Part shown: one piece after another, positions 1-64,000 of the stretch | Layout of the letters: each line of letters opens with the position of its first letter | Position numbering within the stretch: the stretch's first letter is position 1 | Assembly (NCBI GenBank): GCA_020629965.1 | Contig: JAHDCG010000001.1 | Location: forward strand, 84,802-148,801 | Origin: Saprospiraceae bacterium | Lineage (GTDB): Bacteria; Bacteroidota; Bacteroidia; Chitinophagales; Saprospiraceae | Length of the DNA stretch: 64,000 nucleotides | Direction: 5' to 3' | Notes under the pieces: generated by a model | Database searches by the model: none | Told to the model about the DNA's origin: nothing | Seen by the model: only the letters and a program-made list of their open reading frames with translations | Translations under genes and position numbers: made by a program

Positions 1-41
1 ACGGTTGACGGTTGACGGTTGTTGGTTGACGGTTGACGGGC
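1..41. repeat. Heptamer array (ACGGTTG)n
   Basis: Six consecutive 7-base units: ACGGTTG three times, TTGGTTG, ACGGTTG, then ACGGGCG. The window edge cuts it. The complementary unit CAACCGT differs by one base from the CCGTCCA unit (rotated) at 20833 and 27095, so these arrays look related. Confidence 0.85.
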
Positions 42-97
42 GCGCGTGATTAAGCCTACTGTTTGCTTCACTGACAACTACAATCCTTTGCAAGATA

Positions 98-136
98 TAA
101 AAAAGCGGTATTGATTCAGTTCAATACCGCTTTTTT
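98..136. terminator. Bidirectional intrinsic terminator
   Basis: The stem AAGCGGTATTGA / TCAATACCGCTT has a 5-base loop, with an A-run before and a T-run after, so it can terminate from both sides. On the minus strand it ends transcription of the protease gene at 182-1438. Confidence 0.85.
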
Positions 137-137
137 A

Positions 138-183
138 CTCTCAGCTCTCTACTTTTCGCTCGCCACTCTTGGCTCTCCCCTCT
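138..183. repeat. Heptamer array (CTCTNNN)n at the 3' end of the protease gene
   Basis: The stretch divides into 7-base units that nearly all begin with CT: CTCTCAG, CTCTCTA, CTTTTCG, CTCGCCA, CTCTTGG, CTCTCCC, CTCTAAA. It touches the stop codon of the minus-strand gene at 182. A similar CTCTNNN array lies at 57417-57451. Confidence 0.7.
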
Positions 184-1438
184 AAATCAACTCCCGCAAC
201 CGAAAAGTCCTTTTCATCTTCACGTTCCTTCTTCTCAACACCAACTTTATCTTCTTTCCTTCTTTTTTTTTCAGTTTTTTCAAAATTGCCGTCAGCGAAG
301 TAAATGCCGTGCCGATGCCGTTGATTTTTACTATGCGGTCACCGCGAAAAATGCCCGCTTCCGCCGCCGGACTGCCGGGCACGACCTTCGAGACGTAAAT
401 TTGATTCAAACTTGCGCCGCCGGCTATCAATATCAGACCGCTTTTGTCATATTCAAATTCTTCTTTATAATATTTATTCGGACGCACAAAAAATTGACTG
501 CGCGGGTAGTCGATAACCACGTCGAACCGCCGCAGAGCAGGATTACCGATGATGCCGTTGCGACCGTTGAGGCGCGTGGTGTCGAGGTCGATGATTAGTT
601 CCTGAAAACTCGTCGTGACTTCGTTGAGTTTGAAACCCGTCTCGTGCAACGGCAGTTTATCCACCCGCCCGGTCACGCCTTCGAGGGAGCCGCCCAGCCC
701 GGAGGCGACTGCTCCGGTGACCACATTTTCGGGTACATCGAGGTCGGGGTGCGTGTCGGTGTAAAGAATGAGCGGCAGATTAGAGCCGGTGTCTATGAGC
801 AGTTTAACCTCGGCATTTGTCGTGTCGGAGAGCAGCACGTCGGTTTCGAAGTAAGGTTTATTTTTATAGATTTCTACGGGAATTTCCCGAAATCTTTTAC
901 CGGGAGTTTTATTGCTCGACGGTGAAATTGTCAACCTGCGATTGCGGTAATCTATTTCTACGCGATAGCCGCGAAACACATCCGCACCGATAATGCCCTG
1001 CACGTTCAGACCCGCCATTTCATCGAATCTGAAATAATCTTCCTCCAAAACGAGCAGCGATTGATTAGGGATATTTATCGCTCCGATTTTCAGATGCACC
1101 TCCCGTACTAAGTAAACAAACAACTCGCGCCGCATATCCGAGCCGATGATTTGCAATCTGCGCTCGAAGGGGATTTTCATAATTTCCGCGACTTCCCGCT
1201 TCATCAGTACGGTGTGTTCGGCGCCGGTGTCGTAGATAAAATTGAGCGGCAGGGTGCGGTTGAAAAGGACGGGGATAACGATGAAATTATTGTGAATTTC
1301 AAAGGGAATATCGACCGGCTTAGTGATGCCGTACACGGTTTGCGCTTGTGATTTATTAAAAAAAAGAAAAAGCAAAGCGAGCGATAAAAAGAGAATTTTA
1401 CCGTCCCGATTAAAATATTTGCAAAATGAGAAACGCAA
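182..1438 (-). CDS. Secreted retropepsin-like aspartyl protease with C-terminal PDZ domain
   Basis: A 418-residue protein with a hydrophobic signal segment (about residues 14-32, ending SQAQ), so export to the periplasm or envelope is expected. Two aspartyl-protease half sites are visible: DTGAEHTVL at 70-78 and DTGSN at 216-220. This matches clan AA single-chain enzymes with two lobes. A PDZ domain occupies about 333-405 (VVPGSPAAEAGIFRGDRI), typical for substrate or C-terminus recognition. This architecture is common in Bacteroidota and its substrates are unknown. The gene is single, faces away from the susCD locus, and is followed by a heptamer array and a strong terminator. Activity is inferred from the two intact DTG motifs. 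The physiological role is not known. Confidence 0.85.
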   Translation of the reverse strand: MRFSFCKYFNRDGKILFLSLALLFLFFNKSQAQTVYGITKPVDIPFEIHNNFIVIPVLFNRTLPLNFIYDTGAEHTVLMKREVAEIMKIPFERRLQIIGSDMRRELFVYLVREVHLKIGAINIPNQSLLVLEEDYFRFDEMAGLNVQGIIGADVFRGYRVEIDYRNRRLTISPSSNKTPGKRFREIPVEIYKNKPYFETDVLLSDTTNAEVKLLIDTGSNLPLILYTDTHPDLDVPENVVTGAVASGLGGSLEGVTGRVDKLPLHETGFKLNEVTTSFQELIIDLDTTRLNGRNGIIGNPALRRFDVVIDYPRSQFFVRPNKYYKEEFEYDKSGLILIAGGASLNQIYVSKVVPGSPAAEAGIFRGDRIVKINGIGTAFTSLTAILKKLKKKEGKKIKLVLRRRNVKMKRTFRLRELI

Positions 1439-2055
1439 GATAATTTTGTTTTTTGACCTTTTTTCCCGGCAAGTTAATGTTTAAAAAATAAAAACCGTAA
1501 AAATCTTTCATTTCGTCCGCAAAACATTTTCTTCCCAAAAACTTAACAAAAAGCTAATGTGTCAGGCAGCGGAAATAATAAAGGTGTCGTTACATCTAAA
1601 AATTCGTTCAGCAAAAGTTTTCGACATATCGAAAACTTTCAAAAAATAAAAAGTAATTAAATAAATTTGGTAGTCTAAAACTTATTTCAGACTTTTACCG
1701 GCGTTAGTGTTGTTTTTACACCTTGTTCATTTATCTGACCTTACATACCGGCTCTGTTTACCGGTTAAAAAACTGCCCTTCCGGCAATATAACAAACAAA
1801 TTTACCGATTCATCTGAAAAACACCGCATAAAAATTTTAACGTACAGTTTTTCAACCCTTTACCGACTTTCAATTTCTGTCACACCTTATTCCTTTTATC
1901 TACACCGTTCCCGTCCCGTATGCACACTCTAAGACAATTTTTTCTCCCTGCGAGAGAAGAGAGGGTAAAGAAAATTACCCGTTTGGCTTTATACTTTGTT
2001 GCCTTAAAGAAGCTGAATTATTTACATTATTTTGTTAACTAAACCATAGTGTTGT
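1439..2055. other. 617-base AT-rich divergent intergenic region
   Basis: It separates the minus-strand protease from susC, so it must hold both promoters. No exact TAnnTTTG box with a properly spaced TTTG was found. The nearest candidate, TATACTTTG around 1990-1998, has one base too many. A 69-codon open frame at 1723-1932 has no protein-like features. Nothing else was recognised. Confidence 0.5.
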
Positions 2056-5000
2056 ATGAAACTTAAAATTGACTATGTTTTTAAGAATGCGTTACTGCTC
2101 CTGCTTTGCTTGAGCATGACGAGCCTTGCCGTCGCCCAAAGTACCGTCACCGGTACGCTGACGGATGCCGAATCCGGCGAGGCACTTATCGGAGCGAATG
2201 TACTCGTCGTGGGTACTTCTTCCGGTACCATCACCGACTTTGACGGAACTTACTCTGTTTCCGTTCCGGAAGGTGCCACACAATTGGAGTACTCTTACAC
2301 GGGTTTCCAAACGCAAACCGTCGATATCGCGGGTCGCGGTACGATTGACATTGCGATGTCATCGGGTACGGTACTCGACGAGGTCGTCGTTGTCGGTTAC
2401 GGTACGACTACCCGCGAAGAGGTGACCAGCTCCGTAACTTCCGTTAAGGCGGAAGATTTCAACGGCGGTCAGGTCAATGACCCGACACAGTTGATACAAG
2501 GTAAGGTTGCCGGCTTGTCTATCTCCGATGCGGGCAGTGACCCCAACGGCGGTACGACTATCCGTCTGCGCGGTATCAATTCTTTGGGCAGTACCTCTCC
2601 GCTCATCGTTATCGACGGGGTTATCGGTGCTACCTTAGAGACTGTCGATCCTAACGATATTGCGTCTATCGACGTATTGAAAGACGGTTCTGCCGCAGCT
2701 ATCTACGGCGCACGCGCCTCTGCGGGTGTCATCATTGTTACTACCAAAAAAGGAACGTCGGGTAAAACTTCCGTTACTTACAACGGTTTGGCGACCGTTG
2801 AAAATGTTGGTCGTACTTTGCCTTTGGCTTCTGCCGAAGAGTATGTACGCTTGCGCGGTGAAGATCAAAACCTCGGCGGCGATACCGATTGGATTGACGA
2901 AGTAACCGAGTCTGCGCTTTCTTTCACTCACAACTTAGCCATGTCGGGCGGTATCAACAAGACCTCTTACCGTGCGTCTTTAAACTACCGCGACATCGAG
3001 GGTGTCGGTATCAACAGCGGCTTTAATCAACTGAACGGTCGTTTGAATCTGAACCAAAAAGCACTCGACGATCGCTTGTCTATCAATTTGAACGTATCTG
3101 CTACCGAGCGTCAGTCAGAGTTCGGTTTTACGGAGTCTTTCCGCTACGCCAACATCTACAATCCTACGGCACCTATTTTCTTCGAAGATCAAATGTCTGC
3201 CGAAGCACTTCAGTTCGGCGGCTACTTTCAGTCTCCTAACTTCGATTACTTCAACCCCGTAGCGATTGCGGAGCAAGGTATCAACGAAGGTACACAAAAA
3301 GACCTTTTGTTGTCTATCGGCGGTCAGTACGAGTTAATCGACGGCTTGACGGCAGGTGTTTCTTACGCAGTAAACCGTGAGAGTAACATCTTCGGTGAGT
3401 TCTATCCGAACAACGCTTACTTCCGCGGCACCGACCAAAACGGTGAAGCACGCCGGTTTACGGAAGACAAAAACAACGAACTCTTCGAGCTTACCGGTAA
3501 CTACAAAAAGAGATTCGGTAACGTAAACTTCAACGGTTTGGTAGGTTATTCTTACAATGAAATTACCAGCGAGAGCTTCGGTGCTAACGGTCGTGATTTC
3601 ATCGCCAACGGTGTTACTTTCAACAACTTAGGTCTGGGTTCACGGGCGAATGAAGGAGACGGCGATGCTATTTTCTCTAATCAAGAAGAATACAAGGTGA
3701 TCGGCTTTTTCGGTCGTACTAACTTTGCTATCGACGATACCTACTTTTTGACTGCGGCAGTACGCTACGAAGGTTCGACCCGTTTCGGTCCGGAAAACCA
3801 ATACGGTCTTTTCCCCTCTGTGAGTGCGGGTGTTAACTTGAGCAACCTTATCGACATTGCCGGTATAGATAATCTGAAACTGCGTGCGGGCTACGGCGAA
3901 ACGGGTTCTTTGCCTCCTTTCTCTTACCTGTCACAACAACAGTATAACCGTCAGGGAGCTTCTTACCCTATCGGTGGTGTGAGTGTACCGGCTATCGGTA
4001 TTACGCAGGATGCCAATCCTGACTTGAAATGGGAAACTAAGGGTGAGTTTAACGTAGGTGTGGATTTTGCTTTCGGTGACTATGCCTGGACCGGTTCGGT
4101 AGATTACTACAATCGGACTACGCGCGATTTGATTTACCCGGTTTTGGCTACCGTGCCGCCTTTTGTTAATCCTAACATCTGGGCAAACCTCGAAGATGTA
4201 AACTTGGTATCTAACGGTATCGATGTGGCACTGGGTTATAATATGAGCAACGGTGACGGTTTCTCTTGGAATCCGAACGTCGTATTCTCTACTTATAACA
4301 CCGAGCTGCAATTGACCGGTGATCAAGGTACGCAGTTCAACTTCTTCAGTAGCGAAGACGCAACCTTCTTCCCCAACGGTTCTTCTCCCGGTGCTCCGGG
4401 TCTGAACGACAACCCGACCGTTCGTATTCAGGGCGATGCCGAAATCGGTCAGATTTGGGGTCCTGTCTTTGCAGGTATCGACGACAACGGCGAGTATATT
4501 TTTGAAGACTTGGACGGAGACGGTACGGTGGAAGCAGGCAACTTTGCCGAAGACGATAATCAAGTATTGGGTAACGGTTTGCCTGATTTCTCTTTGGGTA
4601 TCAACAATACTTTTAAATTCGGTAACTTAGATTTGACTTTCTTCCTGCGCGGTGACTTCGGTCATGAGTTGATTAACACTTACCGTTTGTTCTACGAAAA
4701 CAACGCTCCGTCACGCAAAATCGATAATATTGTACAAACCGAGTTTTTCGATGAGAACCTTACTGCTAATCCGAAATTCAGCAGCCGTTACGTTGAAACT
4801 GCCTCATTCCTGGCTTTGGATAACGTTACTGTCGGTTATAACTTCGACCTTGCCGACGGCAGCAGTTTTAACAACTTGCGTGTATTCGTAGCAGGTCGTA
4901 ACCTGTTCTTCCTGACGGACTATACGGGCGTCGATCCTTCCGTTCGCTACGCAGATGAAGGTGCTTTGGATAACGGCGGTCGTCGTGATTTTTCTTTCGA

Positions 5001-5082
5001 CCCGTTGATTCCGGGTATCGACCGTCGGAACACTTACTTCCGTACTTACCAAATCAGCTTTGGTGTGAATGTTGGTTTCTAA
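2056..5082 (+). CDS. SusC/RagA-type TonB-linked outer membrane transporter
   Basis: A 1008-residue protein with a signal peptide (1-28, ending AVAQ). It is followed by a carboxypeptidase-regulatory-like beta-sandwich (about 29-105), the hallmark segment VVVVGYGTTTREEVTSSV, a TonB plug (about 115-235, with RLRGINSLG and IDGV motifs) and a long beta-barrel ending in an aromatic residue (NVGF). The family forms the barrel of SusCD complexes that import oligosaccharides or peptides across the outer membrane with TonB energy. The SusD partner follows 228 bases downstream. The substrate cannot be read from sequence. The VCBS lipoproteins and glycosidase downstream suggest a glycan or glycoconjugate, which is an inference. 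No anti-sigma/ECF pair lies in the window, so control of this locus is unknown. Confidence 0.95.
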   Translation: MKLKIDYVFKNALLLLLCLSMTSLAVAQSTVTGTLTDAESGEALIGANVLVVGTSSGTITDFDGTYSVSVPEGATQLEYSYTGFQTQTVDIAGRGTIDIAMSSGTVLDEVVVVGYGTTTREEVTSSVTSVKAEDFNGGQVNDPTQLIQGKVAGLSISDAGSDPNGGTTIRLRGINSLGSTSPLIVIDGVIGATLETVDPNDIASIDVLKDGSAAAIYGARASAGVIIVTTKKGTSGKTSVTYNGLATVENVGRTLPLASAEEYVRLRGEDQNLGGDTDWIDEVTESALSFTHNLAMSGGINKTSYRASLNYRDIEGVGINSGFNQLNGRLNLNQKALDDRLSINLNVSATERQSEFGFTESFRYANIYNPTAPIFFEDQMSAEALQFGGYFQSPNFDYFNPVAIAEQGINEGTQKDLLLSIGGQYELIDGLTAGVSYAVNRESNIFGEFYPNNAYFRGTDQNGEARRFTEDKNNELFELTGNYKKRFGNVNFNGLVGYSYNEITSESFGANGRDFIANGVTFNNLGLGSRANEGDGDAIFSNQEEYKVIGFFGRTNFAIDDTYFLTAAVRYEGSTRFGPENQYGLFPSVSAGVNLSNLIDIAGIDNLKLRAGYGETGSLPPFSYLSQQQYNRQGASYPIGGVSVPAIGITQDANPDLKWETKGEFNVGVDFAFGDYAWTGSVDYYNRTTRDLIYPVLATVPPFVNPNIWANLEDVNLVSNGIDVALGYNMSNGDGFSWNPNVVFSTYNTELQLTGDQGTQFNFFSSEDATFFPNGSSPGAPGLNDNPTVRIQGDAEIGQIWGPVFAGIDDNGEYIFEDLDGDGTVEAGNFAEDDNQVLGNGLPDFSLGINNTFKFGNLDLTFFLRGDFGHELINTYRLFYENNAPSRKIDNIVQTEFFDENLTANPKFSSRYVETASFLALDNVTVGYNFDLADGSSFNNLRVFVAGRNLFFLTDYTGVDPSVRYADEGALDNGGRRDFSFDPLIPGIDRRNTYFRTYQISFGVNVGF

Positions 5083-5139
5083 GCTGTTTTTTTTGCAAGA
5101 CAAAGAACATTAGCTTAATTTGATTTTCAGATTTGTGTC

Positions 5140-5187
5140 ATAATGTTGCGATATGAACTTTTGAATACATAAATTCCGCAACATTAT
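5140..5187 (+). promoter_or_regulatory. Hairpin 1 in the susC-susD intergenic region
   Basis: A perfect 11-base inverted repeat, ATAATGTTGCG / CGCAACATTAT, with a 26-base spacer, starts 57 bases after the susC stop. No T-run follows, so it looks like an mRNA-stabilising or processing structure rather than a terminator. Confidence 0.55.
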
Positions 5188-5260
5188 CGGTGAAACGGAA
5201 TTACCTTTGGGATACCGACCGTTAAATGACTCAATTCTAAATTGCAACCAAAAAATTGTG

Positions 5261-5292
5261 CCTCCGATATTGTTTTCGAATAATATCGGAGG
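5261..5292 (+). promoter_or_regulatory. Hairpin 2 just upstream of susD
   Basis: A perfect 11-base stem, CCTCCGATATT / AATATCGGAGG, with a 10-base loop, ends 18 bases before the susD start codon. With hairpin 1 it may set the ratio of SusC to SusD or modulate susD translation. The stem is seen directly; the role is inferred. Confidence 0.6.
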
Positions 5293-5310
5293 GACTAAAA
5301 TTTAATAAAT

Positions 5311-6900
5311 ATGAAATTTTTTAATTCTAATCGGTCTTTTGCATTAGCGATTATGTTTTCGCTGATTGCATTCAGTCCTGCTTGTACCGACCTCGAAGAA
5401 GAGGTATTTACGCAGCTGACTCCGGCTACTTTCCCGACCAACCAAGAAGAGGTAACGGCAGCGGTAGCTTTTGCTTACTCTCAACTGTACGGTTGGGGTA
5501 ATCACGGCGGTTTTAACTCGCTTTCCGAAGTATCTTCCGACGAAATCATGATTCCGCAACGCGGATCGGATTGGTTCGACGGCGGTATTTGGTTACGCGC
5601 TCACCGCCACGATTTCCGTCCGCAAGACGGTCCTACCGACGGTGCCTGGAACTTTGTTTTCGGTGGTATCGCGCAGGCAAACGCCACGCTTTCTATTCTC
5701 GATAACGCCCTGAGTGAAGGTATCGTAGATGCAGAAACCGTAACCTCGTTTGCGGCGGAAGTGCGCATGATTCGTGCTCTGTACTACTTTTGGGCAATCG
5801 ACGGTTTCGGTAATGTGCCGATTGTAACACAAGACACCGAAGATTCTACGCCGGACACTGCTCCGCGCAGTGAAGTTTTCAACTTCATCGAAAGCGAAAT
5901 TCAAGCGGTACAAGGCGACTTGAGCCGCGACGTAGCCGGCACTTACGCACGTTTTAACTACTATGTCGCACAAAGTTTGTTGGCTAAGTTATACATGAAT
6001 GCGGAAGTATATACCGGTACCGCACGCTGGCAAGACGCCTTGAATGCTACCAATGAGGTTATCGACTCCGACAGCTACACTTTGGAGGGTGACTACTTTG
6101 CTAACTTCAACCGCTCTAACGACTCTTCCGGAGAAATCATTTTTGGTTTGCCGTTTGATGAAAACACCGGACAGGGTTTTAACATCTCGCAAATGACTCT
6201 GCACTACAGCAGCCAGGAAACTTTCCAGCTGCAAGCGCAGCCGTGGAACGGTTACTGTACTTTGCAAGAGTTTTATGACTCTTACGAAGACGACGACATG
6301 CGTAAAGGTGAATTCGGTAATCAGGAAGTACGCGGTAATTTCCACGCGGGTCCCCAATTCAACCCTAACGGCGAGCCTACTTTAGACTCTTCCGCAGATG
6401 ATCCGGGTGGAGAAGAACTCGTATTCACTCCCGAAATCAACGAACACTTTCCTAACGCTTTCCGCCAAGCGGGTGCGCGGGTAGGTAAATACGAATTTTA
6501 CGAAGGCGGTATGCCCGATTTATCTGTCGATTATCCTGTCTTCCGTTACTCCGATATCCTGATGTTGAAAGCGGAAGCTATGCACCGCTTGTCTCCGGGC
6601 AGCAGCGAAGCATTGGATTTGGTCAACGAAATTCGCTCTCGTGCGGGTGTCGATGGCTTCTCCGAAATCAACGAAGAAAACCTGTTGGCAGAGCGTGGTC
6701 GTGAATTGTTCTACGAAGGTTGGAGACGTAACGATTTGATTCGTTTCGGTCGTTTCAACGGCGAATGGGCATTTAAAACCATGGATACCCCCGACAGCGA
6801 CATAGGTACCGTGCGTTTTGACGAAGAGGTTCAGTTGTTCCCGATTCCTACGAATCAGCTGAACGCGAACCCTGACTTGCGTCAAAATCCCGGCTACTAA
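5311..6900 (+). CDS. RagB/SusD-type surface lipoprotein
   Basis: A 529-residue lipoprotein (lipobox FSPAC, Cys25) of the SusD family. It has the N-terminal TPR-like helices (RMIRALYYFWAIDGFGNVP-like segment), the C-terminal RYSDILMLKAEAMHR motif and an NEIRSRAG motif typical of SusD_RagB. SusD proteins sit on the SusC barrel as a lid and capture the ligand at the cell surface. It follows susC in the same direction and is closed by a strong terminator, so susC-susD form one transcription unit separate from the VCBS genes. By eye, glycine codons here favour GGT while the following genes favour GGC, consistent with high expression. Confidence 0.95.
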   Translation: MKFFNSNRSFALAIMFSLIAFSPACTDLEEEVFTQLTPATFPTNQEEVTAAVAFAYSQLYGWGNHGGFNSLSEVSSDEIMIPQRGSDWFDGGIWLRAHRHDFRPQDGPTDGAWNFVFGGIAQANATLSILDNALSEGIVDAETVTSFAAEVRMIRALYYFWAIDGFGNVPIVTQDTEDSTPDTAPRSEVFNFIESEIQAVQGDLSRDVAGTYARFNYYVAQSLLAKLYMNAEVYTGTARWQDALNATNEVIDSDSYTLEGDYFANFNRSNDSSGEIIFGLPFDENTGQGFNISQMTLHYSSQETFQLQAQPWNGYCTLQEFYDSYEDDDMRKGEFGNQEVRGNFHAGPQFNPNGEPTLDSSADDPGGEELVFTPEINEHFPNAFRQAGARVGKYEFYEGGMPDLSVDYPVFRYSDILMLKAEAMHRLSPGSSEALDLVNEIRSRAGVDGFSEINEENLLAERGRELFYEGWRRNDLIRFGRFNGEWAFKTMDTPDSDIGTVRFDEEVQLFPIPTNQLNANPDLRQNPGY

Positions 6901-6924
6901 GTTCGGTTTTTTACACGCATAAAT

Positions 6925-6969
6925 AAAAAAGGCGGTGCTTTCCCTGCGAGGAAAGTGCCGCCTTTTTTT
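6925..6969 (+). terminator. Intrinsic terminator after susD
   Basis: A 13-bp stem (GGCGGTGCTTTCC / GGAAAGTGCCGCC, two wobble pairs) with a CTGCG loop is preceded by A6 and followed by T7. Confidence 0.9.
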
Positions 6970-7026
6970 GTTGGTTAACGAAAGGCTAAAAACACTTAAA
7001 CACACCTGCAAAACTCTCCTCTTTAT

Positions 7027-7034
7027 TACCTTTG
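7027..7034 (+). promoter_or_regulatory. Putative Bacteroidota -7 box (TACCTTTG)
   Basis: TACCTTTG matches the TAnnTTTG consensus and lies 23 bases before the ATG of the first VCBS gene. No TTTG is found at the -33 position. Confidence 0.5.
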
Positions 7035-7057
7035 TCGTCCTCTAAAAAAAGGTTGGT

Positions 7058-10000
7058 ATGTGTATAAGAGTCCCGTTTTTTTTCCTTCTTTGCTGTGCTT
7101 TTTTTACTGCTTGTCAGTCCGATAAAGCGGAAAAATCAAAGGCGCGACCGACCGCAGGCAAGACGCTGTTCACTACCGTTGCACCCGAATATTCCGGGGT
7201 TACGTTCAGCAATGACCTGCACTACACCGAAGAATTTAATCCTTACACCTTCCGCAATTTTTTTAACGGCGGCGGCGTCGGTATCGGCGATGTCAACAAC
7301 GACGGGCTGCCCGATATCTTCTTTTGCGGCAATTTGGTCGATAACAAACTGTACCTCAATCAAGGCGATTTTAAATTTACGGAAATCGCCGCCGGCGCGG
7401 GCGTAAATGCCCCCGGCGTATGGTCTTCCGGCGTCAGCATGGCAGACATCAACGCCGACGGCTGGTTAGATATTTACGTCTGCAAATCGGGAAAGCCCGG
7501 CAGCGAAAACCGCCACAACGAACTTTTCATCAACAACGCCGACCCCGACGAGAACGGTCACGTTACCTTCACCGAAAAATCAAAGCAGTACGGCATCGGC
7601 GACGAGGGGCTTTCTACCCACGCCGCATTTTTTGACTACGATTTAGACGGAGATTTGGACTGCTACCTGCTCAACAACTCCATGCGCGCCGTCGGCAATT
7701 ATGACCTGCGCAAAGACCAACGCCGCCTGCGCGATACCCTCGGCGGCAACAAACTCTACCGCAACGACGGCGAAAAATTTACGGATGTCAGCGAAGCCGC
7801 CGGCATTTACGGCAGCAATATCGGTTTCGGTCTCGGTGTCACCATCGGCGATGTCAATCGCGACAACTACCCGGATATTTTCGTCAGCAACGATTTTTTT
7901 GAGAAAGATTACCTCTATCTCAATCAACAAGACGGTACTTTCCGCGAAGCGGGCGCGGATTATTTACCCGAAATGAGTTTCAGCAGCATGGGCGCGGATA
8001 TGGCGGATTTGAACAATGACGGCTACCCCGAAATTTTCGTTACCGATATGCTGCCCGCCTCGAATGCGCGGATGAAAACCAAAACCGCTTTTGAAAATTG
8101 GGACAAATACCGTCTCAACAAATCGAAAGGCTACCATAAACAATTTACCCGCAATGCACTGCACCTCAATCAAGCCTTAACGGACGAAACGGGCGGCGTA
8201 AATTTCAGCGACATCAGCCGCATGGCGGGCGTTCACGCAACTGATTGGTCGTGGGGCGCACTGCTCGCCGACTTTGACAACGACGGTCGCAAAGATATTT
8301 TCGTAGCCAACGGTATCCTCAAAGACCTCACCGACCAAGACTACGTGATGTTTTTCTCTGACCCGCGCAACGTGCAGGCACTACTCAAAGAGTCCGGCAG
8401 TGCCGTCACGCAAATGGTCGATAAAATGCCCGAAGAGGCGATTGCTAATTGTGTTTTTCAACAAACCGGCGACGGTTTCATTCCCGAATTTTCGGACAAA
8501 GCCGCCGCATGGGGACTCGCCGCGCCTTCTTTTTCCAACGGTTCCGCTTACGGTGATTTGGACAATGACGGCGATTTGGATTTGGTCATCAACAACATTA
8601 ATCAACCCGCTTTTCTTTATCGCAACGAAGCCGATACCTTGCTGACCGCAAATAATTTTCTCAAAATTGTATTAAAAGGTGCAGACAAAAATCCGCAAGC
8701 CGTCGGCAGCAAAGTCACGCTGTACGCCGAGGGCAAAATGTTTTATCAGGAAGTCAACCCGATGCGCGGTTTTGAAAGCACGGTAGATGCGCGGCTGAAT
8801 TTCGGACTCGGAAGTGCAACGAAAATCGACAGCGCAGTCGTTATCTGGTACGACGGCACGCGGCAAACGGTCAAAAATATTGCAGCGCAGCAAATTTTAG
8901 AAATAGAAAAAAACGGAAGAAAAGCAGAGAAAAAAGCAGCGTCCGCACCTCGATATTTTACAAAAGCCGATGCGAAAAATCTGAACTTCACACACCGCGA
9001 AAATCTTTACGACGACTTCGACCGCGACCGGCTTCTGTACCATCAGCGCAACACCGAAGGCGCGCCGCTTGCCGTCTCCGCCGGGCAGCCCCGGATATTT
9101 TATTTCGGGAATGCGAAAGGGGAAGCAGGCGCATTGTTTATCAAAAATCGAAACGGTAGTTTCATAAATAAAGCACAACCCGCCTTTCTTGCCGACGCCG
9201 AAAGCGAAGATACCGAAGCCGCTTTTTTTGACGCGGACAATGACGGAGATGACGATTTGTACGTCGCTTCGGGCGGTACGGAGTTTAGCGATTTTTCCTC
9301 GGATTTGCACGACCGCTTATATTTTAACGACGGGCGCGGCAATTTTACCAAAGCCGAAAAATCGCCTTTTGTCCGCTTTGCAAGCACAGGCGCACTGCTC
9401 ACCGCCGACTTCAACGGCGACGGCAACACGGATATTTTTGTCGGTGAAAGGCTGAAAATCAAGCAGTTCGGGGTGCCCGTTTCGGGGCATCTGCTGCTGA
9501 ATGACGGTAAAGGAAACTTTACGGAAAACAAAAATTACGGCAAAGCCCTCACGCAAATCGGGATGATAACCGACGCGGCGACTTTGGATTTTGATGCGGA
9601 CGGCGACCCGGATTTACTCCTCTGCGGCGAATGGATGTCTCCTAAATTATTTGAAAATACGGGGACACAATTTATCGACGTCAGCGAAAAATTCGGACTG
9701 AACGACCACCCCGGACTGTGGAACAAAATCACGGTTGCCGATTTTAACGGCGACGGAAAAGAGGACTTTGCTATCGGCAACTACGGCAAAAACTCCCGTC
9801 TGAAATCGCAGACCGGTCGCCCGTTGCGCCTGTACATCAACGACCTCGACGGCAACGGCAGCATCGAGCATTTCATTTCGTTTTACGAAGACACGCTGCA
9901 GTATCCGCTGGCTTTGCGCAGTGATTTAATCAGTCAGGTTCCCGCCGCCAAAAAATTGTACCTCAAACACGAAGACTACAAAAATACTACGGTACGCGAA

Positions 10001-10414
10001 CTCATCGGCGAGGAAAAATTTCCGCGCTCAATTGTCTATGAAGCCGCCGTGCTGACCACGACTTTATTTTTGCGCGACGGCGAAAAGTACGCAGCCGTCG
10101 AACTTCCCGCCGAAACGCAACTTGCCCCGGTTTACGCTTTAGCTCCCGTCGATATTGACTCCGACGGCGATTTGGATTTGATTACCGGCGGAAATTTGGA
10201 AGGCGTTAAACCCGAATTAGGAACCTACACGGGTTCCTACGGCGCGGTTTTAGAAAACGACGGGAAGGGTAATTTTACCGCCGTTTCCGCCGCAGAAAGC
10301 GGTTTGTCAATCGGAGGCGAAGTGAGAAATTTTGTTGTGTCGAACGGCAAGCTGATAGTCGCCAAAAGCAACGGAAGCGCGGAGGTTTGGAAAATCAACG
10401 GCGTCGAAAAATAA
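7058..10414 (+). CDS. VCBS/FG-GAP repeat lipoprotein with ASPIC/UnbV module (paralog 1)
   Basis: An 1118-residue lipoprotein (lipobox FFTAC, Cys19). About seven calcium-binding DxNxDG-type FG-GAP blades lie before residue 530 (for example GDVNNDGLPDIFF, ADFDNDGRKDIFV). An ASPIC/UnbV module follows at about 530-615, with MRGFESTVDARLNFGLG. A further five or so FG-GAP blades run to the C-terminus. The FNPYTFRNFFNGGG start and QFTRNALHLN are shared with the two paralogs at 11226 and 15474. Such proteins are predicted calcium-stabilised beta-propellers on the cell surface. They are often encoded beside SusCD in Bacteroidota, and the biochemical function is unknown. A surface glycan-binding or substrate-docking role is an inference from context. 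Confidence 0.9.
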   Translation: MCIRVPFFFLLCCAFFTACQSDKAEKSKARPTAGKTLFTTVAPEYSGVTFSNDLHYTEEFNPYTFRNFFNGGGVGIGDVNNDGLPDIFFCGNLVDNKLYLNQGDFKFTEIAAGAGVNAPGVWSSGVSMADINADGWLDIYVCKSGKPGSENRHNELFINNADPDENGHVTFTEKSKQYGIGDEGLSTHAAFFDYDLDGDLDCYLLNNSMRAVGNYDLRKDQRRLRDTLGGNKLYRNDGEKFTDVSEAAGIYGSNIGFGLGVTIGDVNRDNYPDIFVSNDFFEKDYLYLNQQDGTFREAGADYLPEMSFSSMGADMADLNNDGYPEIFVTDMLPASNARMKTKTAFENWDKYRLNKSKGYHKQFTRNALHLNQALTDETGGVNFSDISRMAGVHATDWSWGALLADFDNDGRKDIFVANGILKDLTDQDYVMFFSDPRNVQALLKESGSAVTQMVDKMPEEAIANCVFQQTGDGFIPEFSDKAAAWGLAAPSFSNGSAYGDLDNDGDLDLVINNINQPAFLYRNEADTLLTANNFLKIVLKGADKNPQAVGSKVTLYAEGKMFYQEVNPMRGFESTVDARLNFGLGSATKIDSAVVIWYDGTRQTVKNIAAQQILEIEKNGRKAEKKAASAPRYFTKADAKNLNFTHRENLYDDFDRDRLLYHQRNTEGAPLAVSAGQPRIFYFGNAKGEAGALFIKNRNGSFINKAQPAFLADAESEDTEAAFFDADNDGDDDLYVASGGTEFSDFSSDLHDRLYFNDGRGNFTKAEKSPFVRFASTGALLTADFNGDGNTDIFVGERLKIKQFGVPVSGHLLLNDGKGNFTENKNYGKALTQIGMITDAATLDFDADGDPDLLLCGEWMSPKLFENTGTQFIDVSEKFGLNDHPGLWNKITVADFNGDGKEDFAIGNYGKNSRLKSQTGRPLRLYINDLDGNGSIEHFISFYEDTLQYPLALRSDLISQVPAAKKLYLKHEDYKNTTVRELIGEEKFPRSIVYEAAVLTTTLFLRDGEKYAAVELPAETQLAPVYALAPVDIDSDGDLDLITGGNLEGVKPELGTYTGSYGAVLENDGKGNFTAVSAAESGLSIGGEVRNFVVSNGKLIVAKSNGSAEVWKINGVEK

Positions 10415-10427
10415 AAAGTAATTCACC

Positions 10428-11069
10428 ATGAAATATTTATGTCTCATCATCTTCGCGGCATTTGCCGTGACGGGTTGTAATCAACAACCGCCCGATTACC
10501 AAGAAAAACTCAACGCAGAACTCGCAAGCGGTGAAAAAAACAACGATCTTTTTCTCGGTTTCTACCTCGGCATGCCCCGACAGGCATTTTACGATACCTG
10601 CTGGCAGTTGAATAAGGAAGGAAAAGCCAAACACGGCACCGCCAATTCTTCCGTCGCTTACCCCCTGCCCGCCGGCACTTTAGACCAACCGGCGACCATG
10701 GAATTTTACCCTGAATTTTACCGCGACAGCATCTCCGAAATGCTCACAGAGTACAAATACGACGCCTGGGCACCCTGGAATAAAGACCTCAGCGCGGAGG
10801 TTTTGGTCAAAGATGTGTACCGCTATTTAAAAAAAGAACACGGTGATTTTTTCCTCACCGACCTCGGTGAAAAAGGCAAAGCCCTCTGCAATATCGACGG
10901 TAACCGCCGCATTATCATTCGCCGTACCGCAGATGACTCTAAAGTACAAGTAGTCTATAACGACATGACAAACTACGCCGCCGCCGCCGCCGAAAAAGCC
11001 GCAAGACGCGCAAAAGCGGACAAAAAGGCTACCCCGGCGTGGTCAACACCCGGCGCGGGAAAGCGGTAA
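10428..11069 (+). CDS. Small lipoprotein of unknown function
   Basis: A 213-residue protein with a lipoprotein signal (VTGC, Cys17). It is not recognised as a known family. The middle contains a GFYLGMPRQAFYDTCWQLN segment. The C-terminus is low-complexity, with an Ala/Lys run (AAAAAEKAARRAKADKK) and a Pro/Gly-rich tail. It starts 13 bases after the first VCBS gene, so it is almost certainly co-transcribed with it. A hairpin follows the stop codon. The GFxLGMpxxxF pattern resembles short secreted proteins of Bacteroidota that begin with a similar motif, but no function can be assigned. Confidence 0.75.
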   Translation: MKYLCLIIFAAFAVTGCNQQPPDYQEKLNAELASGEKNNDLFLGFYLGMPRQAFYDTCWQLNKEGKAKHGTANSSVAYPLPAGTLDQPATMEFYPEFYRDSISEMLTEYKYDAWAPWNKDLSAEVLVKDVYRYLKKEHGDFFLTDLGEKGKALCNIDGNRRIIIRRTADDSKVQVVYNDMTNYAAAAAEKAARRAKADKKATPAWSTPGAGKR

Positions 11070-11096
11070 CGGACGCTTCCAAAGCGCCCGTTACCT
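11066..11096 (+). terminator. Hairpin at the 3' end of the small lipoprotein gene
   Basis: The stem GGTAACGGACGCTT / AAGCGCCCGTTACC has one mismatch and begins inside the stop codon region. Only TTT follows, so it is a weak terminator or an mRNA 3'-end stabiliser. Confidence 0.5.
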
Positions 11097-11149
11097 TTCG
11101 GATATACTGCAAGCAGAAGAGTACGAGGTCGCACGGTTTTACGAAGTAA

Positions 11150-11207
11150 AATCAAAATCATAACCCATCATAAAAATCATAATAATCAGGGTCAAAAAAA
11201 TCATAGT
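11150..11207. repeat. Imperfect AAATCATA direct repeats
   Basis: Five or so near copies of AAAATCAT/AAATCATA fill the gap just upstream of the second VCBS gene. Spacing is irregular. It is a weaker member of the intergenic short-unit array class. Confidence 0.5.
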
Positions 11208-11225
11208 CACACAAGAAACTACGCC

Positions 11226-14200
11226 ATGAAAAAAACAATCATCCTCCTCCTTCCCCTCCTCCTCTTCGGCTGCCGAAAATCCGAAACAACGCCCCCTGCC
11301 GCCGATACTCTTTTCACCGAAATGCCCGCCGACTACACGGGTATCGACTTCGTTAATCAACTCGAATACGACGCCGATTTCAACATCTACACCTACCGAA
11401 ATTTTTTTAACGGCGGTGGCGTAGCCATCGGAGATATCAATAACGATAGCCTGCCCGACATCTATTTTACGGGAAACATGACCAAAAATCGTCTGTACCT
11501 CAATCGCGGTAATTTCAAATTTGAAGACATTACGGAGACCGCAGGCGTAGGCGGCACACACGGTTGGAGTACGGGAGTCAGCATGGTCGATTTGAATGCC
11601 GACGGCTTTATCGACATCTACATTGCTAACTCGGGTAATGTCAAGGGCGACGATAAGGAAAACGAACTTTTTATCAACAACGGCGACGGCACCTTTACCG
11701 AGCGTGCGGCGGAGTACGGCTTGGCGGATCAAGGCTACTCGACCCACGCGGCTTTTTTTGACTATGACAAAGACGGCGACCTCGACGTTTATTTGCTCAA
11801 CAACTCCTATCAGGCAATCGGCAGTTTCAATCTGCGGAAAAATATGCGCCCGATACGCGATGCCGAGGGCGGTGACAAACTGCTGCGTAATGACGACGGA
11901 AAATTTGTCGATGTCAGCGAAGCGGCGGGCATTTACGGCAGCGTTATCGGTTTTGGTTTGGGAGTGACGGTCGGCGATATCGACCGCGACGGGTGGCAGG
12001 ATTTATACATCTGCAACGATTTTTTCGAGCGCGACTACATCTACATGAACAACCGCGACGGCACTTTCCGCGAAGAATTGACCGAGCAAATGCGTTCTAT
12101 CAGCGGCGCGAGTATGGGCGCGGATATGGCGGATTTGACGGGCGACGGCTACCCCGAAATCTTCGTCACCGAAATGCTGCCCGGCAAGGAAGACCGCTTT
12201 AAAACGACGATGACTTTTGAAAATTGGGACAAATATCAGTACAATCTCGAAAACGATTATTACCACCAGTTTACCCGCAATATGCTGCACCGCAACAACG
12301 CGGACGGCACCTTCAGCGAAGTCGGACGTTTAGCGGGTACGGAGGCGACGGATTGGTCGTGGAGTGCGCTCATCACCGATTTTGATAACGACGGACTGCG
12401 TGATATTTACGTTTCCAACGGTATTCACCGCGATATTTTGGACAAAGATTATTTGAATTTTATCTCCGCCGACGAGGTAAAACGCAGCGTGATAACCAAG
12501 GAAGGTGTGGATTTTAAAAAGCTCATCGACGTTATTCCGACGACGCGCATCGAGAATTATGCTTTCCGAGGCACGGGTGATTTGCGTTTTGAAAATAAGG
12601 CGACGGAATGGGGATTGGCAACGCCCTCACACAGCAACGGCGCGGCTTACGGCGATTTGGACAATGACGGCGACTTGGATTTGGTGGTCAATAATATCAA
12701 TATGCCCGGCTTTGTATATCGCAATAATGCCGCAAATAACTGGCTCAAAATCGAACTCGTCGGTAAGGATAAAAACGTAGATGCTTTCGGTGCAAAAATC
12801 AGCGTCACAGCGGGCGACCAAACTCTTTACACCGAGCAAATGCCGATGCGCGGTTTTGAAAGCAGCATGGATTTTCGCCCGAATTTCGGCCTGGGAAAAA
12901 ACACGCAGGCAGACGAAGTACGCGTAGAATGGTTGGACGGCAGCGTCTCGACAATGCGCGATGTCGCCGCAAATCAAACTTTGACTTTTGAACAAAATGA
13001 CGCAACGCAAAAGAATAAAACGACACAACCGACCGCTGCCGCACCCCTGCTGACCGACCGCACCGCCGCTTTGAATATCGATTATAAACATGAGGAAAAT
13101 CGCTTTGTGGACTTTGACCGCGACCGTCTGCTTTTTCACATGCTGAGCACTGAAGGTCCGAAAATCACGGTCGCGGATGTCAACGGTGACGGTTTGGAAG
13201 ACTTCTACGTCGGCGGTGCGCGTGACCAAGCGGGGCAGCTTTTCTTACAAAAACGCGACGGAAAATTTGCGGTAAAAAACTCATCGGCGTTTGAAGAACA
13301 CAGAGCCTCCGAAGACCTCGATTGTCTGTTTTTCGACGCGGACGGTGACGGCGACCAAGATCTATTAGTCGCCTCGGGCAGTAATGAATTTGCGCGCGAA
13401 GCGAGTGCGATTCGTGACCGTTTGTACTTCAATGACGGGCGCGGTAACTTTACCGATGCTTCGCAAAATCTGCTCGGCGGTCGCTACTTTCCGACCTCTT
13501 GCTTTGCGACAGCCGACATCGACAATGACGGCGATTTGGATATTTTTTCGGGCGAAAGATTGGTGCCGAAACTCTACGGCGTACCCGCTAACGGACACCT
13601 ATGGCTCAACGACGGCACGGGAAAATTCACGGACAAAACCAACTCCCTCGCCCCCGAACTGCGTGGTATCGGTATGTTGACCGACGCTGTTTTTGCCGAC
13701 ATCGACGGCGACAAAGACGCGGATTTAATCCTCACCGGCGAGTGGATGCCGCTGACGGTCTTTACCAATGAAAACGGAAAATTTGAGAAAAATACCCAAG
13801 CTGCCGGCTTCGCGGACACGCAGGGTTGGTGGAATTGCGTAAAAGCCGCCGACCTCGACAACGACGGCGACCTCGACCTTATCGCCGGTAACCACGGACA
13901 AAATTCCCGCTTTCGCGCCTCCGCCGAAAAGCCCGTTACGCTGCACGTCAATGACTTCGACCAAAACGGAACGGCGGAGCAAATCCTGACCGCTTATCAG
14001 CAGGATGCGGAGGCCTACCCGATGATTTTAAGGCACGAATTGGTGATGCAAATCCCGAAGCTGAAAAAGAAATATCTGAAGTACGAAAATTTTAAATTTC
14101 AAAAAACGGAAGACATCTTCACGCCCGAAGAAATGGAAAACTCGGTCGTGCTGCAAGCCGTCGATTTTTCCACTTCGGTCTGCCTGAATAACGGCGACGG

Positions 14201-14525
14201 TACCTTCGTCGTGCGCCCGCTGCCGACCGAGGCACAACTGTCACCGACCTACGGCATCCTCATCCGCGACTTCAACGATGACGGAAACCCCGACATCCTG
14301 ACCGGCGGGAATCTGCACGCCGCTAAACCCGAAGTCGGTCGCTACGACGCAAGTTACGGTCTGCTGCTGACGGGCGACGGGAAGGGGAACTTCACACCCT
14401 TGTCCGCTGCGCAAAGCGGGGTGCGTCTTGACGGGGAGGTGCGTGATTTTGCGACGGTGAAAAGCGGAGATGAGGAACGCATTTTGGTGGTGCGGAATAA
14501 TGCGGGGATGGTGGTTTTGGAGTAG
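11226..14525 (+). CDS. VCBS/FG-GAP repeat lipoprotein with ASPIC/UnbV module (paralog 2)
   Basis: A 1099-residue lipoprotein (lipobox LLFGC, Cys16), closely similar to the protein at 7058 along its whole length: FNIYTYRNFFNGGGVAIG start, FENWDKYQYN and HQFTRNMLHRN motifs. The ASPIC/UnbV module is at about 505-588 (MPMRGFESSMDFRPNFGLG), and the C-terminal propeller contains GGNLHAAKPEVGRYD. The calcium-type blades are intact. It probably arose by duplication of paralog 1. It is separated from paralog 1 by the small lipoprotein and from paralog 3 by the HNH cassette. Surface display is expected from the lipobox; ligand and partner are unknown. Confidence 0.9.
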   Translation: MKKTIILLLPLLLFGCRKSETTPPAADTLFTEMPADYTGIDFVNQLEYDADFNIYTYRNFFNGGGVAIGDINNDSLPDIYFTGNMTKNRLYLNRGNFKFEDITETAGVGGTHGWSTGVSMVDLNADGFIDIYIANSGNVKGDDKENELFINNGDGTFTERAAEYGLADQGYSTHAAFFDYDKDGDLDVYLLNNSYQAIGSFNLRKNMRPIRDAEGGDKLLRNDDGKFVDVSEAAGIYGSVIGFGLGVTVGDIDRDGWQDLYICNDFFERDYIYMNNRDGTFREELTEQMRSISGASMGADMADLTGDGYPEIFVTEMLPGKEDRFKTTMTFENWDKYQYNLENDYYHQFTRNMLHRNNADGTFSEVGRLAGTEATDWSWSALITDFDNDGLRDIYVSNGIHRDILDKDYLNFISADEVKRSVITKEGVDFKKLIDVIPTTRIENYAFRGTGDLRFENKATEWGLATPSHSNGAAYGDLDNDGDLDLVVNNINMPGFVYRNNAANNWLKIELVGKDKNVDAFGAKISVTAGDQTLYTEQMPMRGFESSMDFRPNFGLGKNTQADEVRVEWLDGSVSTMRDVAANQTLTFEQNDATQKNKTTQPTAAAPLLTDRTAALNIDYKHEENRFVDFDRDRLLFHMLSTEGPKITVADVNGDGLEDFYVGGARDQAGQLFLQKRDGKFAVKNSSAFEEHRASEDLDCLFFDADGDGDQDLLVASGSNEFAREASAIRDRLYFNDGRGNFTDASQNLLGGRYFPTSCFATADIDNDGDLDIFSGERLVPKLYGVPANGHLWLNDGTGKFTDKTNSLAPELRGIGMLTDAVFADIDGDKDADLILTGEWMPLTVFTNENGKFEKNTQAAGFADTQGWWNCVKAADLDNDGDLDLIAGNHGQNSRFRASAEKPVTLHVNDFDQNGTAEQILTAYQQDAEAYPMILRHELVMQIPKLKKKYLKYENFKFQKTEDIFTPEEMENSVVLQAVDFSTSVCLNNGDGTFVVRPLPTEAQLSPTYGILIRDFNDDGNPDILTGGNLHAAKPEVGRYDASYGLLLTGDGKGNFTPLSAAQSGVRLDGEVRDFATVKSGDEERILVVRNNAGMVVLE

Positions 14526-14552
14526 AGAAAATCTGATTTAAATTATTTGCGT

Positions 14553-14560
14553 TATCTTTG
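14553..14560 (+). promoter_or_regulatory. Putative -7 box (TATCTTTG) of the HNH cassette
   Basis: An exact TAnnTTTG match lies 43 bases before the start of the first cassette gene. No clear -33 TTTG at normal spacing. Confidence 0.5.
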
Positions 14561-14603
14561 TATAAATCAAGAATAGGCTTTACAAATATTAAAATCAGAA
14601 AAA

Positions 14604-15023
14604 ATGAGTAGTATGGGGTCAAGAGCGATTAAAGGAACGCGTCTGCAAGAAATTTTGCAGGGAATATCTGATTTAGAAACACCTGTATTGGAATCTTTCT
14701 ATCAGGAGGTTGCAGATATGGTAGCGAAAAGAAAAGCAAAAGTATTATCGCAAAAAGAGTCTGAACTTTTTCTCGTTATCAATAAGCCTTCTTTACCTCC
14801 CGTAAAAAAGAAATTATTCAATGACCTCTATGCGAAGCTACAGGATGAAACTATAACGAAAGATGAAAAAAGCATCTTAGACAAACTTATTATTGTACAA
14901 GAACAACAAGGTGTCAAAAGATTGGAGGCATTGATTTCTTTAGCCCAATTAAGAAACACTACCCTACCACAAATAATGAAAGATTTAGGTATTCCCAAAA
15001 TCACCCCTGATGCAGAAGCATAG
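14604..15023 (+). CDS. Hypothetical helical protein, upstream partner of the HNH nuclease
   Basis: A 139-residue, highly charged, probably all-helical protein with no signal peptide. Recognisable stretches are LESFYQEVADMVAKRK in the first half and RLEALISLAQLRNTTLPQI near the end. I recall similar small proteins upstream of HNH endonucleases in Bacteroidota and cyanobacteria, but cannot name a family with certainty. It overlaps the following HNH gene by 14 bases, which indicates translational coupling and a functional pair. The cassette is visibly more AT-rich than the VCBS genes around it and has its own promoter box, suggesting recent insertion. An immunity or adaptor role is possible but not shown. 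Confidence 0.7.
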   Translation: MSSMGSRAIKGTRLQEILQGISDLETPVLESFYQEVADMVAKRKAKVLSQKESELFLVINKPSLPPVKKKLFNDLYAKLQDETITKDEKSILDKLIIVQEQQGVKRLEALISLAQLRNTTLPQIMKDLGIPKITPDAEA

Positions 15024-15435
15024 ACCAAGCAAAAAATTGACAGAGGAAGCGGCAAAGCGAGCAAATTATCGTTGTGAGTACTGCCAAGCGTTAAGCACTT
15101 ACTCCCCGAGTCCGTTTCACATAGACCACATTACTCCCTATTCATTGGGCGGGATACTTGAAAGTAAAAATGTCGCTTATGCTTGCAGCGGTTGTAACGG
15201 TTCTAAATCAAACAGAATGCAATTCGCTGACCCGATAACGGATTTCCCGACTCCGTGCTTTCATCCGAGAATAGACACTTGGGAAAACCATTTTCGGTGG
15301 AGTCAAGACACAACTTTAATAATAGGAATAACTCCTATAGGAAGGGCAACTATTGAAGGTTTGAAGTTAAATCGCAAAGAATTATTAAATCTCAGAAGAC
15401 TGTTAAAAACTGTAGGTTTACATCCGCCTTCATAG
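15010..15435 (+). CDS. HNH endonuclease
   Basis: A 141-residue HNH protein. The zinc-binding pairs are visible (CEYC near residue 23 and CSGC near 60), with the catalytic core FHIDHITPYSLGG and the final NGSKSNR. Homologs are metal-dependent DNA nickases or nucleases of small mobile cassettes, restriction systems or toxins. The start overlaps the previous gene by 14 bases in another frame, so the two are co-translated. No methylase, transposase or phage gene is nearby. The cassette sits in the middle of a tandem of VCBS paralogs, as expected for a selfish or defence unit landing in an otherwise uniform locus. The target is unknown. Confidence 0.9.
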   Translation: MQKHRPSKKLTEEAAKRANYRCEYCQALSTYSPSPFHIDHITPYSLGGILESKNVAYACSGCNGSKSNRMQFADPITDFPTPCFHPRIDTWENHFRWSQDTTLIIGITPIGRATIEGLKLNRKELLNLRRLLKTVGLHPPS

Positions 15436-15473
15436 GTGTTGTACACGCTTTCTGTTCAATATTTCATCTTCAA

Positions 15474-18400
15474 ATGATTAAAAAACATTTTTTCTACGGA
15501 CTCATTTTTGCATTATTTTTCTCTTCTTGCCGTAATAAAACAAAAACGGACACGCTGTTCACTTCTCTTTCCCCTCAAAACACCGGTATATCCTTCCGAA
15601 ACACCCTCATTCCTTCCGAAAAATTCAACATCATTCAGTACCTCTACTACTACAACGGCGGCGGTACGGCAGCGGGCGATGTCAATAACGACGGGCTGCC
15701 CGACCTGTATTTCACTTCCAATCAAGCGCCGAATAAACTGTACCTCAACGAAGGAAATTTTAAATTTAAAGACATTACCGAAAGCGCGGAGGTCGCGGGG
15801 CATTACGGCGAAAAAGCGTGGAATACCGGCGTTAGTATGATTGACGTGAACGGCGACGGTTGGTTGGATATTTATGTCTGTGAGGTAGGTCGCTACAAAC
15901 ACATCAACGGACGCAATCGACTGTACATCAACGACGGTACGCCCGAGGTGCATTTTACCGAACGGGCGGCGGAATACGGTTTGGATTTTGTCGGTTTCGG
16001 GCAGCAGGCAGTGTGGTTAGATTACGATGCGGACGGCGATGCGGATGTTTATCTGCTCAATCATTCCGTGCATTCCGCCGAAAACTACGCGCCGAGCAAA
16101 GTGCGCTACAAACGCAGCGGGCTGACGGGCGACCGGCTGCTGCGCAACGACGGCGGCACGTTTACGGATGTGAGTAAAGAAGCGGGAATTTTCGGCAGTA
16201 AAATCGGTTTCGGTCTCGGCGCGGCGGTCAGCGACCTGAACGGCGACGGCTGTCCGGATATTTACGTTGCCAACGATTTTCACGAAAACGATTACATCTA
16301 TTACAACAACTGCGACGGCACTTTTCGGGAAGACATCGAGGGCAGCGCAGGGCACACCGGCACTTTCGCAATGGGCACGGACATCGCAGACCTCAACAAC
16401 GACGGGCTGCCCGACCTGATGACACTCGACATGAAACCCGCCGATGAGACCGTATTGAAGTCTTCCGTCGGCAACGACCCTTACAATATTTACGAGTACA
16501 AAATTCGCTACGGCTACCACTATCAATACTCGCGGAATATGCTGCAGCTCAATCGCGGTGCGACGGCGGACAGCACGGCGACTTTCAGCGAAATCGGACA
16601 ATTTGCGGGCGTAGATGCGACGGATTGGTCGTGGAGTACACTGTTGGCGGACTTTGATTTGGATGGGCAAAAGGACATTTTTATCACGAACGGCATTGCC
16701 CGGCGACCGAATGATTTGGATTACTTGAAATATATTTCGGACAAAGCCATTCAGAAAAATGCGGATGATTTGGCTTTGACGCAGCAGATGCCGACGGGCG
16801 AAACGGAAAACAAAGCCTTTCGCGGCGCGGCGGATTTGGTTTTTGCGGATGTATCGGCGGATTGGGGTTTGAATTTCAAAGGCTCTTCGCAGGGCGCGGC
16901 TTACGCGGATTTTGACGGTGACGGTGACTTGGATTTGGCGGTGAATAATTTGAATGCGCCCGCCGGAATTTATCGCAATAATGCCGCAGAAAACGGCGCA
17001 AATTTCATCAAAATCATTCTGCCGAAAGACAAAACTTTGGGAGCGAAAATTAAAGTCCGCACGGCAAACGGCGAGCAAGTGCAGGAAATTTATCCCGTGC
17101 GCGGTTGGCAGTCTGCCTCGACAACGGAAGCAGTTTTTGGCTTAGGAAAAGACAGTTTGGTTCAGGAAATTATCGTTGATTTCGGACAAGGTGATCTGCG
17201 AAAAAAGAAAAATTTGTCTGCGGGAAAAACGGTGACTTTTACGGGTGAAGAAGAGCGCTATTTTCCGCAGGAAAAAAATGCGGAAACGATTTTCACACTG
17301 CGCGAAAATGCCTTTTCTACTTACACGCACCGCGCCGCGAAATCGGGAGATTTTAATCGGGAAAAATTGATTCCGCACCAAATTTCGGAAGCGGGACTCG
17401 CCGTTGCCAAAGCCGATACAGACGGCGACGGCAGAGAAGATATTTTCTTAGACGGGGACTTTTGGCTACAGGATGTGCAGGGAAATTTTACCCGGAAAAA
17501 ATTCTTTGATTTGCAGGGTCGTATCACGACAATTTCGGATGCGGTATTCTTCGATGCGGATGCGGACGGCGATGCGGATTTGTACTTGGCAATCGGCGGA
17601 GCGAGTGACAAAATCAGCAGTCCGCGCTATCAGGATTTACTGTTTTTTAATGACGGCAAAGGCAATTTTACGGAGCAAAATTTGCCGGACTTGAAGACGA
17701 ATGCAGCTTGTGTCACGGTGGGAGATTTTGACAGTGACGGCGATGCGGACTTATTTATCGGCGGGCGCAGTGTGCCGGGCAGCTACGGTATTTCGCCGCT
17801 GTCGTATTGGCTGGAAAATGACGGCACGGGAAATTTTACTAAAAACTTAATGCCCGACGCCGGTAAAATCGGTATGGTCACCGATGCAATTTTTGTATCG
17901 CAAACGCAAGAATTAGTAGTCGTCGGAACGTGGATGCCGGTGCGCATTTTTTCTTTTGAAAATAATAAAATTACCGAAAGAAAAATCGAAAGATACGGGT
18001 GGTGGAACACGGTCGCGGCGGCGGATTTAGACGGTGATAATCAACCGGAATTATTGCTCGGCAACGCGGGAAAAAACCTCGACCTGCGGGCTTCGGAAAG
18101 CGAACCCGTCGAGCTGTATATCAAAGATTTTGACAATAACGGCACGACCGACCCGATTTTGACTTACTACAAACAGGGGCGCAAATACACCTACGCCGGC
18201 AAGGATGAGTTGGTGCAGCAAATGACGGTTTTGAAAAAGAAATATCCGGAGTATCGGGACTTTGCCCGCGCCGATTTTGCGGAGATTTTCGCCGATTTCG
18301 GAGTCGATAAAATGCAGCCGCTGCGGGTGACCGGTTTTGCGTCTTTGGTCTGTGATTTAGACGGAAATTGTCGAGAAATGCCCGCCGAGGTGCAGTATTC

Positions 18401-18671
18401 CGCCGTTTCCGCTTTCACCGTTGCCGACTTCGATGCCGACGGCAAGACGGACATTTTGACCGCCGGAAATTTTTACGCGAACACGCCCGCCCTCGGTCGC
18501 TCGGATGCGGATTTCGGTAACTTTTTGCGGGGTAACGGGGAAGGCAATTTTACGGTAACGGACAGCGGATTCAGAGTTTTCGGGGAGGTTAAAAGGATGC
18601 TGCATTTGCCCGCGCAAAAGCAAGTCGTGGTCTTTCGGCGCGGGGATGCGGGGGTGGTTTTTGGATATTGA
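15474..18671 (+). CDS. VCBS/FG-GAP repeat lipoprotein with ASPIC/UnbV module (paralog 3)
   Basis: A 1065-residue lipoprotein (lipobox FFSSC, Cys19), the most divergent of the three paralogs. It starts FNIIQYLYYYNGGGTAAG, carries HYQYSRNMLQLN in place of the QFTRN motif, and has ASPIC/UnbV at about 510-592 (YPVRGWQSASTTEAVFGLG). The second propeller contains DADGDADLYL and DSDGDADLFIG blades. The domain order is the same as in paralogs 1 and 2. It is followed by a remarkable hairpin and then the glycosidase. Divergence of the ligand-facing blades could reflect different substrates or a different partner; this is inference. Confidence 0.9.
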   Translation: MIKKHFFYGLIFALFFSSCRNKTKTDTLFTSLSPQNTGISFRNTLIPSEKFNIIQYLYYYNGGGTAAGDVNNDGLPDLYFTSNQAPNKLYLNEGNFKFKDITESAEVAGHYGEKAWNTGVSMIDVNGDGWLDIYVCEVGRYKHINGRNRLYINDGTPEVHFTERAAEYGLDFVGFGQQAVWLDYDADGDADVYLLNHSVHSAENYAPSKVRYKRSGLTGDRLLRNDGGTFTDVSKEAGIFGSKIGFGLGAAVSDLNGDGCPDIYVANDFHENDYIYYNNCDGTFREDIEGSAGHTGTFAMGTDIADLNNDGLPDLMTLDMKPADETVLKSSVGNDPYNIYEYKIRYGYHYQYSRNMLQLNRGATADSTATFSEIGQFAGVDATDWSWSTLLADFDLDGQKDIFITNGIARRPNDLDYLKYISDKAIQKNADDLALTQQMPTGETENKAFRGAADLVFADVSADWGLNFKGSSQGAAYADFDGDGDLDLAVNNLNAPAGIYRNNAAENGANFIKIILPKDKTLGAKIKVRTANGEQVQEIYPVRGWQSASTTEAVFGLGKDSLVQEIIVDFGQGDLRKKKNLSAGKTVTFTGEEERYFPQEKNAETIFTLRENAFSTYTHRAAKSGDFNREKLIPHQISEAGLAVAKADTDGDGREDIFLDGDFWLQDVQGNFTRKKFFDLQGRITTISDAVFFDADADGDADLYLAIGGASDKISSPRYQDLLFFNDGKGNFTEQNLPDLKTNAACVTVGDFDSDGDADLFIGGRSVPGSYGISPLSYWLENDGTGNFTKNLMPDAGKIGMVTDAIFVSQTQELVVVGTWMPVRIFSFENNKITERKIERYGWWNTVAAADLDGDNQPELLLGNAGKNLDLRASESEPVELYIKDFDNNGTTDPILTYYKQGRKYTYAGKDELVQQMTVLKKKYPEYRDFARADFAEIFADFGVDKMQPLRVTGFASLVCDLDGNCREMPAEVQYSAVSAFTVADFDADGKTDILTAGNFYANTPALGRSDADFGNFLRGNGEGNFTVTDSGFRVFGEVKRMLHLPAQKQVVVFRRGDAGVVFGY

Positions 18672-18698
18672 AAATCTGAACTATTCCGGGATTCGAAA

Positions 18699-18761
18699 GG
18701 TTTGGCAAAATTTACTCACAGGGTGACTCAAAGTCACCTTTTGAGTAAATTTTGCCAAACC
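18699..18761. repeat. Near-perfect 63-base hairpin
   Basis: A 20-base arm starting GGTTTGGCAAAATTTACTCA at 18699-18718 is exactly complementary to 18742-18761. Inside, GGTGACT / AGTCACC forms a second 7-bp stem with a CAA loop. No T-run follows. It lies between the third VCBS gene and the glycosidase. Confidence 0.9.
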
Positions 18762-18791
18762 GGTTCTCAAAGAAAACAAAAATCATTCTTC

Positions 18792-20816
18792 ATGAAAAAA
18801 ATCTCACTCCTTCTCACGCTCGCCTTTCTGACTTTCCGCGTTCAAGCCCAAAATTATTGGAAAATTACCGGCACAACCGAAATCTCCTTCGACCTCGAAA
18901 ACCAAACCGAAACCTACACCGACAACCTCGAAATGTCGGGCAGAAAAGCGTCCGGCATCATCACTTACAGCATCGACACGGTGCGGCGCGTGAAAATATC
19001 GCGCGAGATTATTTTCCCGCAACTGCATCCCTATATCACCGAAACCGATGAATGGTGGCGCGTTTTTCGGGCTTACGAACGCGGGATTTACGAGGACGAT
19101 TTTTCGCCCGTTTTACTGATTGACAGTCTGAAATTTGCGCCGGGCAAACTGAAAGCTGCACGCATCGACGGCTTTTTAGAGTTTGAGTTCGAGACCTCTA
19201 AATCGGGTCTCAGCCTGACCCGAAAGTTTTATCCGGCAGCCGTTGACCCTGTATTTTTTGAAACTTGGAATTTAAAAAACGAGACCGATAAACCGCTTAC
19301 TATCCAAGCGGGTAAACTCTTTCGGCGGCGCGATAATTTCAGTCCGGACGGTACGATTATTCGCACGGTGGTAAAAAACGACTTCGACGCGCCCGAAAAA
19401 TTTACCCTCGCTCCGGGCGATGAATTTAGTTTCAATTTAGAATTTTCGGCAATGACCGACGATATGTTTATGGGCAAAAAATCGGTCGATTACGCGGCGC
19501 AGCGCAGCGATTTTCTGCAAAAGGTTTCCGAAAATTTAATCTTGGAAACGCCGAACGAAACGCTGAACACCTTTTTCAACTTCGCGAAAATTCGCGCCTC
19601 CGAGTCTATTTTCGACTCAAAATTAGGGCTAATTCATTCGCCCGGCGGCGGCAGATATTACGTCGGCATTTGGGCAAACGACCAAGCGGAGTACGTCAGC
19701 CCGTTTTTTCCGTATCTCGGCTATGATTTGGGCAATGAGTCAGCGATAAATTGCTACCGCGCCTTCGCCAAAGAGATAAATCCGGAGTATAAACCTATGC
19801 GCTATGCTTTTGAATTGGAGGGCATTCCGCCGCCGTTTTATTTGGACAGGGGCGACGCGGCGATGATTGCCTACGGGGCGGCGCAGTTTGTTTTGACTTA
19901 CGGAAAAGAGGAAACGACGCGGGAATTTTACCCGCTCATCGAGTGGTGTTTGGAGTACTGTCGGCGGCAATTAAACGCGGCGGGTGTCGTCAAATCCGAG
20001 TCCGACGAAATGGAAGGTCGCATCGAAACCGGCGACGCTAACCTCTCGACTTCCGCGCTGTACTACGGTGCACTCAACCTTGCGGCAGACCTGACCGCGA
20101 CTTTAAAAATGCCGCAACAACAAACGGAAACCTACCGCAAGCAGGCTGAAGAATTAGCCGCAAACATCGAAAAATATTTCGGGGCGACGATAGAAGGTCT
20201 GCCGACTTACAAGTATTACGCGGAACACGACAAGCTGCGGCATTGGATTTGTCTGCCTTTGGTGGTAGGCATCGACTCCCGAAAAGACGCGACCGTCGAA
20301 GCACTTTTTGACCGGCTGTGGACGGAAAACGGCGTGCACGTCGAGAAAAATTCCGATAACCCGGCAATTTCCGAAATATTTTGGGACAGAGGAACGCTGT
20401 ATGCCCTGCGCGGCACTTTTCTCGCCGGTGCGACCGAAAAATCGCTCGAAAAGCTCATCGAATATTCCGAAAAACGCTTGCTCGGCGACCGCGTGCCTTA
20501 TGCCGTCGAGGCCTACCCGGAGGGCAATATGGCGCACCTTTCGGCGGAAAGCGGTTTGTATTGCCGCATTTTTACGGAAGGCATGTTCGGCATCGTGCCG
20601 ACGGGTTTACGCAGTTTTGAATTAACACCGCGCCTGCCGGCAGAATGGGCGGAGATGAATTTGCGCAACATCCAAGCCTTCGGAAACAGTTTTGATATTG
20701 AAGTGACGCGACACGACGGGGAATTATTTTTAAAAATAAAAGACAGTAAAAACGGCAAGTTTATTTTCAACAATTCTTTCAAAAAAGGAGGAACGGTAAA
20801 AATCGAATTACCGTAA
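18792..20816 (+). CDS. Secreted six-hairpin glycosidase-like protein
   Basis: A 674-residue protein with a clear signal peptide (MKKISLLLTLAFLTFRVQAQ). The start at 18792 is chosen because the frame upstream runs through the 18699-18761 hairpin and would bury the signal peptide. An N-terminal beta-sandwich of about 250 residues is followed by an (alpha/alpha)6-toroid region (GGGRYYVGIWANDQAEYVSPF, RLLGDRVPYAVEAYPEGNMA) and a C-terminal beta domain (FELTPRLPAEW). This layout is that of six-hairpin glycosidases such as GH78, GH63 or GH95 relatives; the exact family cannot be fixed by eye. It would act in the periplasm or at the surface on material handled by the SusCD/VCBS genes upstream. Confidence 0.7.
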   Translation: MKKISLLLTLAFLTFRVQAQNYWKITGTTEISFDLENQTETYTDNLEMSGRKASGIITYSIDTVRRVKISREIIFPQLHPYITETDEWWRVFRAYERGIYEDDFSPVLLIDSLKFAPGKLKAARIDGFLEFEFETSKSGLSLTRKFYPAAVDPVFFETWNLKNETDKPLTIQAGKLFRRRDNFSPDGTIIRTVVKNDFDAPEKFTLAPGDEFSFNLEFSAMTDDMFMGKKSVDYAAQRSDFLQKVSENLILETPNETLNTFFNFAKIRASESIFDSKLGLIHSPGGGRYYVGIWANDQAEYVSPFFPYLGYDLGNESAINCYRAFAKEINPEYKPMRYAFELEGIPPPFYLDRGDAAMIAYGAAQFVLTYGKEETTREFYPLIEWCLEYCRRQLNAAGVVKSESDEMEGRIETGDANLSTSALYYGALNLAADLTATLKMPQQQTETYRKQAEELAANIEKYFGATIEGLPTYKYYAEHDKLRHWICLPLVVGIDSRKDATVEALFDRLWTENGVHVEKNSDNPAISEIFWDRGTLYALRGTFLAGATEKSLEKLIEYSEKRLLGDRVPYAVEAYPEGNMAHLSAESGLYCRIFTEGMFGIVPTGLRSFELTPRLPAEWAEMNLRNIQAFGNSFDIEVTRHDGELFLKIKDSKNGKFIFNNSFKKGGTVKIELP

Positions 20817-20832
20817 GAGACGCGCCCGTTCG

Positions 20833-20861
20833 CCGTCCACCGTAAAACCGTCCACCGTCCA
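20833..20861. repeat. Heptamer array (CCGTCCA)n
   Basis: CCGTCCA, CCGTAAAA, CCGTCCA, CCGTCCA, starting 17 bases after the glycosidase stop codon. All 29 bases are identical to 27102-27130, about 6 kb away. Confidence 0.9.
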
Positions 20862-20906
20862 AACAACTTTAACGCAACCTTACCAACCTCAAATCCGGAA
20901 ACCCGC

Positions 20907-20914
20907 TATTTTTG
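20907..20914 (+). promoter_or_regulatory. Putative -7 box (TATTTTTG)
   Basis: An exact TAnnTTTG match 84 bases before the cohesin-like gene. No -33 TTTG at the usual distance. Confidence 0.45.
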
Positions 20915-20997
20915 CGGCGTTCTCAAGGCAGACCGTATCGCTTCGGTACAGCTTTTGTCTTAGTCAAAGAACGAGTCAAATTATAAAATTTCTGAAC

Positions 20998-21510
20998 ATG
21001 AACACAGTGAAATACAACTTCCTCTTTTTACCTTTTCTCCTTTTCGGTCTTTTCCAAAATAACGAAATCGCCGTCGAAGATAACGCCACCGTTTTGACTT
21101 TAACGGTCGATAAAAAAACCGCCGCGCCCGGCGAGACGGTTTGCTTGGACGTGGTCTCTCCCGATTTCAATCAAATCGTGTCGATGCAGTACACCATGAA
21201 ATGGGATAAAAGCGTCTTGCAATACAAAAACGTACAAAATTTTCAGGTGCCGGCGATGACGGCGGCTAACTTCGGCGAACGCATCGTTGACGAAGGAAAA
21301 TTGACCTTCAGTTGGTTCGATCCGAGTGTGCGCGGCATTTCGCTCAAGCCCGGTACTTCCGTTTATCAGGTTTGTTTCGACGTTATCGGCAAGAGCGGCG
21401 CAAAGGGTTTTGTGCAATTTACCGACTACCCGACGGTCACGGAAATCATGCAAACCGACGGTACGTTTTTGGATTTGAACTGGACGAGCGGAAAGGTGAC
21501 GGTGAAGTAA
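20998..21510 (+). CDS. Secreted cohesin-like domain protein
   Basis: A 170-residue protein with an N-terminal hydrophobic export segment (NFLFLPFLLFGLF). The rest is essentially one cohesin-type beta-sandwich (about 33-168): LTLTVDKKTAAPGETVCLDV, then MKWDKSVLQYKNV, then LTFSWFDPSVRGISLKPG, which matches the strand pattern of cohesin domains (PF00963-like). No sorting domain or lipobox is evident. Cohesins bind dockerins. The HYR giant at 29592 contains a dockerin-like segment plus its own cohesin-like domain, so an interaction is conceivable but unproven; in Bacteroidota many cohesin-like domains are not part of cellulosomes. Confidence 0.7.
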   Translation: MNTVKYNFLFLPFLLFGLFQNNEIAVEDNATVLTLTVDKKTAAPGETVCLDVVSPDFNQIVSMQYTMKWDKSVLQYKNVQNFQVPAMTAANFGERIVDEGKLTFSWFDPSVRGISLKPGTSVYQVCFDVIGKSGAKGFVQFTDYPTVTEIMQTDGTFLDLNWTSGKVTVK

Positions 21511-21638
21511 AGGAAGTGTAAATTTTCGACAAGTCGGCAAAAAAAATACGGATTTTTTCTCTCGATTTCCGATTATCGTGTACCTTGTTTACTGAAATGA
21601 CTTGTGGTAAAATCGAACAATCCTTCATTTTATTCCTA

Positions 21639-22808
21639 ATGACAAAACCGACCGAACAAGAACGAGTATCAGAGTTGCAAAGCTACGCAATTATGGATAC
21701 GCCCGCCGAGCAAATTTTCGACAACATCGCAAAAATGGCAGCTTTAGTGTGTCAATGCCCTTACGCGCAAATAAATTTTATCGACGACAAACGCTACCAA
21801 CCCAAAGCGGTGTACGGCGGAGATGCCGTAGAGTTTGTGCGCGGAGAAACCATTTGCGAGTACACTTTCGAGCAACGAGAACTGACCGTCTCTCCCGATT
21901 TGAGTCAAGACGAACGATTTAAAAATCACCCGATGGTCTGCGGCGGACCGCAGTTGCGCTTCTACGTCGGGCTGCCGCTTATCAGCACTTCGGGTAATGC
22001 TTTGGGGACTTTGTGCGTGTTTGATACCGAAACCAAAGAACTCAGTGAAGCGCAAACGGACGGTCTGAAAATACTGACGCAGCAAATTGCTAATCTGCTC
22101 GACCGACGACGCGAAAAGAACGAAATTGAAAAATTGAACGAAAAACTGACGGCTTCTTACAAAGATTTGGAGGCCTTCAGTTATACGGTTTCGCACGACC
22201 TCAAAGCACCCTTAAACACGGTCAGTAATTTTGTCGATGTTATTACGGAAGACTACGGCAGTAGTTTTGACGGGGAATTACGGCAACATTTGGAGCGCAT
22301 CAAATCCTCGGTTTTACGCATGAACGACATGGTGCGCAATCTGCTGAAGTTGTCCAACAGCCTGCGCCATGAAATTGAACGCGAAACGGTAGATGTCACG
22401 AAAATTTTGCAAAATGCGGCAAAAGATTACGCGGAAACCAACGCCGTCATAGAAATCGCAGCAGGATTGAAAACCTACGCCGACCCCGTTTTGACCGCCG
22501 CCGTTTTCAAAAATCTGCTCGAAAATGCCGTCAAATACAGTCGAGCCGCCGACCGTCCGCACATCCAAATATACGCCGCCGAGCGAAACGGAAAAAAATA
22601 TATTGCGGTCAGCGACAACGGTATCGGCTTCGATGCGGCGCACGCGAGTCATATTTGGCAACCTTTTCACCGGCTGAATCCGAAAAGCGCATATTCGGGC
22701 AGCGGTATCGGTTTGTCTATTGTCAAAAAAGCAATCGACCGCCACGAAGGCGATATTTTCTTTGAAAGTGCGCCGGGAGAAGGGGCGACTTTTTTTGTGA
22801 GGTTTTGA
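21639..22808 (+). CDS. GAF-domain sensor histidine kinase
   Basis: A 389-residue soluble kinase. A GAF domain (about 20-155, ending in PLISTSGNALGTLCVFD) is followed by a HisKA dimerisation helix with the phospho-accepting His in YTVSHDLKAPL (near 186). A HATPase_c domain has an N box NLLENAVKYSR, G1 box DNGIGFD and G2 box GSGIGLSIVKK. The start at 21639 (MTKPTEQERVSEL) is preferred because homologs begin with this segment; the upstream codons in frame look non-coding. No transmembrane segment and no response regulator gene is adjacent, so it is an orphan cytoplasmic kinase. The GAF ligand is unknown. Confidence 0.9.
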   Translation: MTKPTEQERVSELQSYAIMDTPAEQIFDNIAKMAALVCQCPYAQINFIDDKRYQPKAVYGGDAVEFVRGETICEYTFEQRELTVSPDLSQDERFKNHPMVCGGPQLRFYVGLPLISTSGNALGTLCVFDTETKELSEAQTDGLKILTQQIANLLDRRREKNEIEKLNEKLTASYKDLEAFSYTVSHDLKAPLNTVSNFVDVITEDYGSSFDGELRQHLERIKSSVLRMNDMVRNLLKLSNSLRHEIERETVDVTKILQNAAKDYAETNAVIEIAAGLKTYADPVLTAAVFKNLLENAVKYSRAADRPHIQIYAAERNGKKYIAVSDNGIGFDAAHASHIWQPFHRLNPKSAYSGSGIGLSIVKKAIDRHEGDIFFESAPGEGATFFVRF

Positions 22809-22817
22809 GTCGATTAA

Positions 22818-24059
22818 TTATAAATTCAGCAACGCCCGCCGCAACAAATTCAAAGCCCGCACCGAGGCATACTCGATATTTTTCAAGCGGTCTTTGCCGA
22901 TGGTAATTTTCTCCGCAACCGTACCCGCCGGCCCCGCGACCGACATCCAGACCGTTCCCACGGGTTTTTCTTCCGAGCCGCCGCCGGGGCCCATAATGCC
23001 CGAAATCGACAAAGCCATATCCGCACCGATAATCTTGCGCGCGCCTTCCGACATTTCTCGGACGACGGCTTCGCTGACCGCGCCGTCGGCTTGCAGCGTC
23101 TCTGCTTTTACTCCGAGTTGCCGCATTTTCATTTCATTGGAATAAGAAACAAAACTACCCAAAAAATACGCGGAACTACCCGGCACAGTTGTGATTTTAT
23201 GCGCAATGTAACCGCCCGTACAGCTTTCCGCAAGGGTCAGCGTCAGTCCTTTTTCTTTCAGTATTTCGCCGATTTTCCCTTCCAAAGTTTCTCTTTCTTC
23301 TCCGAAAAGTAAATCGGGCAGCAGGTCGCACAGTTCCTTTTTCTTGGCATCCAACAGCAACTCCAAGTCCTCCTGCGTGCCGCCGCGACCCGTCAGGCGC
23401 AGGCGCACCGCCCCGAGACCGGGCAGGTAGGCAATTTTGACATTTTCGGGCAAAGCGGCTTCAAATTTTTCGATGCGCTGCGCAATGCGCGACTCGCCCT
23501 CGCCGACCGTGAGCAGCGTGCGGTGTCCGATGGCTGCGCCGGGAAAAACGGTTTTCAACTTCGGCAGCACCTCGTTTTCCATCAGATATTTCATTTCGTA
23601 AGGCACACCCGGCATCGAAACATAGACCTTGCCGTTTTCTTGAAACCACATGCCCGGCGCGGTGCCCATCCGGTTGGTGAGTATCTCGGCATTTTGCGGC
23701 ATAAAGCATTGAGCGCGGTGCGCATCGGTCGTCGGTCTGCCCCACTTCGCAAACATTTTCGTGATGCGCTCCCACGTCGGCTCGTGAAAAACCATGCCTG
23801 TATCGAAATGCTCCGCAATGACTTTTTTGGTAATGTCGTCTTTCGTCGGTCCCAATCCGCCGGTAATCAGTATCACATCCGCATTTTTTTCGGCGTGCCG
23901 CAGTCCGTTTAAGATGCTGTCGCGGTCGTCGCTGAGCGAAGAAATTTCGACTACTTCCGCGCCTTGTAAATTGAGTTGCTGCCCCATCCACGCGGAGTTG
24001 GTGTCGATGATTTGACCGATGAGAATTTCGTCGCCGATGGTGAGGAGGTGTACTTTCAT
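22818..24059 (-). CDS. cinA: CinA family nicotinamide-nucleotide amidohydrolase
   Basis: A 413-residue two-domain CinA. The N-terminal MoaB/MogA-like domain (LTIGDEILIGQIIDTNSAW, ILITGGLGPTKDD) belongs to the COG1058 ADP-ribose pyrophosphatase type. The C-terminal amidase domain (about 255-410) has LAESCTGGYIAHKITTVPG and SISGIMGPGGG. In bacteria the C-terminal domain deamidates NMN to nicotinate mononucleotide in NAD recycling, and the N-terminal domain is linked to ADP-ribose hydrolysis. Length and motifs are full. The gene begins 13 bases after the GNAT gene on the same strand, so the two likely share a transcript. Confidence 0.95.
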   Translation of the reverse strand: MKVHLLTIGDEILIGQIIDTNSAWMGQQLNLQGAEVVEISSLSDDRDSILNGLRHAEKNADVILITGGLGPTKDDITKKVIAEHFDTGMVFHEPTWERITKMFAKWGRPTTDAHRAQCFMPQNAEILTNRMGTAPGMWFQENGKVYVSMPGVPYEMKYLMENEVLPKLKTVFPGAAIGHRTLLTVGEGESRIAQRIEKFEAALPENVKIAYLPGLGAVRLRLTGRGGTQEDLELLLDAKKKELCDLLPDLLFGEERETLEGKIGEILKEKGLTLTLAESCTGGYIAHKITTVPGSSAYFLGSFVSYSNEMKMRQLGVKAETLQADGAVSEAVVREMSEGARKIIGADMALSISGIMGPGGGSEEKPVGTVWMSVAGPAGTVAEKITIGKDRLKNIEYASVRALNLLRRALLNL

Positions 24060-24072
24060 ATTTTGTGAGACG

Positions 24073-24093
24073 TTAGATTTTAGATTTTAGACT
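24073..24093. repeat. Heptamer array (TTAGATT)3 at the end of the GNAT gene
   Basis: TTAGATT, TTAGATT, TTAGACT. The first unit contains the stop codon of the minus-strand GNAT gene, so the last coding codons are made of repeat. 22 bases (24075-24096) are the exact reverse complement of 50908-50929. Confidence 0.9.
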
Positions 24094-24615
24094 GCTCCGC
24101 ACTTCAGACTGCTTTTTGCACAGCATAATTATTTGACTTTGGTGGCCTTTTTCCGTTTTAAAATAATTTTTGAGACGCCCGCATTCTTTAAAACCGACCT
24201 TTCGGTACAGTGTCAATGCCGAGATATTATTTGCCATGACGCCGAGTTCGATTTGCTCCAAACCGGGCTGAGAAAAAGCGGCTTCGATAACTGCATCGAT
24301 TAACTTTCTGCCGACACCCCGCCCGCTGTAATCCGCATTGACGTACATCGAAATAATGCTTCCGTGATGCCGACAGCGGCGTCTTTCCTGTCTGACAAAT
24401 CCGCATATTCCGACACACTTTTTGCCGTCAAAAACACCGAAAAGAAAATTTTCAGAGTCCGGCTGTGACAAATACGGGTCAAAAAATAAAACAGCCTTTG
24501 TCTTTTCTTCCGCGTATTCCGTACCAAAACTTTCGGGATGATTTTTCAAACACTCCAAGCGAACGCGGCGGTAATCGGTTTTATCTCTTTCGGTGAGGCG
24601 ACGAATTGAAATCAT
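24073..24615 (-). CDS. GNAT family N-acetyltransferase
   Basis: A 180-residue GNAT protein with the acetyl-CoA-binding motif A (ADYSGRGVGRKLIDAVIEAA) and motif B (NISALTLYRKVGFKECG). The substrate is unknown; the arrangement resembles RimI/YjaB-type small acetyltransferases. The C-terminus after the domain (QSEVRSSLKSKI) is encoded partly by the heptamer array, which supplies the stop codon. cinA follows 13 bases later. Divergent from the large helical-repeat gene at 24716. Confidence 0.85.
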   Translation of the reverse strand: MISIRRLTERDKTDYRRVRLECLKNHPESFGTEYAEEKTKAVLFFDPYLSQPDSENFLFGVFDGKKCVGICGFVRQERRRCRHHGSIISMYVNADYSGRGVGRKLIDAVIEAAFSQPGLEQIELGVMANNISALTLYRKVGFKECGRLKNYFKTEKGHQSQIIMLCKKQSEVRSSLKSKI

Positions 24616-24661
24616 AATTCAGCGTTTTAATCAGCAAACAAACACCCCAACTCACCGACGG

Positions 24662-24692
24662 TTTGTCAGTCTGCTTTTTTTCGCTAATATTG
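24662..24692 (+). promoter_or_regulatory. Promoter of the 24716 gene
   Basis: TTTG at 24662-24665 is followed after 19 bases by TAATATTG at 24685-24692 (one mismatch to TAnnTTTG), 24 bases before the start codon. Confidence 0.55.
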
Positions 24693-24715
24693 TAAAAATA
24701 TAAATCAACACAACC

Positions 24716-27025
24716 ATGAAAATCATCGTCCCGCTGCTGTTCGTTTTACTTTTTCTGCTGCCGAAAAAAGTGTCGGAGGCTTGTGTTTCTTTTGATAATT
24801 CGCTTTATACTTATTCTTTTTTGGATTCCAAAATCGTTGCCGAAGACTCGGAATACGCGCCTTATTTTTTGAATTTTTCGGAAATGTATGACTATTACCA
24901 AGAAGTGCAAGAAGCGAAAAAAACGGAAAATCTAGAGGAATGGAGACTGAAAACTTGTGATTATGCGGACTTAACGGAAATCGAAGCGGTCATTTATCAA
25001 GGTTCGGAAACGGAATTGTTGCGCTTAAAAAATGCGGTGAAAGCAAAAAATCCGGTGCCGGGCGGGCGACTGCGTGATAACGGTTTTGCGAAATATTTAA
25101 TGAGCAACGGCTGCGAAGAAACGCTCGATTATCTCGTTTTTGCGAAGCAAACCGAACCGCACGTCACCGCCGTAAATGCCTGGGGCGACACCAAACGCGA
25201 CTATGCGGCGATGAAAGATTTGCAACAGGAAGGAAGAAAACGTTTTCGCAAAACGGGTTCGCATTTTTTGAAATTGCGCTATGCTTACCAACTGATGCGC
25301 TTGGCGCACTACCGCAAGGATTACATCGGCGTTTTGGCATTGCACGAAGATTTGATGCCGAAAATTGACGAGGTTTTGGTCGATGAATTGCGCAGCCTGA
25401 TGTATTGGTGGATTTTGGGGCACAAGGCGGGCGCGCTGATGGCTCTGAATCAAAAAGCGGAAGCCAATTATTTGTATTCACGCATTTTTGCAAAATGTCC
25501 GAGTAAACGGGAAAGTGCGTTTCGGAGTTTTTCCGTAAAAAATCGGGAAGAGTGGGAAGCCGTTTTGAAGCTCTGTCGCAGTGACCGAGAACGCTCGGTT
25601 ATCTATGCGCTGCGTGCGAATGCGGCGGACAGCCGGGCGATTTACGACATGGAAGTCATTTACGATTTGTACCCCGAAAGTCCGCATTTGGAAGTGCTGC
25701 TGGTCAAAGAAATCGAAGAACTGGAGCAGGATTTATTGGGTTTGGATTGGAATAAAAAGAAAAAGCAAAACAAGCGCAACTACAAAATACCGCGCGCCGA
25801 GGCGGGAGATTATGTGATTGAACTACAGAAATTTGCCCGCCGGCTGCGCTTGGAAGGCAAAGTCGCGCGGCCGTCGCTGTGGTACATTGCCGAAGGCTAT
25901 TTAGAGTTTTTAGCGGGCGATTTATACGCCGCCGCCAAGACTTTTGACGAGGTGCGCCCGACGGTTGAAGAAATAGATTTACAACTGCAACTGGCGTCTT
26001 TTGAATTGGCTTTAAAAATTGCGGCCTTTGAAACACCCGACGATGAGACGGAAAGAGCCGCTTACGAAATTATAAAAAGTAACGATTTATACGAGACAAA
26101 TAAGAGTTTTCCGAACTACCTGCGCGACCGCCTGACGCTTTTGTATCAGGAAAACAAACGCCCCGGTAAAGCCTTTCGTACGCAGTACGATTTGAAAGAT
26201 TTGCGCGCCAATCCGCAGGAAGACATCATCGACGACCTGCTGAAAATCGCCCAAAAGCCCGACCGCAATCCTTTGGAACGCCTCTACATTCGCACCAAAG
26301 ACGACGACCTCATCACCGACGACCTGTGGGACATGAAAGCGGTGCTGGCGATGCAGGAATTTCAGTTAGAGGCAGCACTTTTGGCTTTGAAAAAAATACC
26401 GCGCACGGAGTGGGATAAATTCGGGCGGTTCGATGCTTTTCGCCCGACCATAAACGACTGCCAAAGTTGTGCGCACAGCAAAGACAGTATCGACCTTTTT
26501 AATCGCGGTACGCTGATACAGGAAATTTTGGATTTGGAATATCAAGCCCGTGCCGAAATTCAAAAAGCACCGATATCTTATTTTAAAATCGGAGTCGCGT
26601 TGTACAACACGACTTACTTCGGGCACTCGTGGCGGGCGCGGGATTACTACCGCAGCGGTGCCGTTTGGTATCAATTAAAACGCGCAAAAGATAACGTTTT
26701 CCCCGTCGCGCGTAAAGGTTTTCCGTTCGGCAATAAAGAACTAATCGACGTAGCGCGGGCAAAATATTACTTCGAAAAATGCCGAATCCTGACCGAAAAT
26801 CCGGAACTCGCCGCCCAAGCCACCTACATGGCAGCCAAATGCGAACTCATCGAATATTACCAAAGCGAAATGTATAAACCGGCAAAATGCGCAAACTGCA
26901 TTCCCGAGGTACCGGAGGAATATACCGAAGAATATCAACGCCTGAAGGAGCAATACGGAGAGACAAAATTTTACGCAAGAATAATTGAAGAATGTGCTTT
27001 TTTTGCGGCTTACGCCCGAAGGTAG
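24716..27025 (+). CDS. Large secreted helical-repeat protein of unknown function
   Basis: A 769-residue protein with a signal peptide (IIVPLLFVLLFLLPKKVSEA). The mature N-terminus begins ACVSFD. The body is rich in paired helices with TPR-like spacing (YAYQLMRLAHYRKDYIGVL, AGALMALNQKAEANYLYSRI), suggesting a TPR/HEAT-type solenoid, though no canonical TPR consensus is complete. Cysteine pairs appear late (CQSC near 583, CANC near 724). I recognise this as a type seen as hypothetical protein in Bacteroidota but cannot name a function. The coding end merges into a heptamer array. Confidence 0.75.
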   Translation: MKIIVPLLFVLLFLLPKKVSEACVSFDNSLYTYSFLDSKIVAEDSEYAPYFLNFSEMYDYYQEVQEAKKTENLEEWRLKTCDYADLTEIEAVIYQGSETELLRLKNAVKAKNPVPGGRLRDNGFAKYLMSNGCEETLDYLVFAKQTEPHVTAVNAWGDTKRDYAAMKDLQQEGRKRFRKTGSHFLKLRYAYQLMRLAHYRKDYIGVLALHEDLMPKIDEVLVDELRSLMYWWILGHKAGALMALNQKAEANYLYSRIFAKCPSKRESAFRSFSVKNREEWEAVLKLCRSDRERSVIYALRANAADSRAIYDMEVIYDLYPESPHLEVLLVKEIEELEQDLLGLDWNKKKKQNKRNYKIPRAEAGDYVIELQKFARRLRLEGKVARPSLWYIAEGYLEFLAGDLYAAAKTFDEVRPTVEEIDLQLQLASFELALKIAAFETPDDETERAAYEIIKSNDLYETNKSFPNYLRDRLTLLYQENKRPGKAFRTQYDLKDLRANPQEDIIDDLLKIAQKPDRNPLERLYIRTKDDDLITDDLWDMKAVLAMQEFQLEAALLALKKIPRTEWDKFGRFDAFRPTINDCQSCAHSKDSIDLFNRGTLIQEILDLEYQARAEIQKAPISYFKIGVALYNTTYFGHSWRARDYYRSGAVWYQLKRAKDNVFPVARKGFPFGNKELIDVARAKYYFEKCRILTENPELAAQATYMAAKCELIEYYQSEMYKPAKCANCIPEVPEEYTEEYQRLKEQYGETKFYARIIEECAFFAAYARR

Positions 27026-27058
27026 TTGAGAGTGAAGAGTAGCGAGTGAAGAATAGCG
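27024..27058. repeat. Heptamer array (AGTGAAG-type) after the 24716 gene
   Basis: Five 7-base units, AGTTGAG, AGTGAAG, AGTAGCG, AGTGAAG, AATAGCG, begin inside the stop codon of the gene. Confidence 0.8.
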
Positions 27059-27086
27059 CCGCAAAAGGCTCCCAAAAGCCCAAGCA

Positions 27087-27178
27087 AGCACAGCCCGTCC
27101 ACCGTCCACCGTAAAACCGTCCACCGTCCACCGTTTCAGCACAGCCCGTCCACCGTCCACCGTAAAACCGTCCACCGT
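27087..27178. repeat. Two 41-base copies of a CCGTCCA heptamer block
   Basis: 27087-27127 and 27138-27178 are identical over 41 bases (offset 51). Each contains the order CCGTCCA, CCGTCCA, CCGTAAAA, CCGTCCA. It ends two bases before the stop codon of the minus-strand aldehyde dehydrogenase. Confidence 0.95.
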
Positions 27179-27179
27179 A

Positions 27180-28634
27180 TCAATACTTCACACAGACATT
27201 TTTGGCTTCGGTAAAAAAGCGCAATGCTTCCAAACCGCCTTCGCGCCCGACACCCGAATTTTTCACTCCGCCGAAAGGCGTGCGCAAATCGCGCAGCATC
27301 CAGCAGTTGACCCACACGATGCCCGATTGTAGTTTTTCGGCGACGCGGTGTGCGCGGGAAATATCCTGCGTCCAGACCGTCGCCGCCAGACCGTAGTCGA
27401 TGTCATTGGCGAGTGCAATCGCTTCTTCTTCCGTGTCGAAAGGCTGCAAAGTCACCACCGGTCCGAAAATTTCCTCCTGGTTGGTGCGGCAGTTATTGGA
27501 TAAACCCTCGATAACCGCAGGACGCAAAAACGCGCCGCCTTCGTACTCGCCCGGCACCTCGACCTCCGTGCCGCCGCAAAGAATCGTACCGCCTTCGACC
27601 TCCGCGAGCTGCAGATAGCTTTGCACTTTTTCTTTGTGTGCCTGCGAAGATAATGCGCCCAAATCCGTGACGGCGGAGAAAGGGTCGCCGACTTTCAAAA
27701 ATTGTGTGCGCTTCACAAATTCATCGCGGAATTTTTCGTAAATCGACCGCTCGATGTAGATGCGCGAACCGCAAAGACAGATTTGTCCGTTATTGGAAAA
27801 AGAAGATTTGAGCGTCGTGACCATGGTTTTTTCAAAATCACAATCCGCAAAAATCAAGTTCGGATTTTTGCCGCCCAACTCCAAAGAGAGCTTTTTAAAC
27901 ATCGGTGCCGCCGTCGCCGCAATGCGTTTGCCCGTCGAGGTGCCGCCCGTAAAAGAAACCGCTTTAATTTTCGGATGCTCGACGATGGCCTGTCCCGCTT
28001 TTTGTCCGTAGCCGTGCACGATGTTGAGTACACCCGCCGGCAGTCCGGCTTCCATGCAGGCTTTGGACAGCAGATAGGCGGTCATCGGGGTAACTTCCGA
28101 AGGCTTGGCGACGACGCAGTTGCCGGTGGCGAGCGCGGGAGCAATTTTCCAAGAGAAAAGATAGAGCGGTAAATTCCACGGCGAAATGCAACCGACCACG
28201 CCGACGGGTTGCCGCAAAGTAAAGTTTATCGCCTCCCCCGGTACGTGGTGCGACTCCGAACTAAAGTGCGTAATTGCCGTTGCAAAAAACCGAAAATTCG
28301 CCTGACTGCGCGGAATATCGACGGTACTCGCCAACGAAAACGGCTTGCCGCTGTCGATACTTTCGGCGCGGGCGAGCGGCTCGGTGTATTGCTCGATGAT
28401 GTCTGCCAAGCGACTCAAAATACGGTAGCGTTTTTCGGTCGTCATGCCCGACCAAAGCGGAAAAGCACGCTCGGCGGCTTCGTAGGCTTTTTGCACATCG
28501 CTCGCCTCGGAGTCGGGAATGTGCGCATAGACCTTGCCCGTAGCGGGGTTGACATTGTCGAAATAAGCACCCGAGTCGGCGGGTACGAGTTTGCCGTCGA
28601 TGTAATTTTTGATGTATTTATCCGGAGAAAGCAT
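27180..28634 (-). CDS. Aldehyde dehydrogenase, ALDH8A1 / 2-aminomuconic semialdehyde dehydrogenase type
   Basis: A 484-residue full-length ALDH. It shows the NAD site FTGGTSTGKRI, the general base Glu in LELGGKNP (near 251), the catalytic Cys in NNGQICLCGSRI (near 285) and the C-terminal PFGGVKNSGVGREGG. Family-specific stretches NFRFFA, ISPWNLPLYLFSWKIAPA and HRVAEKLQSGIVWVNCW strongly resemble ALDH8A1, which oxidises 2-aminomuconic semialdehyde in kynurenine/tryptophan catabolism. No other kynurenine genes lie within the window, so the pathway assignment is inferred. Related hydroxymuconic semialdehyde dehydrogenases are an alternative. Cytoplasmic. Confidence 0.88.
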   Translation of the reverse strand: MLSPDKYIKNYIDGKLVPADSGAYFDNVNPATGKVYAHIPDSEASDVQKAYEAAERAFPLWSGMTTEKRYRILSRLADIIEQYTEPLARAESIDSGKPFSLASTVDIPRSQANFRFFATAITHFSSESHHVPGEAINFTLRQPVGVVGCISPWNLPLYLFSWKIAPALATGNCVVAKPSEVTPMTAYLLSKACMEAGLPAGVLNIVHGYGQKAGQAIVEHPKIKAVSFTGGTSTGKRIAATAAPMFKKLSLELGGKNPNLIFADCDFEKTMVTTLKSSFSNNGQICLCGSRIYIERSIYEKFRDEFVKRTQFLKVGDPFSAVTDLGALSSQAHKEKVQSYLQLAEVEGGTILCGGTEVEVPGEYEGGAFLRPAVIEGLSNNCRTNQEEIFGPVVTLQPFDTEEEAIALANDIDYGLAATVWTQDISRAHRVAEKLQSGIVWVNCWMLRDLRTPFGGVKNSGVGREGGLEALRFFTEAKNVCVKY

Positions 28635-28710
28635 AGAAAGTAGTGTAGGAGCAAGAAGTCAAATACCTTGAAACTTCCGCCTGTGGTTAATCGTACCGTA
28701 TCGCAAAAGT

Positions 28711-28781
28711 TAGTTTAAGTTTTTAGTTGTTTAGCTGTGAGGCTTGTTCTAAACGCCTAAACCTACTAAACTCTTAAACAA
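28711..28781. repeat. Inverted octamer array (NNGTTTAG)
   Basis: Left arm TAGTTTAA, GTTTTTAG, TTGTTTAG (from 28711). Right arm CTAAACGC, CTAAACCT, CTAAACTC, TTAAACAA (28749-28781). 28766-28781 is the exact reverse complement of 58456-58471 (16 bases). It lies upstream of the aldehyde dehydrogenase. Confidence 0.85.
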
Positions 28782-28904
28782 GAAAAATTCAAAAGAATTT
28801 TTCTTATACGGTTATTCGTTTTATGTTCCAAAAATATGTAATACTTTGAGAAGCGGGCATTTTAAAGGAAAGAATAATAATTTTTTATTTTTTTTCTTGA
28901 AAAG

Positions 28905-28936
28905 TTTGCACAGTAAAAAAAATACCCTCATATTTG
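28905..28936 (+). promoter_or_regulatory. Promoter of tRNA-Val
   Basis: TTTG at 28905-28908, a 20-base spacer, then CATATTTG at 28929-28936 (one mismatch to TAnnTTTG). The tRNA begins 37 bases later. Confidence 0.65.
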
Positions 28937-28973
28937 CACCCGCTTTGGAAGCATAGCGACTTTTTACAGAAAA

Positions 28974-29048
28974 GGGCAATTAGCTCAGTTGGTTCAGAGC
29001 ACCTCGTTTACACCGAGGGGGTCGGAGGTTCGAATCCTTCATTGCCCA
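28974..29048 (+). tRNA. tRNA-Val (anticodon TAC)
   Basis: A 75-base cloverleaf: acceptor GGGCAAT / ATTGCCC, D-arm GCTC...GAGC, anticodon stem CCTCG / CGAGG with loop TTTACAC giving anticodon TAC, and T-arm GGAGG TTCGAAT CCTTC. The CCA end is not encoded. It has its own promoter and terminator. Confidence 0.95.
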
Positions 29049-29054
29049 CAAATT

Positions 29055-29090
29055 AAGCCTTCCGAAATTGATTTTTCGGAAGGCTTTTTT
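29055..29090 (+). terminator. tRNA-Val terminator
   Basis: A 13-bp stem, AAGCCTTCCGAAA / TTTCGGAAGGCTT, is followed by a T-run directly after the tRNA. Confidence 0.9.
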
Positions 29091-29102
29091 CGTTTTTGGA
29101 CG

Positions 29103-29151
29103 AGATTACAGGATTTTTTTAAGACAGGATTTGAGGATTTTTTGGATTTTT
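29103..29151. repeat. Single-arm (ACAGGATTT)-type repeat
   Basis: GGATTT occurs four times at irregular spacing. The unit matches that of the nonamer hairpin at 39077-39143, but only one arm is present. Confidence 0.55.
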
Positions 29152-29228
29152 TCCGATGTTCCGGAGAGACGCGTTTTCCCGCGTCTTTACAAAAGCCTTC
29201 TACTGAATTTTATCGTATTTGTGCAGTA

Positions 29229-29264
29229 AAAAAGCCGAGAAAACTTTGAGTCTTCTCGGCTTTT
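29229..29264. terminator. Intrinsic terminator, orphan
   Basis: AAAAAGCCGAGAA / TTCTCGGCTTTTT stem with a 10-base loop. No gene ends here on the plus strand, so it may be left over from a lost gene or give extra insulation of the tRNA. Confidence 0.75.
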
Positions 29265-29286
29265 TCCGTTGACGGATAACTATTTA

Positions 29287-29366
29287 GGTGTCTGACGCTA
29301 CCCTTGATGAAAAGCGAAAATATTGCAGATAAAATCCGGGGTTTAAAAAAAAAAGCGTCTGACACC
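29287..29366. repeat. Inverted repeat GGTGTCTGACGCT
   Basis: 29287-29299 (GGTGTCTGACGCT) and 29354-29366 (AGCGTCTGACACC) are complementary at 12 of 13 positions across a 54-base AT-rich spacer. It lies immediately before the 166-bp hairpin. Confidence 0.75.
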
Positions 29367-29370
29367 GATG

Positions 29371-29536
29371 TTAAGTAGGTGACGGTATTTATTTCGGTAA
29401 ATTTAAGGACAAGATTTTTTCGTATATTTTCTTTAAAAAATCAGTGCATAGCCGTAGCTACGGACTTATTTTTTGGAGGAAATAGGCGGAAAAAGATGTT
29501 TTTAAATTACCGAAATAAATGTTGTCACCTACTTAA
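29371..29536. repeat. Long hairpin element, copy 1 (166 bp)
   Basis: The outer arms TTAAGTAGGTGAC and TTTATTTCGGTAA are repeated in inverted orientation at the other end. The complementarity continues imperfectly to a central palindrome CCGTAGCTACGG. On the minus strand the core reads CCGTAGCTACGGCTATGCA, shared with copy 2 at 44937-45104. No open reading frame. Confidence 0.85.
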
Positions 29537-29591
29537 TTATGCCGTATGTTTTAGATGTGTGAATGTTTACGTTTAAAAAAACAGCAAAAAT

Positions 29592-32500
29592 TTATCTCAC
29601 TATCATCCGCTTTACCGCGCTGTAACCGCCGCTTTCCAAATGATAAAAAAGTAATCCGCTTGCTCCGTTCAGTTCCGTTTTTTGCAGCGTCAAAGTGTTA
29701 AAACCCTTGGCGGCGTTCACTTTTCTGCGCAAAATTTCTTTGCCCGCCGCATCAAAGATGCGTAGCGTGACTTCGTCTGCCTGCGGCAGGTTGAAAGTAA
29801 TTTGCGTTTCGGTCGCAAAGGGATTCGGCGTGTTTTGGTATAAAGCAAAATCGCTTGCAACGCTTTCCGAGAAAGTCAAACCGATATTTTCTACGGAGTA
29901 ATTACCGCCGTTTTTACGATAAACTTCGCTGCGTAAAATTTCATTATCGACACGCAACGCAGATTTTAAGTCAGTCGCGGTCTTCGTCGTAAAGCGCAGT
30001 GCAAAACTCAAATTTTCCTTTTGCCCCGTCGCATTTTCAAAACTCAAAGCAATCTTACCCGCCGCTTTTTGTGTTACATTAAATGCGGACAATTCAATGC
30101 CGTTTTCCGCGATGACTTCCGTTAGTTCCAGTTTTTCCGCAGCGAAATTTAAACTCATTTGCAAACCCGCAATGTCCGCTAAATCCGCTTTTGAAAAATG
30201 TACAACCGCACTTTCACCCGCCGCCAAACTTTGATTTTTTAAATCAAAAATAAAGTCCGCCTCACTTCTCTCTCCCGTTTCATCGCCCGAAAAATTCAAG
30301 CCGTTGACCGAGTTATTGAGGTCGCCGATTTTTACGGCAACGAAGTCGATTGCCGCGTCTTCCGTCAGATTATTGACGTTCGCAAACTCGGGGAAACCCG
30401 TTTCCCACGGGTTATCGGGGTTCGGAAATTCGTAAGCCGCATCCACAAAACGCCAAGAGGTATTGCTTTGAAAAGTCTCGTCAATGCCCAAGACCAAACG
30501 ACGCAAAGCCACGACGTCGGCGGTCGTAATCGTCGTGCTGTTGTTGATGTCCGCCGCAATGCGCTTGTACGGTGAGTCCAAAATTTGCAGTCCTAAAATG
30601 TGCTGCTTGATAAGCACCACGTCCAAAGTCGAAATACCGTTCAGCGGATTGATGTCTTTTTCGGGCACCAGAGTATAGTCGCCGCCCTCGTTGACGTCGA
30701 TGCTGTAATAGCCCTCCTCGTCGGTCATCGACATGGCATCATCATTGACCGCAATCTCCGTGTCCGCCACATCTTCTGCGATTTCGGTGCGCACGTAGCC
30801 GCTGATGTTACGCATATTTCCGCAATCCGCCATCGTATTCTGCACCTGCAAAGTCACTTGACAGACGTCGGTATTCATGCCCTCGTCGGTGACGTGCATC
30901 AAGACGGTATTATTGCCGAGGTCGTCGCAGGTAAAGATTTGCAAGGAATCAAACGGATTGGGCGTGTAGGAAAAAAGCAGGTCTTCGGGTGCGGTGCAAT
31001 TATCAAAACTGCCCGCATCGAAGTTGCGCACATTGTATTCAATCATGCCCGTTTCCATCAGCACAACGACCAAAGTATCGAAGCAATAAGGCGTCGGTGC
31101 TTTGTTGTCCTGTACCTGCAAAATGTAATCGCAGTTTGAAGAATTTCCGCAGCCGTCGTCGGCAAAAAGGAAGACTTCGTAAAAGCCGGGCAGCAAATCT
31201 TCGTAAGGTCCGAAACCCTGACTGCTCATCAAAACATTGTCGCTGTCGTCGGTCGGAATGCGCTGTAAGGTCGAAGAGAGTTGCAAATTCGGACTACAAT
31301 CCATCAGCGTATCGGGGCCGAAAACGAAAATCGTGGTGTCGCAATTCGGGTTGATAATTTTTACAAAAGGATTGGGCGGACAAACCAAAACCGGCGGCTC
31401 GTCGTCGCTGACGGTAATGCTCTGCACATCGGAAAAAATGCCGCCCGCCGCCGGATTGTCGGGGTCGTAAGTACACCAATTGATGACCGTCCAGGTGCGT
31501 TGTATGGTCAGGCAGGCACCGTCGGTATCGAAGGTTTCGTCGTTGCGCGAAATTGCAATTTGCGAACAAGGTACGTCATCGACTATCGGAAATTGAAAAC
31601 CGACGGGCAGGCTGTCGGGTGCCAAACTTTCCAAACTCGTGCCGCAGACCGCCAAGTCAAAATCATCGGGAAATTCGATGTCCGCAGCGGTCAGAAAGTT
31701 ATTATTTTCAAGCGTAATCGTCTGCGTACAAGTCGCCGTATTGCCGCTCGCATCGGTAATCGTGTAGGTGCGCGTGACAATGCCCGTGCCGCAACTGTTG
31801 ATATTTTCGACGGTCGTTTGCTGCGTCGGCATTACGCCGCAGGTCTCGGTGATGGTCGGTATGGTGAAAAAATCCTCGAAGTTTTCGGTGCAGTCGATGG
31901 TGATGTCATTGGGAGCACACATCAGCTCGGGCGCGGTGTTGTCGGTTACGTTGACCTGCACTTCGCAGGTGTTACTGTTGCCGAAAGCGTCGGTGACTTG
32001 TACGTCGATAATTACGGTTGTATTCGCATCCGCACAGTCGAACACGACGGTCGGTGTGAAGGGCAAAGCATCGCGGCTGACCGTAAAGTCGATGCCCGTG
32101 CAACCGTCAAAAGAGCCGTCGTCAAATTCTTCGGCGGCGACTTCGGCGGTGCCGCTCGGGTTTAAGGTTATCGCGGTAATTTCATCGCAAACTGCGGTCG
32201 GAGTCGCGCCGTCGGTAACGGTCAGGGCGGTGGTACAGTCGGCAAAATTTCCGCATTCGTCCGTCGCGGTGTAGTTTAAAAAAGTGTTACCAATTTGTAA
32301 GTTGCTGATGACATTATCGGTGATAATGCCGCCCGGCGAAAAGATTTGTGAAGTCGTCGTGCCGCAGGCATCGGAAATTTGCGCCGCCGGCAAAACGAAA
32401 GTTGCCGTGCAATCTTCGCCCGAGGTGCTGACCGAGATTGCATCCGGGCAAACGATAGTAGGCGCGGTAATATCTTGTATTTTAATGACCTGCTCCGCCA

Positions 32501-34145
32501 AAATGGTATTGGTCGGCGTTGAAGAATTATTACACCAATCCATCACCGTCCAAGAGCGCACGATTTTGAAGCTGTTGCCGCAGGTTTCGATGACGTTATC
32601 AGTGAAAAAAGAGTTGAAATTACAGACGTTGTTATTCACAATCGGCACGCCGTTGAGCAGCGGCCGGCCGGTGACGCTCGGGTTGGTATTCGGCACGGTG
32701 CCGCAGTCGAACACCGCGTCGGTCGGAAAGGTCACGTCGATTAAATCCGCGCGTTCGATTTCGATGATTTGTGTGCAGTTAGCGGCGGTTTGGTTGCCGT
32801 TATTGTCAAATGCGGTGTAGATGCGTTCGATGCGGCGCAGCAAACCGTTGGGGTCGTCGCAGTCAAATTCCGTGGTATTCGAGTCGATTAAAGTCGCACT
32901 TTCGGCGCCGTCGCAGTTGTCGGCGGCGGTCGGGGCGGGAATGCTGCCGGCGTTTGTCGTGCATTGAATAACAATCGGCGCAGCGGGGCAGTCGATGACC
33001 GGCGCGAGTTTGTCTTCGAGAGTGACGGTTGCTTCGCAAGAGTTGCCGTTACAATTTTCGGTGACGCGCACGGTGAGTTCTTCGTCCGCAAAGGCGTCGG
33101 TTACAGGATTGGCAATCGGCGTAAAACCGTCCAAAACTTCTATCGTAAAAATATTAAAACTCTCGTACTCCCCTTCCAAAATCATGTCGGCGGTGAGGAG
33201 TGTTTCGCAATTCTGCTGAAAAGAAATTTGTAAATTATCGTTGCAGGACAGCGTGCCGACCGGACCGGTGACATCTACTTCCTGTTGTATGGCTTGAGTC
33301 GCGCCGCCCGTTTCCGAGAAATTAAATTCAACGACGTAGCTGCCCGTGCCTAAAGCGGCGGGGTCGAAAACGGTTGCGTTTGCGGTATTTGTCGAGCCGT
33401 CGTCATTAAAAATCGTGAAGGTACCGGTGCCGTCCGCGCCGCCGTTATCGGCTTGCAGCGTAACCGCAGGAGAGGTCAGGCAGTAGCCCGCCGCGAGGTC
33501 GATAAATGCGGGATTCGGGTAAGCACACGCGCCCGCCGCAAGGGTAGCCGTGAGGACGTCCGTACCGTTGGTAACGGTGAGGCTGTAGCCCAAATTCTCG
33601 ACGTGTACGCCCATAATGCGATAAACACCCGACCCTGCGAACGACTCCGTAAGCGGGGTGCCGGGTGCTATCGGTGTAGGGGAAGCAGGGGGAGGGAGAC
33701 TGCTGATGTCGAAAAAACCGTCGGCGGAAACGACTGTCCAGTTTTCGCCGGTCACGGAGGTGACTCTGACGAAGTCGATGAACTGTCCGTTTTCCAAAGT
33801 AGTGGCGTTGCCGCCGGAGCCGAGGGGGTTTTCGCGCAGGTTGCAGGAAAATTCTGTGTCGATGACGGGCATCATTGCACCGGCGAGAGCGACCGGTGTC
33901 GCTCCCGCAGTGCCTGAATTATGCAGTGTTGCATAGTCGGTTTTTGAGCTGACCTCGGTGTGCAGCGGGGGGAGCGCACACGTATTCGACTCAAAGAAAA
34001 AAGAGTGGGTTGTCGTCAAATTGTTCTCAAAAGTATCTGCCGCAGAAAGTTGCGTGCAGGCAAAAACGGCCGCCCCGAAGAGCAGCGAAAAAAGACCGAG
34101 CCGCCGGAGGCGGTTTAAATTTTTGATTGTAAGGTTGTGTTTCAT
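29592..34145 (-). CDS. T9SS-secreted HYR-repeat protein with dockerin-like and cohesin-like segments
   Basis: A 1517-residue extracellular protein. The signal peptide (LFSLLFGAAVFACTQLSAA) is followed by about six HYR-like/Ig modules, each opening with a D-x-x-x-P-x-x-x-C motif (DKLAPVIDCPAAP, DITAPTIVCPDA, DNTAPELMCAPND, DNKAPTPYC) and rich in paired Cys. Next comes a carboxypeptidase-regulatory-like segment (ISGYVRTEIAEDVADTEI). A dockerin type I-like pair follows (DINPLNGISTLDVVLIKQHI and DINNSTTITTADVVALRRLV), then a cohesin-like beta domain. The end is a type A T9SS sorting domain (YQNTPNPFATETQITFNLP to the final KRMIVR). The architecture fits an adhesin or surface matrix protein; the ligand is unknown. 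A possible promoter TAAATTTG (minus strand, 34373-34380) would give a long leader containing a heptamer array. Confidence 0.88.
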   Translation of the reverse strand: MKHNLTIKNLNRLRRLGLFSLLFGAAVFACTQLSAADTFENNLTTTHSFFFESNTCALPPLHTEVSSKTDYATLHNSGTAGATPVALAGAMMPVIDTEFSCNLRENPLGSGGNATTLENGQFIDFVRVTSVTGENWTVVSADGFFDISSLPPPASPTPIAPGTPLTESFAGSGVYRIMGVHVENLGYSLTVTNGTDVLTATLAAGACAYPNPAFIDLAAGYCLTSPAVTLQADNGGADGTGTFTIFNDDGSTNTANATVFDPAALGTGSYVVEFNFSETGGATQAIQQEVDVTGPVGTLSCNDNLQISFQQNCETLLTADMILEGEYESFNIFTIEVLDGFTPIANPVTDAFADEELTVRVTENCNGNSCEATVTLEDKLAPVIDCPAAPIVIQCTTNAGSIPAPTAADNCDGAESATLIDSNTTEFDCDDPNGLLRRIERIYTAFDNNGNQTAANCTQIIEIERADLIDVTFPTDAVFDCGTVPNTNPSVTGRPLLNGVPIVNNNVCNFNSFFTDNVIETCGNSFKIVRSWTVMDWCNNSSTPTNTILAEQVIKIQDITAPTIVCPDAISVSTSGEDCTATFVLPAAQISDACGTTTSQIFSPGGIITDNVISNLQIGNTFLNYTATDECGNFADCTTALTVTDGATPTAVCDEITAITLNPSGTAEVAAEEFDDGSFDGCTGIDFTVSRDALPFTPTVVFDCADANTTVIIDVQVTDAFGNSNTCEVQVNVTDNTAPELMCAPNDITIDCTENFEDFFTIPTITETCGVMPTQQTTVENINSCGTGIVTRTYTITDASGNTATCTQTITLENNNFLTAADIEFPDDFDLAVCGTSLESLAPDSLPVGFQFPIVDDVPCSQIAISRNDETFDTDGACLTIQRTWTVINWCTYDPDNPAAGGIFSDVQSITVSDDEPPVLVCPPNPFVKIINPNCDTTIFVFGPDTLMDCSPNLQLSSTLQRIPTDDSDNVLMSSQGFGPYEDLLPGFYEVFLFADDGCGNSSNCDYILQVQDNKAPTPYCFDTLVVVLMETGMIEYNVRNFDAGSFDNCTAPEDLLFSYTPNPFDSLQIFTCDDLGNNTVLMHVTDEGMNTDVCQVTLQVQNTMADCGNMRNISGYVRTEIAEDVADTEIAVNDDAMSMTDEEGYYSIDVNEGGDYTLVPEKDINPLNGISTLDVVLIKQHILGLQILDSPYKRIAADINNSTTITTADVVALRRLVLGIDETFQSNTSWRFVDAAYEFPNPDNPWETGFPEFANVNNLTEDAAIDFVAVKIGDLNNSVNGLNFSGDETGERSEADFIFDLKNQSLAAGESAVVHFSKADLADIAGLQMSLNFAAEKLELTEVIAENGIELSAFNVTQKAAGKIALSFENATGQKENLSFALRFTTKTATDLKSALRVDNEILRSEVYRKNGGNYSVENIGLTFSESVASDFALYQNTPNPFATETQITFNLPQADEVTLRIFDAAGKEILRRKVNAAKGFNTLTLQKTELNGASGLLFYHLESGGYSAVKRMIVR

Positions 34146-34175
34146 GGATATAATTTGTGTTGTTCAAAAGAGAGT

Positions 34176-34203
34176 CGAATTACGATGTACGAATTACGAT
34201 GTA
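34176..34203. repeat. Heptamer array (CGAATTA/CGATGTA)
   Basis: CGAATTA, CGATGTA, CGAATTA, CGATGTA, in the leader region of the HYR gene. 34183-34206 is identical to 51419-51442 (24 bases). Confidence 0.9.
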
Positions 34204-34206
34204 CGA

Positions 34207-34693
34207 GGGGGCAGTCGCTTCGGGTGTCGGTTAATTATTTGACTGCCGTATTTTTTTATAAAAATGTAACTGCTTAATCGGTAAAGGCGGGAAAAATGTT
34301 TCGTAAAGTGCGAGTCGTCTGAAAACTTTGTAAACGACTGATTCTACGAAAACTTAAATATTATTTTTTTCGCAAATTTATAGCTTTTCCTTTCTTGTTC
34401 CAATCAAAACATTAAAACTTTTTTATATACATCAAAAACATGTCCAAAAAAAGTTATATGATTACCCGAAATATGGTATTTTTTGTTAATATTTTTGAGA
34501 ATGAGCAAAAGCGGCACAGTGCGTGCTTTTAGGAAGGTTCGTTTTTTGCGGAAACGAGGAGACACGATAATTTTTTAACAAATTATCTATCTTTTTGCAG
34601 GGTCAAAACGTTACTTGCTATGAGAATGCACCAAACACATTATGCCGTAATCCGGAAGGCTCTGTTTTCTCATTTATGTAAGCAAAAAAAATC
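34207..34693. other. AT-rich divergent intergenic region
   Basis: It must hold the promoters of the HYR gene (minus) and the HD/Pycsar-like gene (plus). CAAATTTA at 34373-34380 reads TAAATTTG on the minus strand, an exact TAnnTTTG match. For the plus strand no exact box was found. No open frame of note. Confidence 0.4.
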
Positions 34694-35884
34694 ATGACTG
34701 ATACTCAAATCGAAAACCTGCAAGTCTCTAAAATACAAGCTACCGAAGCACATGTGCAGCATCTTTTGGAACAAAAAATTCCGAAAGAAATGGCAAAGAT
34801 GAAGGAGAAAAGCACCCGCAAAATGCTCAAAGCGGCGCAGCGTTTGGCGGACGAAGTCGAGCTGCCTGCGGATGACCGCTATATTTTGGAACTCGCCGTG
34901 GTCTTTACCAATGCAGGCTACTCAGAGTCTTTGCACAATCCTTACTTTCACAGCAGCAAAGTGGCAAAAGCATACATGAGTGCCGAAAAGTTTGCGGAAA
35001 AAACCATCGAGCGCGTTAGTCAGTGCCTGAACACCAATCTGCCGGAAGCCAAGCCGCGCGACCTCACCGAGGAGGTTTATCAGGATGTGCGGGCGAGTCT
35101 GTACGCCGATAAAAAATATGTCAAAAAGACGCTGCCGAAAATACAGGCGGAAGAACAAATCGAGGCGCGTAATCCGATTAAGTCCGCCGAATGGCTGCGC
35201 GAACACCGGGCGGAATTGAAAGAAATTGAATTTAACACCGAGCCGGCGCAGGAATTGTACGAGAAGCGGTTGAAAAAGAATTTGAAAAAAATCAAGAAAC
35301 TGCGTAAGAAAAAAGAGAAGGGCATTTCTAAATACGAAGCGCCGATTGACAAAAGCAAAAGTGCGCAGGTCATCCTGAAAACCGCGCTGCGCAACCACAT
35401 CGACCTCACCAATATTGCCGACGGCAAGTCGAATATCATGCTGAGTATCAATGCGATAATTATCACGATTGCCGCACCGTTGCTAACGCGCTACATTGCC
35501 GACAACGGTTATTTGATTATTCCGATGACGGTTTTGATTATTACTTGCGTGACTTCGATTATCTTTGCCGCCCTCGCGACCCGACCGATTAAAATGGACG
35601 GCGAAACGAACATCGATAAGGTGATGGACAGACCGGGCAGCAACCTTTTCTTTTTCGGTAATTTTTTCAACGTGCCGCTGCTCGACTATCAGCGCGGTAT
35701 GAAACAGGTTTTGCGTGATACGGAAGTGTTGGAGCGCAGCATTATCAACGATTTGTACTTTCTCGGTCTGGCTTTGGGGAAAAAATTTAACCTGTTGCGC
35801 GTCTGCTATTTAGTGTTTATGGTGGGTATTGCCTGCTCGGTTTTGGCTTACGCCTTGACGCTTTATTTTACGGAGTTGAATTGA
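34694..35884 (+). CDS. Degenerate HD domain fused to Pycsar-effector-type (DUF5706) membrane domain
   Basis: A 396-residue protein. The N-terminal half has the helical pattern of an HD phosphohydrolase, but the usual FHDTGY reads FTNAGY near residue 73 and the first metal His region reads MKEKSTRKMLKA, so the His-Asp dyad is absent. A Lys-rich linker (LKKIKKLRKKKEKG) follows. The C-terminal part (about 229-396) is recognisable as the Pycsar effector family: TALRNHIDLTNIADGKSNIM, two membrane helices, NLFFFGNFFNVPLLDY, DLYFLGLALGKKFNLLRV and a last membrane helix. In Pycsar systems such effectors respond to cCMP or cUMP and disrupt the membrane. Here no cyclase is adjacent. A housekeeping or nucleotide-sensing role is equally possible. 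The gene is single and closed by its own terminator. Confidence 0.75.
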   Translation: MTDTQIENLQVSKIQATEAHVQHLLEQKIPKEMAKMKEKSTRKMLKAAQRLADEVELPADDRYILELAVVFTNAGYSESLHNPYFHSSKVAKAYMSAEKFAEKTIERVSQCLNTNLPEAKPRDLTEEVYQDVRASLYADKKYVKKTLPKIQAEEQIEARNPIKSAEWLREHRAELKEIEFNTEPAQELYEKRLKKNLKKIKKLRKKKEKGISKYEAPIDKSKSAQVILKTALRNHIDLTNIADGKSNIMLSINAIIITIAAPLLTRYIADNGYLIIPMTVLIITCVTSIIFAALATRPIKMDGETNIDKVMDRPGSNLFFFGNFFNVPLLDYQRGMKQVLRDTEVLERSIINDLYFLGLALGKKFNLLRVCYLVFMVGIACSVLAYALTLYFTELN

Positions 35885-35960
35885 GAAAAAGGTTGAGTGG
35901 TTTGATGCTTGTCAGAGTTGGTTGGGTGGTACTTTTCTCTTTTCCGGATAAAAACTAACG

Positions 35961-35998
35961 GCGACCTTTGGGTTCTTTTAACCCGAAGGTCGTTTTTT
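35961..35998 (+). terminator. Intrinsic terminator before cysQ
   Basis: The stem CGACCTTTGGGTT / AACCCGAAGGTCG (one wobble) with a CTTTT loop is followed by T6. It lies in the in-frame extension upstream of the cysQ ATG and so argues for the later start at 36017. Confidence 0.88.
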
Positions 35999-36016
35999 AC
36001 GAATACTCAAGAAATT

Positions 36017-36796
36017 ATGAATTTAAAAGAATTAGCACAGTCGATTTTGCCGATTGCGGAACGCGCCGGAGCGGCGATTTTAGAAGTTTACGAACGTTCG
36101 GAAGGCATCGTTTTTTCCAAAAAAGACGACAACTCTCCCCTCACCGAAGCCGATAAGGCGGCAAACGATGTAATATGCGCGGGTTTGGAAAAACTGCCGC
36201 AGCGGTTTCCGATTGTTTCGGAAGAAAACAAAGCGATTGACTATGCGGAGCGCAAAAATTTCACTTACAGTTGGCTCGTCGATCCGCTGGACGGCACGAA
36301 AGAATTTATCAAACGCAACGGAGATTTTACCGTCAATATCGCTCTGGTACACGCACAAAGAGTAGTGCTCGGCGTCGTTTATTTGCCCGTGACGGGTGAG
36401 ATGTATTGGGCGGCGAAGGGCGAAGGAGCTTGGTATATCAAAGACGGAAAGGAAGAAAAACTGTCCGCTTCGGAGTTTAAATTATCCGACAAAAACTTGG
36501 GTCTGGTCTGTTCGCGCTCGCATTTGGATCAAGAGACGCAGGACTTTTTGGAAAAATTCGACGAGCCGCAGACGGTTTCGCGCGGCAGCTCACTGAAGTT
36601 TTTGCTGTTGGCGCGGGGCGAGGCGCACGTCTATCCGCGCTTGGCCCCGACCATGGAATGGGACACCGGCGCAGCGCAGATTATTTTGGAAGAAGCGGGC
36701 GGAAAAGTGATTGATAACAACACCGGCGAGGCACTGCTTTATAACAAAGAAAATTTATTGAACCCGTTTTTTGTGGCTTACGGAAATGTGAATTAG
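36017..36796 (+). CDS. cysQ: 3'(2'),5'-bisphosphate nucleotidase CysQ
   Basis: A 259-residue member of the inositol monophosphatase superfamily. Metal-binding motifs are visible: EENK in VSEENKAIDYAE, DPLDGTKEFI (near residue 88) and EWDTGAAQIILEEAGG. The family hydrolyses PAP (and PAPS) to AMP plus phosphate, removing an inhibitor formed in sulfate assimilation and lipid metabolism. The start at 36017 (MNLKELAQ) is chosen because the upstream in-frame codons pass through a transcription terminator. Cytoplasmic. No sulfate genes are adjacent. Confidence 0.93.
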   Translation: MNLKELAQSILPIAERAGAAILEVYERSEGIVFSKKDDNSPLTEADKAANDVICAGLEKLPQRFPIVSEENKAIDYAERKNFTYSWLVDPLDGTKEFIKRNGDFTVNIALVHAQRVVLGVVYLPVTGEMYWAAKGEGAWYIKDGKEEKLSASEFKLSDKNLGLVCSRSHLDQETQDFLEKFDEPQTVSRGSSLKFLLLARGEAHVYPRLAPTMEWDTGAAQIILEEAGGKVIDNNTGEALLYNKENLLNPFFVAYGNVN

Positions 36797-36874
36797 CTTT
36801 TTTATACGCTGATTTTTTAAGGTTTGTAAGATTTTCGCTGAGGAATTTTCACGGCGATTTAAAAGTTTATCTTT

Positions 36875-37618
36875 ATGCTTTCAGCGGTAATTATTACGAA
36901 GAACGAAGCGGATACGATTGCGAAGGTTTTGCAGCCTTTGCAGTCGTTGACGAATGATATTGTGGTCATCGACAGCAACAGTACGGACGGCACTATCGAC
37001 ATTTGCAAGGCACACGGGGCGCGGGTTATTCAGCAAAAATGGCTGGGTTTTTCGGCGACCAAAAATTTCGGACACACGCAAGCCAAAAATCCGTGGATCC
37101 TTTCCCTCGACGCGGATGAAGTCCTCTCCAACGAACTTTTATACGCTCTCAAAAGTCTGCAACCGCAGCGCAAAACGGTCTATGCCCTCGACCGACTGAC
37201 CGACCTCTACGGCACACCTGTCTATCACAGCGGCTGGTATCCGGATTGGAAAATTCGGGTTTTTCACCGCGACGACGTCCGCTGGGAAGGCGATTTTGTG
37301 CACGAAACACTACACGTTCCCTCCGATTTTAAAGTCGCACGGCTCAACGGCAAACTTTTTCACCACTCTTATAAAGACGCTCTCGACCATTTGAATCGCA
37401 TTGACCGCTACGCAAAATTAGCGGCGGAAGAACTCTACGCACGCGGCAAAAAACCAAACTTCATTAAGTTATACTTGGCTCCCGGTTTTCGTTGGTTTAA
37501 AACATATATCTTAAAACGCGGCTTTTTGGACGGAAAGGCGGGCAAGGTAATTGCGCGGCGCGATGCACATTTTGTGAGATTGAAATATCGGCTGCTGGGT
37601 GAAATGTGGGGGGAGTAG
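36875..37618 (+). CDS. Family 2 glycosyltransferase, WaaE/KdtX-like
   Basis: A 247-residue GT2 enzyme with a GT-A start (LSAVIITKNEADTIAKVL), VVIDSNSTDGT, and a DxD-type motif SLDADEVLS near 79. The region DFVHETLHV followed by FHHSYKDALDHLNRIDRYA is characteristic of LPS core glycosyltransferases of the WaaE/KdtX type. It is expected at the cytoplasmic face of the inner membrane, adding a sugar to a lipid-linked acceptor. The acceptor is inferred only. It lies 78 bases after cysQ without an intervening terminator. Confidence 0.87.
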   Translation: MLSAVIITKNEADTIAKVLQPLQSLTNDIVVIDSNSTDGTIDICKAHGARVIQQKWLGFSATKNFGHTQAKNPWILSLDADEVLSNELLYALKSLQPQRKTVYALDRLTDLYGTPVYHSGWYPDWKIRVFHRDDVRWEGDFVHETLHVPSDFKVARLNGKLFHHSYKDALDHLNRIDRYAKLAAEELYARGKKPNFIKLYLAPGFRWFKTYILKRGFLDGKAGKVIARRDAHFVRLKYRLLGEMWGE

Positions 37619-37650
37619 GTTTTCTTTTCTGTTCTTCCCGTTGTACACTC

Positions 37651-37784
37651 CCCGGCATTATCATACCATGAGCGGCGAACCGGATTGGGAGATGCCATGC
37701 CGTTGGTATTAAAATGTGTAGCTCGGCACTTTCTCCCACCCGGCACTTACGTGCCGGGCTGAAGTGTTTCGTGCCGTTGGCACT
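37651..37784. repeat. REP-like repeat, two tandem copies
   Basis: Copy A (37651-37710) and the second half of copy B (37751-37784) each end in a GCCGTTGG motif. Copy B contains GCCGGGCTGAAGTGTTTCGT, which matches the reverse complement of 49187-49247 at 28 of 30 bases. Copy A matches that element over about 60 bases with roughly a dozen differences. GC-rich, hairpin-forming, no open frame. Confidence 0.85.
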
Positions 37785-37810
37785 TGTTGTAGTGCGCTAA
37801 CCACTCTGAC

Positions 37811-37850
37811 CTTTCCAACTACTCCAACCTTTTCCAACCTTTACCTTTTG
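37811..37850. repeat. CCAAC nonamer array
   Basis: CCAAC recurs three times at 9-10-base intervals within a pyrimidine-rich stretch after the REP-like copies. No inverted partner was found nearby. Confidence 0.5.
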
Positions 37851-37926
37851 TCGAAAAAAATTATCCGTTTATCGAATTACCGGGTCAAACACACTACTTG
37901 GTCTTGCATAGTAGTAGGTTTTACCC

Positions 37927-37934
37927 TATCTTTG
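37927..37934 (+). promoter_or_regulatory. -7 box (TATCTTTG) of the padR-pspC operon
   Basis: An exact TAnnTTTG match; CTTG lies 20 bases upstream. Transcription would start at about 37941, which is downstream of the first in-frame ATG (37939). This decides for the ATG at 37960. Confidence 0.65.
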
Positions 37935-37959
37935 TGTCATGGAATTGAAAAATGAAATA

Positions 37960-38292
37960 ATGAAAAAGAAAACGCAGATGCTGCGGGGCGTACTGGAAAT
38001 GTGCGTACTCGGCATCATCAGCGAGGGGGAGGTTTACTCTTCCGACATCATCAGCCGCCTGCGGAGTAAAACCGTGTTGGCAGGCATTAAAGAAGGTACG
38101 CTGTATCCGCTGTTGACGCGCTTAAAAAATGCGGGCTTGGTGGAATACCTGTGGCGCGAAAGCGAAGAAGGGCCGCCGCGTAAGTATTACCGCATTTCCG
38201 AACACGGCAAAGATTTTTTGCACGGAATGCTGATAACCTGGCGCGAACTGAACGGCGTGGTAGAGGAATCTACGACCAATTTCGCAGCGTAA
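37960..38292 (+). CDS. PadR family transcriptional regulator
   Basis: A 110-residue winged-helix protein of the short PadR type: LRGVLEMCVLGIISEGEVYSSDII, then IKEGTLYPLLTRLKNAGLVEY and GPPRKYYRISEHGKDFL, the classic PadR recognition helix and wing. The start at 37960 is preferred over the ATG at 37939 because the promoter box places the transcript start between the two. PadR proteins are usually repressors that control neighbouring membrane-stress genes, and here the PspC gene follows after 37 bases. Self-regulation of this operon is likely, but no clear palindrome was identified. Confidence 0.92.
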   Translation: MKKKTQMLRGVLEMCVLGIISEGEVYSSDIISRLRSKTVLAGIKEGTLYPLLTRLKNAGLVEYLWRESEEGPPRKYYRISEHGKDFLHGMLITWRELNGVVEESTTNFAA

Positions 38293-38329
38293 CACACCTT
38301 TTCACCCTTAATTTTAAAATCAACTGACA

Positions 38330-39004
38330 ATGAACAAAATTTTCAATATCAACCTCGGCGGCTACCCTTTCACCATCGACGAAGACGCCTACCTGCACCT
38401 CAAAAAGTATTTGAGTGCCATTCATCGCCATTTTCGCTCTTCGGAGGGTTACATGGAAATTACCTCGGATATCGAGTCCCGTCTCGCGGAATTATTTCGC
38501 GAAAGAACGAGCATCGGTGCCATCGTATCGCTCGCTACCGTACAGGAGGCGGTGACGATTATGGGTACACCCGAAGACTTTGGTGCCGACCCGCTGACGG
38601 CAGAGGAAGAAACGACTTTTTCTTACGAAAAAACCGCTCCGAAAAACGATTACCGCACGGGCAAACGTTTATTTCGCAACGAGGATGAAAAAATCATCGG
38701 CGGGGTGTGCAGCGGTCTCACGGCTTATTTAGGCATGAAAGACCCCGTATGGTTACGCATTATTTTTGCGGTCTTTTTCCTGACCGGCGGTTTGGCTCTT
38801 CCGCTGTACCTCATTTTGTGGGCGGTGGTGCCCGCCGCGAAAACCTCCGCCGACCGTTTGGCAATGCGCGGCGAGCCGATTACCGTAGAAAATATCGGCA
38901 AAACCATCGAAGAAGAACTGCGTAACGTAGTAGATAAAGCGACGGAAATCGGTGAAGAATTGAGTGAAAAATTCAGCGGCTCGAACGGAAAAAAAAACTT
39001 TTAG
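38330..39004 (+). CDS. PspC domain membrane protein
   Basis: A 224-residue protein. The N-terminal cytoplasmic segment (about 1-85, NINLGGYPFTIDEDAYLHLKK, with SDIESRLAELF) is the type found before PspC in Bacteroidota. The PspC domain (about 107-165: RLFRNEDEKIIGGVCSGLTA and two membrane segments including IIFAVFFLTGGLALPLYLIL) follows, then a charged helical tail. PspC proteins act in envelope stress response. The pairing with an upstream PadR regulator is a recurring arrangement and supports a common operon. A hairpin array lies directly downstream and separates it from the convergent oxidoreductase. Confidence 0.9.
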   Translation: MNKIFNINLGGYPFTIDEDAYLHLKKYLSAIHRHFRSSEGYMEITSDIESRLAELFRERTSIGAIVSLATVQEAVTIMGTPEDFGADPLTAEEETTFSYEKTAPKNDYRTGKRLFRNEDEKIIGGVCSGLTAYLGMKDPVWLRIIFAVFFLTGGLALPLYLILWAVVPAAKTSADRLAMRGEPITVENIGKTIEEELRNVVDKATEIGEELSEKFSGSNGKKNF

Positions 39005-39076
39005 CGGGCGGTCGTAAAGGGGAAAAGCAGCCGCTGCCGCGCGGATTTCTTTCTTAGATTGGAATGATTTTTTTTT

Positions 39077-39143
39077 GACAGGATTAACGGGATTATTAGG
39101 ATTTGCCGATTTGGCTTATCCTGAAAACCCCGTTAATCCTGTC
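39077..39143. repeat. Inverted nonamer array (GGATT)
   Basis: GACAGGATT, AACGGGATT, ATTAGGATT, TGCCGATTT is followed by the inverted series ending CCCGTTAATCCTGTC. The outer 15 bases pair perfectly. It sits between two convergent genes and may also stop transcription from both sides. Confidence 0.9.
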
Positions 39144-39163
39144 TGCATTTCACAGTGTTTTGC

Positions 39164-40723
39164 CTACACTTTTACGGACCGGCCTCCTTTTACCTCCGCG
39201 AGCGACGGTATTTTATCTTCGTACATCAACTCTTGCAGCGCGGCTACTTCCGAATCGCGTCCTACACCTAAGACGGCAAGAATCTCGCCGCCCTCGGCGT
39301 AGTAAGCCAAGAAATTATTTGCCGAAACTTCGCCGTCGATATATACTTCGTCAAAGTTTTCGGCGTGACCGACGTAGCGGAAATTTTTGCCCTGCTGCGC
39401 CGACCAAAAGAACGGCACGGCGTGATAACCTACCGCTGCGCCCGCCATGATTTGCCCGACGCAGCGACCCTGATCACAGGCGACTTTCCAGTGTTCGATG
39501 CGTACTTTTTTGCCGTGTAAAGGAAATTTTGCGACATCGCCCGCGGCATAAATATCATTCGCCACGCGCAGATTTTCGTCGGTTTCGACGGCACCTTTTT
39601 CATCTCGCAAATTTTCGGGCAGCCAATCCGTCGCCGGCGTCACTCCGATGCCGATGACGACCAAATCCGCCGACAGCATTTCGCCCGAATTTAGCTTAAC
39701 GCTCTTCACTTTATCTTCTCCCAAAATCGCGGCGGCTTTGTCCTGCAAGCGAAATTCGACACCCGCATCCTTATGTAATTTCAAAATATGCTTGCCGATT
39801 TCTTCTCCGAAAATTTTAGCAAACGGAATTGCCTCGGGGGTCACGACCGTCACCGCGCAACCGTGTTTTTGCAAAGCCTGCGCCGCTTCCAAACCAATAA
39901 AACTACCGCCGATAACGACCGCGTTTTTTGCCGATTTTGCCGCCTCCCGAATGACCTTGCTGTCTGCCCAAGTGCGCAGCGTATGCACACCCGGCAGGTC
40001 TGCGCCCTGTACCTCCAAACGTCGCGGAGTGCCGCCGACAGCAACGAGAATTTTGTCGTATTTCAGCGTTTTGCCGTCCGCGAGCGTAACGGTTTTAGCG
40101 TCCGCAGCGAGCGATTTTACTTCCGCATTTTGCCGTAAATCTATGTCATACTTTTCGTAAAAATCAGTTTGCAGCAAAGGCATTCCGTCATCGCCGGCGG
40201 CACCTTGCAAATAGGCTTTGCTCGCTTTCGTGCGGTCGTAGGGCAACGCATCTTCCTTGGTCAGCATGACAATTTTTCCCGCAAAATCCGCGCGTCTCAT
40301 CCCCTCGGCGGCGTAGAGTCCCGCCGCCCCGCCGCCGACTATGATGTAGGTCTCGTCCGCACCGTTTTCCTTTTTGCTCAAATGCGCGGGGCAGGTCGTT
40401 TCTATGGTATCGGGCAGGTGCAAATAGGTTTTTCCGTCCGCCTGACTGATTTCGTAAGCGGGCAAACTTTCTACTCCGGGGCCTTCGATTTGAATACCCG
40501 TTTTCGCATCAAAACAAGCGTGGTGCCACGGACAGACGACGCGATTCCCGCTCATCGCCCCCTTTGACAAAGGTGCGCCGTAGTGACTGCATTTGCCGTA
40601 AATCGCAAACAACTCGCCGTCAATTTTTGAGATTAAAACTTGGTGTTTGTCCTCGATTTCCACGGTGCGCATTTGTCCGTTTTGCATATCCGCAATATCG
40701 GCACTGATGTCTCTCTTTTTCAT
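39164..40723 (-). CDS. Rieske-type FAD/NAD(P)H oxidoreductase (AIFM3-like)
   Basis: A 519-residue protein. The N-terminal Rieske [2Fe-2S] domain has the ligands C45-x-H47 (KCSHYGAPL) and C64-x2-H67 (CPWHHACFDA). It is followed by a pyridine nucleotide-disulfide oxidoreductase: GGGAAGLYAAEG (FAD), GGSFIGLEAAQAL (NAD(P)H) and the second FAD motif YAAGDVAKFP. A C-terminal reductase domain completes it. Domain order matches apoptosis-inducing-factor-like (AIFM3) and ferredoxin/rubredoxin reductases. It probably transfers electrons from NAD(P)H to an unknown acceptor in the cytoplasm. No ferredoxin or oxygenase gene is adjacent, so the partner is unknown. Confidence 0.92.
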   Translation of the reverse strand: MKKRDISADIADMQNGQMRTVEIEDKHQVLISKIDGELFAIYGKCSHYGAPLSKGAMSGNRVVCPWHHACFDAKTGIQIEGPGVESLPAYEISQADGKTYLHLPDTIETTCPAHLSKKENGADETYIIVGGGAAGLYAAEGMRRADFAGKIVMLTKEDALPYDRTKASKAYLQGAAGDDGMPLLQTDFYEKYDIDLRQNAEVKSLAADAKTVTLADGKTLKYDKILVAVGGTPRRLEVQGADLPGVHTLRTWADSKVIREAAKSAKNAVVIGGSFIGLEAAQALQKHGCAVTVVTPEAIPFAKIFGEEIGKHILKLHKDAGVEFRLQDKAAAILGEDKVKSVKLNSGEMLSADLVVIGIGVTPATDWLPENLRDEKGAVETDENLRVANDIYAAGDVAKFPLHGKKVRIEHWKVACDQGRCVGQIMAGAAVGYHAVPFFWSAQQGKNFRYVGHAENFDEVYIDGEVSANNFLAYYAEGGEILAVLGVGRDSEVAALQELMYEDKIPSLAEVKGGRSVKV

Positions 40724-40887
40724 AAGTCGTATATTTTTTCGGTTCGATAACGTTTGTTAAATGCGAGAGGGCAAACCATGTTCAACTTTGTAGCGAATAA
40801 TCGGGGGAGACTTTCTATTTTTGTGGGGGGTAGTAGCTGTTAAAAGGGAGTAATGGTACTTTATATCGTTTTCGTTCGATAAAATTC

Positions 40888-40930
40888 TTTTCGTTTATTT
40901 TGAAATTTTCGTTTATTTCGTTTACATTTG
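40888..40930 (+). promoter_or_regulatory. Promoter and repeat operator of the antitoxin gene
   Basis: TTTG at 40899-40902, a 20-base spacer and TACATTTG at 40923-40930 fit the Bacteroidota consensus exactly. Two identical 13-base direct repeats TTTTCGTTTATTT (40888-40900, 40906-40918), 18 bases apart, overlap the -33 box and spacer. The placement suits an operator for autorepression. Confidence 0.75.
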
Positions 40931-40961
40931 CAATCTAAAATAAACCAAAATTATATAAATT

Positions 40962-41417
40962 ATGGAACGATTAGCAAATATTGCCAAGCCCTCGAAGGAA
41001 GAACAAAAGGTGGCAATGGCATCTTATAATGCTTTGGCAGAAGCCATTGCGGGGCTTCGCAAAGACAATCCCGAAATAGAAATTGAAGAAACAAGAGAGA
41101 AGATACGGATACCCTTAAACGCATTGAAGTTACTTGCAAAAATTCTAAAAGTCACGAGTCAGGGAAAACCTGTTTCAATAGTACCGATAGCGACCGAAAT
41201 GACTACTCAAGCAGCAGCCGATTTGCTTGGCTGTTCTCGTCCTCACTTAGTAAAATTACTCGAAGACGGGGAAATAGAATATACAAAAATCGGTAAGCAC
41301 AGAAGAGTAAAGTTTGAAGATATAACGGCATACAAAAAAAGAATGAAGGCAAAACAGCAAGAACTTCTTATCAAAATTATGAACGCAGACGAAGAATCGG
41401 GTTTATATGATACATAG
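40962..41417 (+). CDS. Excisionase-type HTH antitoxin
   Basis: A 151-residue protein with a helical N-terminal half and an excisionase/MerR-like winged HTH at about 80-125 (MTTQAAADLLGCSRPHLVKL, then YTKIGKHRRVKFEDITAY). This family is commonly encoded directly upstream of a PIN-domain toxin, with which it forms a toxin-antitoxin pair, and binds its own promoter. Here the toxin gene, whose ATG overlaps this stop by 11 bases, is reduced to a short remnant. The direct repeats in the promoter fit autoregulation. The antitoxin itself looks intact. Confidence 0.85.
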   Translation: MERLANIAKPSKEEQKVAMASYNALAEAIAGLRKDNPEIEIEETREKIRIPLNALKLLAKILKVTSQGKPVSIVPIATEMTTQAAADLLGCSRPHLVKLLEDGEIEYTKIGKHRRVKFEDITAYKKRMKAKQQELLIKIMNADEESGLYDT

Positions 41418-41535
41418 CATTCGCTTTACATGTGTTCTTGACACAAACGTAATGATTGACGAATACGAGGTTTTGGACTGTTTGAGAAGAAACGGATTGA
41501 ACGACACGGCAAATTATTTACACGCATTGCTTTAA
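41407..41535 (+). pseudogene. PIN-domain toxin remnant (internal deletion)
   Basis: A 42-codon frame. It starts with IRFTCVLDTNVMID, the first strand and first catalytic Asp of a PIN nuclease. Then it jumps to EVLDCLRRNGLNDTANYLHA, which resembles the extreme C-terminus of the same family. The middle, with the other acidic residues, is missing. It overlaps the antitoxin stop in the way expected for a coupled pair. An internal in-frame deletion best explains it. Confidence 0.65.
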
Positions 41536-41575
41536 AAATCGCCTTGAAGTCAAAATAAAATTAAAACACTTCCTC

Positions 41576-43834
41576 TTGCAAAAAATCCTCGGCATTAGAC
41601 ACCACGGCCCCGGCAGCGCGAAAGCACTCAAACGCGCCCTCGCCGCCCTGCAGCCCGACTGCATCCTCATCGAAGCGCCCGCCGATGCCGAAAAATTGAT
41701 TCCTTATGTGGAAAATAAGAAACTGAAACCGCCCGTCGCCATGCTCGTTTATGCCGATAAAAATCTGCGGCAGGCGGCTTATGTGCCTTTTGCCGATTTT
41801 TCGCCGGAGTGGCAGGCGATGAAATACGGATTGAAAAACGAGGTGCCGTTGCGCTTCATGGACTTACCGATGGATATGACCTTCGGTCTCGATGCCGCCG
41901 CCGAGGCTGCCGTACAAACCGCCTTAGACATCAGCGAAAAACCTACAGCGGAAGACGAAAATTTTCGGCGCGACCCGATGAAACATTTGGCACAAATCGC
42001 GGGCTATACCGACAGCGAACGGTGGTGGGAAATTATGTTTGAGCAGCCCGATAACGAAGTCGAAGTTTTTGATGCCGTTCTCGAAATGAACACCGCCCTC
42101 CGCGCCGAGGTCAAGCAGGAACAGCCGCGCACTCTGCTGCGCGAGGCGTACATGCGAAAAATTATGCGCAAAGCGGTCAAAGACGGTTTTGAAAAAATCG
42201 CGGTGGTCTGCGGGGCTTGGCACGCGCCGGCTTTGCACGATTTAAAAAGCTACAAACAAAGCGCGGACAATGCGCTGCTGAAGGGCATCAAAAAGATAAA
42301 AACGCAGGCAACCTGGATTCCGTGGTCGTACAATCGACTGACTTTTCAAAGCGGCTATATGGCGGGCGTCAACTCGCCGGCTTGGTATGAATTGCTGTAC
42401 AAAGAGCGCAACGAGGCGACCATTCGCTGGATGGTGCGCGCCGCCCGTTTGCTGCGCGGACAAAATCAGGCGGCATCTTCGGCGCACGCGATTGAAGCGA
42501 CGCGCTTGGCGGAAACTTTGGCGCGGATGCGCGGCTTGTCGCTGCCCGGCATCGACGATATGCACGAGGCGGCAACGGCAATTTTCGGCGAAGGCGATGA
42601 TTTGAAAATTCGTTTGATAAAAGAAAAACTCATCGTCGGTGATGTGTTGGGGAAGGTGCCGCCGGAAATTCCCGTCATTCCGCTGCAAAAGGATTTGGAA
42701 AAACAAATCAAAACCGCCCGCCTGACCGCCTACCGCAAGTCTTCGGAAGAACTGTGGCTTAAAGCCACCGCCGCCAACAAACGCGGCGGACTCGACCTGC
42801 GCAACGACAACGACTTGCTGAAAAGTCACCTGCTGCACCGCCTCGATATTCTCGATATTCCGTGGGGAAAACTGCAAAAAGAAACGGGACGCGAACTCAG
42901 CACCTTCAAAGAATACTGGAAACTGAAGTGGAAGCCCGACTTCGCCCTGCGCATCATCGAGGCGGGCATGTGGGGAAATACGGTGCGCGAAGCCGTCGAA
43001 AAATACATTCTTGCCACCGCTGAAAAAGCGGAAAAACTGCCGGAACTGACGCAACTGACCGACCGCGTACTCAAAGCCGCAGTGCCCGAAGTCATTCCGC
43101 CGCTGATAAAATTATTGGAAGAAAAATCCGCCGTGACAACCGACGTTTTGTTATTGGCGGAAGCCCTGCCGCCTTTGGTCAATATCATGCGCTACGGCGA
43201 TGTGCGGGGCACGGAAACGGGTGCGGTGCAGCAGGTCACGGAGCAAATCGTGCCGCGTATCTGCATCGGACTGCCGGCGGCGGTATCGGGTTTGGACGAG
43301 GAAGCGGCGGCGAAAGTTTTCGGGCAAATTATCGCGGTCAATCACGCGCTGAACCTGCTCAACGATGAGGATTTTAACGCACAGTGGCAGCGCTGTCTGC
43401 GACAAATCACGGGAACGGTACGCGCTTTTCCGAGTCTGAAAGGATTGAGTTTGCGTATTCTTTTTGACAAAAACAGCATCGACCCGCAGCAGATGACGAC
43501 GGAGACGCGTTTCGCACTTTCAACGGGGCAAGAAAGCATGGCGGCGGCGCAGTGGCTGGAAGGTTTTCTGTACGGCAGCGGATTGGTCTTGGTGCATCAG
43601 CCGCGTCTGTGGCAGATTCTGGATGAGTGGGTGGACGAAATTCGGGAAGAAGATTTTACTGAAATATTACCCGTTTTGCGGCGCACTTTTTCTGCTTTTT
43701 CGGTGCACGAGCGCGAGGAAATAATGCGCATGGCGAAGGGCGGCATTTTGGTAAATGCAGATGAGGATGCTATGGATGAAGAGCGGGCGGCAGCGGTTTT
43801 GCCGACGGTAAGGATGTTGTTGGGGTATGCATAA
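41576..43834 (+). CDS. DUF5682 family protein
   Basis: A 752-residue soluble protein with a TTG start in its best frame (MQKILGIRHHGPGSAKAL). The N-terminal domain (about 1-225, with RHHGPGS, ILIEAPADAEKLIPYV and AVVCGAWHAPAL) has the look of a TraB/ChaN-like hydrolase fold. The remaining part is a long helical region. The whole matches DUF5682, the family to which E. coli YehM-type proteins belong. That family is normally encoded beside a MoxR AAA ATPase, a VWA protein and a SWIM zinc-finger protein. None of these partners is within the window, so this copy is isolated or the cluster has been broken. The biochemical activity is unknown. Confidence 0.75.
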   Translation: MQKILGIRHHGPGSAKALKRALAALQPDCILIEAPADAEKLIPYVENKKLKPPVAMLVYADKNLRQAAYVPFADFSPEWQAMKYGLKNEVPLRFMDLPMDMTFGLDAAAEAAVQTALDISEKPTAEDENFRRDPMKHLAQIAGYTDSERWWEIMFEQPDNEVEVFDAVLEMNTALRAEVKQEQPRTLLREAYMRKIMRKAVKDGFEKIAVVCGAWHAPALHDLKSYKQSADNALLKGIKKIKTQATWIPWSYNRLTFQSGYMAGVNSPAWYELLYKERNEATIRWMVRAARLLRGQNQAASSAHAIEATRLAETLARMRGLSLPGIDDMHEAATAIFGEGDDLKIRLIKEKLIVGDVLGKVPPEIPVIPLQKDLEKQIKTARLTAYRKSSEELWLKATAANKRGGLDLRNDNDLLKSHLLHRLDILDIPWGKLQKETGRELSTFKEYWKLKWKPDFALRIIEAGMWGNTVREAVEKYILATAEKAEKLPELTQLTDRVLKAAVPEVIPPLIKLLEEKSAVTTDVLLLAEALPPLVNIMRYGDVRGTETGAVQQVTEQIVPRICIGLPAAVSGLDEEAAAKVFGQIIAVNHALNLLNDEDFNAQWQRCLRQITGTVRAFPSLKGLSLRILFDKNSIDPQQMTTETRFALSTGQESMAAAQWLEGFLYGSGLVLVHQPRLWQILDEWVDEIREEDFTEILPVLRRTFSAFSVHEREEIMRMAKGGILVNADEDAMDEERAAAVLPTVRMLLGYA

Positions 43835-43837
43835 AGA

Positions 43838-43938
43838 TTGTTGAATGGTTGAGGTGTTGAATCGTTGAAAAATTCGCGGAACGGCACAACTGCTACGAGG
43901 TGCGCGCTCAACGATTCAACGATTCAACATTTCAACAG
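43838..43938. repeat. Inverted octamer array, four units per arm (NNGTTGAA)
   Basis: Left arm TTGTTGAA, TGGTTGAG, GTGTTGAA, TCGTTGAA (43838-43869). Right arm CTCAACGA, TTCAACGA, TTCAACAT, TTCAACAG (43907-43938). Each arm is exactly 32 bases. It fills the gap between two convergent genes, ending 4 bases from the second stop codon. Confidence 0.95.
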
Positions 43939-43942
43939 AAAA

Positions 43943-44776
43943 TTACAGCTTGAGCATGCGCTCGGCAGCGAAGTAATTTTTACCCGTGATTTGCAGGATG
44001 TACACACCTTTGGCGAGGTCGTTTACTTCTAAAGTACGTCGGTTTTCACCGGTCGTCAGATTGACCGTTTCTGATTTTACAATCTTACCGAAAGCATCCG
44101 TGAGGCTGACGGTGTATGTGCCGTTTTGGCGACCGACGGCATTATATGCCATGGTGCTGCCGACGGGATTCGGAGCGATAGTCAATTGCATTTTGCCTAC
44201 GCCGGGTTCTTGGGTGCTTGAACCCGTATCTTCTTCGACAGCTAAGGGCGTTGCCGTTGCGCCGTTGTCGCCGCCGCTGCCGTTGGCGTTATTTGCCGCT
44301 ACGGTCGAAGAGTAAAAACTCACGCTGCCCGCGCCCGCTGCGGGTGCTGTCCAGGTGACGTTGAAAGTCGGGCTTGACTGCGGTGACTCTTGCTCGACGT
44401 AGCCGCGTCCCGCCAAATCCAAAAGTTTGTAGCCGTCGCCGTCCGTAAAAGAACCGGCTTCCGCGTTGTCTCCCAGCAGAGCCGTTGCCTGAAAGCCGTA
44501 TTCCACGGGGTCGTTGGAAGCGTTGGTGGTTACTTGTAAAGTGTAGGTATCGCCCGGCACGTAAGCTGAGACTGCATTGTTGTTATCGTCCAGCAAAGTC
44601 AATGAAACGGAAGGGCTGAAATTACCGCCGTTGTGACAACCCGTATTGGCGCAAGAGCCGTTGCCGACCGGAGAGCCGGTGCGGTCTTGACCCTGTGCGG
44701 TGCCGGCACCGTTGGAGTTAGAGAGCGCGAAAAATCCCGCTGCGAGGAACATTAAAGGTAAGTAGATTTTTTTCAT
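43943..44776 (-). CDS. Choice-of-anchor V (Reeler-like) protein with T9SS sorting domain
   Basis: A 277-residue secreted protein. The start at 44776 (MKKIYLPLMFLAAGFFALS) gives a standard signal peptide; a longer frame upstream has none. The mature N-terminus carries DRTGSPVGNGSCANTGCHNGG, the CxxxxCH motif of the choice-of-anchor V/Reelin-like domain. A beta-sandwich runs to about 185. A Thr/Ser/Glu linker and a C-terminal T9SS sorting domain (IAPNPVGSTMAYN to ERMLKL) follow. It is exported by the type IX system and may stay on the surface. Its ligand is unknown. The CxxxxCH motif resembles haem-binding sites, but the typical CxxCH is not present. Confidence 0.85.
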   Translation of the reverse strand: MKKIYLPLMFLAAGFFALSNSNGAGTAQGQDRTGSPVGNGSCANTGCHNGGNFSPSVSLTLLDDNNNAVSAYVPGDTYTLQVTTNASNDPVEYGFQATALLGDNAEAGSFTDGDGYKLLDLAGRGYVEQESPQSSPTFNVTWTAPAAGAGSVSFYSSTVAANNANGSGGDNGATATPLAVEEDTGSSTQEPGVGKMQLTIAPNPVGSTMAYNAVGRQNGTYTVSLTDAFGKIVKSETVNLTTGENRRTLEVNDLAKGVYILQITGKNYFAAERMLKL

Positions 44777-44936
44777 ATTTATTTTTTCGACAAAAGTTAA
44801 TAGTGGTGATTTGACTAATGAGACGGTAAGGTAGGGCATTAAGTTTTAATATTTTTACATTCAAATGATAAATAGTGTAAAAAAGTCACGTTGCGTACAT
44901 TCGGTGTCGAAACACGAAATTTTTACAGCACATCAT

Positions 44937-45104
44937 TTAAGTAAAAGAAACCAAATAACTTGAGCCGTTATGCTCATTCTTTTTCCTTCTAAAAAACACA
45001 AAAAATAGTTCCGTAGCTACGGCTATGCAACGATTTTTTGAATTCTTTAGAAGAAAAAATTAAAGAGCATTCAGGCTTAACTTATTTAATTTCTTTTACT
45101 AAAC
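44937..45104. repeat. Long hairpin element, copy 2 (168 bp)
   Basis: The arms share AGTAAAAGAAA, AAATAA, ATGCTC and CTTCTAAA blocks in inverted order around the core CCGTAGCTACGGCTATGCA. The arm sequences differ from copy 1 at 29371-29536, although core and total length are the same. Confidence 0.85.
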
Positions 45105-45106
45105 GT

Positions 45107-45145
45107 AAAATGCCGACGCGGAAATCAATCCGGGTCGGCATTTTT
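45107..45145. terminator. Intrinsic terminator of the dsbD gene
   Basis: AAAATGCCGAC / GTCGGCATTTT stem with T-runs on both sides, directly downstream of the minus-strand dsbD gene. Confidence 0.88.
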
Positions 45146-45166
45146 AATTGCAATAAGTGAATTTTC

Positions 45167-47845
45167 TTACTTCATCGTCACATTTCTCTTACCGCGTTCG
45201 GTTTTATTTTGGTAAGTCTGTAAGCCGCATTCCAAAAAGGAGTCGTAGGCTTCGATGTCGGAGTCGTAGCCGCGCGGAGCCGCCAAAACTTCTTCGTCGG
45301 CAGACATTAAAACGTAGAGCGGTTGGGAGTTTTGGGCAAAATTCGTGATTTGAAAATCCTGCCATTTGCTGCCTACCGTGCGCAGTTTTTTGTCGTTGTC
45401 GTTTGCCGAAACCAAGGCTTGGTCGAGTTTTTTCCGGTCGTCGGTGTAAAGCGAAATCAGGACGTAATCTTCCTGAATTTTATTCCAAACCTCGTCTTGA
45501 ATCCAGATGTTATCCTCCGTTTTGCGACAGTTGACGCAGCCGAAACCGGTAAAATCCAACAGTACGGGTTTGTTCTGCTTTTTCGCATAGTCCAAACCTT
45601 CGTAGTAATCTTTGAAGCAATCCAAAGAGTGGGCGCACTTGGTGAACGAAGGATATTGCGCCGCAATTTCGGGGTCGGCCTCGGGCGGTTTGAGGAAAAG
45701 ATTGTAATTCGCAGGCGGCAAAATACCGCTTAAAATCGAAGGTGTAGAGTAAGCCCCGCCGCGCTCGCTGACCATAAAACCGGTACAAAGATATAAAGTC
45801 CAAGCGGCAAACAGCAAGCCGAAACCCTTGCGGGTATTGGATAACTTCGGGTTCGGCGGGTCATGCGGAAAGCGAATTTTTCCGAACAAATAAGCCGAAG
45901 TCGCGCCGAAAATCAAGACCCACAGACCTAACATCACTTCGTAAGGCAAGATGCCCCAGTGCTCGGTCATGTCGGCAATCGAGAGGAATTTTAAAGCCAA
46001 AGCCAACTCGACAAAACCCAAAACTACTTTCAGGTTTGTCATCCAACCGCCCGCCTGCGGCAATGAATTTAACCAACTCGGGAAGGCGGCAAACAGTGTA
46101 AAAGGCAAAGCCAAAGCCGTCGCAAAACCCAACATCACAATCGCCGGACCGGCTGCGTTATCCGCAGACTCGACAAGTGCCGAACCGATAATCGGCCCCG
46201 TGCAGGAAAAGGAAACCAACGCCAAAGTAAAGGCCATGAAAAAGATACCGAGCAGTCCGCCTTTGTCTGCCATTTGGTCGGTTTTGGTGGACCAGGATGC
46301 GGGCAAAGTAATTTCAAAATACCCGAAAAAAGACAGCGCAAAAATCACAAAAATCGCAAAGAAAGCGAGGTTGGCAATCCAGTTGGTAGAAAGGTCTTGC
46401 AGGGCGGTCGTACCGAAAACCCCGGTAATCAGCAGCCCGATAGCCACGTAAATACCAATGATACTCGCCCCGTAAATGAGCGCATTTTTGACCGCACCGA
46501 AGCGGGTCGTGCGCTCTTCTTTTTTATCTTTAGTCGCCGGCGGCGTAAAAAAGCTCACCGTCAGCGGTATCATCGGGAAAACGCAGGGTGTAAACAAAGC
46601 CACCAAACCACCGAGAAAACCCATCGCAAATGTCCAAAACAGATTGCTGCTTTCCACGACTTCCTCGCCACAGTTGCCGACGGGATTTTCGTAAGAGGCA
46701 ATCAATGCAGGAATTTTTTGGTCGATACGCACGTCGCCGGCGGCGTTGGTTTGCAGGTTCGGACCTACGTTTTCATTAGCGGCAGCGGCATTTGCCACAG
46801 CGTCGGCGTCGAGAATGAAAGAGAAATCGACCTCCGTCGGCGGCAAGCAGCGCTCGTCGTCGCAGGTCATAAACTCTAAGTAACCGACAATCGGCTGTGA
46901 TAAATCGTTGGCTTTGATGCGCTGTGTAAAAACGGCTTGTTTGGTGAATTTGGTCAGGTTCATCTCAAACACCTTGTCGTATTTGGTTTGGAGATTACCG
47001 CTTTCTTCGTTTTTACCAATTTTCTCGTAGTGTCCGCCTTCCGTGAAGTAAAAACCCGTGGCGACCGGTCCGTCGTCGCTTTCCAAATATTGGGAATAAA
47101 CCGCCCAACCGTCTTCGATGTCGGCAGTAAAAACTAAATCGTACTCACCGTTTCCCGCGTCTTTGGCTGTCCAAGACCAGGTGACGGGCTCGAACATGCC
47201 GTCTTTTTTTTTCTCGGCAGCGGGTGCTTCTGGTTCGGCAATTTCCGCGATGACTTCTTTTTTCACACCCGTTTCTTCAAAGGCTTTTTCTACCGATTCT
47301 ACAATTTTAGGCGGGGCTTCTTTTTGAATTTCGCGGGGCGGCGCGGTGGTTTCTTCCGGCTCGGCGGGAGCGGCATCGCCCGTTTTGGGAGCAATTTCAA
47401 ACTCAAAATCTACATCCGTCGGCGGCAGGCAACGCTCGTCGTCGCAGGTCATGAAGGTGAGGTAACCGGTAATCGGTTTGGTGTAATCGCTGATTTTGAC
47501 CTTTTGGGTAAAAATACCGGTCTTGGTAAATTTGGTCAAATCCATCTCAAAAACCTTATCGTACTTGGTTTTCTTGTTACCGCTTTCTTCGTTTTTGCCG
47601 ATTTTGGCGTAGTGTGCGCCCTCGTCGAAGGTAAACTCGGTGGCGACCGGCCCGTCGTCGCTCGCCAAATATTGAGAATAAACCGACCAGCCGTCGTCGA
47701 TTTTTGCGGTAAAAATCAGGTTGTATTCGTCGTCCGCACCGGCGGCTTCGTAGTCGAAAGACCACTTGACGGGGCTGAACATTTGGGCGGAAAGATTGCT
47801 TGACAGAGCGAAAAGCAAGGCGGTTAAAGCTAATAATATTCTCAT
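45167..47845 (-). CDS. DsbD-type thiol:disulfide interchange protein with duplicated N-terminal domain
   Basis: An 892-residue inner-membrane protein. The signal peptide (1-20) is followed by two tandem copies of the periplasmic nDsbD-like domain, at about 22-152 and 216-347. Both contain FTAKI/FTADI...GWxVYSQYL, KIGKNEESGN and the cysteine pair in MTCDDERCLPPT. They are separated by a Pro/Glu-rich linker. A CcdA/DsbD membrane region follows at about 410-690 (TPCVFPMIPLTVSFF and SCTGPIIG carry the conserved Cys). The C-terminal thioredoxin domain has GFGCVNCRK near 770. The family moves electrons from cytoplasmic thioredoxin to periplasmic substrates. The duplicated sensor domain is unusual (usual length about 570-700) and could serve two partners. 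Confidence 0.93.
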   Translation of the reverse strand: MRILLALTALLFALSSNLSAQMFSPVKWSFDYEAAGADDEYNLIFTAKIDDGWSVYSQYLASDDGPVATEFTFDEGAHYAKIGKNEESGNKKTKYDKVFEMDLTKFTKTGIFTQKVKISDYTKPITGYLTFMTCDDERCLPPTDVDFEFEIAPKTGDAAPAEPEETTAPPREIQKEAPPKIVESVEKAFEETGVKKEVIAEIAEPEAPAAEKKKDGMFEPVTWSWTAKDAGNGEYDLVFTADIEDGWAVYSQYLESDDGPVATGFYFTEGGHYEKIGKNEESGNLQTKYDKVFEMNLTKFTKQAVFTQRIKANDLSQPIVGYLEFMTCDDERCLPPTEVDFSFILDADAVANAAAANENVGPNLQTNAAGDVRIDQKIPALIASYENPVGNCGEEVVESSNLFWTFAMGFLGGLVALFTPCVFPMIPLTVSFFTPPATKDKKEERTTRFGAVKNALIYGASIIGIYVAIGLLITGVFGTTALQDLSTNWIANLAFFAIFVIFALSFFGYFEITLPASWSTKTDQMADKGGLLGIFFMAFTLALVSFSCTGPIIGSALVESADNAAGPAIVMLGFATALALPFTLFAAFPSWLNSLPQAGGWMTNLKVVLGFVELALALKFLSIADMTEHWGILPYEVMLGLWVLIFGATSAYLFGKIRFPHDPPNPKLSNTRKGFGLLFAAWTLYLCTGFMVSERGGAYSTPSILSGILPPANYNLFLKPPEADPEIAAQYPSFTKCAHSLDCFKDYYEGLDYAKKQNKPVLLDFTGFGCVNCRKTEDNIWIQDEVWNKIQEDYVLISLYTDDRKKLDQALVSANDNDKKLRTVGSKWQDFQITNFAQNSQPLYVLMSADEEVLAAPRGYDSDIEAYDSFLECGLQTYQNKTERGKRNVTMK

Positions 47846-47894
47846 ACGAAGAACTGTTTTTTGTTGGAATCGAATGCGGTTAGTTTAATTTTCG

Positions 47895-47902
47895 CAAAGT
47901 TA
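47895..47902 (-). promoter_or_regulatory. Putative -7 box of dsbD (TAACTTTG on the minus strand)
   Basis: CAAAGTTA reads TAACTTTG on the minus strand, 49 bases before the start. The nearest TTTG (47918-47921) is 15 bases away, closer than the usual 19-21. Confidence 0.5.
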
Positions 47903-48139
47903 AAAAGTCCTTTGCAGCAAAAGCATATATCGGGCGTAAAGATGCAAACGAGCGGACGAAAACAGATGATTTTTGTACCGTTTGCGCTGTTTTCGGTTCA
48001 AAAATAAGACCGTTTGCCGATTTTGTTACTTGCGAAATCGGATATAGTACTTTTTTAACGCCGGGCGAGATAATTAAGGAAAAATTCAGAAAAAAGCGAA
48101 AAAGGCGAGGTTAAAATTTAAGGTCTTGTTTTTTTACGC

Positions 48140-48178
48140 AAAAAGGAGTCTGCACTCGGTGAGTACAGACTCCTTTTT
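48140..48178. terminator. Bidirectional intrinsic terminator
   Basis: AAAAAGGAGTCTG / CAGACTCCTTTTT stem, 13-base loop. No intact gene ends here, but a minus-strand open fragment stops at 48213, so it may be that fragment's old terminator. Confidence 0.85.
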
Positions 48179-48212
48179 ATGAAAAATCGGTTCGAGAATA
48201 AATGAGGAAAAA

Positions 48213-48383
48213 CTAACCTACCCAAATGTAAGTTCCGTCGTTTCCTGTTTGAGTTTCAATAGCCGTATTCCGAACATCTATGAGTTGTTTACACATAACG
48301 AAGGGGATTTTGTTCTTACCGAAAATAAATGCGGCAAGGGGATGAAGAACTGTTTCTGTGAAATTTTGTCGAAATAAATCGAC
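48213..48383 (-). pseudogene. Possible 3' gene remnant
   Basis: A 56-codon open stretch on the minus strand has a protein-like composition (LHPLAAFIFGKNKIPFVMCK, ending GNDGTYIWVG). It has no upstream start codon in frame, only an internal ATG. It ends 35 bases before a strong terminator. It could be the tail of a degraded gene or a small gene with a non-standard start. No family recognised. Confidence 0.3.
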
Positions 48384-48592
48384 TCATTTTAAGCTCAAAA
48401 AAGGTGTAAAATCTGTGCGATAAATGCGGATAGTAAATTTGTAAAAAATAGAATCCTTTCAACATATTAAAAACAATTATAATGCCAAAAGTACAAAAAA
48501 GGTGATGTCTGTTATTAGTAGTTGATAAAAAACGAAATTGTTCGATGAATTATTTTGTAAAAGTAAGAAAATAATTTGTAAAAGTAAAACTA
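48384..48592. other. AT-rich gap
   Basis: It contains a short direct repeat TTTGTAAAAGTAA (about 48550-48585) just downstream of the lipoprotein gene, and otherwise nothing recognisable. Confidence 0.4.
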
Positions 48593-49138
48593 TTAAAACT
48601 TAATTTCAATAAAAATATCATTTCCGGTCAGTAAACGTATATCCTGCTTGCTTTTGATGCTGTAACCCGTCTGCGGATTGTAGGTTAAAAAACTTTTCGT
48701 ATCAGAGACAGCACTCTTGCCGCCGGTTTCAATTTCTACTTTACTGACGTTTTTTCCGGAAAAATTCACACGCAGCCGGCGCGTTTTCAAACCTTCTTCA
48801 ACGGCGGTGTAGGTCAACGCGACAATTTCCCGATTGCTATCGAAAGTCGTGTCGATTTCATACTTATCCAACCAAGCCGTGCGATTGATGTCCGCATCGG
48901 CAAAAACCGATAATTCCTCCTGTAAATCGAGATTATCGAGCGTCTTAGTTTCGCTTTCACCGTTATATACGACAGTTTTGGTAAATCCGGTTTTCGCTTG
49001 CAGTCGATTTTGTTCTGCGGCGATGTAATTCTTCAAATCAAAGAACGGTTTGTCTTCTACCAATTTTCCTTCTTCCGGCGTTTCGATGCACGCAGAAAAA
49101 GAAAAAATCAGCAAGGACAGTAAGAGAACAAAACGCAT
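48593..49138 (-). CDS. Lipoprotein of unknown function
   Basis: A 181-residue protein with a lipoprotein signal (FSAC, Cys17). The mature part is probably beta-rich in its second half (REIVALTYTAVEEGLKTRRLRVN, KVEIETGGKSAVSDTKSFLTY, GYSIKSKQDIRLL). This is reminiscent of short outer-membrane lipoproteins seen next to unrelated genes in Bacteroidota. No domain is recognised. It stands alone on the minus strand, preceded by a REP-like element. Confidence 0.75.
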   Translation of the reverse strand: MRFVLLLSLLIFSFSACIETPEEGKLVEDKPFFDLKNYIAAEQNRLQAKTGFTKTVVYNGESETKTLDNLDLQEELSVFADADINRTAWLDKYEIDTTFDSNREIVALTYTAVEEGLKTRRLRVNFSGKNVSKVEIETGGKSAVSDTKSFLTYNPQTGYSIKSKQDIRLLTGNDIFIEIKF

Positions 49139-49186
49139 ATTTTAATTTTTAGAAAAAAACAACAATCAGGAGAAACCACTACCAAT

Positions 49187-49247
49187 AAATGCCAACGGCA
49201 TGAAGCACTTCAGCCCGGCTTGCCACTCATGGTATGTAAATGCCGGG
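49187..49247. repeat. REP-like repeat, inverted single copy
   Basis: A 61-base element containing GCCAACGGCATGAAGCACTT; its reverse complement matches the copies at 37651-37784. It lies just downstream of gpmI. Confidence 0.85.
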
Positions 49248-49262
49248 ATAATTTCGCAAAGC

Positions 49263-50792
49263 CTACCCCGTCACCAAAACCTCCCCCGTCATCTCCGCCG
49301 GCTTTTCCACTCCCAACAGCGACAAAATCGTCGGGGCAATATCGCCGAGTTTTCCGTTTTTGACCGTGCGACCGTTCAGGTTATTTGCCATAAAAAAACA
49401 AGGCACGGGATTGGTCGTATGCGCCGTGTTCGGGCTGCCGTCGGCGTTGACCATGTAATCCGAATTTCCGTGGTCGGCAATGATAATGATTTCGTAATCG
49501 TGTGCGAGTGCCGTTTCCGTCAGGGTTTTCAGGCAATCATCCACCGTTTCCGCCGCTTTTTTGGCTGCATTAAAGTCGCCGGTGTGACCGACCATATCCG
49601 TATTGGCGTAATTCAGACAGATAAAGTTCGGTTGGTTGTCTTTGATTTCGCGGGTGATTTTTTCCGTCACTTCGGGCGCACTCATTTCGGGTTGCAGGTC
49701 ATAAGTCGCCACTTTCGGCGAAGCCACCAACAGCCTTTTTTCACCCGTAAATTCCGCCTCCCGACCACCGGAAAAGAAAAAAGTCACGTGCGGATATTTT
49801 TCGGTTTCGGCAATGCGCACTTGTGTCATACCCGCCTCGGAGACGACCTCACCGAGGGTTTTTTGCAGATTGTCTTTCGTAAAAACGACGTGCAATCCCT
49901 TAAAATTTTCGTCGTAGCGCGTCATCGTCACGTAGTACAGCGGCAGGGGTTCCATGTCAAAATCCGGGTGCGCCTGTTGCGTCAGGGCTTCCGTCAGTTG
50001 TCGCGGTCGGTCGGTGCGAAAGTTGAAGAAAATCACCACATCGTCCTCTTCGATGCGTGCCGTCGGTTGCCCGTTTTCGGTACAGACCAAAGGCGGCATA
50101 AACTCATCGGTCTTATTTTCCGCGTATTGTTTTTCGACACTTGCGACAATGTCGTCCGTTTTTTCTCCTTCATTATGCACCAACAAATCATAAGCAAAAC
50201 GGATGCGTTCCCACCGCTTGTCTCGATCCATCGCAAAGTAGCGACCGATTACGGTTGCCAATTTTACTTTCTGTTTTTCAATGTGCGCAAGCAGCGTCTG
50301 CAAATAGCCCGCGCCGCCTTTCGGGTCGGTATCACGCCCGTCCAAAAAGGCGTGTACAAAAACATTTTCCAAACCTTCCGCTTCCGTAATATCACACAGC
50401 GCAGTCAAGTGCTTGATATGCGAATGCACCCCGCCGTCGGACAATAAACCCATCAGATGCACCGCTTTATTTTCCTTTTTCGCATAGGCAAAAGCATCCT
50501 GCAAAGTTTTTTCGCCGCGCAAAGTTCCCTCGCGCACCGCCTTATTTATCCGCGCAAAATCCTGATAGACCACCCGCCCGGCCCCGATATTGAGGTGACC
50601 GACTTCGGAGTTGCCCATTTGCCCCTCGGGCAGCCCGACTTCCTCGCCGTAAGTGACGAGTTCGGAGTTCGGATAATTGTTGTAAAGGCTGTCCACGAAA
50701 GGCGTATCCGCCGCTTGCAGTGCATCGCTTTGTGCATCTTTACCTTTTCCCCAACCGTCTAAAATGACTAATAGTGCGCGTTTATTATGCAT
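49263..50792 (-). CDS. gpmI: 2,3-bisphosphoglycerate-independent phosphoglycerate mutase
   Basis: A 509-residue enzyme, the usual length for GpmI. The start at 50792 (MHNKRALLVILDGWG) fits the family; upstream in-frame codons would add a spurious extension through a heptamer-like array. Metal and catalytic motifs are intact: LDGWG, the catalytic Ser62 in GQMGNSEVGHLNIGAGR, HAFLDGRDTDP, FFNFRTDRPRQL, NYANTDMVGHTGD and ADHGNSDYM. It interconverts 3- and 2-phosphoglycerate in glycolysis and gluconeogenesis, using two manganese ions. It is downstream of a lipoprotein gene on the same strand, with 139 bases of repeat-containing spacer. Confidence 0.97.
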   Translation of the reverse strand: MHNKRALLVILDGWGKGKDAQSDALQAADTPFVDSLYNNYPNSELVTYGEEVGLPEGQMGNSEVGHLNIGAGRVVYQDFARINKAVREGTLRGEKTLQDAFAYAKKENKAVHLMGLLSDGGVHSHIKHLTALCDITEAEGLENVFVHAFLDGRDTDPKGGAGYLQTLLAHIEKQKVKLATVIGRYFAMDRDKRWERIRFAYDLLVHNEGEKTDDIVASVEKQYAENKTDEFMPPLVCTENGQPTARIEEDDVVIFFNFRTDRPRQLTEALTQQAHPDFDMEPLPLYYVTMTRYDENFKGLHVVFTKDNLQKTLGEVVSEAGMTQVRIAETEKYPHVTFFFSGGREAEFTGEKRLLVASPKVATYDLQPEMSAPEVTEKITREIKDNQPNFICLNYANTDMVGHTGDFNAAKKAAETVDDCLKTLTETALAHDYEIIIIADHGNSDYMVNADGSPNTAHTTNPVPCFFMANNLNGRTVKNGKLGDIAPTILSLLGVEKPAEMTGEVLVTG

Positions 50793-50837
50793 AAATTTGT
50801 TGTTGTTTTTTGTGTTAAAAAGGAGTTGAAAAAGTCG

Positions 50838-50930
50838 AACGCAAAGACACGGAGACGCAGAGAATTTTCTTCTTAATAATAAAACGAATGCCACCCCTGA
50901 GACGCATAGCAGTCTAAAATCTAAAATCTC
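50838..50930. repeat. Mixed heptamer arrays between the lipoprotein gene and gpmI
   Basis: The first part (ACGCAAA, GACACGG, AGACGCA, GAGAATT, about 50838-50868) has 7-base units. The second part (50908-50929) is the exact reverse complement of 24075-24096. The array ends one base before the stop codon of the lipoprotein gene. Confidence 0.75.
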
Positions 50931-50931
50931 C

Positions 50932-51390
50932 CTATTCCGTAGCCTGCATCAAGCTGTCGATAAAACTCTCCATTTCCTCCGCCCCCTCTTCCGTTACCTC
51001 CTCCGGCACATCGACGGCCCACTGTCCGTTTATTTTTTGCAAAACAAATGTATCCCGAATGAGTTCGCCCTCTTCGCGGATGACGCAGGCGCAGGCGGCA
51101 GTGTTGCCGGTTTCGGTGCAGTTCATTTCGGCAAAATCGGTGCGGTAAATTTCGGCGGTTTCTTCGGGCGGCAGCCCTTCCAAAAATTTTTCAATCATCA
51201 GCAGCCATTCGCGGGCGCGGGGCGTGGAAAGTTCGGCGGCTTCGACAAATTTATCGGTATCGACGTATTCCTGCCATTGGCGGGTGACGGTTTCGGGCGT
51301 GTTCGGCAGGGCGGCGGCGGTTTTATTTTCCGTTTCGGAAGCACAACCGACGATGCCGAGGAGGATTAAAAAACAGAGTAAATTTTTCAT
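50932..51390 (-). CDS. Lipoprotein, DUF4878/NTF2-like
   Basis: A 152-residue protein with a lipobox (GIVGC, Cys16). The mature domain (PETVTRQWQEYVDTDKFVEA, LSTPRAREWLLMIEKFL, NTAACACVIREEGELIRDTF, INGQWAVDV) follows the helix-plus-four-strand pattern of small NTF2-like domains such as DUF4878. The domain assignment is tentative. Function unknown; membrane-anchored by its lipid. A heptamer array lies directly at its 3' end and another at its 5' side. Confidence 0.75.
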   Translation of the reverse strand: MKNLLCFLILLGIVGCASETENKTAAALPNTPETVTRQWQEYVDTDKFVEAAELSTPRAREWLLMIEKFLEGLPPEETAEIYRTDFAEMNCTETGNTAACACVIREEGELIRDTFVLQKINGQWAVDVPEEVTEEGAEEMESFIDSLMQATE

Positions 51391-51411
51391 CGGACAAAGA
51401 AAAGAAATTTT

Positions 51412-51508
51412 CGATGTACGATGTACGAATTACGATGTACGAATCGGGAATTATTGAGCGCAGCAAAATCCCGACTCCGGTCGCGGACGATGTACGATGT
51501 ACGAGAGG
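51412..51508. repeat. Heptamer array (CGATGTA/CGAATTA), two blocks
   Basis: CGATGTA, CGATGTA, CGAATTA, CGATGTA, CGAATCG from 51412, and CGATGTA, CGATGTA, CGAGAGG from 51488. A CGGGA/TCCCG stem lies between. 24 bases are identical to 34183-34206. Confidence 0.9.
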
Positions 51509-51646
51509 CTGCTGCTGCTGCTTTTGCTACTCCATCAGACTAAACACCTCTTTTTAACTTATGAACAACTCGGCCGTATTCGCCGTTATAGTTTTATAAA
51601 ACTGACCTTTAACCACCTTTTTTTATACTAACCTAAATACACTGTT

Positions 51647-52231
51647 ATGCGTAAATCTGATGCAACCAACGACCGCGAACTTCGAGAAGAACACCGCCTT
51701 GAAGACGAAGGAAACCGTAAATTTAACTTCTACGGCAAAGCTGCTACTTACGGAATCATTGCAGGTGTGCTGATGTCTTTTGCGATTATCGGCGTACAAT
51801 CTCTCATTGAATTTCCGGAATACAATGCGCAACTCGTGCAATATCTCTTCTACATTCCGATTTTGACTTTCGCTTTGTATCAATTCAGTTTGGCATTGAA
51901 AAGAAAGGTGATTTTCCAAAACGGCATGATGTTCGGCGGTGTGATGGCAACGATTACCGGTGTCGTTTATATGGTCGTCAATACGGTTGCTTACTTGGTA
52001 GGTATGCGCGGCTGGCAATTGTTTAACATGGATGCTTCCGAAAGTTTCGGCGCGTTTTTGACCATTCAAATTACGACCTTCTTCCTCATTTTGGTAGCCG
52101 GTTTGCTGTGGTCTTTCGTAGCCATGCAATTTTTAAAAGAGCCGGGTCACGCGCCCGAGTTGTCGGAAGTTGCGGGCGACCAAGAAAAAAAATCGAAATT
52201 CGTACCTGCCGACGATAAGACGAAATATTAA
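51647..52231 (+). CDS. Four-helix membrane protein, DUF4199-like
   Basis: A 194-residue protein with a charged N-terminus (MRKSDATNDRELREEHRLED). Four membrane helices follow: YGIIAGVLMSFAIIGVQSLI, LVQYLFYIPILTFALYQFSL, MMFGGVMATITGVVYMVVNT and TTFFLILVAGLLWSFVA. A hydrophilic Lys/Asp-rich tail ends the protein. Topology and the F-x-x-G pattern in helix three match DUF4199 proteins of Bacteroidota, of unknown function. Inner membrane. The gene has its own terminator. Confidence 0.75.
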   Translation: MRKSDATNDRELREEHRLEDEGNRKFNFYGKAATYGIIAGVLMSFAIIGVQSLIEFPEYNAQLVQYLFYIPILTFALYQFSLALKRKVIFQNGMMFGGVMATITGVVYMVVNTVAYLVGMRGWQLFNMDASESFGAFLTIQITTFFLILVAGLLWSFVAMQFLKEPGHAPELSEVAGDQEKKSKFVPADDKTKY

Positions 52232-52253
52232 AAAAATTCCCTTACTCGGAATG

Positions 52254-52295
52254 AAAAATGCCCGTTGTGTAAACTCACAGCGGGCATTTCTTTTT
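52254..52295 (+). terminator. Intrinsic terminator
   Basis: TGCCCGTTGTG / CACAGCGGGCA stem with a TAAACT loop, A-run before and TTTCTTTTT after. Confidence 0.88.
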
Positions 52296-52300
52296 CGCTT

Positions 52301-52383
52301 AGGTACGGGGTACTTCTCTGACAAACAACGCGAAATAATTCGGTATTCTTTCGATTTTTGCAGAAAACAAGTACCCCGTACCT
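52301..52383. repeat. 15-base inverted repeat AGGTACGGGGTACTT
   Basis: The arms 52301-52315 and 52369-52383 are exactly complementary, with a 53-base spacer. It lies between two convergent genes. The arm itself contains a partial direct repeat (GTAC twice). Confidence 0.85.
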
Positions 52384-52435
52384 TTCGTCAGGATGAAGCC
52401 GGAAAACATTTTTATCGTTGCCAAATAAATTCACT

Positions 52436-54187
52436 TTACTCTGTCTCAATCTCCAAATCCTCCGTCAATCGCGCTACCGGATAAAGGTTAAATGTCGGTT
52501 CGTAATGCGGCGAATTTCGATAAATAAAATCCAACTGCGCCCGCCCCGACTTCGCAAACTCCGCATCGCTCTGCCTTTTGGCTTCCAATTCTTTCTGCAA
52601 ATCCGCATTATTTTCTAAAATCTCCGCCGCCAAATCTTCAAAAACGTAGGAAGAAAAATATTCTTTTTGCATTAAAATACCGTCGAAAAAGTTCCAAGCG
52701 AAATAACTGTCCGGAGCCTGCGGTTCCAGCGTTTCGACGATAAAACGATTGGCGGACTGATTGACGTAAACGATGTAGTCGCCTTTGCGAAAATCCTGTG
52801 TTCGATTTTCGGTTTCGGTTTCGACGGCGTAGTGCAAATAGTGACCTTCGTAAGGCGCAGGGCGGCTTTTGTAATCCGTGATGCGATACATTTCTACGGG
52901 CAGCAGCACATTCTTCGATAATTTTTTTACCGCCGCTCCGTTGGCAAGCAGCCGTTCCGCCACCTCCGAATACGCCTGCGGAATGAGATAAGCCGCCGGC
53001 TTTTTCACCGAAACCGTCTGTCTGTAAGTATTATAAAACGGCACATTTTTCTCAAAGGGCGCAGCGTGGTCGTAGTACAAACGGTCTAAACCCGTGACGG
53101 CACTCGGCTTGTATTTTGCCGTGTAGCCTTTAAACAGCAGGTCTTCGCGCGCCGTCGTGTCGATTGTCCAATTTACCGGAAAGGTCATCTGTTGCGCCGC
53201 TGCCTGCCGCGTCATTTCCCGCAAATTGCCGATTTTTTGGTAATCTGCGTTTACCTTTTTCACCAATATTTTCATAAAGGTATAGGTACTCCGCACGCGG
53301 TCGGCGAAGGGCTTGAGCATGTGCGTTTCGCCCGTAAAGCCGAGTGCATGGTGCAGCGCAGCGTAGCCCGACGAGTAGCGCGGCAAGTCCAAAAATCCGT
53401 AAATACCGCCCTCCGGCGTGTCCGCGACATTGACGTAAGGAATCATTTCCCAATCCGCTTTTTTCATGCCGGCGTACAAATCGGGCAGCATATTTTCGGT
53501 CAAATAATCGGCGAGCAGCGGCGACAGTTTGTCTTTTTGCGTCGCAATCATCGTCATCGTATATTGATAATCCGCGCCGTTGGAAGTGTGGTTATCCAAA
53601 AAAACATCGGGCTGCCATTCCCGCCAAATTTCGACGAAAGTCTGCGCGTTTTTGCTGTCGTTTTTGATAAAATCACGGTTCAAATCCAAGTTCTTCGCAT
53701 TCCCCCGAAAGCCGTAAGCCTCCGGTCCGTTTTGGTTGGCGCGGCTGTGACTGCCTCGGTTCAGTCCGCCGCCGATATTGTAAAAAGGTATAGCAATGAC
53801 GACCGTATTTTCTAAATCGGCACGCATTTCTTTATCCGTCAAATAATCACGAAACAGCAGCATAGACGCATCGACGCCGCACGGCTCGCCCGGGTGAATG
53901 GCATTGTTTATCAACACAATCCGCTTGTTTTGCGCCCGTATTTTTTCGGGAGAAAATTCGCCGTTCGCGCTCAAAATCGCCAAGTGTAACGGATAACCCG
54001 CGTCGGTCATACCGTAGGTGCGCAGTTGCAGCATTTTCGAATAGGCAGCAGCGGCTTTTTCGTAAAAATCAACGGTCTCGAGATAGGTCGCCGAGTAGTT
54101 TTCGCGCTGCTCGAAGGGGATGGTGAGTTTTTGGGCGGAGAGCTGACCGCAGATTAAAAAACAGAAGAGGAGTATCGGATTTTTCAT
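52436..54187 (-). CDS. M14 family zinc carboxypeptidase-like, secreted
   Basis: A 583-residue protein with a signal peptide (ILLFCFLICGQLSAQ). It is a metallocarboxypeptidase of clan MC. The zinc motif HPGEP (His98, Glu101) lies in NNAIHPGEPCGVDASML, and the third ligand His lies in DNHTSNGADY near 198. The C-terminal part is a long extension of unknown role. Homologs in Bacteroidota are secreted peptidases that trim peptides at the C-terminus. It could act with the retropepsin-like enzyme at the start of the window. Periplasmic or extracellular. Confidence 0.85.
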   Translation of the reverse strand: MKNPILLFCFLICGQLSAQKLTIPFEQRENYSATYLETVDFYEKAAAAYSKMLQLRTYGMTDAGYPLHLAILSANGEFSPEKIRAQNKRIVLINNAIHPGEPCGVDASMLLFRDYLTDKEMRADLENTVVIAIPFYNIGGGLNRGSHSRANQNGPEAYGFRGNAKNLDLNRDFIKNDSKNAQTFVEIWREWQPDVFLDNHTSNGADYQYTMTMIATQKDKLSPLLADYLTENMLPDLYAGMKKADWEMIPYVNVADTPEGGIYGFLDLPRYSSGYAALHHALGFTGETHMLKPFADRVRSTYTFMKILVKKVNADYQKIGNLREMTRQAAAQQMTFPVNWTIDTTAREDLLFKGYTAKYKPSAVTGLDRLYYDHAAPFEKNVPFYNTYRQTVSVKKPAAYLIPQAYSEVAERLLANGAAVKKLSKNVLLPVEMYRITDYKSRPAPYEGHYLHYAVETETENRTQDFRKGDYIVYVNQSANRFIVETLEPQAPDSYFAWNFFDGILMQKEYFSSYVFEDLAAEILENNADLQKELEAKRQSDAEFAKSGRAQLDFIYRNSPHYEPTFNLYPVARLTEDLEIETE

Positions 54188-54222
54188 AAGTTTGGTTTGC
54201 TTTTGTTGTTTAGAATAGATTC

Positions 54223-54390
54223 GCGGATTTAGCGGATGAGGCGGATTTGTGCGGATTTTTTCTTTTCAATTTGTATTAAAACTCAAAAGAACGAAGACAA
54301 TTTTGATGTAAATAATCAATAACAAAGCAAATATTAAAAAACAAAAAAATCCGCCCCGATCCGCTAAATCCGCCTCATCCGCGTATCCGT
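54223..54390. repeat. Inverted nonamer array (GCGGAT)
   Basis: GCGGAT occurs at 54223, 54232, 54241 and 54251. The inverted ATCCGC series (last copy ATCCGT) starts at 54349, 54359, 54368, 54377 and 54385, a near-regular 8-10-base period. The spacer is about 90 bases and AT-rich. It lies between the M14 and amidohydrolase genes, which have the same orientation. Confidence 0.9.
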
Positions 54391-54399
54391 CAACCTCCC

Positions 54400-57375
54400 T
54401 CATCGCCCCTCATCCTCAATATCATCACAGTGGTACAAATGCTTTTCTTCGTGCTTCACCTTCCGCGTTTCGGCACCGCCCGCCTTCGCCGCCAGCATTT
54501 TCTGCACCAGACGCGCCCGCTCTCTGCGGATTAACTCCCGTTGCTTTTTGTCTTCCTCGCGGTCAAAATATTTCACGCCGTCCACAAAAGTCATTTCGGC
54601 GCGGGCATAAATCGACAGCGGGTTGTCCGACCATAATACCACGTCCGCGTCTTTTCCGACTTTAATACTGCCGACTCTGTCGTCGATGTGCAGCATTTTT
54701 GCCGGATTAAGTGTCACGAATTTCCACGCCTCCTCCTCGCTGACGCCGCCGTACTTGACCGCTTTTGCCGCTTCCTGGTTCAGGCGGCGCGCCATTTCCG
54801 CATCATCGGAGTTAAAGCCCGTGAGGACTCCCGCTTCGTGCATAATAGCACCGTTGTAAGGTATCGCGTCGATGACCTCGTATTTGTACGCCCACCAATC
54901 GGAAAAAGTAGAACCCGCCGCGCCGTGTTTTTCCATTTTGTCGGCGATTTTATAGCCCTCCAAAATGTGCGTAAAAGTATTAACGCGGAAGCCGTATTTT
55001 TCGGCAACCTGCATCAGCATATTGATTTCGCTTTGGCGGTACGAGTGGCAGGTAATGAAGCGTTCGCTGTCCAAAATTTCGACAATCGTTTCCAAATCCA
55101 AATCCCGACGGTAGGGCTTTCCGCCGGTTTTGAGTTTTTTGTATTCCGCCGCGCGGGTAAAATAATCTTCGAAAAGTTGCTCTACGCCCATGCGCGTTTG
55201 CGGAAAACGTTCTCTCCACGAGTCGCCCCAGTTGCTCTGCTTGACATTTTCGCCGAGCGCGAATTTGATAAAAGGAGCCGCCTCGGCAAACAGCATTTCG
55301 TCGGGCGTGCTGCCCCAGCGCAACTTAATAATTGCCGACTGCCCGCCGATAGGATTGGCGGAGCCGTGCAGCAGTTGCGAGGTCGTCACGCCGCCCGCCA
55401 ACTGTCGATAAATATTGACATCTTCGGAGTTGACTACGTCCTGTATCGTTACCTCCGCCGTACTCGCCTGTCCGCTTTCGTTCACACCGCGACTGATGGC
55501 AATGTGCGAGTGCTCGTCCACCACACCGCAGGTCAGGTGTTTGCCCGTACCGTCCACGGTTTGCGCCCCGCCGCCGCCGATATTTTTACCGATTTTACTG
55601 ATTTTGCCGTCGGCAATGAGGACATCCGTTTCCGTCAAGATGCCGTCCGCTTCGTTGGTCCAAACCGTTACATTCTTGAAAAGAGTCTTCCGGGCTTGCG
55701 GTTTTTCCGACCAACCGTAAGCCATGAAAGGATAAACGATTTCGCCGGCAACCGGGTCTTCGGGTTTGTCTTTTTTCTTCTCCTCTTTTTCGTCCGCATC
55801 GCCCGTGCGCGTTGCCGTCCAGGTCGTGCGATCGCCCTCGGCGGTCTCGGCGATACCGCTCCAGGTCTTGCCGATTGTGCCGGAAAGACGCACAATACCC
55901 GTTTCGTTTTGCGGCGTAAAATTCATGTTTATCAACTCGCCGGTCGTGCTGTGCTTGACCTTAATTTTTGTCGTGTCATCCGCGAGCAGGTGCATTTTAC
56001 CGTCTTGCATTTGTAGGGTCATCGTTTCCGCCTGTCCGATTTTCAAGTCGTATTTTCCCGCTAAATCCGCCGCTTCGATTTCATTTAACACATAAGGATT
56101 TCCCTTTATCCAATTGTGCAAAATCTTCGTGTCGTCCGCAAAAATATTGCCGTCACAGATGAGGAAATCGGCGACTTTTCCGTTTTCCAGACTGCCGAGC
56201 ATTTTTTCCGCCTGCAGAAAAACAGCCGGGTTGTGGGTCAGTGCTTTGAGCGCGTTTTCTTCCGTCAGACCGCCGGCGACGGCTTTTTTCAGATTTTTTA
56301 AAAAGTCTTTTTTGTCTTTCAAACCCGCCGTGGTGAAGGCAAAATCTACGTCGGCATCCTGCAAAAATTTAGCATTCAAAGGCGCATTTTCCCAATGCTT
56401 CATTTCGCCCAAATCAGCCGCCTGCGCGTCGAAGGGGTCTTCGACATCGTAAGGTTTCGGAAAGTCGAGCGGAATGATAAATTTGCCGCCCGTGCGCTTC
56501 ATTTCCGCCGCGCGTTTGTACTCATCGCCGCCGCCTTTAAAGATATATTGTTTGTTAAATTCGTCGCCGACTTTATCCGCCCGCAGCACTTCCTGCCAAT
56601 TGCTGACCGCGAAAATTTGGGGTATGTCCTGCAATTCATTCCACGCCGCCAGAGAAATATTCGTTTCTTCGTTTTTGCCGACCCGCGCATACCAATCCGC
56701 ATCGTGGTAGGTCTGTCGCAGCAACGCCATCGCCCCCATGAGCGAAGTCGGATAATTTTGCTTGGAAACGCCTTTACTGAAACTAAAATGGTTCGCCGCC
56801 TGCGACCGCAAAATCATTTCGTGCGCCCGGTCGTCGCCGAGCAAAGCCAAGACCGACGTACCGCGCTCGATGCCGTCCTGCTGATGTGCCGCCACCGCCC
56901 CGAAGCCGTATTTCCGCATTTCCGCCGCCGCTTTTTTGTCCAAAGCAAAATTTTCGTGGGCGCGCATTTCGGGTTTTAGGGCTTGATTCCAAGCGTAAGC
57001 ACCCGGCTTTTTGGTCAGGTCTTGCGGCTTCCCGCGACCGCGTTCGCTTTTCTCCGCTTTGGCTTCCGGCACGCCGTAGTCGCCGTAAATTTCAATAAAA
57101 GAAGGGTAAATTGTCTTGCCTTGACAGTCGATAATCACCGCGTCCGCAGGCACGGGCACGCCCACGCCGCACTGTTGCACCTTACCGTCTTTGATGACCA
57201 AAGTGGCACTTTCGAGGCGATTATTGTAGGATTTAAAAATAGTTGCATTGGTGAAAGCATACAGCCCGTCGCGTTGGTCGGCGACGCCGTTACGCGGAAA
57301 AGTAATTTGTGCGGTAAGACCGAAAACGCAAAGCAAAAACAGCGCGACCGATAAGATTCGTGATAAAAAACTCAT
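54400..57375 (-). CDS. Double-domain amidohydrolase, first domain catalytically degenerate
   Basis: A 991-residue exported protein (signal SVALFLLCVFGLTAQ). Two amidohydrolase units lie in tandem. The first (about 37-435) has the flanking beta-sandwich motifs (NATIFKSYNNRLESATLVIK and GKVADFLICDGN), but the expected metal HxH site reads IYPSFIEIYGDYG, with no His. The second (about 560-965) has EHSHIAISRG (His near 620), later His-containing HILEGYK and the Asp of TGFNSDDAEMARR, followed by GSIKVGKDADVVLWS. Only the second unit should bind metal. The substrate is unknown; relatives are listed as amidohydrolases or prolidase-like enzymes. Confidence 0.88.
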   Translation of the reverse strand: MSFLSRILSVALFLLCVFGLTAQITFPRNGVADQRDGLYAFTNATIFKSYNNRLESATLVIKDGKVQQCGVGVPVPADAVIIDCQGKTIYPSFIEIYGDYGVPEAKAEKSERGRGKPQDLTKKPGAYAWNQALKPEMRAHENFALDKKAAAEMRKYGFGAVAAHQQDGIERGTSVLALLGDDRAHEMILRSQAANHFSFSKGVSKQNYPTSLMGAMALLRQTYHDADWYARVGKNEETNISLAAWNELQDIPQIFAVSNWQEVLRADKVGDEFNKQYIFKGGGDEYKRAAEMKRTGGKFIIPLDFPKPYDVEDPFDAQAADLGEMKHWENAPLNAKFLQDADVDFAFTTAGLKDKKDFLKNLKKAVAGGLTEENALKALTHNPAVFLQAEKMLGSLENGKVADFLICDGNIFADDTKILHNWIKGNPYVLNEIEAADLAGKYDLKIGQAETMTLQMQDGKMHLLADDTTKIKVKHSTTGELINMNFTPQNETGIVRLSGTIGKTWSGIAETAEGDRTTWTATRTGDADEKEEKKKDKPEDPVAGEIVYPFMAYGWSEKPQARKTLFKNVTVWTNEADGILTETDVLIADGKISKIGKNIGGGGAQTVDGTGKHLTCGVVDEHSHIAISRGVNESGQASTAEVTIQDVVNSEDVNIYRQLAGGVTTSQLLHGSANPIGGQSAIIKLRWGSTPDEMLFAEAAPFIKFALGENVKQSNWGDSWRERFPQTRMGVEQLFEDYFTRAAEYKKLKTGGKPYRRDLDLETIVEILDSERFITCHSYRQSEINMLMQVAEKYGFRVNTFTHILEGYKIADKMEKHGAAGSTFSDWWAYKYEVIDAIPYNGAIMHEAGVLTGFNSDDAEMARRLNQEAAKAVKYGGVSEEEAWKFVTLNPAKMLHIDDRVGSIKVGKDADVVLWSDNPLSIYARAEMTFVDGVKYFDREEDKKQRELIRRERARLVQKMLAAKAGGAETRKVKHEEKHLYHCDDIEDEGR

Positions 57376-57416
57376 AAAAGTCGTTGAAAAATTGATAAAA
57401 ACCGAAGGTTACAGAC

Positions 57417-57451
57417 CTCTCTCCTCTCCCCTTTTTCCTCTCTCCTTTTCT
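57417..57451. repeat. Heptamer array (CTCTNNN)
   Basis: CTCTCTC, CTCTCCC, CTTTTTC, CTCTCTC, CTTTTCT: five exact 7-base steps between two divergent genes. The same unit type occurs at 138-183. Confidence 0.8.
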
Positions 57452-57479
57452 AAAAACGGAAATATACTCATTTTTGCGA

Positions 57480-58391
57480 ATGCTTTTAACACAAAACAGT
57501 CCTTTACAGGAAATTCCTTTAGCGGGCGGACAAATTCGGCTGCTTATTAAGCGCGACGACCTGCTGCACCCTTTCGTTTCGGGTAATAAAATGCGCAAGA
57601 TGAAATATAATTTGCGCGAGATGCGGCGACGCGGGCAAAGTAAAATTTTGACGTTCGGCGGGGCATTTTCCAACCACATCGCCGCCGTTGCCGCTGCGGG
57701 TCGAGCGGAAAATTTTGCGACCGTCGGCATCATTCGCGGGGAGAGACCGGCGGGGCTAAATCCGACTTTGCGCTTTGCGGAGGAATGCGGGATGCAGTTG
57801 CGGTATATTTCGCGCAGCGCATATCGACGTAAAGAAGAGTCGGATTTTTTGGAAAGTTTGCAAAAAGAACACGGTGACTTTTATTTGCTGCCCGAAGGCG
57901 GCACGAATTGCTTCGCTTTGCAAGGTTGCGCGGAAATTATCGAGGAGATAAAAGCGGAAATCATTCCCGATTACTACTGCGTCTGCTGCGGTACGGGCGG
58001 CACGATTGCGGGGATGATACAAGGCGCGGAAGGCAAAAGTGAAATTTTGGGTTTTTCTGCGCTGAAAGGCGATTTTTTAGAAAAAGAAGTAGAAAAACTA
58101 CTGCAAAACTGCGGCAAAAAAAGCTACACTAATTGGTCGATTAATTCCGATTTTCATTGCGGCGGCTACGCCGAATTTACGCCGGAGCTGATTGATTTTA
58201 TCAATAAATTTAAAGCGGAATACGGCATTGCGCTCGACCCGATTTACACGGGAAAAATGTTTTTCGGTATTTTTTCGCTGTTAGAGAAAGGGTATTTTGA
58301 GAAAGGCAGCACGGTCGTTGCGGTACACACGGGCGGCTTGCAGGGCGTGGCGGGATTTAATGAGAGATTTGGGAATATTATCGAGGTTTGA
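57480..58391 (+). CDS. PLP-dependent D-cysteine desulfhydrase / ACC deaminase family
   Basis: A 303-residue fold-type II PLP enzyme. The likely PLP Lys is Lys37 in PFVSGNKMRKM, followed by LTFGGAFSNHIAAVAAAG (substrate and cofactor loop) and CCGTGGTIAGMI (phosphate-binding loop). This is the 1-aminocyclopropane-1-carboxylate deaminase/D-cysteine desulfhydrase family. Reactions of the family are deamination or desulfhydration of D-cysteine or related amino acids. The ATG at 57480 is preferred to the TTG at 57474. Cytoplasmic; it stands alone between two minus-strand genes. Confidence 0.88.
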   Translation: MLLTQNSPLQEIPLAGGQIRLLIKRDDLLHPFVSGNKMRKMKYNLREMRRRGQSKILTFGGAFSNHIAAVAAAGRAENFATVGIIRGERPAGLNPTLRFAEECGMQLRYISRSAYRRKEESDFLESLQKEHGDFYLLPEGGTNCFALQGCAEIIEEIKAEIIPDYYCVCCGTGGTIAGMIQGAEGKSEILGFSALKGDFLEKEVEKLLQNCGKKSYTNWSINSDFHCGGYAEFTPELIDFINKFKAEYGIALDPIYTGKMFFGIFSLLEKGYFEKGSTVVAVHTGGLQGVAGFNERFGNIIEV

Positions 58392-58455
58392 AAAAAACGG
58401 GAGATTTTATTGACCGGCATTTTGTATCGCTGCGCATCAAAAGTTTACCTCATTT

Positions 58456-58533
58456 TTGTTTAAGAGTTTAGGCGTTTAACCGTTTAGTTGCAGCGAGCGT
58501 CCTAAACAACTAAACGACTAAACCCTTAAACAA
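58456..58533. repeat. Inverted octamer array, four units per arm (NNGTTTAR)
   Basis: Left arm TTGTTTAA, GAGTTTAG, GCGTTTAA, CCGTTTAG (58456-58487). Right arm CTAAACAA, CTAAACGA, CTAAACCC, TTAAACAA (58502-58533). Both arms are exactly 32 bases, as in the array at 43838-43938. It sits between two convergent genes, 5 bases from the second stop. Confidence 0.95.
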
Positions 58534-58538
58534 TATTT

Positions 58539-59960
58539 CTACAAGCCGATTTCGCTCGCTACCATCGTAGCGTAGTTTTGAAAAGCGGAGGTCAGCATTT
58601 TTCGGTAAGCATCGTTTTTCACATTTCTGCTGCCGAAACCGCCGCCGATATTAGAAAAACTGTTGTTCGGACGGCTGTACGTGTTCATTTTAAACCGCTC
58701 GTTTCTTTGCGGCAACGTAAAGTTTACGTTCCAATCAATGCCCGTCGCTAAGAGATAACCAATAAATCTGCCTTCCTGATTGCTGTACTGACCGTTGGTT
58801 TCGGTATGCACATAGAGCGTCGGAAATTCGCCCGACTCGTACTTTTCGGCGAGCGTTTCGATTTTGTAATCGACGCTGATCAACGGTCTTTCCTTCATAT
58901 TTTCAGCATCGCCGACGTTGATTAAATTGACGACTTCAAACGTACCGGGCAGAAAAACGGAATCTAAACGCACTTGAAAAGCTTTGACAATTCCCTGCCG
59001 TCCGTAGGCATCGCTTGCCTGAAAACCTTGCTTAATCGACGGCGGTTTCGACTTCGAAGGCAAAGGATATTTATTCTCGCCGGAAGCATTGGAAAACTCA
59101 ATCATCATATCCACCACGCTGCGTTCTTCCTCGGTGTAATCGCTCCAGTCTTTCAGATTGGTTTCCGAATTAAACGCAATATTTACCGTTCTTTCGCCCG
59201 TTTTTTCGGCATAGTCGAGCAGCGCATTCATATACAGACGAGCCGCCTTGCTGACCTCTTTGTCCTTGACGCGGGCGGCGTAACTATCGCGCAGATTAGA
59301 CCACACTTCGGCCTCGGCAGCGGCGACTTCCCCGCTGTATTTTCCCGTCGGAAAATTTTCTTTGTACGCTTCCAAAGAAGCAAAATCTTTGTATTCGGAG
59401 ACATTGTCCCACAGACAATTTTCAAGAGCGGCACTGTTTTCTTCGATAAAATTTTCTTTGAGTTGTGTCTTCGCTTTTTGCAGTTGCAGACAGGAAGAAA
59501 AACCCGTGCTCGCCTTGCTCGACACGCGGCGTTCGACCGCGTGTGTGTACGCGATGCTGTCCGTGACCCGCGTCGCAAAGGCGCGATACTCCCCGTTCGG
59601 GTAGTCGCGCAGGTAGCGATTCGCCATTGTAGTTGTCGGATTAGCCGCCAGCTCTTCGTAGGCCCGCGTCTCTTTGGTCATCAGGTTATAGGTGATAAAA
59701 CCGACAAGCAGCACCGCCAAACCCGCCATTATGCGTTTAACCAACATGGCTTGGTCGTCTTTTTTTCTTTGGGCTTCGGGGTCATATTTTCTTTGCTGCG
59801 TCGTGCGTGTATTGTTTGCCGTAGCGCGGGGTGTGATGACTCGACCGTTGTTAACCTCGATAATCTGCGGACAGCCCGTACAGTTAAAACGAATGTGACG
59901 GTCAGCGGGTACGCGCATTTTCGTGGCACAATTCGGACAGGAGATAATTGATGTGGACAT
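58539..59960 (-). CDS. Zinc-ribbon membrane-anchored protein of unknown function
   Basis: A 473-residue protein. The N-terminal zinc ribbon (C8-x2-C11 and C27-x2-C30: CPNCATK and CTGCPQ) is followed by a basic Q/R-rich linker. A single membrane helix lies at about 77-95 (MAGLAVLLVGFITYNLM), and a large outside domain follows. This part has TPR/tol-pal-like helices at about 105-270 (AYEELAANPTTTMANRYL, then LEAYKENFPTGKYSGEVAAA). The remaining 200 residues are of unrecognised, probably beta-rich structure. The ribbon is cytoplasmic by the positive-inside rule. A sensor or scaffold function is a guess. Confidence 0.7.
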   Translation of the reverse strand: MSTSIISCPNCATKMRVPADRHIRFNCTGCPQIIEVNNGRVITPRATANNTRTTQQRKYDPEAQRKKDDQAMLVKRIMAGLAVLLVGFITYNLMTKETRAYEELAANPTTTMANRYLRDYPNGEYRAFATRVTDSIAYTHAVERRVSSKASTGFSSCLQLQKAKTQLKENFIEENSAALENCLWDNVSEYKDFASLEAYKENFPTGKYSGEVAAAEAEVWSNLRDSYAARVKDKEVSKAARLYMNALLDYAEKTGERTVNIAFNSETNLKDWSDYTEEERSVVDMMIEFSNASGENKYPLPSKSKPPSIKQGFQASDAYGRQGIVKAFQVRLDSVFLPGTFEVVNLINVGDAENMKERPLISVDYKIETLAEKYESGEFPTLYVHTETNGQYSNQEGRFIGYLLATGIDWNVNFTLPQRNERFKMNTYSRPNNSFSNIGGGFGSRNVKNDAYRKMLTSAFQNYATMVASEIGL

Positions 59961-59994
59961 TTGTTTGGTTTTTATTCCGTGAAAAATTTCCTGA

Positions 59995-60002
59995 CAAATG
60001 TA
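59995..60002 (-). promoter_or_regulatory. -7 box of the zinc-ribbon gene (TACATTTG on the minus strand)
   Basis: CAAATGTA is an exact TAnnTTTG match on the minus strand, 34 bases before the start codon. No -33 TTTG at usual spacing. Confidence 0.55.
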
Positions 60003-60120
60003 TAAAATAATCGGAGATTTTTAAATTTTCGGACTTTAAAACAGAAATTAAATAAGAAAGTGCTTTTGTTGAGATAAAATTCCTATCAAACTCGATTCCC
60101 GGATATTAGAATGTACTCAC

Positions 60121-60148
60121 CGACAACGGGCAACCGACAACCGACAAC
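60121..60148. repeat. Heptamer array (CGACAAC)4 at the 3' end of ligA
   Basis: CGACAAC, GGGCAAC, CGACAAC, CGACAAC. The last base is part of the ligA stop codon. Confidence 0.92.
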
Positions 60149-62298
60149 TAATTCCCGTCCACCGCCGCAATAAACTCCTCCTCCGTCATAATCTGCACCG
60201 TCCCCAAAGCCGTTGCTTTTTTCAATTTAGAACCCGCCTTCTCGCCCGCCACCAAGATATTGAGATTAGAACTGACCGCGCTGATGTTCTTCGCGCCGGC
60301 GGCTTCCGCCTTTTGTTGCGCGACTTTTCTGCCCATTTTTTGCAGCGTTCCCGTAAATAAAATCGTCTTACCGGAGAAAGGGCCGTCGGTCGTGAGGGCT
60401 TTCGGAATATCGTCGGGCGTTTGTTGCATGTTGACGCCGAGGGCTTCCATTTCTTGCAGCATTTCAACGTTGCGCGGGTCGGCAAACCAAGCGATGACAT
60501 TTTCGGCGACGACGGGACCGACGTCTTTAATATCCGTGAATTTTTCGACCGTCCAATCCTGCAGGTCGAGTACGTGTTTGATTTCCGCCGCAATGAGTGA
60601 CGATACTTTTTTGCCCAAATGATGGACGGCTAAACTGTGCAGCAACCGTTTAATCGGGTTCTTTTTTGCCCTATCTATCGCATCGCGCAGATTATCGACG
60701 GATTTTTTTCCGAAGCCTTTCAGCTCCGCAATTTTGTCATAATCCAAGCGATAAATATCCGCCGTGTTGCGCAGCCAACCGAGTTCGTAAAACTGCTCGA
60801 CCTGCGCCTGTCCCATACCGTCGATGTCCATCGCGGGTTTGGAGACGTGAAAAATCATGCGCTGTAAATCCTGTGCACCGCAGACGCAATGCGGACAACG
60901 CCAAGCCGCTTCCCCCTCTGCCCGGATGAGTTTGACCGGCGTATCGGTATCGTTTATCGGACAATGCTCGGGATATTGCACGGGCTGTTCGCTGCCGTCG
61001 CGCAGGTCTTCCATGGCTTTGACGATGTAGGGAATGACGTCGCCGGCGCGCTCGACCAAGACGGTATCGCCGAGGCGCAGGTCTTTGGAAGTAATAAAAT
61101 CTTCGTTGTGTAGCGACACGGAAGAGACCGTTACACCCGCCAATTGTACGGGCGTAATTTTCGCTACCGGCGTAATCGAGCCGATTTTTCCGACCTGATA
61201 TTCGACTTTTTCGAGGGTGGAGGTCGCTTGTTTTGCTTTAAATTTGTAAGCAATCGCCCACCGCGGGTGGTGACTGGTGTAGCCGACGGTTTCTTGTAGG
61301 GTGCGGTCGTTTACTTTGACGACCATGCCGTCGATTTCGTAAGCGTAGTCTTCACGTGTGGCTTCGCGTTCTTTGCAAAAGGCGGCGACTTCCGCAATGT
61401 TTTTGCAGAGTTTTCTGCCTTTTCCCTCGACGGGAACTTTGAAGCCTAATTTGCCGAGCAGATTGATACTTTCGTTGTGCGAGGTAAATTTTTCCAAAAC
61501 ATTTTCGCCCGCCGCATCGGTCGCGTAGCCGAGTTGATAGATGAAAGCGACGAGTTCGCGCTCGGCGGCTTCTTCCGGGTTTTTCATGCGCAGACCGCCC
61601 GTAGCCGCATTCCGCGGATTGGCGAAAAGAGATTTACCGGCTTTTTCGCGGGCGGCGTTGACGACTTTAAAAATGTCTTTGCGGATTAAAACCTCGCCGC
61701 GCAGTTCCGCTTTTTGCACGCCGTGTTCCGAAAATTTTGCTTGTAAGGGAACGGATTTAATAACGCGGGCATTGCCGGTCATTTCTTCGCCGCGCACACC
61801 GTTACCTCGGGTCGCGCCTCGGGTCAGTCGGTCGTTTTCATAGACCAAAGCGATACTGCCGCCGTCAAATTTTGGCTCGACGACATATTCTACCTCCGCG
61901 TCTGCGTCGAGCAGCGCGAGTTTTTTGATGCGTTGGTCAAATTCACCTAAGTCTTCGGCATTGTAAGAATTATCCAAAGACAGCATCGGGGTCAGGTGTT
62001 CGACGTTGGTACCGGCGTTGCTGAGGTCACTGGTCACCCGCTGCGTCGGGCTGTCGGGCGTTACCAACTCGGGGTAAGCCGCCTCCGCTGCTTCCAGTTT
62101 TTTGAACAGCGTATCGTATTCAAAATCGCTGATGACCGGGTCGTTTTTTACCGCGTACCGCCATTCGTGGTATTGGAGGACGTCGCGCAAATCACGCATG
62201 ACCGGCTCGGCAAACATACGCTCGGGTAACTCTTGCGGTGCGGCGAGTAATTTTTTGGAAAGGTCGAAAAAGGCTTTTTCTTGTGCTGCGGTGTACAT
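60148..62298 (-). CDS. ligA: NAD-dependent DNA ligase LigA
   Basis: A 716-residue bacterial DNA ligase. The Ia domain (HEWRYAVKNDPVISDFEYD) is followed by the adenylation core with the nucleotidyl Lys in VEPKFDGGSIALVYEN (near 142), the OB-fold, a zinc finger, HhH repeats (LKGFGKKSVDNL, DVGPVVAENV) and a C-terminal BRCT domain (FSGKTILFTGTLQKMGRKV). It seals nicks during replication and repair. The zinc finger is odd: the usual first CPxC pair reads CPIN, and the second half is CPHCVC, giving a different set of four Cys. The enzyme should be essential, so this is presumably functional. A heptamer array begins at its stop codon. Confidence 0.97.
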   Translation of the reverse strand: MYTAAQEKAFFDLSKKLLAAPQELPERMFAEPVMRDLRDVLQYHEWRYAVKNDPVISDFEYDTLFKKLEAAEAAYPELVTPDSPTQRVTSDLSNAGTNVEHLTPMLSLDNSYNAEDLGEFDQRIKKLALLDADAEVEYVVEPKFDGGSIALVYENDRLTRGATRGNGVRGEEMTGNARVIKSVPLQAKFSEHGVQKAELRGEVLIRKDIFKVVNAAREKAGKSLFANPRNAATGGLRMKNPEEAAERELVAFIYQLGYATDAAGENVLEKFTSHNESINLLGKLGFKVPVEGKGRKLCKNIAEVAAFCKEREATREDYAYEIDGMVVKVNDRTLQETVGYTSHHPRWAIAYKFKAKQATSTLEKVEYQVGKIGSITPVAKITPVQLAGVTVSSVSLHNEDFITSKDLRLGDTVLVERAGDVIPYIVKAMEDLRDGSEQPVQYPEHCPINDTDTPVKLIRAEGEAAWRCPHCVCGAQDLQRMIFHVSKPAMDIDGMGQAQVEQFYELGWLRNTADIYRLDYDKIAELKGFGKKSVDNLRDAIDRAKKNPIKRLLHSLAVHHLGKKVSSLIAAEIKHVLDLQDWTVEKFTDIKDVGPVVAENVIAWFADPRNVEMLQEMEALGVNMQQTPDDIPKALTTDGPFSGKTILFTGTLQKMGRKVAQQKAEAAGAKNISAVSSNLNILVAGEKAGSKLKKATALGTVQIMTEEEFIAAVDGN

Positions 62299-62399
62299 AA
62301 ACGGCGGTAGTTTTTGACTCTTGATTTGGCGTAAAATTATGCTACAAAGAAAGGGAGTTCCGGTCAGCCGAAAAAGAAAAATTCTAAACGAAAAATCCG

Positions 62400-62407
62400 T
62401 AACTTTG
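62400..62407 (+). promoter_or_regulatory. -7 box (TAACTTTG)
   Basis: An exact TAnnTTTG match 13 bases before the start codon of the Rpn-like gene, giving a very short or leaderless transcript. No -33 TTTG. Confidence 0.55.
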
Positions 62408-62420
62408 TGAAAAAAGAATT

Positions 62421-63275
62421 ATGCTGATAGCCAATCCTATATACGACGTCGTTTTCAAATATCTCATGGAAGACACGGAAATAGCGCGCCGTTTATTATC
62501 CAAAATAACGGGAGAAGATATTATTGAAATTTCCGTTCAGCCGCAGGAATTTGCGGGCCGTTCCGATAAGTTTGAAATAATTATTCTTCGTTTGGATTTT
62601 AAAGCGACAATAAAAACAAAAGACGGAAAGAGAAAAAAAGTCCTGATAGAACTGCAAAAAGGAAAAAACTCCGCCGACATTATGCGTTTTCGCAAATATT
62701 TAGGAGATAATTATCGTAAAGAAGACAGCGTAGAGAACGATGAAAAAAAGAAAACAGCACTGCCCATAATCACTATTTACTTTTTGGGCTTCAGATTGTC
62801 GAACGTAATGACTTCGATTATGAAAGTTAATCGAGAATACATCGACCTGATTACGGATAAAAAAATCGATACAAAAGAAGAGTTCGTAGAGAAATTAACG
62901 CACGACAGCTATGTTATTCAAATTCCGAGGTTAAAGAAAAAAGTAAGAAATGAAATTGAACGTGTGTTAAAAGTATTCAACCAATCTTACGTGACGAACG
63001 GTGATAAAAAAACCCTTGAATTTTCTGAAAAAGATTTGGAAAACGACGACCTCTTGCAACTTATCGCTAAAAGATTGAGAAAAGCCGCTACGGAAGAAGA
63101 TTTATTACGAAAAATCGAAATTGAGGAAGAAGTCGAAAATACAATCGAACAGCATATTCGAGAAAAACAGATTTTAGCGGAAAAGAACAGCAAACTAAAA
63201 CAAACCCTTTCGGAAAAAAACGAAGAAATAGAAAAACTTAAGAAGTTACTTAATGCCGGAAAAAAATCAGAATAG
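62421..63275 (+). CDS. Rpn/PD-(D/E)XK nuclease family protein
   Basis: A 284-residue protein of the recombination-promoting nuclease / PDDEXK transposase-like family. The start NPIYDVVFKYLMEDTEIARRL is typical. The nuclease core has RLDFKATIKT followed by VLIELQKGKN, fitting the D...ExQK signature of this group. A helical region follows, and a coiled-coil C-terminus rich in Lys/Glu (KNSKLKQTLSEKNEEIEKLK). Such genes are frequent, often in several copies, in Bacteroidota and cyanobacteria. E. coli Rpn proteins promote recombination in a RecA-independent way. The gene is visibly more AT-rich than its neighbours and single, which agrees with horizontal transfer. Confidence 0.87.
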   Translation: MLIANPIYDVVFKYLMEDTEIARRLLSKITGEDIIEISVQPQEFAGRSDKFEIIILRLDFKATIKTKDGKRKKVLIELQKGKNSADIMRFRKYLGDNYRKEDSVENDEKKKTALPIITIYFLGFRLSNVMTSIMKVNREYIDLITDKKIDTKEEFVEKLTHDSYVIQIPRLKKKVRNEIERVLKVFNQSYVTNGDKKTLEFSEKDLENDDLLQLIAKRLRKAATEEDLLRKIEIEEEVENTIEQHIREKQILAEKNSKLKQTLSEKNEEIEKLKKLLNAGKKSE

Positions 63276-63313
63276 ACCCGCAAATTTCTTGTCGGTTCTG
63301 TTCTGATTTTTCC
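63259..63313. terminator. Bidirectional terminator between convergent genes
   Basis: GGAAAAAAATCAGAA and TTCTGATTTTTCC are complementary apart from two extra A bases, with a 26-base loop. The left arm covers the last codons and stop of the Rpn-like gene. Confidence 0.65.
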
Positions 63314-63325
63314 ATCCGTTTTCTT

Positions 63326-63754
63326 TTACTCCTCCCACTCCAAGCGCAACTGCGGAATAATATTGCGATTGATGTTAAACTCGCCCTGCTTCACTTCAGC
63401 CTCCAAATCATCGGCGCGCTGTGCCAACCAAAACCACTGACCGGCTTCCAAGCCGCCGACGCGCAACTCGCCGTTTTCATCGGTGTTGCCTTCGGCAAAA
63501 ACAGGCATTTGTTCGGTGCGATTGACGGCGCTCGTGAACATTTTGATGCGCACACTCGGCAAGACATCCAAAGAATTTTCGCAGGCAGCGTCATTGTCGA
63601 GGTCGGTGCAGAGTACGGCGGTAAAAAGGGCGGAAGACAGATTGGACGGATTTTCGGTAGCACCGCCGCCGTTAATTCCGTCGTCTTCTTCTTCTTTGGC
63701 GCAGCCGGAAAATATGAGTAAGAGGGCTACAAGACCGATGTTGAATAATTTCAT
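63326..63754 (-). CDS. Small lipoprotein with a carboxypeptidase-regulatory-like domain
   Basis: A 142-residue protein with a lipobox (FSGC, Cys18) and an acidic, Gly-rich linker (EEEDDGINGGGATENPSN). A single beta-sandwich has the pattern FAEGNTDENGELRVGGLEAGQ, which is typical of SpaA/carboxypeptidase-regulatory-like domains. Two Cys (CTDLDNDAAC) may form a disulfide. Function unknown; probably an outer-membrane surface lipoprotein. It is followed by the terminator shared with the convergent Rpn-like gene. Confidence 0.78.
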   Translation of the reverse strand: MKLFNIGLVALLLIFSGCAKEEEDDGINGGGATENPSNLSSALFTAVLCTDLDNDAACENSLDVLPSVRIKMFTSAVNRTEQMPVFAEGNTDENGELRVGGLEAGQWFWLAQRADDLEAEVKQGEFNINRNIIPQLRLEWEE

Positions 63755-64000
63755 AAATGATTGAGGTTGTGGCAGTCGAATATTTATCTTCCCGAAAAGT
63801 GAAATAATCTTTTCCGCCGGTGAGAATTAAGAGTTCGCAAGGTAGTTGATTTTCCGAATAAACGGGTCGGTGACGGACTTTTGATTGCCGGCGGCATTAC
63901 ATCTTAGTGTAAAAATAGCGGCTCATTTTTTGGCGAAACGAAAAAAAAATCGTTCATATTCCGATTTATTGTAAAATTTAGTAAATCTTTACGGCTAAAT
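63755..64000. other. Window end without recognised features
   Basis: AT-rich sequence upstream of the last lipoprotein gene. No open frame, box or hairpin that I would defend. Confidence 0.4.

Follow-up and report, generated by a model that had tools for sequence, protein, structure and literature searches.

Short tandem arrays in the intergenic gaps of a Saprospiraceae bacterium and their position at gene ends

Known short repeats between genes

The STRR sequences of heterocystous cyanobacteria form several families of 7-nt tandem repeats in the gaps between genes. REPINs are said to be short non-autonomous inverted elements that occur in many copies, mostly in gaps. MITEs are likewise described as short, non-autonomous, inverted, multi-copy and mostly located in gaps in the available parts of three papers (PMC3733652, PMC4853749, PMC3542288), and some MITEs have been recorded that lack any known parent element (PMC3542288). 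In Thiomargarita, MITEs and TAACTGA repeats were reported apart, as far as the available text goes (PMC4853749).

The 7-nt GGGNATC / GGGGA(T/C)T repeats of Xanthomonas and Nostoc (Rehm et al. 2015) are intergenic, and the majority of the Xanthomonas arrays have four units. Their sites are up to 50 bp from a stop when on the coding strand, or upstream of an ORF when on the opposite strand, and the closest ORF is the 5' neighbour, whatever its strand. Convergent inverted pairs were found in 70 and 75 cases. These repeats belong to one G-rich family explained by G-quadruplexes and are "generally" not found with mobile elements (available part of PMC4692102). The TAACTGA direct repeats (MacGregor 2015) are known from Beggiatoaceae, Cyanobacteria and five Bacteroidetes. 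Their arrays of 2-6 units touch gene borders, are scattered over the phyla and vary between strains. They are found mainly just upstream of start codons, with one inverted repeat; translational signals were proposed and carriage by mobile elements was considered possible (available part of PMC4679880).

The preliminary description of the window, by which we mean the whole 64-kb stretch of DNA analysed here, had likened its arrays to the cyanobacterial heptamer repeats and stated that no equivalent was described in this lineage. The likeness was borne out, whereas the second statement was too strong, since TAACTGA repeats were reported from five Bacteroidetes (PMC4679880), and arrays with this layout from Xanthomonas and Nostoc (PMC4692102). 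With the STRRs and long simple sequence repeats, the present arrays share 7-nt units (5-11 nt class) and the intergenic position. With the GGGNATC heptamers, as far as these are described in the text available, they share stop proximity, the strand rule and convergent pairs, but they comprise 13 families of 7, 8 or 9 nt and almost none can form a quadruplex. Like the TAACTGA repeats in the available account, they include heptamers at gene borders and vary between species, and one family crosses phyla; unlike that single unit upstream of starts, they favour 3' ends, and a palindromic element with such arms is known here from Chitinophaga. A search of paper texts for the array words returned matches that were unrelated, judged by title and the start of the abstract.

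Arrays in the window and its genome

The analysis bore out the observation of short-period arrays in the gaps of the window and carried it further. Across 1.06 Mb of the genome that contains the window, imperfect arrays with periods of 7, 8 and 9 nt and multiples of these are abundant in intergenic gaps, whereas coding DNA and shuffled sequences are almost free of them. A lag scan of the 33 window gaps (10.0 kb) found 2 strong arrays at lag 7, 1 at lag 8 and 3 at lag 14, and zero at the remaining lags between 4 and 16. Thirty dinucleotide shuffles of these gaps gave 0.00 strong arrays, and the 54 kb of window coding DNA gave zero. In a 412-kb sample with 93 kb of gaps, strong arrays numbered 54, 9 and 3 at lags 7, 8 and 9, 25, 6 and 4 at lags 14, 15 and 16, 1 at lag 4 and none at other lags, compared with at most 0.17 in shuffles at any lag and 1 array in coding DNA; this sample is enriched for one family because 18 of its 21 extra loci were picked for that family. 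The unselected 104 kb contained 7, 2 and 6 strong arrays at lags 7, 8 and 14, with at most 0.03 in shuffles. At a lower threshold, the gaps of the 1.06 Mb held 168, 52 and 20 arrays at lags 7, 8 and 9 and 8, 1, 3 and 1 at lags 10, 11, 12 and 13, versus 17 in all of the coding DNA (6 at lags 7 or 14); this count compares gaps with coding DNA, and the shuffles were run at the strong threshold. Equal density in shuffled intergenic sequence and a lack of shared arrays elsewhere in the genome had been named beforehand as grounds against the observation. Neither is the case: shuffles came near zero against tens of arrays, and the same unit words recur at tens of loci.

Tandem Repeats Finder returned an array at 16 of the 19 coordinates listed earlier and a short one near 29103 (29135-29152). 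The sites 39077 and 50838 are absent from its list, but the former is an inverted repeat and the latter an array seen by eye, with a unit of 8 bases instead of the 7 claimed. Three of the exact shared stretches were found as described (29 nt at 20833/27102, 22 nt inverted at 24075/50908 and 16 nt inverted at 28766/58456), whereas that of 34183/51419 measures 26 nt and not 24. Inverted pairs are present at 28711, 39077, 43838, 54223 and 58456. An acidobacterial origin of the DNA, suggested by an Acido-Lenti-1 match, was rejected in view of SusD/TonB and Por secretion domains and of a same-genus Saprospiraceae record.

Table 1. Array features of the 64-kb window
Coordinates	Strand	Feature	Position and remarks
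1..39	+	F6 array ACGGTTG (7 nt), G-form	one base past left gene's stop, read in locus L001
136..183	-	F13 array (7/14 nt), C-form on + strand	overlaps stop of gene at 182
20833..20861	-	F1 array CCGTCCA/CCGTAAAA, C-form	16 nt past stop
24065..24091	+	F3 array TTAGATT (7 nt)	spans 13-nt gap; 5 nt from cinA start; covers 3' end of GNAT gene, whose stop lies inside the array
27024..27058	+	F13 array GAGTGAAGAGTAGC	at stop codon
27095..27179	-	two F1 arrays in 51-bp tandem duplication	end at aldehyde dehydrogenase stop
28708..28794	.	F4 (8 nt) inverted pair	gap between aldehyde dehydrogenase gene and tRNA-Val; fold z -2.3, 6/200 shuffles fold equally well
34176..34206	+	F2 array TACGAAT/TACGATG	Tandem Repeats Finder; 26 nt in common with 51417
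39077..39143	.	F9 inverted pair (9 nt, AGGATT core)	convergent-gene gap; fold z -10.4
43839..43937	.	F5 inverted pair (8 nt, GTTGA core)	fills convergent gap stop to stop; fold z -6.4; another hairpin ~60 nt past orthologous stop in same-genus genome G001
50838..50863	+	F10 array (8 nt, ACGCAAAG)	by eye; not listed by Tandem Repeats Finder or lag scan
50908..50929	-	F3 array, C-form	2 nt before stop of gene at 50932
51412..51504	+	two F2 arrays, G-form (51412-51444, 51487-51504)	Tandem Repeats Finder
54223..54382	.	9-mer family GCGGATTTA, inverted arms (54223-54258, 54349-54382)	Tandem Repeats Finder; related stretches in genomes G001 and G018
57416..57449	-	F7 array CCTCTCTCCTCTCC	window's genome; none seen in orthologous G001 gap
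58458..58531	.	F4 (8 nt) inverted pair	7 nt from stop; fold z -5.4
60119..60148	-	F6 array GTTGTCG	abuts ligA stop codon

Unit structure, orientation and pairing

The arrays of the 1.06 Mb sort into 13 families and an unclassified rest; the words defining each family were chosen by eye once part of the data had been seen. Of 428 gap arrays, 351 were kept, after exclusion of 74 unclassified ones and 3 belonging to another repeat. F1-bearing contigs are over-represented in the sample (L003-L020 and L092-L111 were taken from contigs with F1 matches). In the five families measured, the unit consists of a conserved core of about 5 bases and a variable linker of 2-3 bases, with conservation of 0.87-1.00 at core positions (0.69 at the first F6 base) and 0.45-0.77 in the linker. 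The layout stays constant while the unit sequence changes, as had been proposed.

Among exact-core chains of at least three units, the numbers with 3/4/5 units were 6/22/4 in F2, 18/29/2 in F3, 13/45/7 in F6, 12/21/1 in F5 and 11/22/1 in F4, and one shuffle of 20 loci contained no such chain. When one mismatch per core was allowed, four units led in F2, F4, F5 and F6, and F3 had 23 four-unit and 25 five-unit arrays. With two-unit fragments set aside, four is the most frequent unit number among the exact-core arrays of these five families. When cores are exact, such fragments equal the four-unit arrays in frequency in F6 and outnumber them in F4 (46 fragments in F6 and 31 in F4; 25 and 21 with one mismatch). 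In F8, F12 and F1 there was no peak at four. An F1 26-mer has 49 matches with up to 3 mismatches in the sample, some of them in tandem.

The earlier suggestion of slippage products, by which the arrays would have grown in place through a polymerase preferring 7-9 nt, draws on the dominance of period 7, on the two-unit fragments and few long arrays (maximum 12 units) and on 7-nt indels between strains of cyanobacterial arrays (available part of PMC4679880). It leaves the four-unit peak among arrays of at least three units and the identical unit sequences at tens of loci unexplained, and the orientation rule and the occurrence of one family across phyla also argue against it. We consider local slippage alone very improbable.

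Of the border arrays, most of which are at stops, 95-100% are oriented with the G/T-rich strand reading outward from the gene. The gene calls were home-made, with exact stops and starts often placed too far in, and three gene sets are reported because some real genes, among them the GNAT gene at 24073, are absent from the strict set. The rule held for 148/150 border arrays within 20 nt in the first set, for 137/137 within 15 nt in the strict set, and for 150/155 within 15 nt and 156/164 within 20 nt in the inclusive set. The F1 array at 20833..20861 is among the few exceptions. The reported nearness to stop codons was substantiated. Of 304 arrays, 144 lie within 10 nt of a gene border, compared with 56.6 under random placement in the same gap, and array starts cluster from -8 to +9 nt around the stop. 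3' ends are favoured (116 of 155 border arrays, inclusive set), with arrays at 107/472 3' ends versus 30/492 5' ends in the strict set, where 5' adjacency is undercounted because of the unreliable predicted starts. Arrays at 5' ends have the mirror orientation.

A G-quadruplex or other non-B DNA structure, as invoked for the GGGNATC heptamers with their similar layout and orientation (available part of PMC4692102), was rejected: only 2 of the 351 arrays have four GGG runs and can form a quadruplex, and the orientation rule holds in F2, F3 and F4, which lack G runs. We give this reading almost no weight. The arrays could instead be functional gene-border signals, that is, evenly spaced cores of any family whose position and orientation are kept by selection, for example by recruiting RNA- or DNA-binding factors or by letting Rho act on the C/A-rich strand and stop antisense transcription. 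The orientation rule, the core kept while the linker varies and the preference for 3' ends speak for such signals, and the mirror-oriented arrays at 5' ends speak against them; we hold the idea, examples included, to be possible but rather unlikely.

Arrays occur singly or as inverted pairs. Neighbours in G-then-C order within one gap belonged to the same family in 32 of 72 cases (8.0 expected), chiefly less than 150 nt apart. Arrays on both edges were found in 19 gaps versus 10.1 expected if independent, and the families differed in 12 of the 16 listed two-edge gaps of up to 400 nt. Most border arrays have no same-family partner; cryptic partners barely exceeded the control (36 vs 23 of 289), and of 23 F1 cores a single one has an inverted partner. 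In four window pairs the fold is better than that of shuffles (z -2.3 to -10.4), and the F1 tandem duplication (27095..27179) folds no better than shuffles (z -0.1). In 23 same-family pairs, the two arms showed no greater complementarity than arrays picked at random from the same family (mean rank 0.52), so coevolving RNA hairpins were rejected, and this lack of kept complementarity also counts against border signals. A gene-cassette model with the same family flanking a gene on both sides was rejected as well (6/60 pairs vs 7.2 expected). The search for a common inner motif beside the arrays gave a weak CGGCTTTTGCTT signal.

Comparison between genomes and the Chitinophaga palindrome

Members of the F2 family (TACGAWK) are found in many phyla. 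When the strict gene set was applied, the border rule held in Bacteroidota (37/44, with two G001 loci in the group), other phyla (10/11) and Akkermansia (3/4), but it failed in the cyanobacterial loci (4/14 for F2, the TACGAAT family, and 4/8 for other families). Cruder gene calls gave 29/52 for F2 and also 20/29. The other-phylum loci were grouped by record titles, non-F2 arrays were oriented by G-C skew, and many of these records are MAGs in which contamination is possible.

The same-genus genome G001 (LigA 77% identical) differs from the window's genome in array content. At 16 orthologous 3' ends, an array within 120 nt was present only in the window's genome in 6 cases, in both in 1, only in G001 in 1 and in neither in 8; the count rests on 16 gene ends because the G001 gene calls are poor (42% coding). 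Most orthologous 3' ends thus have no common array (both in 1/16), which argues against border signals, whereas different hairpins at the DUF5682 gene end of the two species (the G001 one seen by eye) argue for them. The 3'-end signal proposed earlier keeps some plausibility, but arrays are seldom common to both species (1/8 of the ends where either has one). The window families are multi-copy in their own genome, and no empty site with exact borders was found for them in G001, the one same-genus genome.

In Chitinophaga solisilvae, TACGAAT-type F2 arrays form both arms of a 145-nt palindrome, which is present at at least 40 places, query copy included, with 89-97% identity. In 15 of the 21 copies read, a predicted stop is no more than 10 nt away. 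The palindrome is lacking at two orthologous junctions of C. eiseniae, where the distance between alignable flanks is 23 nt instead of 162 and 20 nt instead of 184, respectively. At the second junction, C. eiseniae has two convergent ORFs with a 12-nt overlap; in C. solisilvae one of the two stops ends 2 nt short of the element and the other 1 nt into it. Replacement also occurs, since in a third gap the palindrome stands where C. eiseniae has a terminator-like hairpin. The palindrome ends in AATT on both sides, and no constant flanking duplication was seen by eye in the 21 copies. With its many similar copies, sharp ends and empty sites it is MITE-like, and it appears to be a small element inserted at stop codons.

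Unlike REPINs and MITEs, this element has short tandem arrays as arms, and no RAYT or other mobilising enzyme was found in the genomes searched. An assignment to REP/REPIN sequences mobilised by a RAYT (Y1 tyrosine) transposase would agree with small, intergenic, multi-copy repeats that are palindromic when paired, and with the coexistence of pairs and single copies. However, C. solisilvae (G030) has no Y1_Tnp match despite at least 40 similar copies, and the single match in the window's genome (30.6 bits against a cut-off of 23) has no array, as judged by eye, in the surrounding 2 kb. RAYT mobilisation was therefore rejected and is rated highly unlikely; the array arms are presumably unlike REPs.

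Of the three explanations offered by the preliminary description, a mobile short repeat fits best, with direct evidence from Chitinophaga and differences within the genus; for the window's families we infer mobility. We see about an even chance that the arrays are small dispersed repeats copied into gene junctions and resting mainly at stops. The unit would be an array of a 5-base core and a 2-3-base linker, most often in four copies (28-36 nt), found either singly or as two inverted copies flanking a short spacer, which amounts to a hairpin; single arrays would also spread on their own. Arrays would abut genes because the entered junctions were short or absent, new stop codons would sit at the element's edge or be formed by it, and arrays would turn over quickly after insertion. 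Insertion alone leaves the orientation of single arrays unexplained. The border arrays that have no partner of their family, the lack of complementarity between arms, the frequent two-unit fragments, the replacement in the third Chitinophaga gap, the negative searches for a mobilising enzyme and for an empty site with exact borders in the window's lineage, and the published finding that GGGNATC heptamers are "generally" not associated with mobile elements likewise weigh against this reading. More doubtfully, the heptamer STRRs, TAACTGA repeats, G4 heptamers and present arrays might form one cross-phylum class of gene-end-seeking micro-elements, namely core-linker arrays preferring four units, oriented by gene borders and moved alone or as inverted dimers by an undescribed machinery recognising the core periodicity; the frequency of two-unit fragments makes us rate this lower.

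Repeats of this kind are found between the genes of many environmental bacteria, and so far they have received separate explanations by slippage, quadruplexes or translation signals. The layout is independent of G runs, and several families with a period of 7 or 8 prefer four units. Chitinophaga solisilvae O9 provides a named strain in which the nature of heptamer repeats becomes testable. In Chitinophaga, such an array is an arm of a multi-copy insertion that sits at stops and remakes gene ends.

Arrays, families and other repeats in the window and its genome

When the sequence was compared with itself at fixed lags, matches appeared at 7, 8 and 9 nt and their multiples and were almost confined to the gaps. 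The preliminary description of intergenic arrays of 7-, 8- and 9-base units was thereby borne out, and the observation is real and strong. A looser scan at lags 7-9 and 14-18 covered 1,060,344 bases (including 15,720 N, part of them from five fully masked short contigs), which is 16% of the 6.52 Mb genome, and returned 462 arrays. Of these, 34 lay mostly within predicted coding DNA; 31 of the 34 were outside every family, all at lags 9, 15 or 18. The 428 gap arrays comprised 351 that were assigned to 13 hand-defined families (F1 to F13), 74 that were unclassified and three of a different repeat that were set aside.

Array families, written as core plus linker, and other features of the window
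Feature	Unit	Length	Window position
F1	ACGG+3/4	7 nt	
F2	TACGA+2	7 nt	
F3	TTAGA+2	7 nt	
F4	GTTTA+3	8 nt	
F5	GTTGA+3	8 nt	
F6	(A/G)GTTG+2	7 nt	
F7	GAGAGG+1	7 nt	
F8	GTT(T/G)GA+3	9 nt	
F9	AGGATT+3	9 nt	
F10, F12		8 nt	
F11		9 nt	
F13	GAGTGAA-type	7 nt	
Additional 9-mer family	GCGGATTTA		54223
Acido-Lenti-1 RNA match (RF01687)			37739-37800 and 49183-49219
Element with inverted ends		166 nt	29371-29536
Dispersed repeat		165 nt	44937-45101
Three large genes			7058-18671
Gene with Pycsar effector protein (PycTM) domain match			34694-35884

Conservation was measured outward from one exact core in F2-F6. Core positions were conserved at 0.87-1.00, with the exception of the first F6 base (0.69), and linker positions at 0.45-0.77. 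Unit number was determined without the array detector by counting chains of exact cores. Among chains of at least three units in F2-F6 the mode was four, with a steep fall at five. Two-unit chains numbered 4 in F2, 10 in F3, 31 in F4, 15 in F5 and 46 in F6, equalling the four-unit class in F6 and outnumbering it in F4. With one mismatch allowed per core, four units led in F2 (21/40), F4 (29/64), F5 (30/49) and F6 (60/113), and F3 had 23/65 chains of four and 25/65 of five. F1, the most uniform family with one near-exact 26-nt core in 23 copies, had a mode of five among chains of at least three units; F8 and F12 chains were mostly of two. Linker order was tested in six families and in none of them exceeded what shuffling within the array gave; most arrays are therefore not simply copied from a single master sequence.

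The Acido-Lenti-1 match (Rfam, 52 bits) is a copy of a dispersed repeat of ~48 nt, of which the 1.06-Mb sample has 17 occurrences and a 0.41-Mb sample of the same-genus genome G001 two, and its status as a small RNA is therefore questionable here. The 166-nt element, whose inverted ends measure 36 nt, has a 100% identical copy at position 12875 of another locus (L018) and matched nine places in total in the own sample; it is a recent MITE-like insertion. The 165-nt repeat occurs eight times in the own sample and 14 times in that of G001, with 72-88% identity among the matches listed. The three large genes, ~4.1-4.3 kb apart, share numerous direct repeats that have diverged and by eye resemble DxDxDG; they are apparently a tandem family. 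Judged by its domain match (E 9.6e-23), the PycTM gene is a possible anti-phage candidate.

Orientation at gene borders and inverted pairs

The G/T-rich strand of an array was named the G-form. On the + strand the G-form lay at the left edge of a gap and its complement at the right edge, irrespective of gene strand. This rule was obeyed by 148 of 150 arrays within 20 nt of a border. With a strict gene set 137/137 arrays within 15 nt conformed, and with an inclusive set 150/155 within 15 nt and 156/164 within 20 nt. Beyond 60 nt from any border the rule was not seen. Since F1 and F2, which are free of any stop codon in the G-form, also obey it (19/22 and 13/13 within 20 nt, inclusive set), the rule is not an artefact of ORF calling.

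Array starts fell mostly between -8 and +9 nt relative to the stop codon, which was overlapped by 44 of 115 arrays. The stops TAG (41/115) and TGA (46/115) were over-used at arrays compared with 0.29 and 0.30 for all genes. An array was present at 107/472 3' ends versus 30/492 5' ends, the latter figure being subject to error in the predicted starts.

Neighbouring G-then-C arrays within one gap were of the same family in 32/72 cases (8.0 expected) and, when less than 60 nt apart, in 18/31; the first array set gave 24/70 (8.3 expected). Arrays flanking one gene on both sides showed no such match (6/60, 7.2 expected). Both edges of a gap carried arrays in 19 gaps versus 10.1 under independence, only about twofold, and the two families were mostly different (12 of the 16 such gaps listed). 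F1 was essentially single, with a partner in 1/23. From these pairing and flanking counts we take the array to be the unit and the inverted pair a second form.

Related genomes and the Chitinophaga palindrome

G001, the one other genome of the genus that was compared, carries the same kinds of array less densely, among them an F2 array at each border of one gap (L126 5886-6104). The array at window 57416 was absent from the corresponding G001 gap, and at 49114-49262 a 9-mer hairpin in G001 stands against a different repeat in the window. The 3' end of the DUF5682 gene carries an F5 hairpin in the window; in G001 a 9-mer hairpin, read by eye, lies ~60 nt further on. Among 16 orthologous 3' ends, arrays were present in the window's genome only at six, in both at one, in G001 only at one and in neither at eight. 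Samples of 10.5-20 kb, one from each of 19 other genomes in the family and order, contained few such arrays.

In C. solisilvae O9 an F2 pair (L216) forms a 145-nt near-perfect palindrome with a fold z of -22. It occurs at at least 40 full-length places, query copy included, with 89-97% identity, and at one further place with 77%; this count comes from 40 scored of 620 first-look candidates, and more copies are possible. In the 21 copies read, for which the best 20 of those listed were fetched, the ends were sharp. The palindrome lay within 10 nt of a predicted stop in 15 of the 21, and in five the left-hand stop ended 1-2 nt inside the element. Four copies (L322-L325) fill a convergent gap with at most 10 nt remaining at either stop; a fifth (L330) has 13 nt to spare on one side. 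Comparison with C. eiseniae was possible at three orthologous junctions, and in that species the element was missing from two of them. Between alignable flanks, these measured 23 nt in C. eiseniae versus 162 nt in C. solisilvae, and 20 versus 184 nt, the convergent ORFs of the second overlapping by 12 nt in C. eiseniae. At the third, C. eiseniae has a terminator-like hairpin in place of the element. A fourth C. solisilvae locus had no match in this comparison, and a Y1 transposase was not found in the C. solisilvae genome. The mobile-element reading is directly supported in this one genus of the same phylum.

TACGA arrays across phyla and published precedents

The query TACGAWK x3 + TACGA, for which ~0.007 chance matches were calculated in 257 Gb at equal base composition, matched at least 115 stretches, and 80 loci were examined. 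Among the matches listed, record titles named Cyanobacteria, Bacteroidota, Deltaproteobacteria, Ignavibacteriales, Chloroflexi, Acidobacteria, Verrucomicrobia, Desulfosporosinus, candidate phyla and Vibrio. The remaining gap arrays in the 80 loci were mostly of period 7 (lag 7, 55; lag 8, 12; lag 9, 4). Neighbouring arrays were G-then-C in 19 cases, C-then-G in two, C-then-C in seven and G-then-G in 19, 15 of the last from two loci, L227 and L248. These loci, from an Akkermansia MAG and Algoriphagus terrigena, have a different arrangement, with many TACGA arrays of one orientation in tandem-like tracts. In the cyanobacterial loci among L190-L269 gene-end TACGAAT arrays lean to the opposite orientation, and 10/14 violate the rule.

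Rehm et al. (PMC4692102) describe heptamers rich in G from Xanthomonas and Nostoc. Their arrays are mostly four units long; they occur close to stops when on the coding strand, or on the opposite strand upstream of ORFs, form convergent pairs and are generally not associated with mobile elements. MacGregor (PMC4679880) treats TAACTGA heptamers with Bacteroidetes among the hosts, considers whether mobile elements carry them and gives a summary of Mrazek 2007. Among the papers listed from the open-licence literature searched, we found no description of the present families in Saprospiraceae and no palindromic element with heptamer-array arms. The arrays belong to a known but scattered kind of repeat, of which they are a new form with many families.

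What the first reader, a model, noticed from the sequence alone, without database searches (positions are those of the whole stretch)
29371..29536. Long hairpin family: common core, different self-complementary arms (copy 1)
Copy 1 (166 bp) and copy 2 at 44937-45104 (168 bp) share the core CCGTAGCTACGGCTATGCA with flanking A- and T-runs, but the arms differ: copy 1 uses TTAAGTAGGTGAC and TTTATTTCGGTAA, copy 2 uses AGTAAAAGAAA and AAATAA. Each arm still pairs with its partner. Preservation of pairing with changed sequence means that the structure is selected or the arms are re-copied as a palindrome. It could be a MITE-like element, a structured RNA or a DNA cruciform site.
Basis: partly seen in the sequence, partly recalled or inferred. 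Interest (0 to 1): 0.75.

Follow-up and report, generated by a model that had tools for sequence, protein, structure and literature searches.

The report
Mobile hairpins with one conserved tip
These are two members of an apparently undescribed superfamily of tiny (about 160 bp), gene-less jumping DNA elements that fold end to end into one long hairpin; the tip is nearly invariant across distant bacteria while the arms and insertion rules change, and the pattern of changes says that a single-stranded (probably RNA) form of one strand is what selection preserves.

Summary
The 19-base core occurs 25 times exactly in this genome (control 0) and heads full-length ~160-bp hairpins of at least five arm types. 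The exact 18-mer recurs in over 100 contigs, mostly Bacteroidota, with scattered Gemmatimonadota and Proteobacteria; none found in viral, phage or plasmid collections. Arms differ almost completely between subfamilies yet pair: in 44 diverse copies 87.6% of pair cells stay paired (shuffled 62.9%) and 400 cells are changed on both sides (shuffled 137).

The elements are mobile. Copy 1 carries a 2-bp TA duplication, copy 2 a 3-bp TAA duplication. In another carrier, filled and empty paralogous sites show a TAA duplication. One body is thus inserted with at least two stagger lengths, which implies different transposases.

New finding: arm mismatches are strand-biased. On the GCATAGCCGTAGCTACGG strand they are mostly G·U/T wobbles, not A·C (380 v 146), and that strand folds better in 71 of 75 elements. 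A single-stranded form, probably RNA, is selected, not a double-stranded cruciform.

Best reading: a MITE-like superfamily with a conserved structured body and exchangeable ends. The transposases and the job of the tip are not identified. A reverse-transcribed (SINE-like) origin is disfavoured.

The parts
29374..29533 (+). Copy 1: subfamily A hairpin element, 160 bp; folded (GCATAGCC) strand is +
   Evidence: model R1 110 bits on + versus 34 on - (R1 was built with a sister copy of subfamily A)
29372..29373 (.). TA target duplication, left of copy 1
   Evidence: 11 of 11 subfamily A copies are flanked by TA on both sides, 0 of 11 by a 3-bp duplication
29534..29535 (.). TA target duplication, right of copy 1
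   Evidence: as above
29445..29463 (-). Conserved core CCGTAGCTACGGCTATGCA of copy 1 (hairpin tip)
44941..45099 (-). Copy 2: subfamily B hairpin element, 159 bp; folded (GCATAGCC) strand is -
   Evidence: model R1 104 bits on - versus 29 on + (R1 was built with a sister copy of subfamily B)
44938..44940 (.). TAA target duplication, left of copy 2
   Evidence: 4 of 4 subfamily B copies have a matching 3-bp TWA duplication
45100..45102 (.). TAA target duplication, right of copy 2
   Evidence: as above
45011..45029 (+). Conserved core CCGTAGCTACGGCTATGCA of copy 2 (hairpin tip)

Best explanation
The two hairpins are non-autonomous, MITE-like transposable elements of one old superfamily. Shown: each is a ~160-bp DNA segment, self-complementary end to end, inserted between genes with a short target duplication (TA for copy 1, TAA for copy 2). 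The near-invariant tip (GCATAGCCNTAGCTACG on the folded strand), two internal loops and the total length are kept; elsewhere mainly pairing is kept. One strand is preferred for pairing. Inferred: mobility is by transposases supplied in trans. Because duplications of 2 and 3 bp (and perhaps 4-bp CTAG sites) occur on the same body, different subfamilies probably use different DDE transposases, plausibly of the IS4/IS5 groups. Arm sequences drift by compensatory change or hairpin-templated arm copying, which lets both ends change together and so adopt a new transposase. The common body is retained because its folded single-stranded form, most likely an RNA, helps the element persist or move.
For: 25 exact copies, 39 within one mismatch, in several near-identical bursts. 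Filled and empty paralogous sites in Membranihabitans: AACCAATC-TAA-[element]-TAA-TATAACAAG against AACCAATCTAATATAACAAG. Matching 3-bp duplications in 11 of 12 TACG, 9 of 11 TACC, 4 of 4 B and 3 of 3 D copies; 2-bp TA in 11 of 11 A and 8 of 10 TACTC copies, none of these with 3 bp. Covariation: 32 of 37 pairs with changes on both sides, score 0.626 against 0.201 shuffled and at most 0.240 slid. Strand bias: A.C 380 against G.T 146 on the core strand, 59 elements to 3; the complement is more stable in 71 of 75; 31 to 7 elements after de-redundancy below 65%. No gene recurs beside the elements and their orientation is random. Some IS ends look like element ends: an IS5-type IS with [CTAG]GGAACCTC in the genome that has elements [CTAG]GAACCTGACC, and IS4-type IS with [CTAG]TGTCC in Bacteroidota.
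Against: No autonomous partner with matching ends was found, even in a complete Maribacter genome carrying three subfamilies. This genome has no DDE_Tnp_1 match, and Membranihabitans, with about 118 elements, has one. IS copies can be lost from short-read drafts and only one DDE transposase family was searched. In ordinary MITEs the ends are conserved and the body is free, the reverse of what is seen here. No expression data were available.
Confidence: 0.6

Rival explanations
1. Ordinary MITEs: only the ends matter, the body is a passenger, and pairing survives because palindromic arms correct each other by template switching.
For: Within young subfamilies complementary double changes greatly exceed independence, 73 against about 2.3, as arm copying would give. 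Short internal-deletion derivatives exist.
Against: Does not predict an invariant tip and internal loops across phyla, fixed ~160-nt length or the strand-specific wobble bias.
Confidence: 0.2
2. A single novel enzyme recognises the folded tip and body of a single-stranded intermediate and cuts at a fixed distance from the tip, so that end sequence hardly matters.
For: Constant tip-to-end distance with unrelated ends; strand-specific folding; no IS with the same ends in a complete genome.
Against: Duplication length differs by subfamily (2 against 3 bp), which is normally a property of the enzyme. Some ends resemble those of IS elements. No shared candidate gene was found.
Confidence: 0.12
3. 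Bacterial SINE-like retroelement: the hairpin RNA is copied into DNA by a reverse transcriptase encoded elsewhere.
For: RNA-like strand bias, conserved tip, short target duplications.
Against: No RVT_1 match in this genome (99.4% complete), in Membranihabitans or in six other of 17 carrier genomes. Most copies are full length.
Confidence: 0.02
4. REP/RAYT-type or IS200/IS605-type (HUH) single-strand transposition driven by the hairpin.
For: One Y1 transposase gene in this genome; HUH enzymes act on one folded DNA strand; the core contains GTAG.
Against: These enzymes do not make target duplications (general knowledge), which are shown here. The elements are ~160 bp, not 20-40 bp, and the core does not lie beside the Y1 gene in the stretch read.
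Confidence: 0.03
5. A conserved cis-regulatory or terminator RNA, or a DNA cruciform/operator site, selected by the host at each location.
For: Stable hairpins located between genes.
Against: Random orientation relative to neighbouring genes (34/30/29/24), no shared neighbours, near-identical dispersed copies with target duplications.
Confidence: 0.03

Closest known systems
Prokaryotic MITEs in general (review PMC10969869)
   Same: Small, non-coding, A+T-rich, inverted repeats, short target duplications, intergenic, transcripts that would fold into long stem-loops
   Different: Here the interior (tip, internal loops, length) is conserved across phyla and the ends vary, with at least two duplication lengths on one body
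ERIC and Correia/NEMIS elements (review PMC2229807)
   Same: ~105-160 bp, long stem-loops, TA at the termini (as in copy 1); RNase III cleavage of NEMIS transcripts is a precedent for a role of the RNA
   Different: Those are described from particular lineages; here 3-bp TWA and AWT duplications also occur and the arms have turned over while the tip has not. No Rfam family matches
REP / GTAG-tagged palindromes with RAYT transposases (PMC3733652, PMC2817692)
   Same: Dispersed chromosomal palindromes
   Different: 20-40 bp, tagged at one end; here 160 bp, conserved at the tip, with target duplications
Integron attC sites (from general knowledge)
   Same: One strand folds better than the other
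   Different: attC sites keep the ends and vary the tip; here the reverse

Membership tests
Prokaryotic MITE | Short, non-coding, dispersed multi-copy element | tested here: met
   ~160 bp, 25 exact cores in the genome
Prokaryotic MITE | Terminal inverted repeats | tested here: met
   Whole element is an inverted repeat
Prokaryotic MITE | Target-site duplication, filled versus empty site | tested here: met
Prokaryotic MITE | Ends match those of an autonomous transposon that mobilises it | tested here: inconclusive
   No full match in complete Maribacter or among fetched IS loci; partial likeness in OFTM73 and of CTAG-TG ends
ERIC / NEMIS | Sequence homology to those families | not tested
   Their sequences were not compared
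REP/RAYT | 20-40 bp tagged palindrome, no target duplication | tested here: not met
   160 bp with 2- and 3-bp duplications
Retroelement (SINE-like) | Reverse transcriptase in the carrier genome | tested here: not met
   No RVT_1 match in this genome nor in 7 of 16 other carriers
Integron attC | Conserved ends, variable tip | tested here: not met
   Tip invariant, ends variable
Known Rfam RNA family | Match at gathering score | tested here: not met
   (only long-hairpin miRNA models, far below their gathering scores)

The most novel reading that the evidence does not exclude
A transposable element defined by the fold of one strand rather than by its ends: a single-stranded RNA or DNA form, recognised through the invariant tip and internal loops, is required for mobility, and the ends are free to change so long as they pair, so that one structured body is carried between phyla by successive, different transposases.
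Probability: 0.2. Interest if true: 0.9.

Novelty: new variant of a known kind. Interest (0 to 1): 0.62.

Why it matters
In known miniature elements the ends are conserved and the interior is arbitrary. Here the rule is inverted, with compensatory evolution and a strand bias that point to a functional single-stranded fold. If confirmed, it would show a structured RNA (or folded single-stranded DNA) as the conserved heart of a mobile element and a route by which non-autonomous elements change transposase. It gives a ready, covariation-rich family to test by RNA sequencing and pull-down.

Tried and rejected
Cassette insertion at the tip: some Membranihabitans copies keep only one arm beside the core, but full extraction showed the same outer ends with other hairpin repeats nested inside. 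Linked gene: no protein family recurs beside the elements. RAYT link: one Y1 gene, no core beside it in the stretch read. IS with identical ends: solo arms in Maribacter are decayed or truncated copies without transposase. Own-genome DDE_Tnp_1: none. Reverse transcriptase: absent in several carriers. cis-RNA: no orientation bias. Phage/plasmid carriage: none found. Literature search for the core: no paper. The strand bias could in part be a deamination bias (C to T and A to G on the folded strand); this would still need that strand to be single-stranded in a way tied to the element's own polarity.

Full report
Check of the observation. The core CCGTAGCTACGGCTATGCA occurs twice in the window, in opposite orientation, with none expected by chance. 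The element of copy 1 is 29374-29533 (160 bp) and that of copy 2 is 44941-45099 (159 bp). Whole-genome search gave 25 exact cores and none of the reversed control; 39 copies lie within one mismatch of the 18-base core. Nearly all of the 25 exact copies fold along their whole length. Subfamilies in this genome: A (AGTAGGTGAC..., copy 1), B (GTAAAAG..., copy 2), C (AGAGTTG...), D (GGGCTTCGG...) and E (AGACCTTG...). Copies within a subfamily are nearly identical, so amplification is recent.

Distribution. About 7.5 chance matches to an 18-mer would be expected in 257 Gb on both strands, so isolated hits need care, but multi-copy carriers are clear (52 in Membranihabitans marinus, 90 in a Saprospiraceae MAG, 12 in a deltaproteobacterial MAG, with up to one mismatch). 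In G+C-rich carriers the arms are G+C-rich and still pair. None was found in viral contigs (exact 18-mer), phages or plasmids (consensus query).

Anatomy. Complete elements are about 160 bp whatever the arms. On the strand reading GCATAGCCGTAGCTACGG the consensus is ...ATTTTTT...CTTTAgaCAAGGCAAAATTTTcAAGCATAGCCGTAGCTACGGTTaAAATTTTAACGcAG...GGAAAAAGA.... The tip is invariant except for one loop base, seen as G, T or A; another common variant turns the G.T pair near the tip into A-T. Two internal loops, 12-17 and 32-35 nt from the tip, are often unpaired. RNAalifold gave 33 of 38 pairs with double changes. A direct count gave 87.6% paired cells against 62.9% shuffled and at most 52.1% when slid, 400 double-changed cells against 137.5, and covariation score 0.626 against 0.201. 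The alignment is by sequence (MAFFT); the structure came from the same alignment, so the slid control is favourable to it.

Strand bias. Aligning each left arm to the reverse complement of the right arm with symmetric scores, mismatches on the core strand are A.C 380 times and G.T 146 times; 59 elements lean to A.C and 3 to G.T. On the complementary strand these are G.U wobbles. The bias is spread over the arms, and that strand has the lower RNA folding energy in 71 of 75 elements. It remains in the outer arms after removing related arms: 31 to 7 elements at below 65% identity, 22 to 7 at below 55%, and 14 to 7 (not significant) among the 24 left at below 50%. Within young subfamilies single changes give 51 A.C against 16 G.T. 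A double-stranded cruciform or a passive palindrome does not predict this. DNA folding parameters show the same preference, so RNA and single-stranded DNA are not separated by it.

Mobility. In Membranihabitans a multicopy host repeat is found filled three times, AACCAATC-TAA-[TACG...CGTA]-TAA-TATAACAAG, and empty twice, AACCAATC-TAA-TATAACAAG. Duplications were scored by explicit end motifs: TACG ends 11 of 12 and TACC ends 9 of 11 with 3 bp (TAA or TTA), B 4 of 4, D 3 of 3, Maribacter GAGACTG 4 of 6, GAAC 4 of 5 and C 2 of 3 (mostly AAT/ATT); A 11 of 11 and TACTC 8 of 10 with TA only and none with 3 bp. Since TA is its own reverse complement, TA could in principle be part of the element ends in those two groups, but the lack of any 3-bp match sets them apart from the rest. 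The two copies in the window thus represent two insertion chemistries on one body. A further group has ends [CTAG]TG. Insertions are mostly intergenic and random in orientation.

Search for the enzyme. No protein family recurs beside the elements. In the complete Maribacter halichondriae genome none of three subfamilies has an IS with the same ends; leftover single arms are decayed elements. This genome has no DDE_Tnp_1 match and Membranihabitans one, of the IS5_1 group. In other carriers, IS4-type IS with ends [CTAG]TGTCCCATTAAA, [CTAG]TGACCGACT, [CTAG]TGATGCGTTAA and an IS5_4 with [CTAG]GGAACCTCTGC resemble ends of co-resident or related elements ([CTAG]TGTCCTGTCAACC, [CTAG]GAACCTGACC) over 5-8 bases. 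This is suggestive only. Reverse transcriptase genes are absent from this genome and from Membranihabitans.

Interpretation. Shown: a mobile, multi-copy, self-complementary element with compensatory evolution, strand-specific folding, conserved tip and length, and at least two duplication lengths. Inferred: trans-mobilisation by several DDE transposases, change of ends helped by concerted evolution of the arms, and a selected role of the folded single strand. Not known: whether it is transcribed, what binds the tip, which transposases act. It fits the MITE kind on size, inverted repeats and duplications; the cognate-transposon feature is inconclusive. It is called a new variant because the body, not the ends, is what the superfamily shares.

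Noticed in passing
window 37739-37784 (+); L293 1067-1111, 13800-13844, 14666-14710: Rfam Acido-Lenti-1 (RF01687) matches in the window and, in Membranihabitans, inside the repeat that serves as insertion target for the hairpin elements; this RNA family looks like part of a dispersed repeat in Bacteroidota.
   Followed up: partly
L285-L293 (Membranihabitans marinus): About 118 elements share ends but many are 240-550 bp with nested hairpin modules that have conserved loops (for example ATTTA) and variable, paired stems, plus a GTAG-type REP (GTAGAG..CGCAATGCATTGCG..).
   Followed up: partly
window 54218-54387: Another 170-bp inverted repeat between genes (GCGGATTTAGCGGATGAGGCGGATTT arms), without the conserved tip; weak match of the hairpin model on both strands.
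   Followed up: no
window 39077-39143: Hairpin GACAGGATTAACGGGATTATTAGGATTTGCC with its 84% complementary inverse, near ORF starts.
   Followed up: no
window 29163-29190: Short REP-like hairpin GGAGAGACGCGTTTTCCCGCGTCTTTAC between a tRNA gene and copy 1.
   Followed up: no
L024/L025 (contig G000:C289): Two cores 259 bp apart in direct orientation at a contig end, apparently of different subfamilies.
   Followed up: no
L327, L328 (Maribacter halichondriae): GAGACTGTTTTGAAATAGTCTC: minimal internal-deletion derivatives of a hairpin element beside genes, perhaps turned into terminators.
   Followed up: no

Follow-up and report, generated by a model that had tools for sequence, protein, structure and literature searches.

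The gap between two convergent genes at positions 43838 to 43938 of the window (the whole stretch of 64,000 nucleotides analysed here, C80:84802-148801 of the 6.5-Mb draft genome of a Saprospiraceae bacterium) holds a hairpin whose arms each consist of four octamers. An earlier note on this DNA had regarded such hairpins, filling the gaps between convergent genes, as the unit of a plan that is shared by elements of different sequence. The locus raises the question of whether the hairpin is indeed this unit, and of what the arrays in its arms may do at the ends of genes.

Array elements in the window

The plan described for the first element was borne out when the sequence was read again, with four GTTGARNN units per arm inverted around a 37-nt spacer (Table 1). 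The left arm reads GTTGAATG GTTGAGGT GTTGAATC GTTGAA, which amounts to 30 nt, or to the 32 bases given earlier when the preceding TT is included, and the right arm is the reverse complement of GTTGAAAT GTTGAATC GTTGAATC GTTGAG. The first GTTGA unit begins 5 nt past the stop codon of the left gene and the right array ends 6 nt from the opposing stop codon, the element occupying a convergent gap of 108 nt with no other terminator. The spacer opens with CGCG on the minus strand. RNA folding of the two strands gave -44.2 and -44.3 kcal/mol, with z-scores of -6.5 and -8.0 compared to shuffled sequences.

The element at 58456-58533 has the same plan, with four GTTTARNN octamers per arm and a spacer of 14 nt. 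The convergent context claimed for both elements was confirmed, but in the second one the left arm lies far from its gene and the stop codon is hugged by the right arm only. The gap of a third pair is bordered by a divergent aldehyde dehydrogenase gene on the left and by a tRNA on the right, the tRNA gene (28974-29048) being located directly right of the pair. Period-7 arrays of other families are also present, and the convergent gap that contains the ACGGTGG arrays bears a GAGAGT-type array at its left border, starting at 27026. The Rfam search gave no match at the array elements. Elsewhere in the window, positions 37739 to 37784 match the Acido-Lenti-1 RNA of Rfam (RF01687) with 52 bits, over the gathering score. 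The ACGGTTG array at positions 1 to 39 is an exact copy of G000:C80:84647-84685, across a run of N, and looks like a scaffolding duplicate of a contig end.

Table 1. Arrays, spacers and neighbouring stop codons in the window
Feature	Position	Strand	Remark
Period-7 arrays, ACGGTGG family	27095..27178	-	Beside stop of 27180-28634
Third pair, left array, three GTTTARNN-like units	28713..28734	+	
Third pair, right array, four GTTTAR-like units	28750..28779	-	
Stop codon (TAA), DUF5682 gene 41576-43834	43832..43834	+	Left gene border
Left border array, four GTTGARNN octamers	43840..43869	+	G-rich strand pointing away from gene
37-nt spacer (core)	43870..43906	.	Diverged copy of constant-length family core
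Right border array, four GTTGARNN octamers	43907..43936	-	Faces left array
Stop codon of opposing gene 43943-44839 (Reeler domain and T9SS sorting tail)	43943..43945	-	
Second element, left array, four GTTTARNN octamers	58458..58487	+	66 nt from PALP-family gene 57474-58391
Second element, 14-nt spacer	58488..58501	.	Minus strand GACGCTCGCTGCAA, outline common to other copies
Second element, right array	58502..58531	-	7 nt from stop of 58539-59960
Period-7 array, CAACCGA units (outward strand TCGGTTG)	60119..60148	-	Beside stop of 60148-62298

Placement and direction of single arrays at gene borders

The arrays were surveyed in 1.40 Mb of the genome, about half of which was picked around known hits, so that genome-wide densities are rough, whereas the survey is firm in its tests of orientation and distance. 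ORFs were called in this sample by hexamer score and 123 copies of the GTTGAR and GTTTAR families were placed relative to them; start codons were assigned by a simple script, which makes distances from starts uncertain and leaves orientation unaffected. Tandem gaps contained 75 copies (58 expected), convergent gaps 21 (18 expected) and divergent gaps 25 (45 expected). Tandem gaps are thus preferred, divergent gaps are avoided and convergent gaps are not enriched.

Within the gaps, 62 of 119 copies are located at most 12 nt from a stop codon, compared to 4.9 expected and to a maximum of 11 in 300 random placements, and the period-7 families hug stop codons likewise. The usual distance from the stop codon is 3 to 9 nt. 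The direction of the arrays is nearly invariant close to genes. At distances of up to 8 nt from a gene border the G-rich strand pointed away from the gene in 136 arrays and towards it in none; the ratio was 95:2 between 9 and 20 nt, 38:3 between 21 and 40 nt, and approximately 1:1 beyond. Up to 20 nt from a border, 231 arrays therefore point away and 2 towards. The rule applies to both gene ends and both periods, with ratios of 70:1 at stops and 68:1 at starts for period 7, and of 46:2 and 22:0, respectively, for period 8. In terms of the transcript, arrays located up to 16 nt past a stop codon have their G-rich strand in sense orientation in every family, with one exception, and those before start codons are all antisense.

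The gap of a border array mostly lacks a partner of its own family, and the orientation of these unpaired arrays is still 144:2. In 28 cases a gap has caps at its two borders, compared to 12.9 expected, and mostly these belong to different families. Since the rule holds without a partner and at both types of border, the hairpin amounts to two facing border arrays. The unit of organisation is the single border array, and the hairpin at 43838 is the special case in which arrays of one family stand at either border of a gap and face each other. The idea of a hairpin filling convergent gaps as the unit of the plan found no support, in view of the preference for tandem gaps, the divergent left gene of the third pair and the arrays without partner.

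Two other ways of accounting for the placement were dropped. Arrays of the same family are not enriched at both ends of one gene, and a bracketing of genes, as in a closed-loop mRNA or a gene cassette, was abandoned for this reason. Periods of 7 and 8 place TGA, TAA or TAG in all frames; however, frame-independent stop codons were discarded as the purpose of the arrays because the ACGGTGG, CAACCGA and CTCTC families contain no stops. The outward strand is also G-skewed in the first 10 nt of those borders of this genome at which no array was detected (stops 0.29, starts 0.36), and in 78 loci of other Bacteroidota the border skew at stops was approximately zero.

Families, unit number and relatives

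Further elements of the kind seen in the window, which the earlier note had suggested searching for, are present by the hundred. Genome-wide, three consecutive GTTGAA-type units matched 223 times and three GTTTAR units 386 times, compared to 0 for either reversed control, and extrapolation from the 1.40-Mb sample would give more than 1000 four-unit arrays in the whole genome. Inverted pairs with a spacer of up to 60 nt and almost perfect arms numbered 20 in the 1.40 Mb, and none was found after Markov shuffling. In a de novo search for periodicity in 0.72 Mb, periods 7, 8 and 14 alone were in strong excess, and 9 and 15 in weak excess. The arrays of the 1.40-Mb sample fall into several unrelated families of period 7 or 8, namely GTTGANNN, GTTTANNN, TTAGANN, TACGANN, GGTTGNN and GAGAGNN, whose units of 7 or 8 nt combine five or six invariant positions with two or three that vary.

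Two observations on longer units and palindromes may be added. A degenerate 9-nt unit of the ATCCGCGTC type is found repeatedly in gaps, both in this genome and in the family-level relative G018 (54347-54382; L208, L210, L211), and none of the 8 intergenic period-9 arrays of G018 hugs a gene border. The gap G000:C6:55774-56096 (L081), which has TTAGA arrays at both ends, contains a mid-gap palindrome, gtagcgtcgattttaatcgac ... gtcgatgctac.

Among arrays of two or more units, four units are commonest in the GTTGA (62/95), TTAGA (36/79), TACGA (21/38) and CGGTTG (36/109) families. For GTTTA (48/141) and GAGAG (16/67) four units form a second peak, two-unit runs being more numerous, and in the ACGGTGG family (22 arrays) the number of units peaks at two. 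A process that holds the unit number, as proposed earlier, is thus in line with the mode of four in most families, whatever their period. Local slippage alone, on the other hand, did not build the GTTGA, GTTTA and TTAGA families, since neighbouring units are no more alike there than units taken from separate arrays (identity of spacer letters 0.10 versus 0.23, 0.11 versus 0.13 and 0.14 versus 0.26, respectively), and in GTTGA and TTAGA they are even less so. In the CGGTTG and GAGAG families neighbouring units are more alike than units across arrays (0.49 versus 0.21 and 0.62 versus 0.15), so that slippage may contribute there. That the arrays are plain slippage products without function is nevertheless hardly credible: they are short tandem repeats, and many bacteria have an excess of heptamers (Mrazek 2007, as cited in PMC4692102), but slippage forecasts neither four units, nor placement at borders, nor the orientation of 231:2.

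The same plan in different sequences, which had been stressed for the two main elements, is real, but GTTGAR and GTTTAR look like related families. The existence of hybrid elements and the same A/G alternation in both suggest that their common plan is partly due to shared descent; the independent cases of the plan are the period-7 families. The paired GTTGAR elements are alike in having a core, now diverged, that is 37 nt long (consensus about CGCGTAAAACTTGAAAGCCGTGCTGTTGCGTGGGGTT), and the GTTTAR elements have one of 14 nt in common. Fixed arm positions are free of mismatches in 8 of 11 elements, an intactness to be read with the caveat that elements were detected via their arms, although with a tolerance of up to nine mismatches, and the cores match the consensus at 13 to 35 of 37 positions with their length kept. 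As the arms are intact while the cores diverge, the arms appear to be the maintained part, and the common core of constant length suggests that the paired GTTGAR elements once spread as units. No element-specific covariation between arms was found in any register in this small sample (11 and 6 elements).

The neighbours of the window in sequence space belong to Saprospiraceae and other Bacteroidota, and some relatives have an equal plan with other units. In the genome of G018, GTTGARNN is matched more than 500 times, the variable letters being different ones; 10 of its 23 intergenic period-8 arrays are located just past a stop codon (1.1 expected), and those near borders are oriented 18:1. In Rufibacter loci (two records), ATGTGNNA arrays are found at both borders of convergent gaps of 450 to 600 nt, and Flavobacterium loci contain a 7-nt array directly past the stop codon. 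The remaining relatives sampled have few arrays or none.

Possible functions and comparison with known systems

The placement, direction and unit number established above, together with the dispersal of the families, suggest that the arrays act at the border, and a pair of border arrays with such a role is the best explanation overall, held with middling confidence. The equal plan in relatives, the G-skew at borders without detected arrays and the placement reported for Xanthomonas and Nostoc speak for it as well. A rather speculative mechanism would be a directional gene boundary of a rut-like or other RNA-binding kind. The direction of an array depends on the way in which a transcript crosses the gene border, outwards or inwards, and not on sense or antisense. 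RNA leaving a gene bears the G-rich version, and RNA entering it from outside, i.e. convergent antisense read-through or its own leader, always bears the C-rich, G-poor version, with a C-rich unit recurring every 7 to 8 nt. The simplest use would be that Rho, or some other factor that binds RNA, loads at this rut-like stretch and halts untranslated transcripts running into the gene, a check that would suit any C-rich unit. Where the same family caps both borders, the long stem would add a strong hairpin to the 3' UTRs of both convergent mRNAs.

Rho utilisation (rut) sites are C-rich, G-poor stretches of RNA, and the composition and orientation of the inward strand are compatible with such sites, a fit that is limited to this strand and to a likeness in composition. 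No evident enrichment of YC dinucleotides beyond the C content was seen by eye, and the Rho reading thus stands on strand composition and position only. The model does not account for the lack of an oppositely oriented Rho site just past the stop codon, where one would be of use as well. The boundary explanation is also countered by the near-zero border skew at stops in other Bacteroidota and by the failure of Rehm et al. 2015 (PMC4692102) to find a regulatory role for comparable repeats in Xanthomonas.

A possible but doubtful alternative is a mobile hairpin akin to MITE or REP elements, which would owe its movement to a Y1/RAYT transposase or to an enzyme since lost and would merely happen to persist in intergenic DNA. 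The cores common to the GTTGAR copies (37 nt) and to the GTTTAR copies (14 nt), both dispersed, agree with it. A single Y1_Tnp (RAYT-like) gene was found in the genome (L109 1360-1995, G000:C153), and target-site duplications are absent at the elements, which suits a Y1 enzyme. However, no period-7/8 arrays flank this gene within about 1 kb (2 kb were read, ending 57 nt past the ORF), and an association with RAYT was rejected because Y1 genes occur in array-rich and array-poor relatives alike and do not separate them. In addition, single arrays without core or partner follow the identical border and orientation rule, families unrelated in sequence are equal in plan, and mere survival would not predict copies 3 to 9 nt past stop codons. 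In the nearest relative, the same-genus genome G001 (65% amino-acid identity), no synteny at the gene was found for an orthologous gap. A mobile origin is likely as far as the spread of the paired elements is concerned, and is compatible with a function.

That the elements are bidirectional intrinsic terminators for convergent genes is unlikely. The hairpin at 43838 is strong, follows directly on stop codons and is alone in its short gap, and in convergent gaps of 60 to 150 nt canonical terminators are rarer when arrays are present (1/20 versus 24/84, p = 0.04). Nevertheless, the stem is preceded by T and followed by A, so that the U-tract of an intrinsic terminator is absent after the stem on either strand. 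Overall, moreover, where space allows, the frequency of canonical terminators is the same whether arrays are present or not (26/139 versus 121/577, p = 0.64), convergent gaps are not enriched for arrays, most arrays are unpaired, and arrays are present before start codons too. The flanking bases, the co-occurrence with terminators and the context of the genes thus led to the rejection of an ordinary terminator.

Still less probable is a pairing in trans, in which the G-rich arrays of 3' UTRs would bind same-family C-rich arrays in the 5' UTRs of other mRNAs, with the family as the address of a network. Since post-stop arrays are sense with a single exception and pre-start arrays all antisense, complementary RNAs exist by construction, but one family is not enriched at both ends of a gene and hundreds of copies per genome would leave the pairing unspecific. 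A G-quadruplex element, as put forward for the heptamers of Xanthomonas and Nostoc, is very improbable as the shared cause. Placement, orientation and the bias for four units match those heptamers (PMC4692102), but among arrays of at least four units, four GG runs were found in 0/58 for GTTGA8, 0/47 for TTAGA7, 0/22 for TACGA7 and 2/42 for GTTTA8, so that most arrays of the main families are unable to form quadruplexes. This refutes the reading for GTTGA, TTAGA and TACGA and nearly so for GTTTA, whereas quadruplexes are possible in the GGTTG, ACGGT and GAGAG families.

Returning to the boundary signal, we tentatively suggest that gene borders may be marked in many bacteria by directional arrays of about four units, in which the unit is free and the number, period (7 to 8 nt), distance and direction are fixed. 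What is read in such a general signal would be the composition of the strand and the geometry of the repeat, neither a specific sequence nor a quadruplex, and the signal could for instance keep untranslated transcripts out of genes. A near-absolute rule (231:2) at both gene ends, common to unrelated sequences and distant phyla, calls for a cause, and quadruplex formation, the sole published proposal found, cannot account for the main families of this genome. The rule would alter views of intergenic repeats, read-through and antisense control in Bacteroidota, and sharp tests of it are feasible in cultivable Rufibacter and Flavobacterium. It also calls for caution, as what is taken for a hairpin element made of inverted arrays may in fact be a pair of independent border modules.

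The literature that was searched contained no paper on such arrays in Saprospiraceae. REP and BIME elements are dispersed intergenic palindromes, often found in 3' regions and avoided in promoters. The paired elements resemble them and their RAYT systems in being dispersed intergenic palindromes, but here the arms are period-7/8 arrays, single arrays obey the rule and no array-flanked RAYT gene was found. The STRR heptamer repeats of cyanobacteria are degenerate heptads in intergenic DNA, and in the cyanobacterial tRNA-Leu intron heptads are located on both sides of a stem. To our knowledge, a border and orientation rule has been described among cyanobacterial heptamers for the G-rich family of Nostoc alone.

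TAACTGA heptamer arrays have been described in Beggiatoaceae, some Cyanobacteria and Bacteroidetes (MacGregor 2015, PMC4679880). Like the arrays described here, they are short, intergenic and adjacent to start codons, and they include Bacteroidetes. Unlike them, they have one unit only, are mostly forward and directly upstream of starts, with one inverted case reported, and are not mainly located at stops.

The closest likeness is to the GGGAATC arrays of Xanthomonas and the GGGGA(C/T)T arrays of Nostoc PCC 7120, whose bias for four units was tied to quadruplex formation (Rehm et al. 2015, PMC4692102); the border-array pattern was previously reported only for these G-rich repeats. Both sets have fixed and variable positions (GGGANTN in theirs), a four-unit bias and a mostly intergenic location, avoid the space between divergent genes and frequently form convergent, inverted pairs. 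The Xanthomonas and Nostoc heptamers are located up to 50 bp after the stop codon on the coding strand or before the start codon on the non-coding strand, as is the case here. In contrast to them, several unrelated families with periods 7 and 8 coexist here in one genome, of the phylum Bacteroidota, their placement is tighter, commonly 3 to 9 nt from the stop codon, some pairs have a core of constant length, and the main families cannot form quadruplexes. The arrays of this genome thus have units of about 7 nt, the four-unit bias with its exceptions, the strand rule, divergent avoidance and inverted pairs, and lack the G-tracts of a quadruplex, which makes them a variant of border-anchored arrays outside the quadruplex class.
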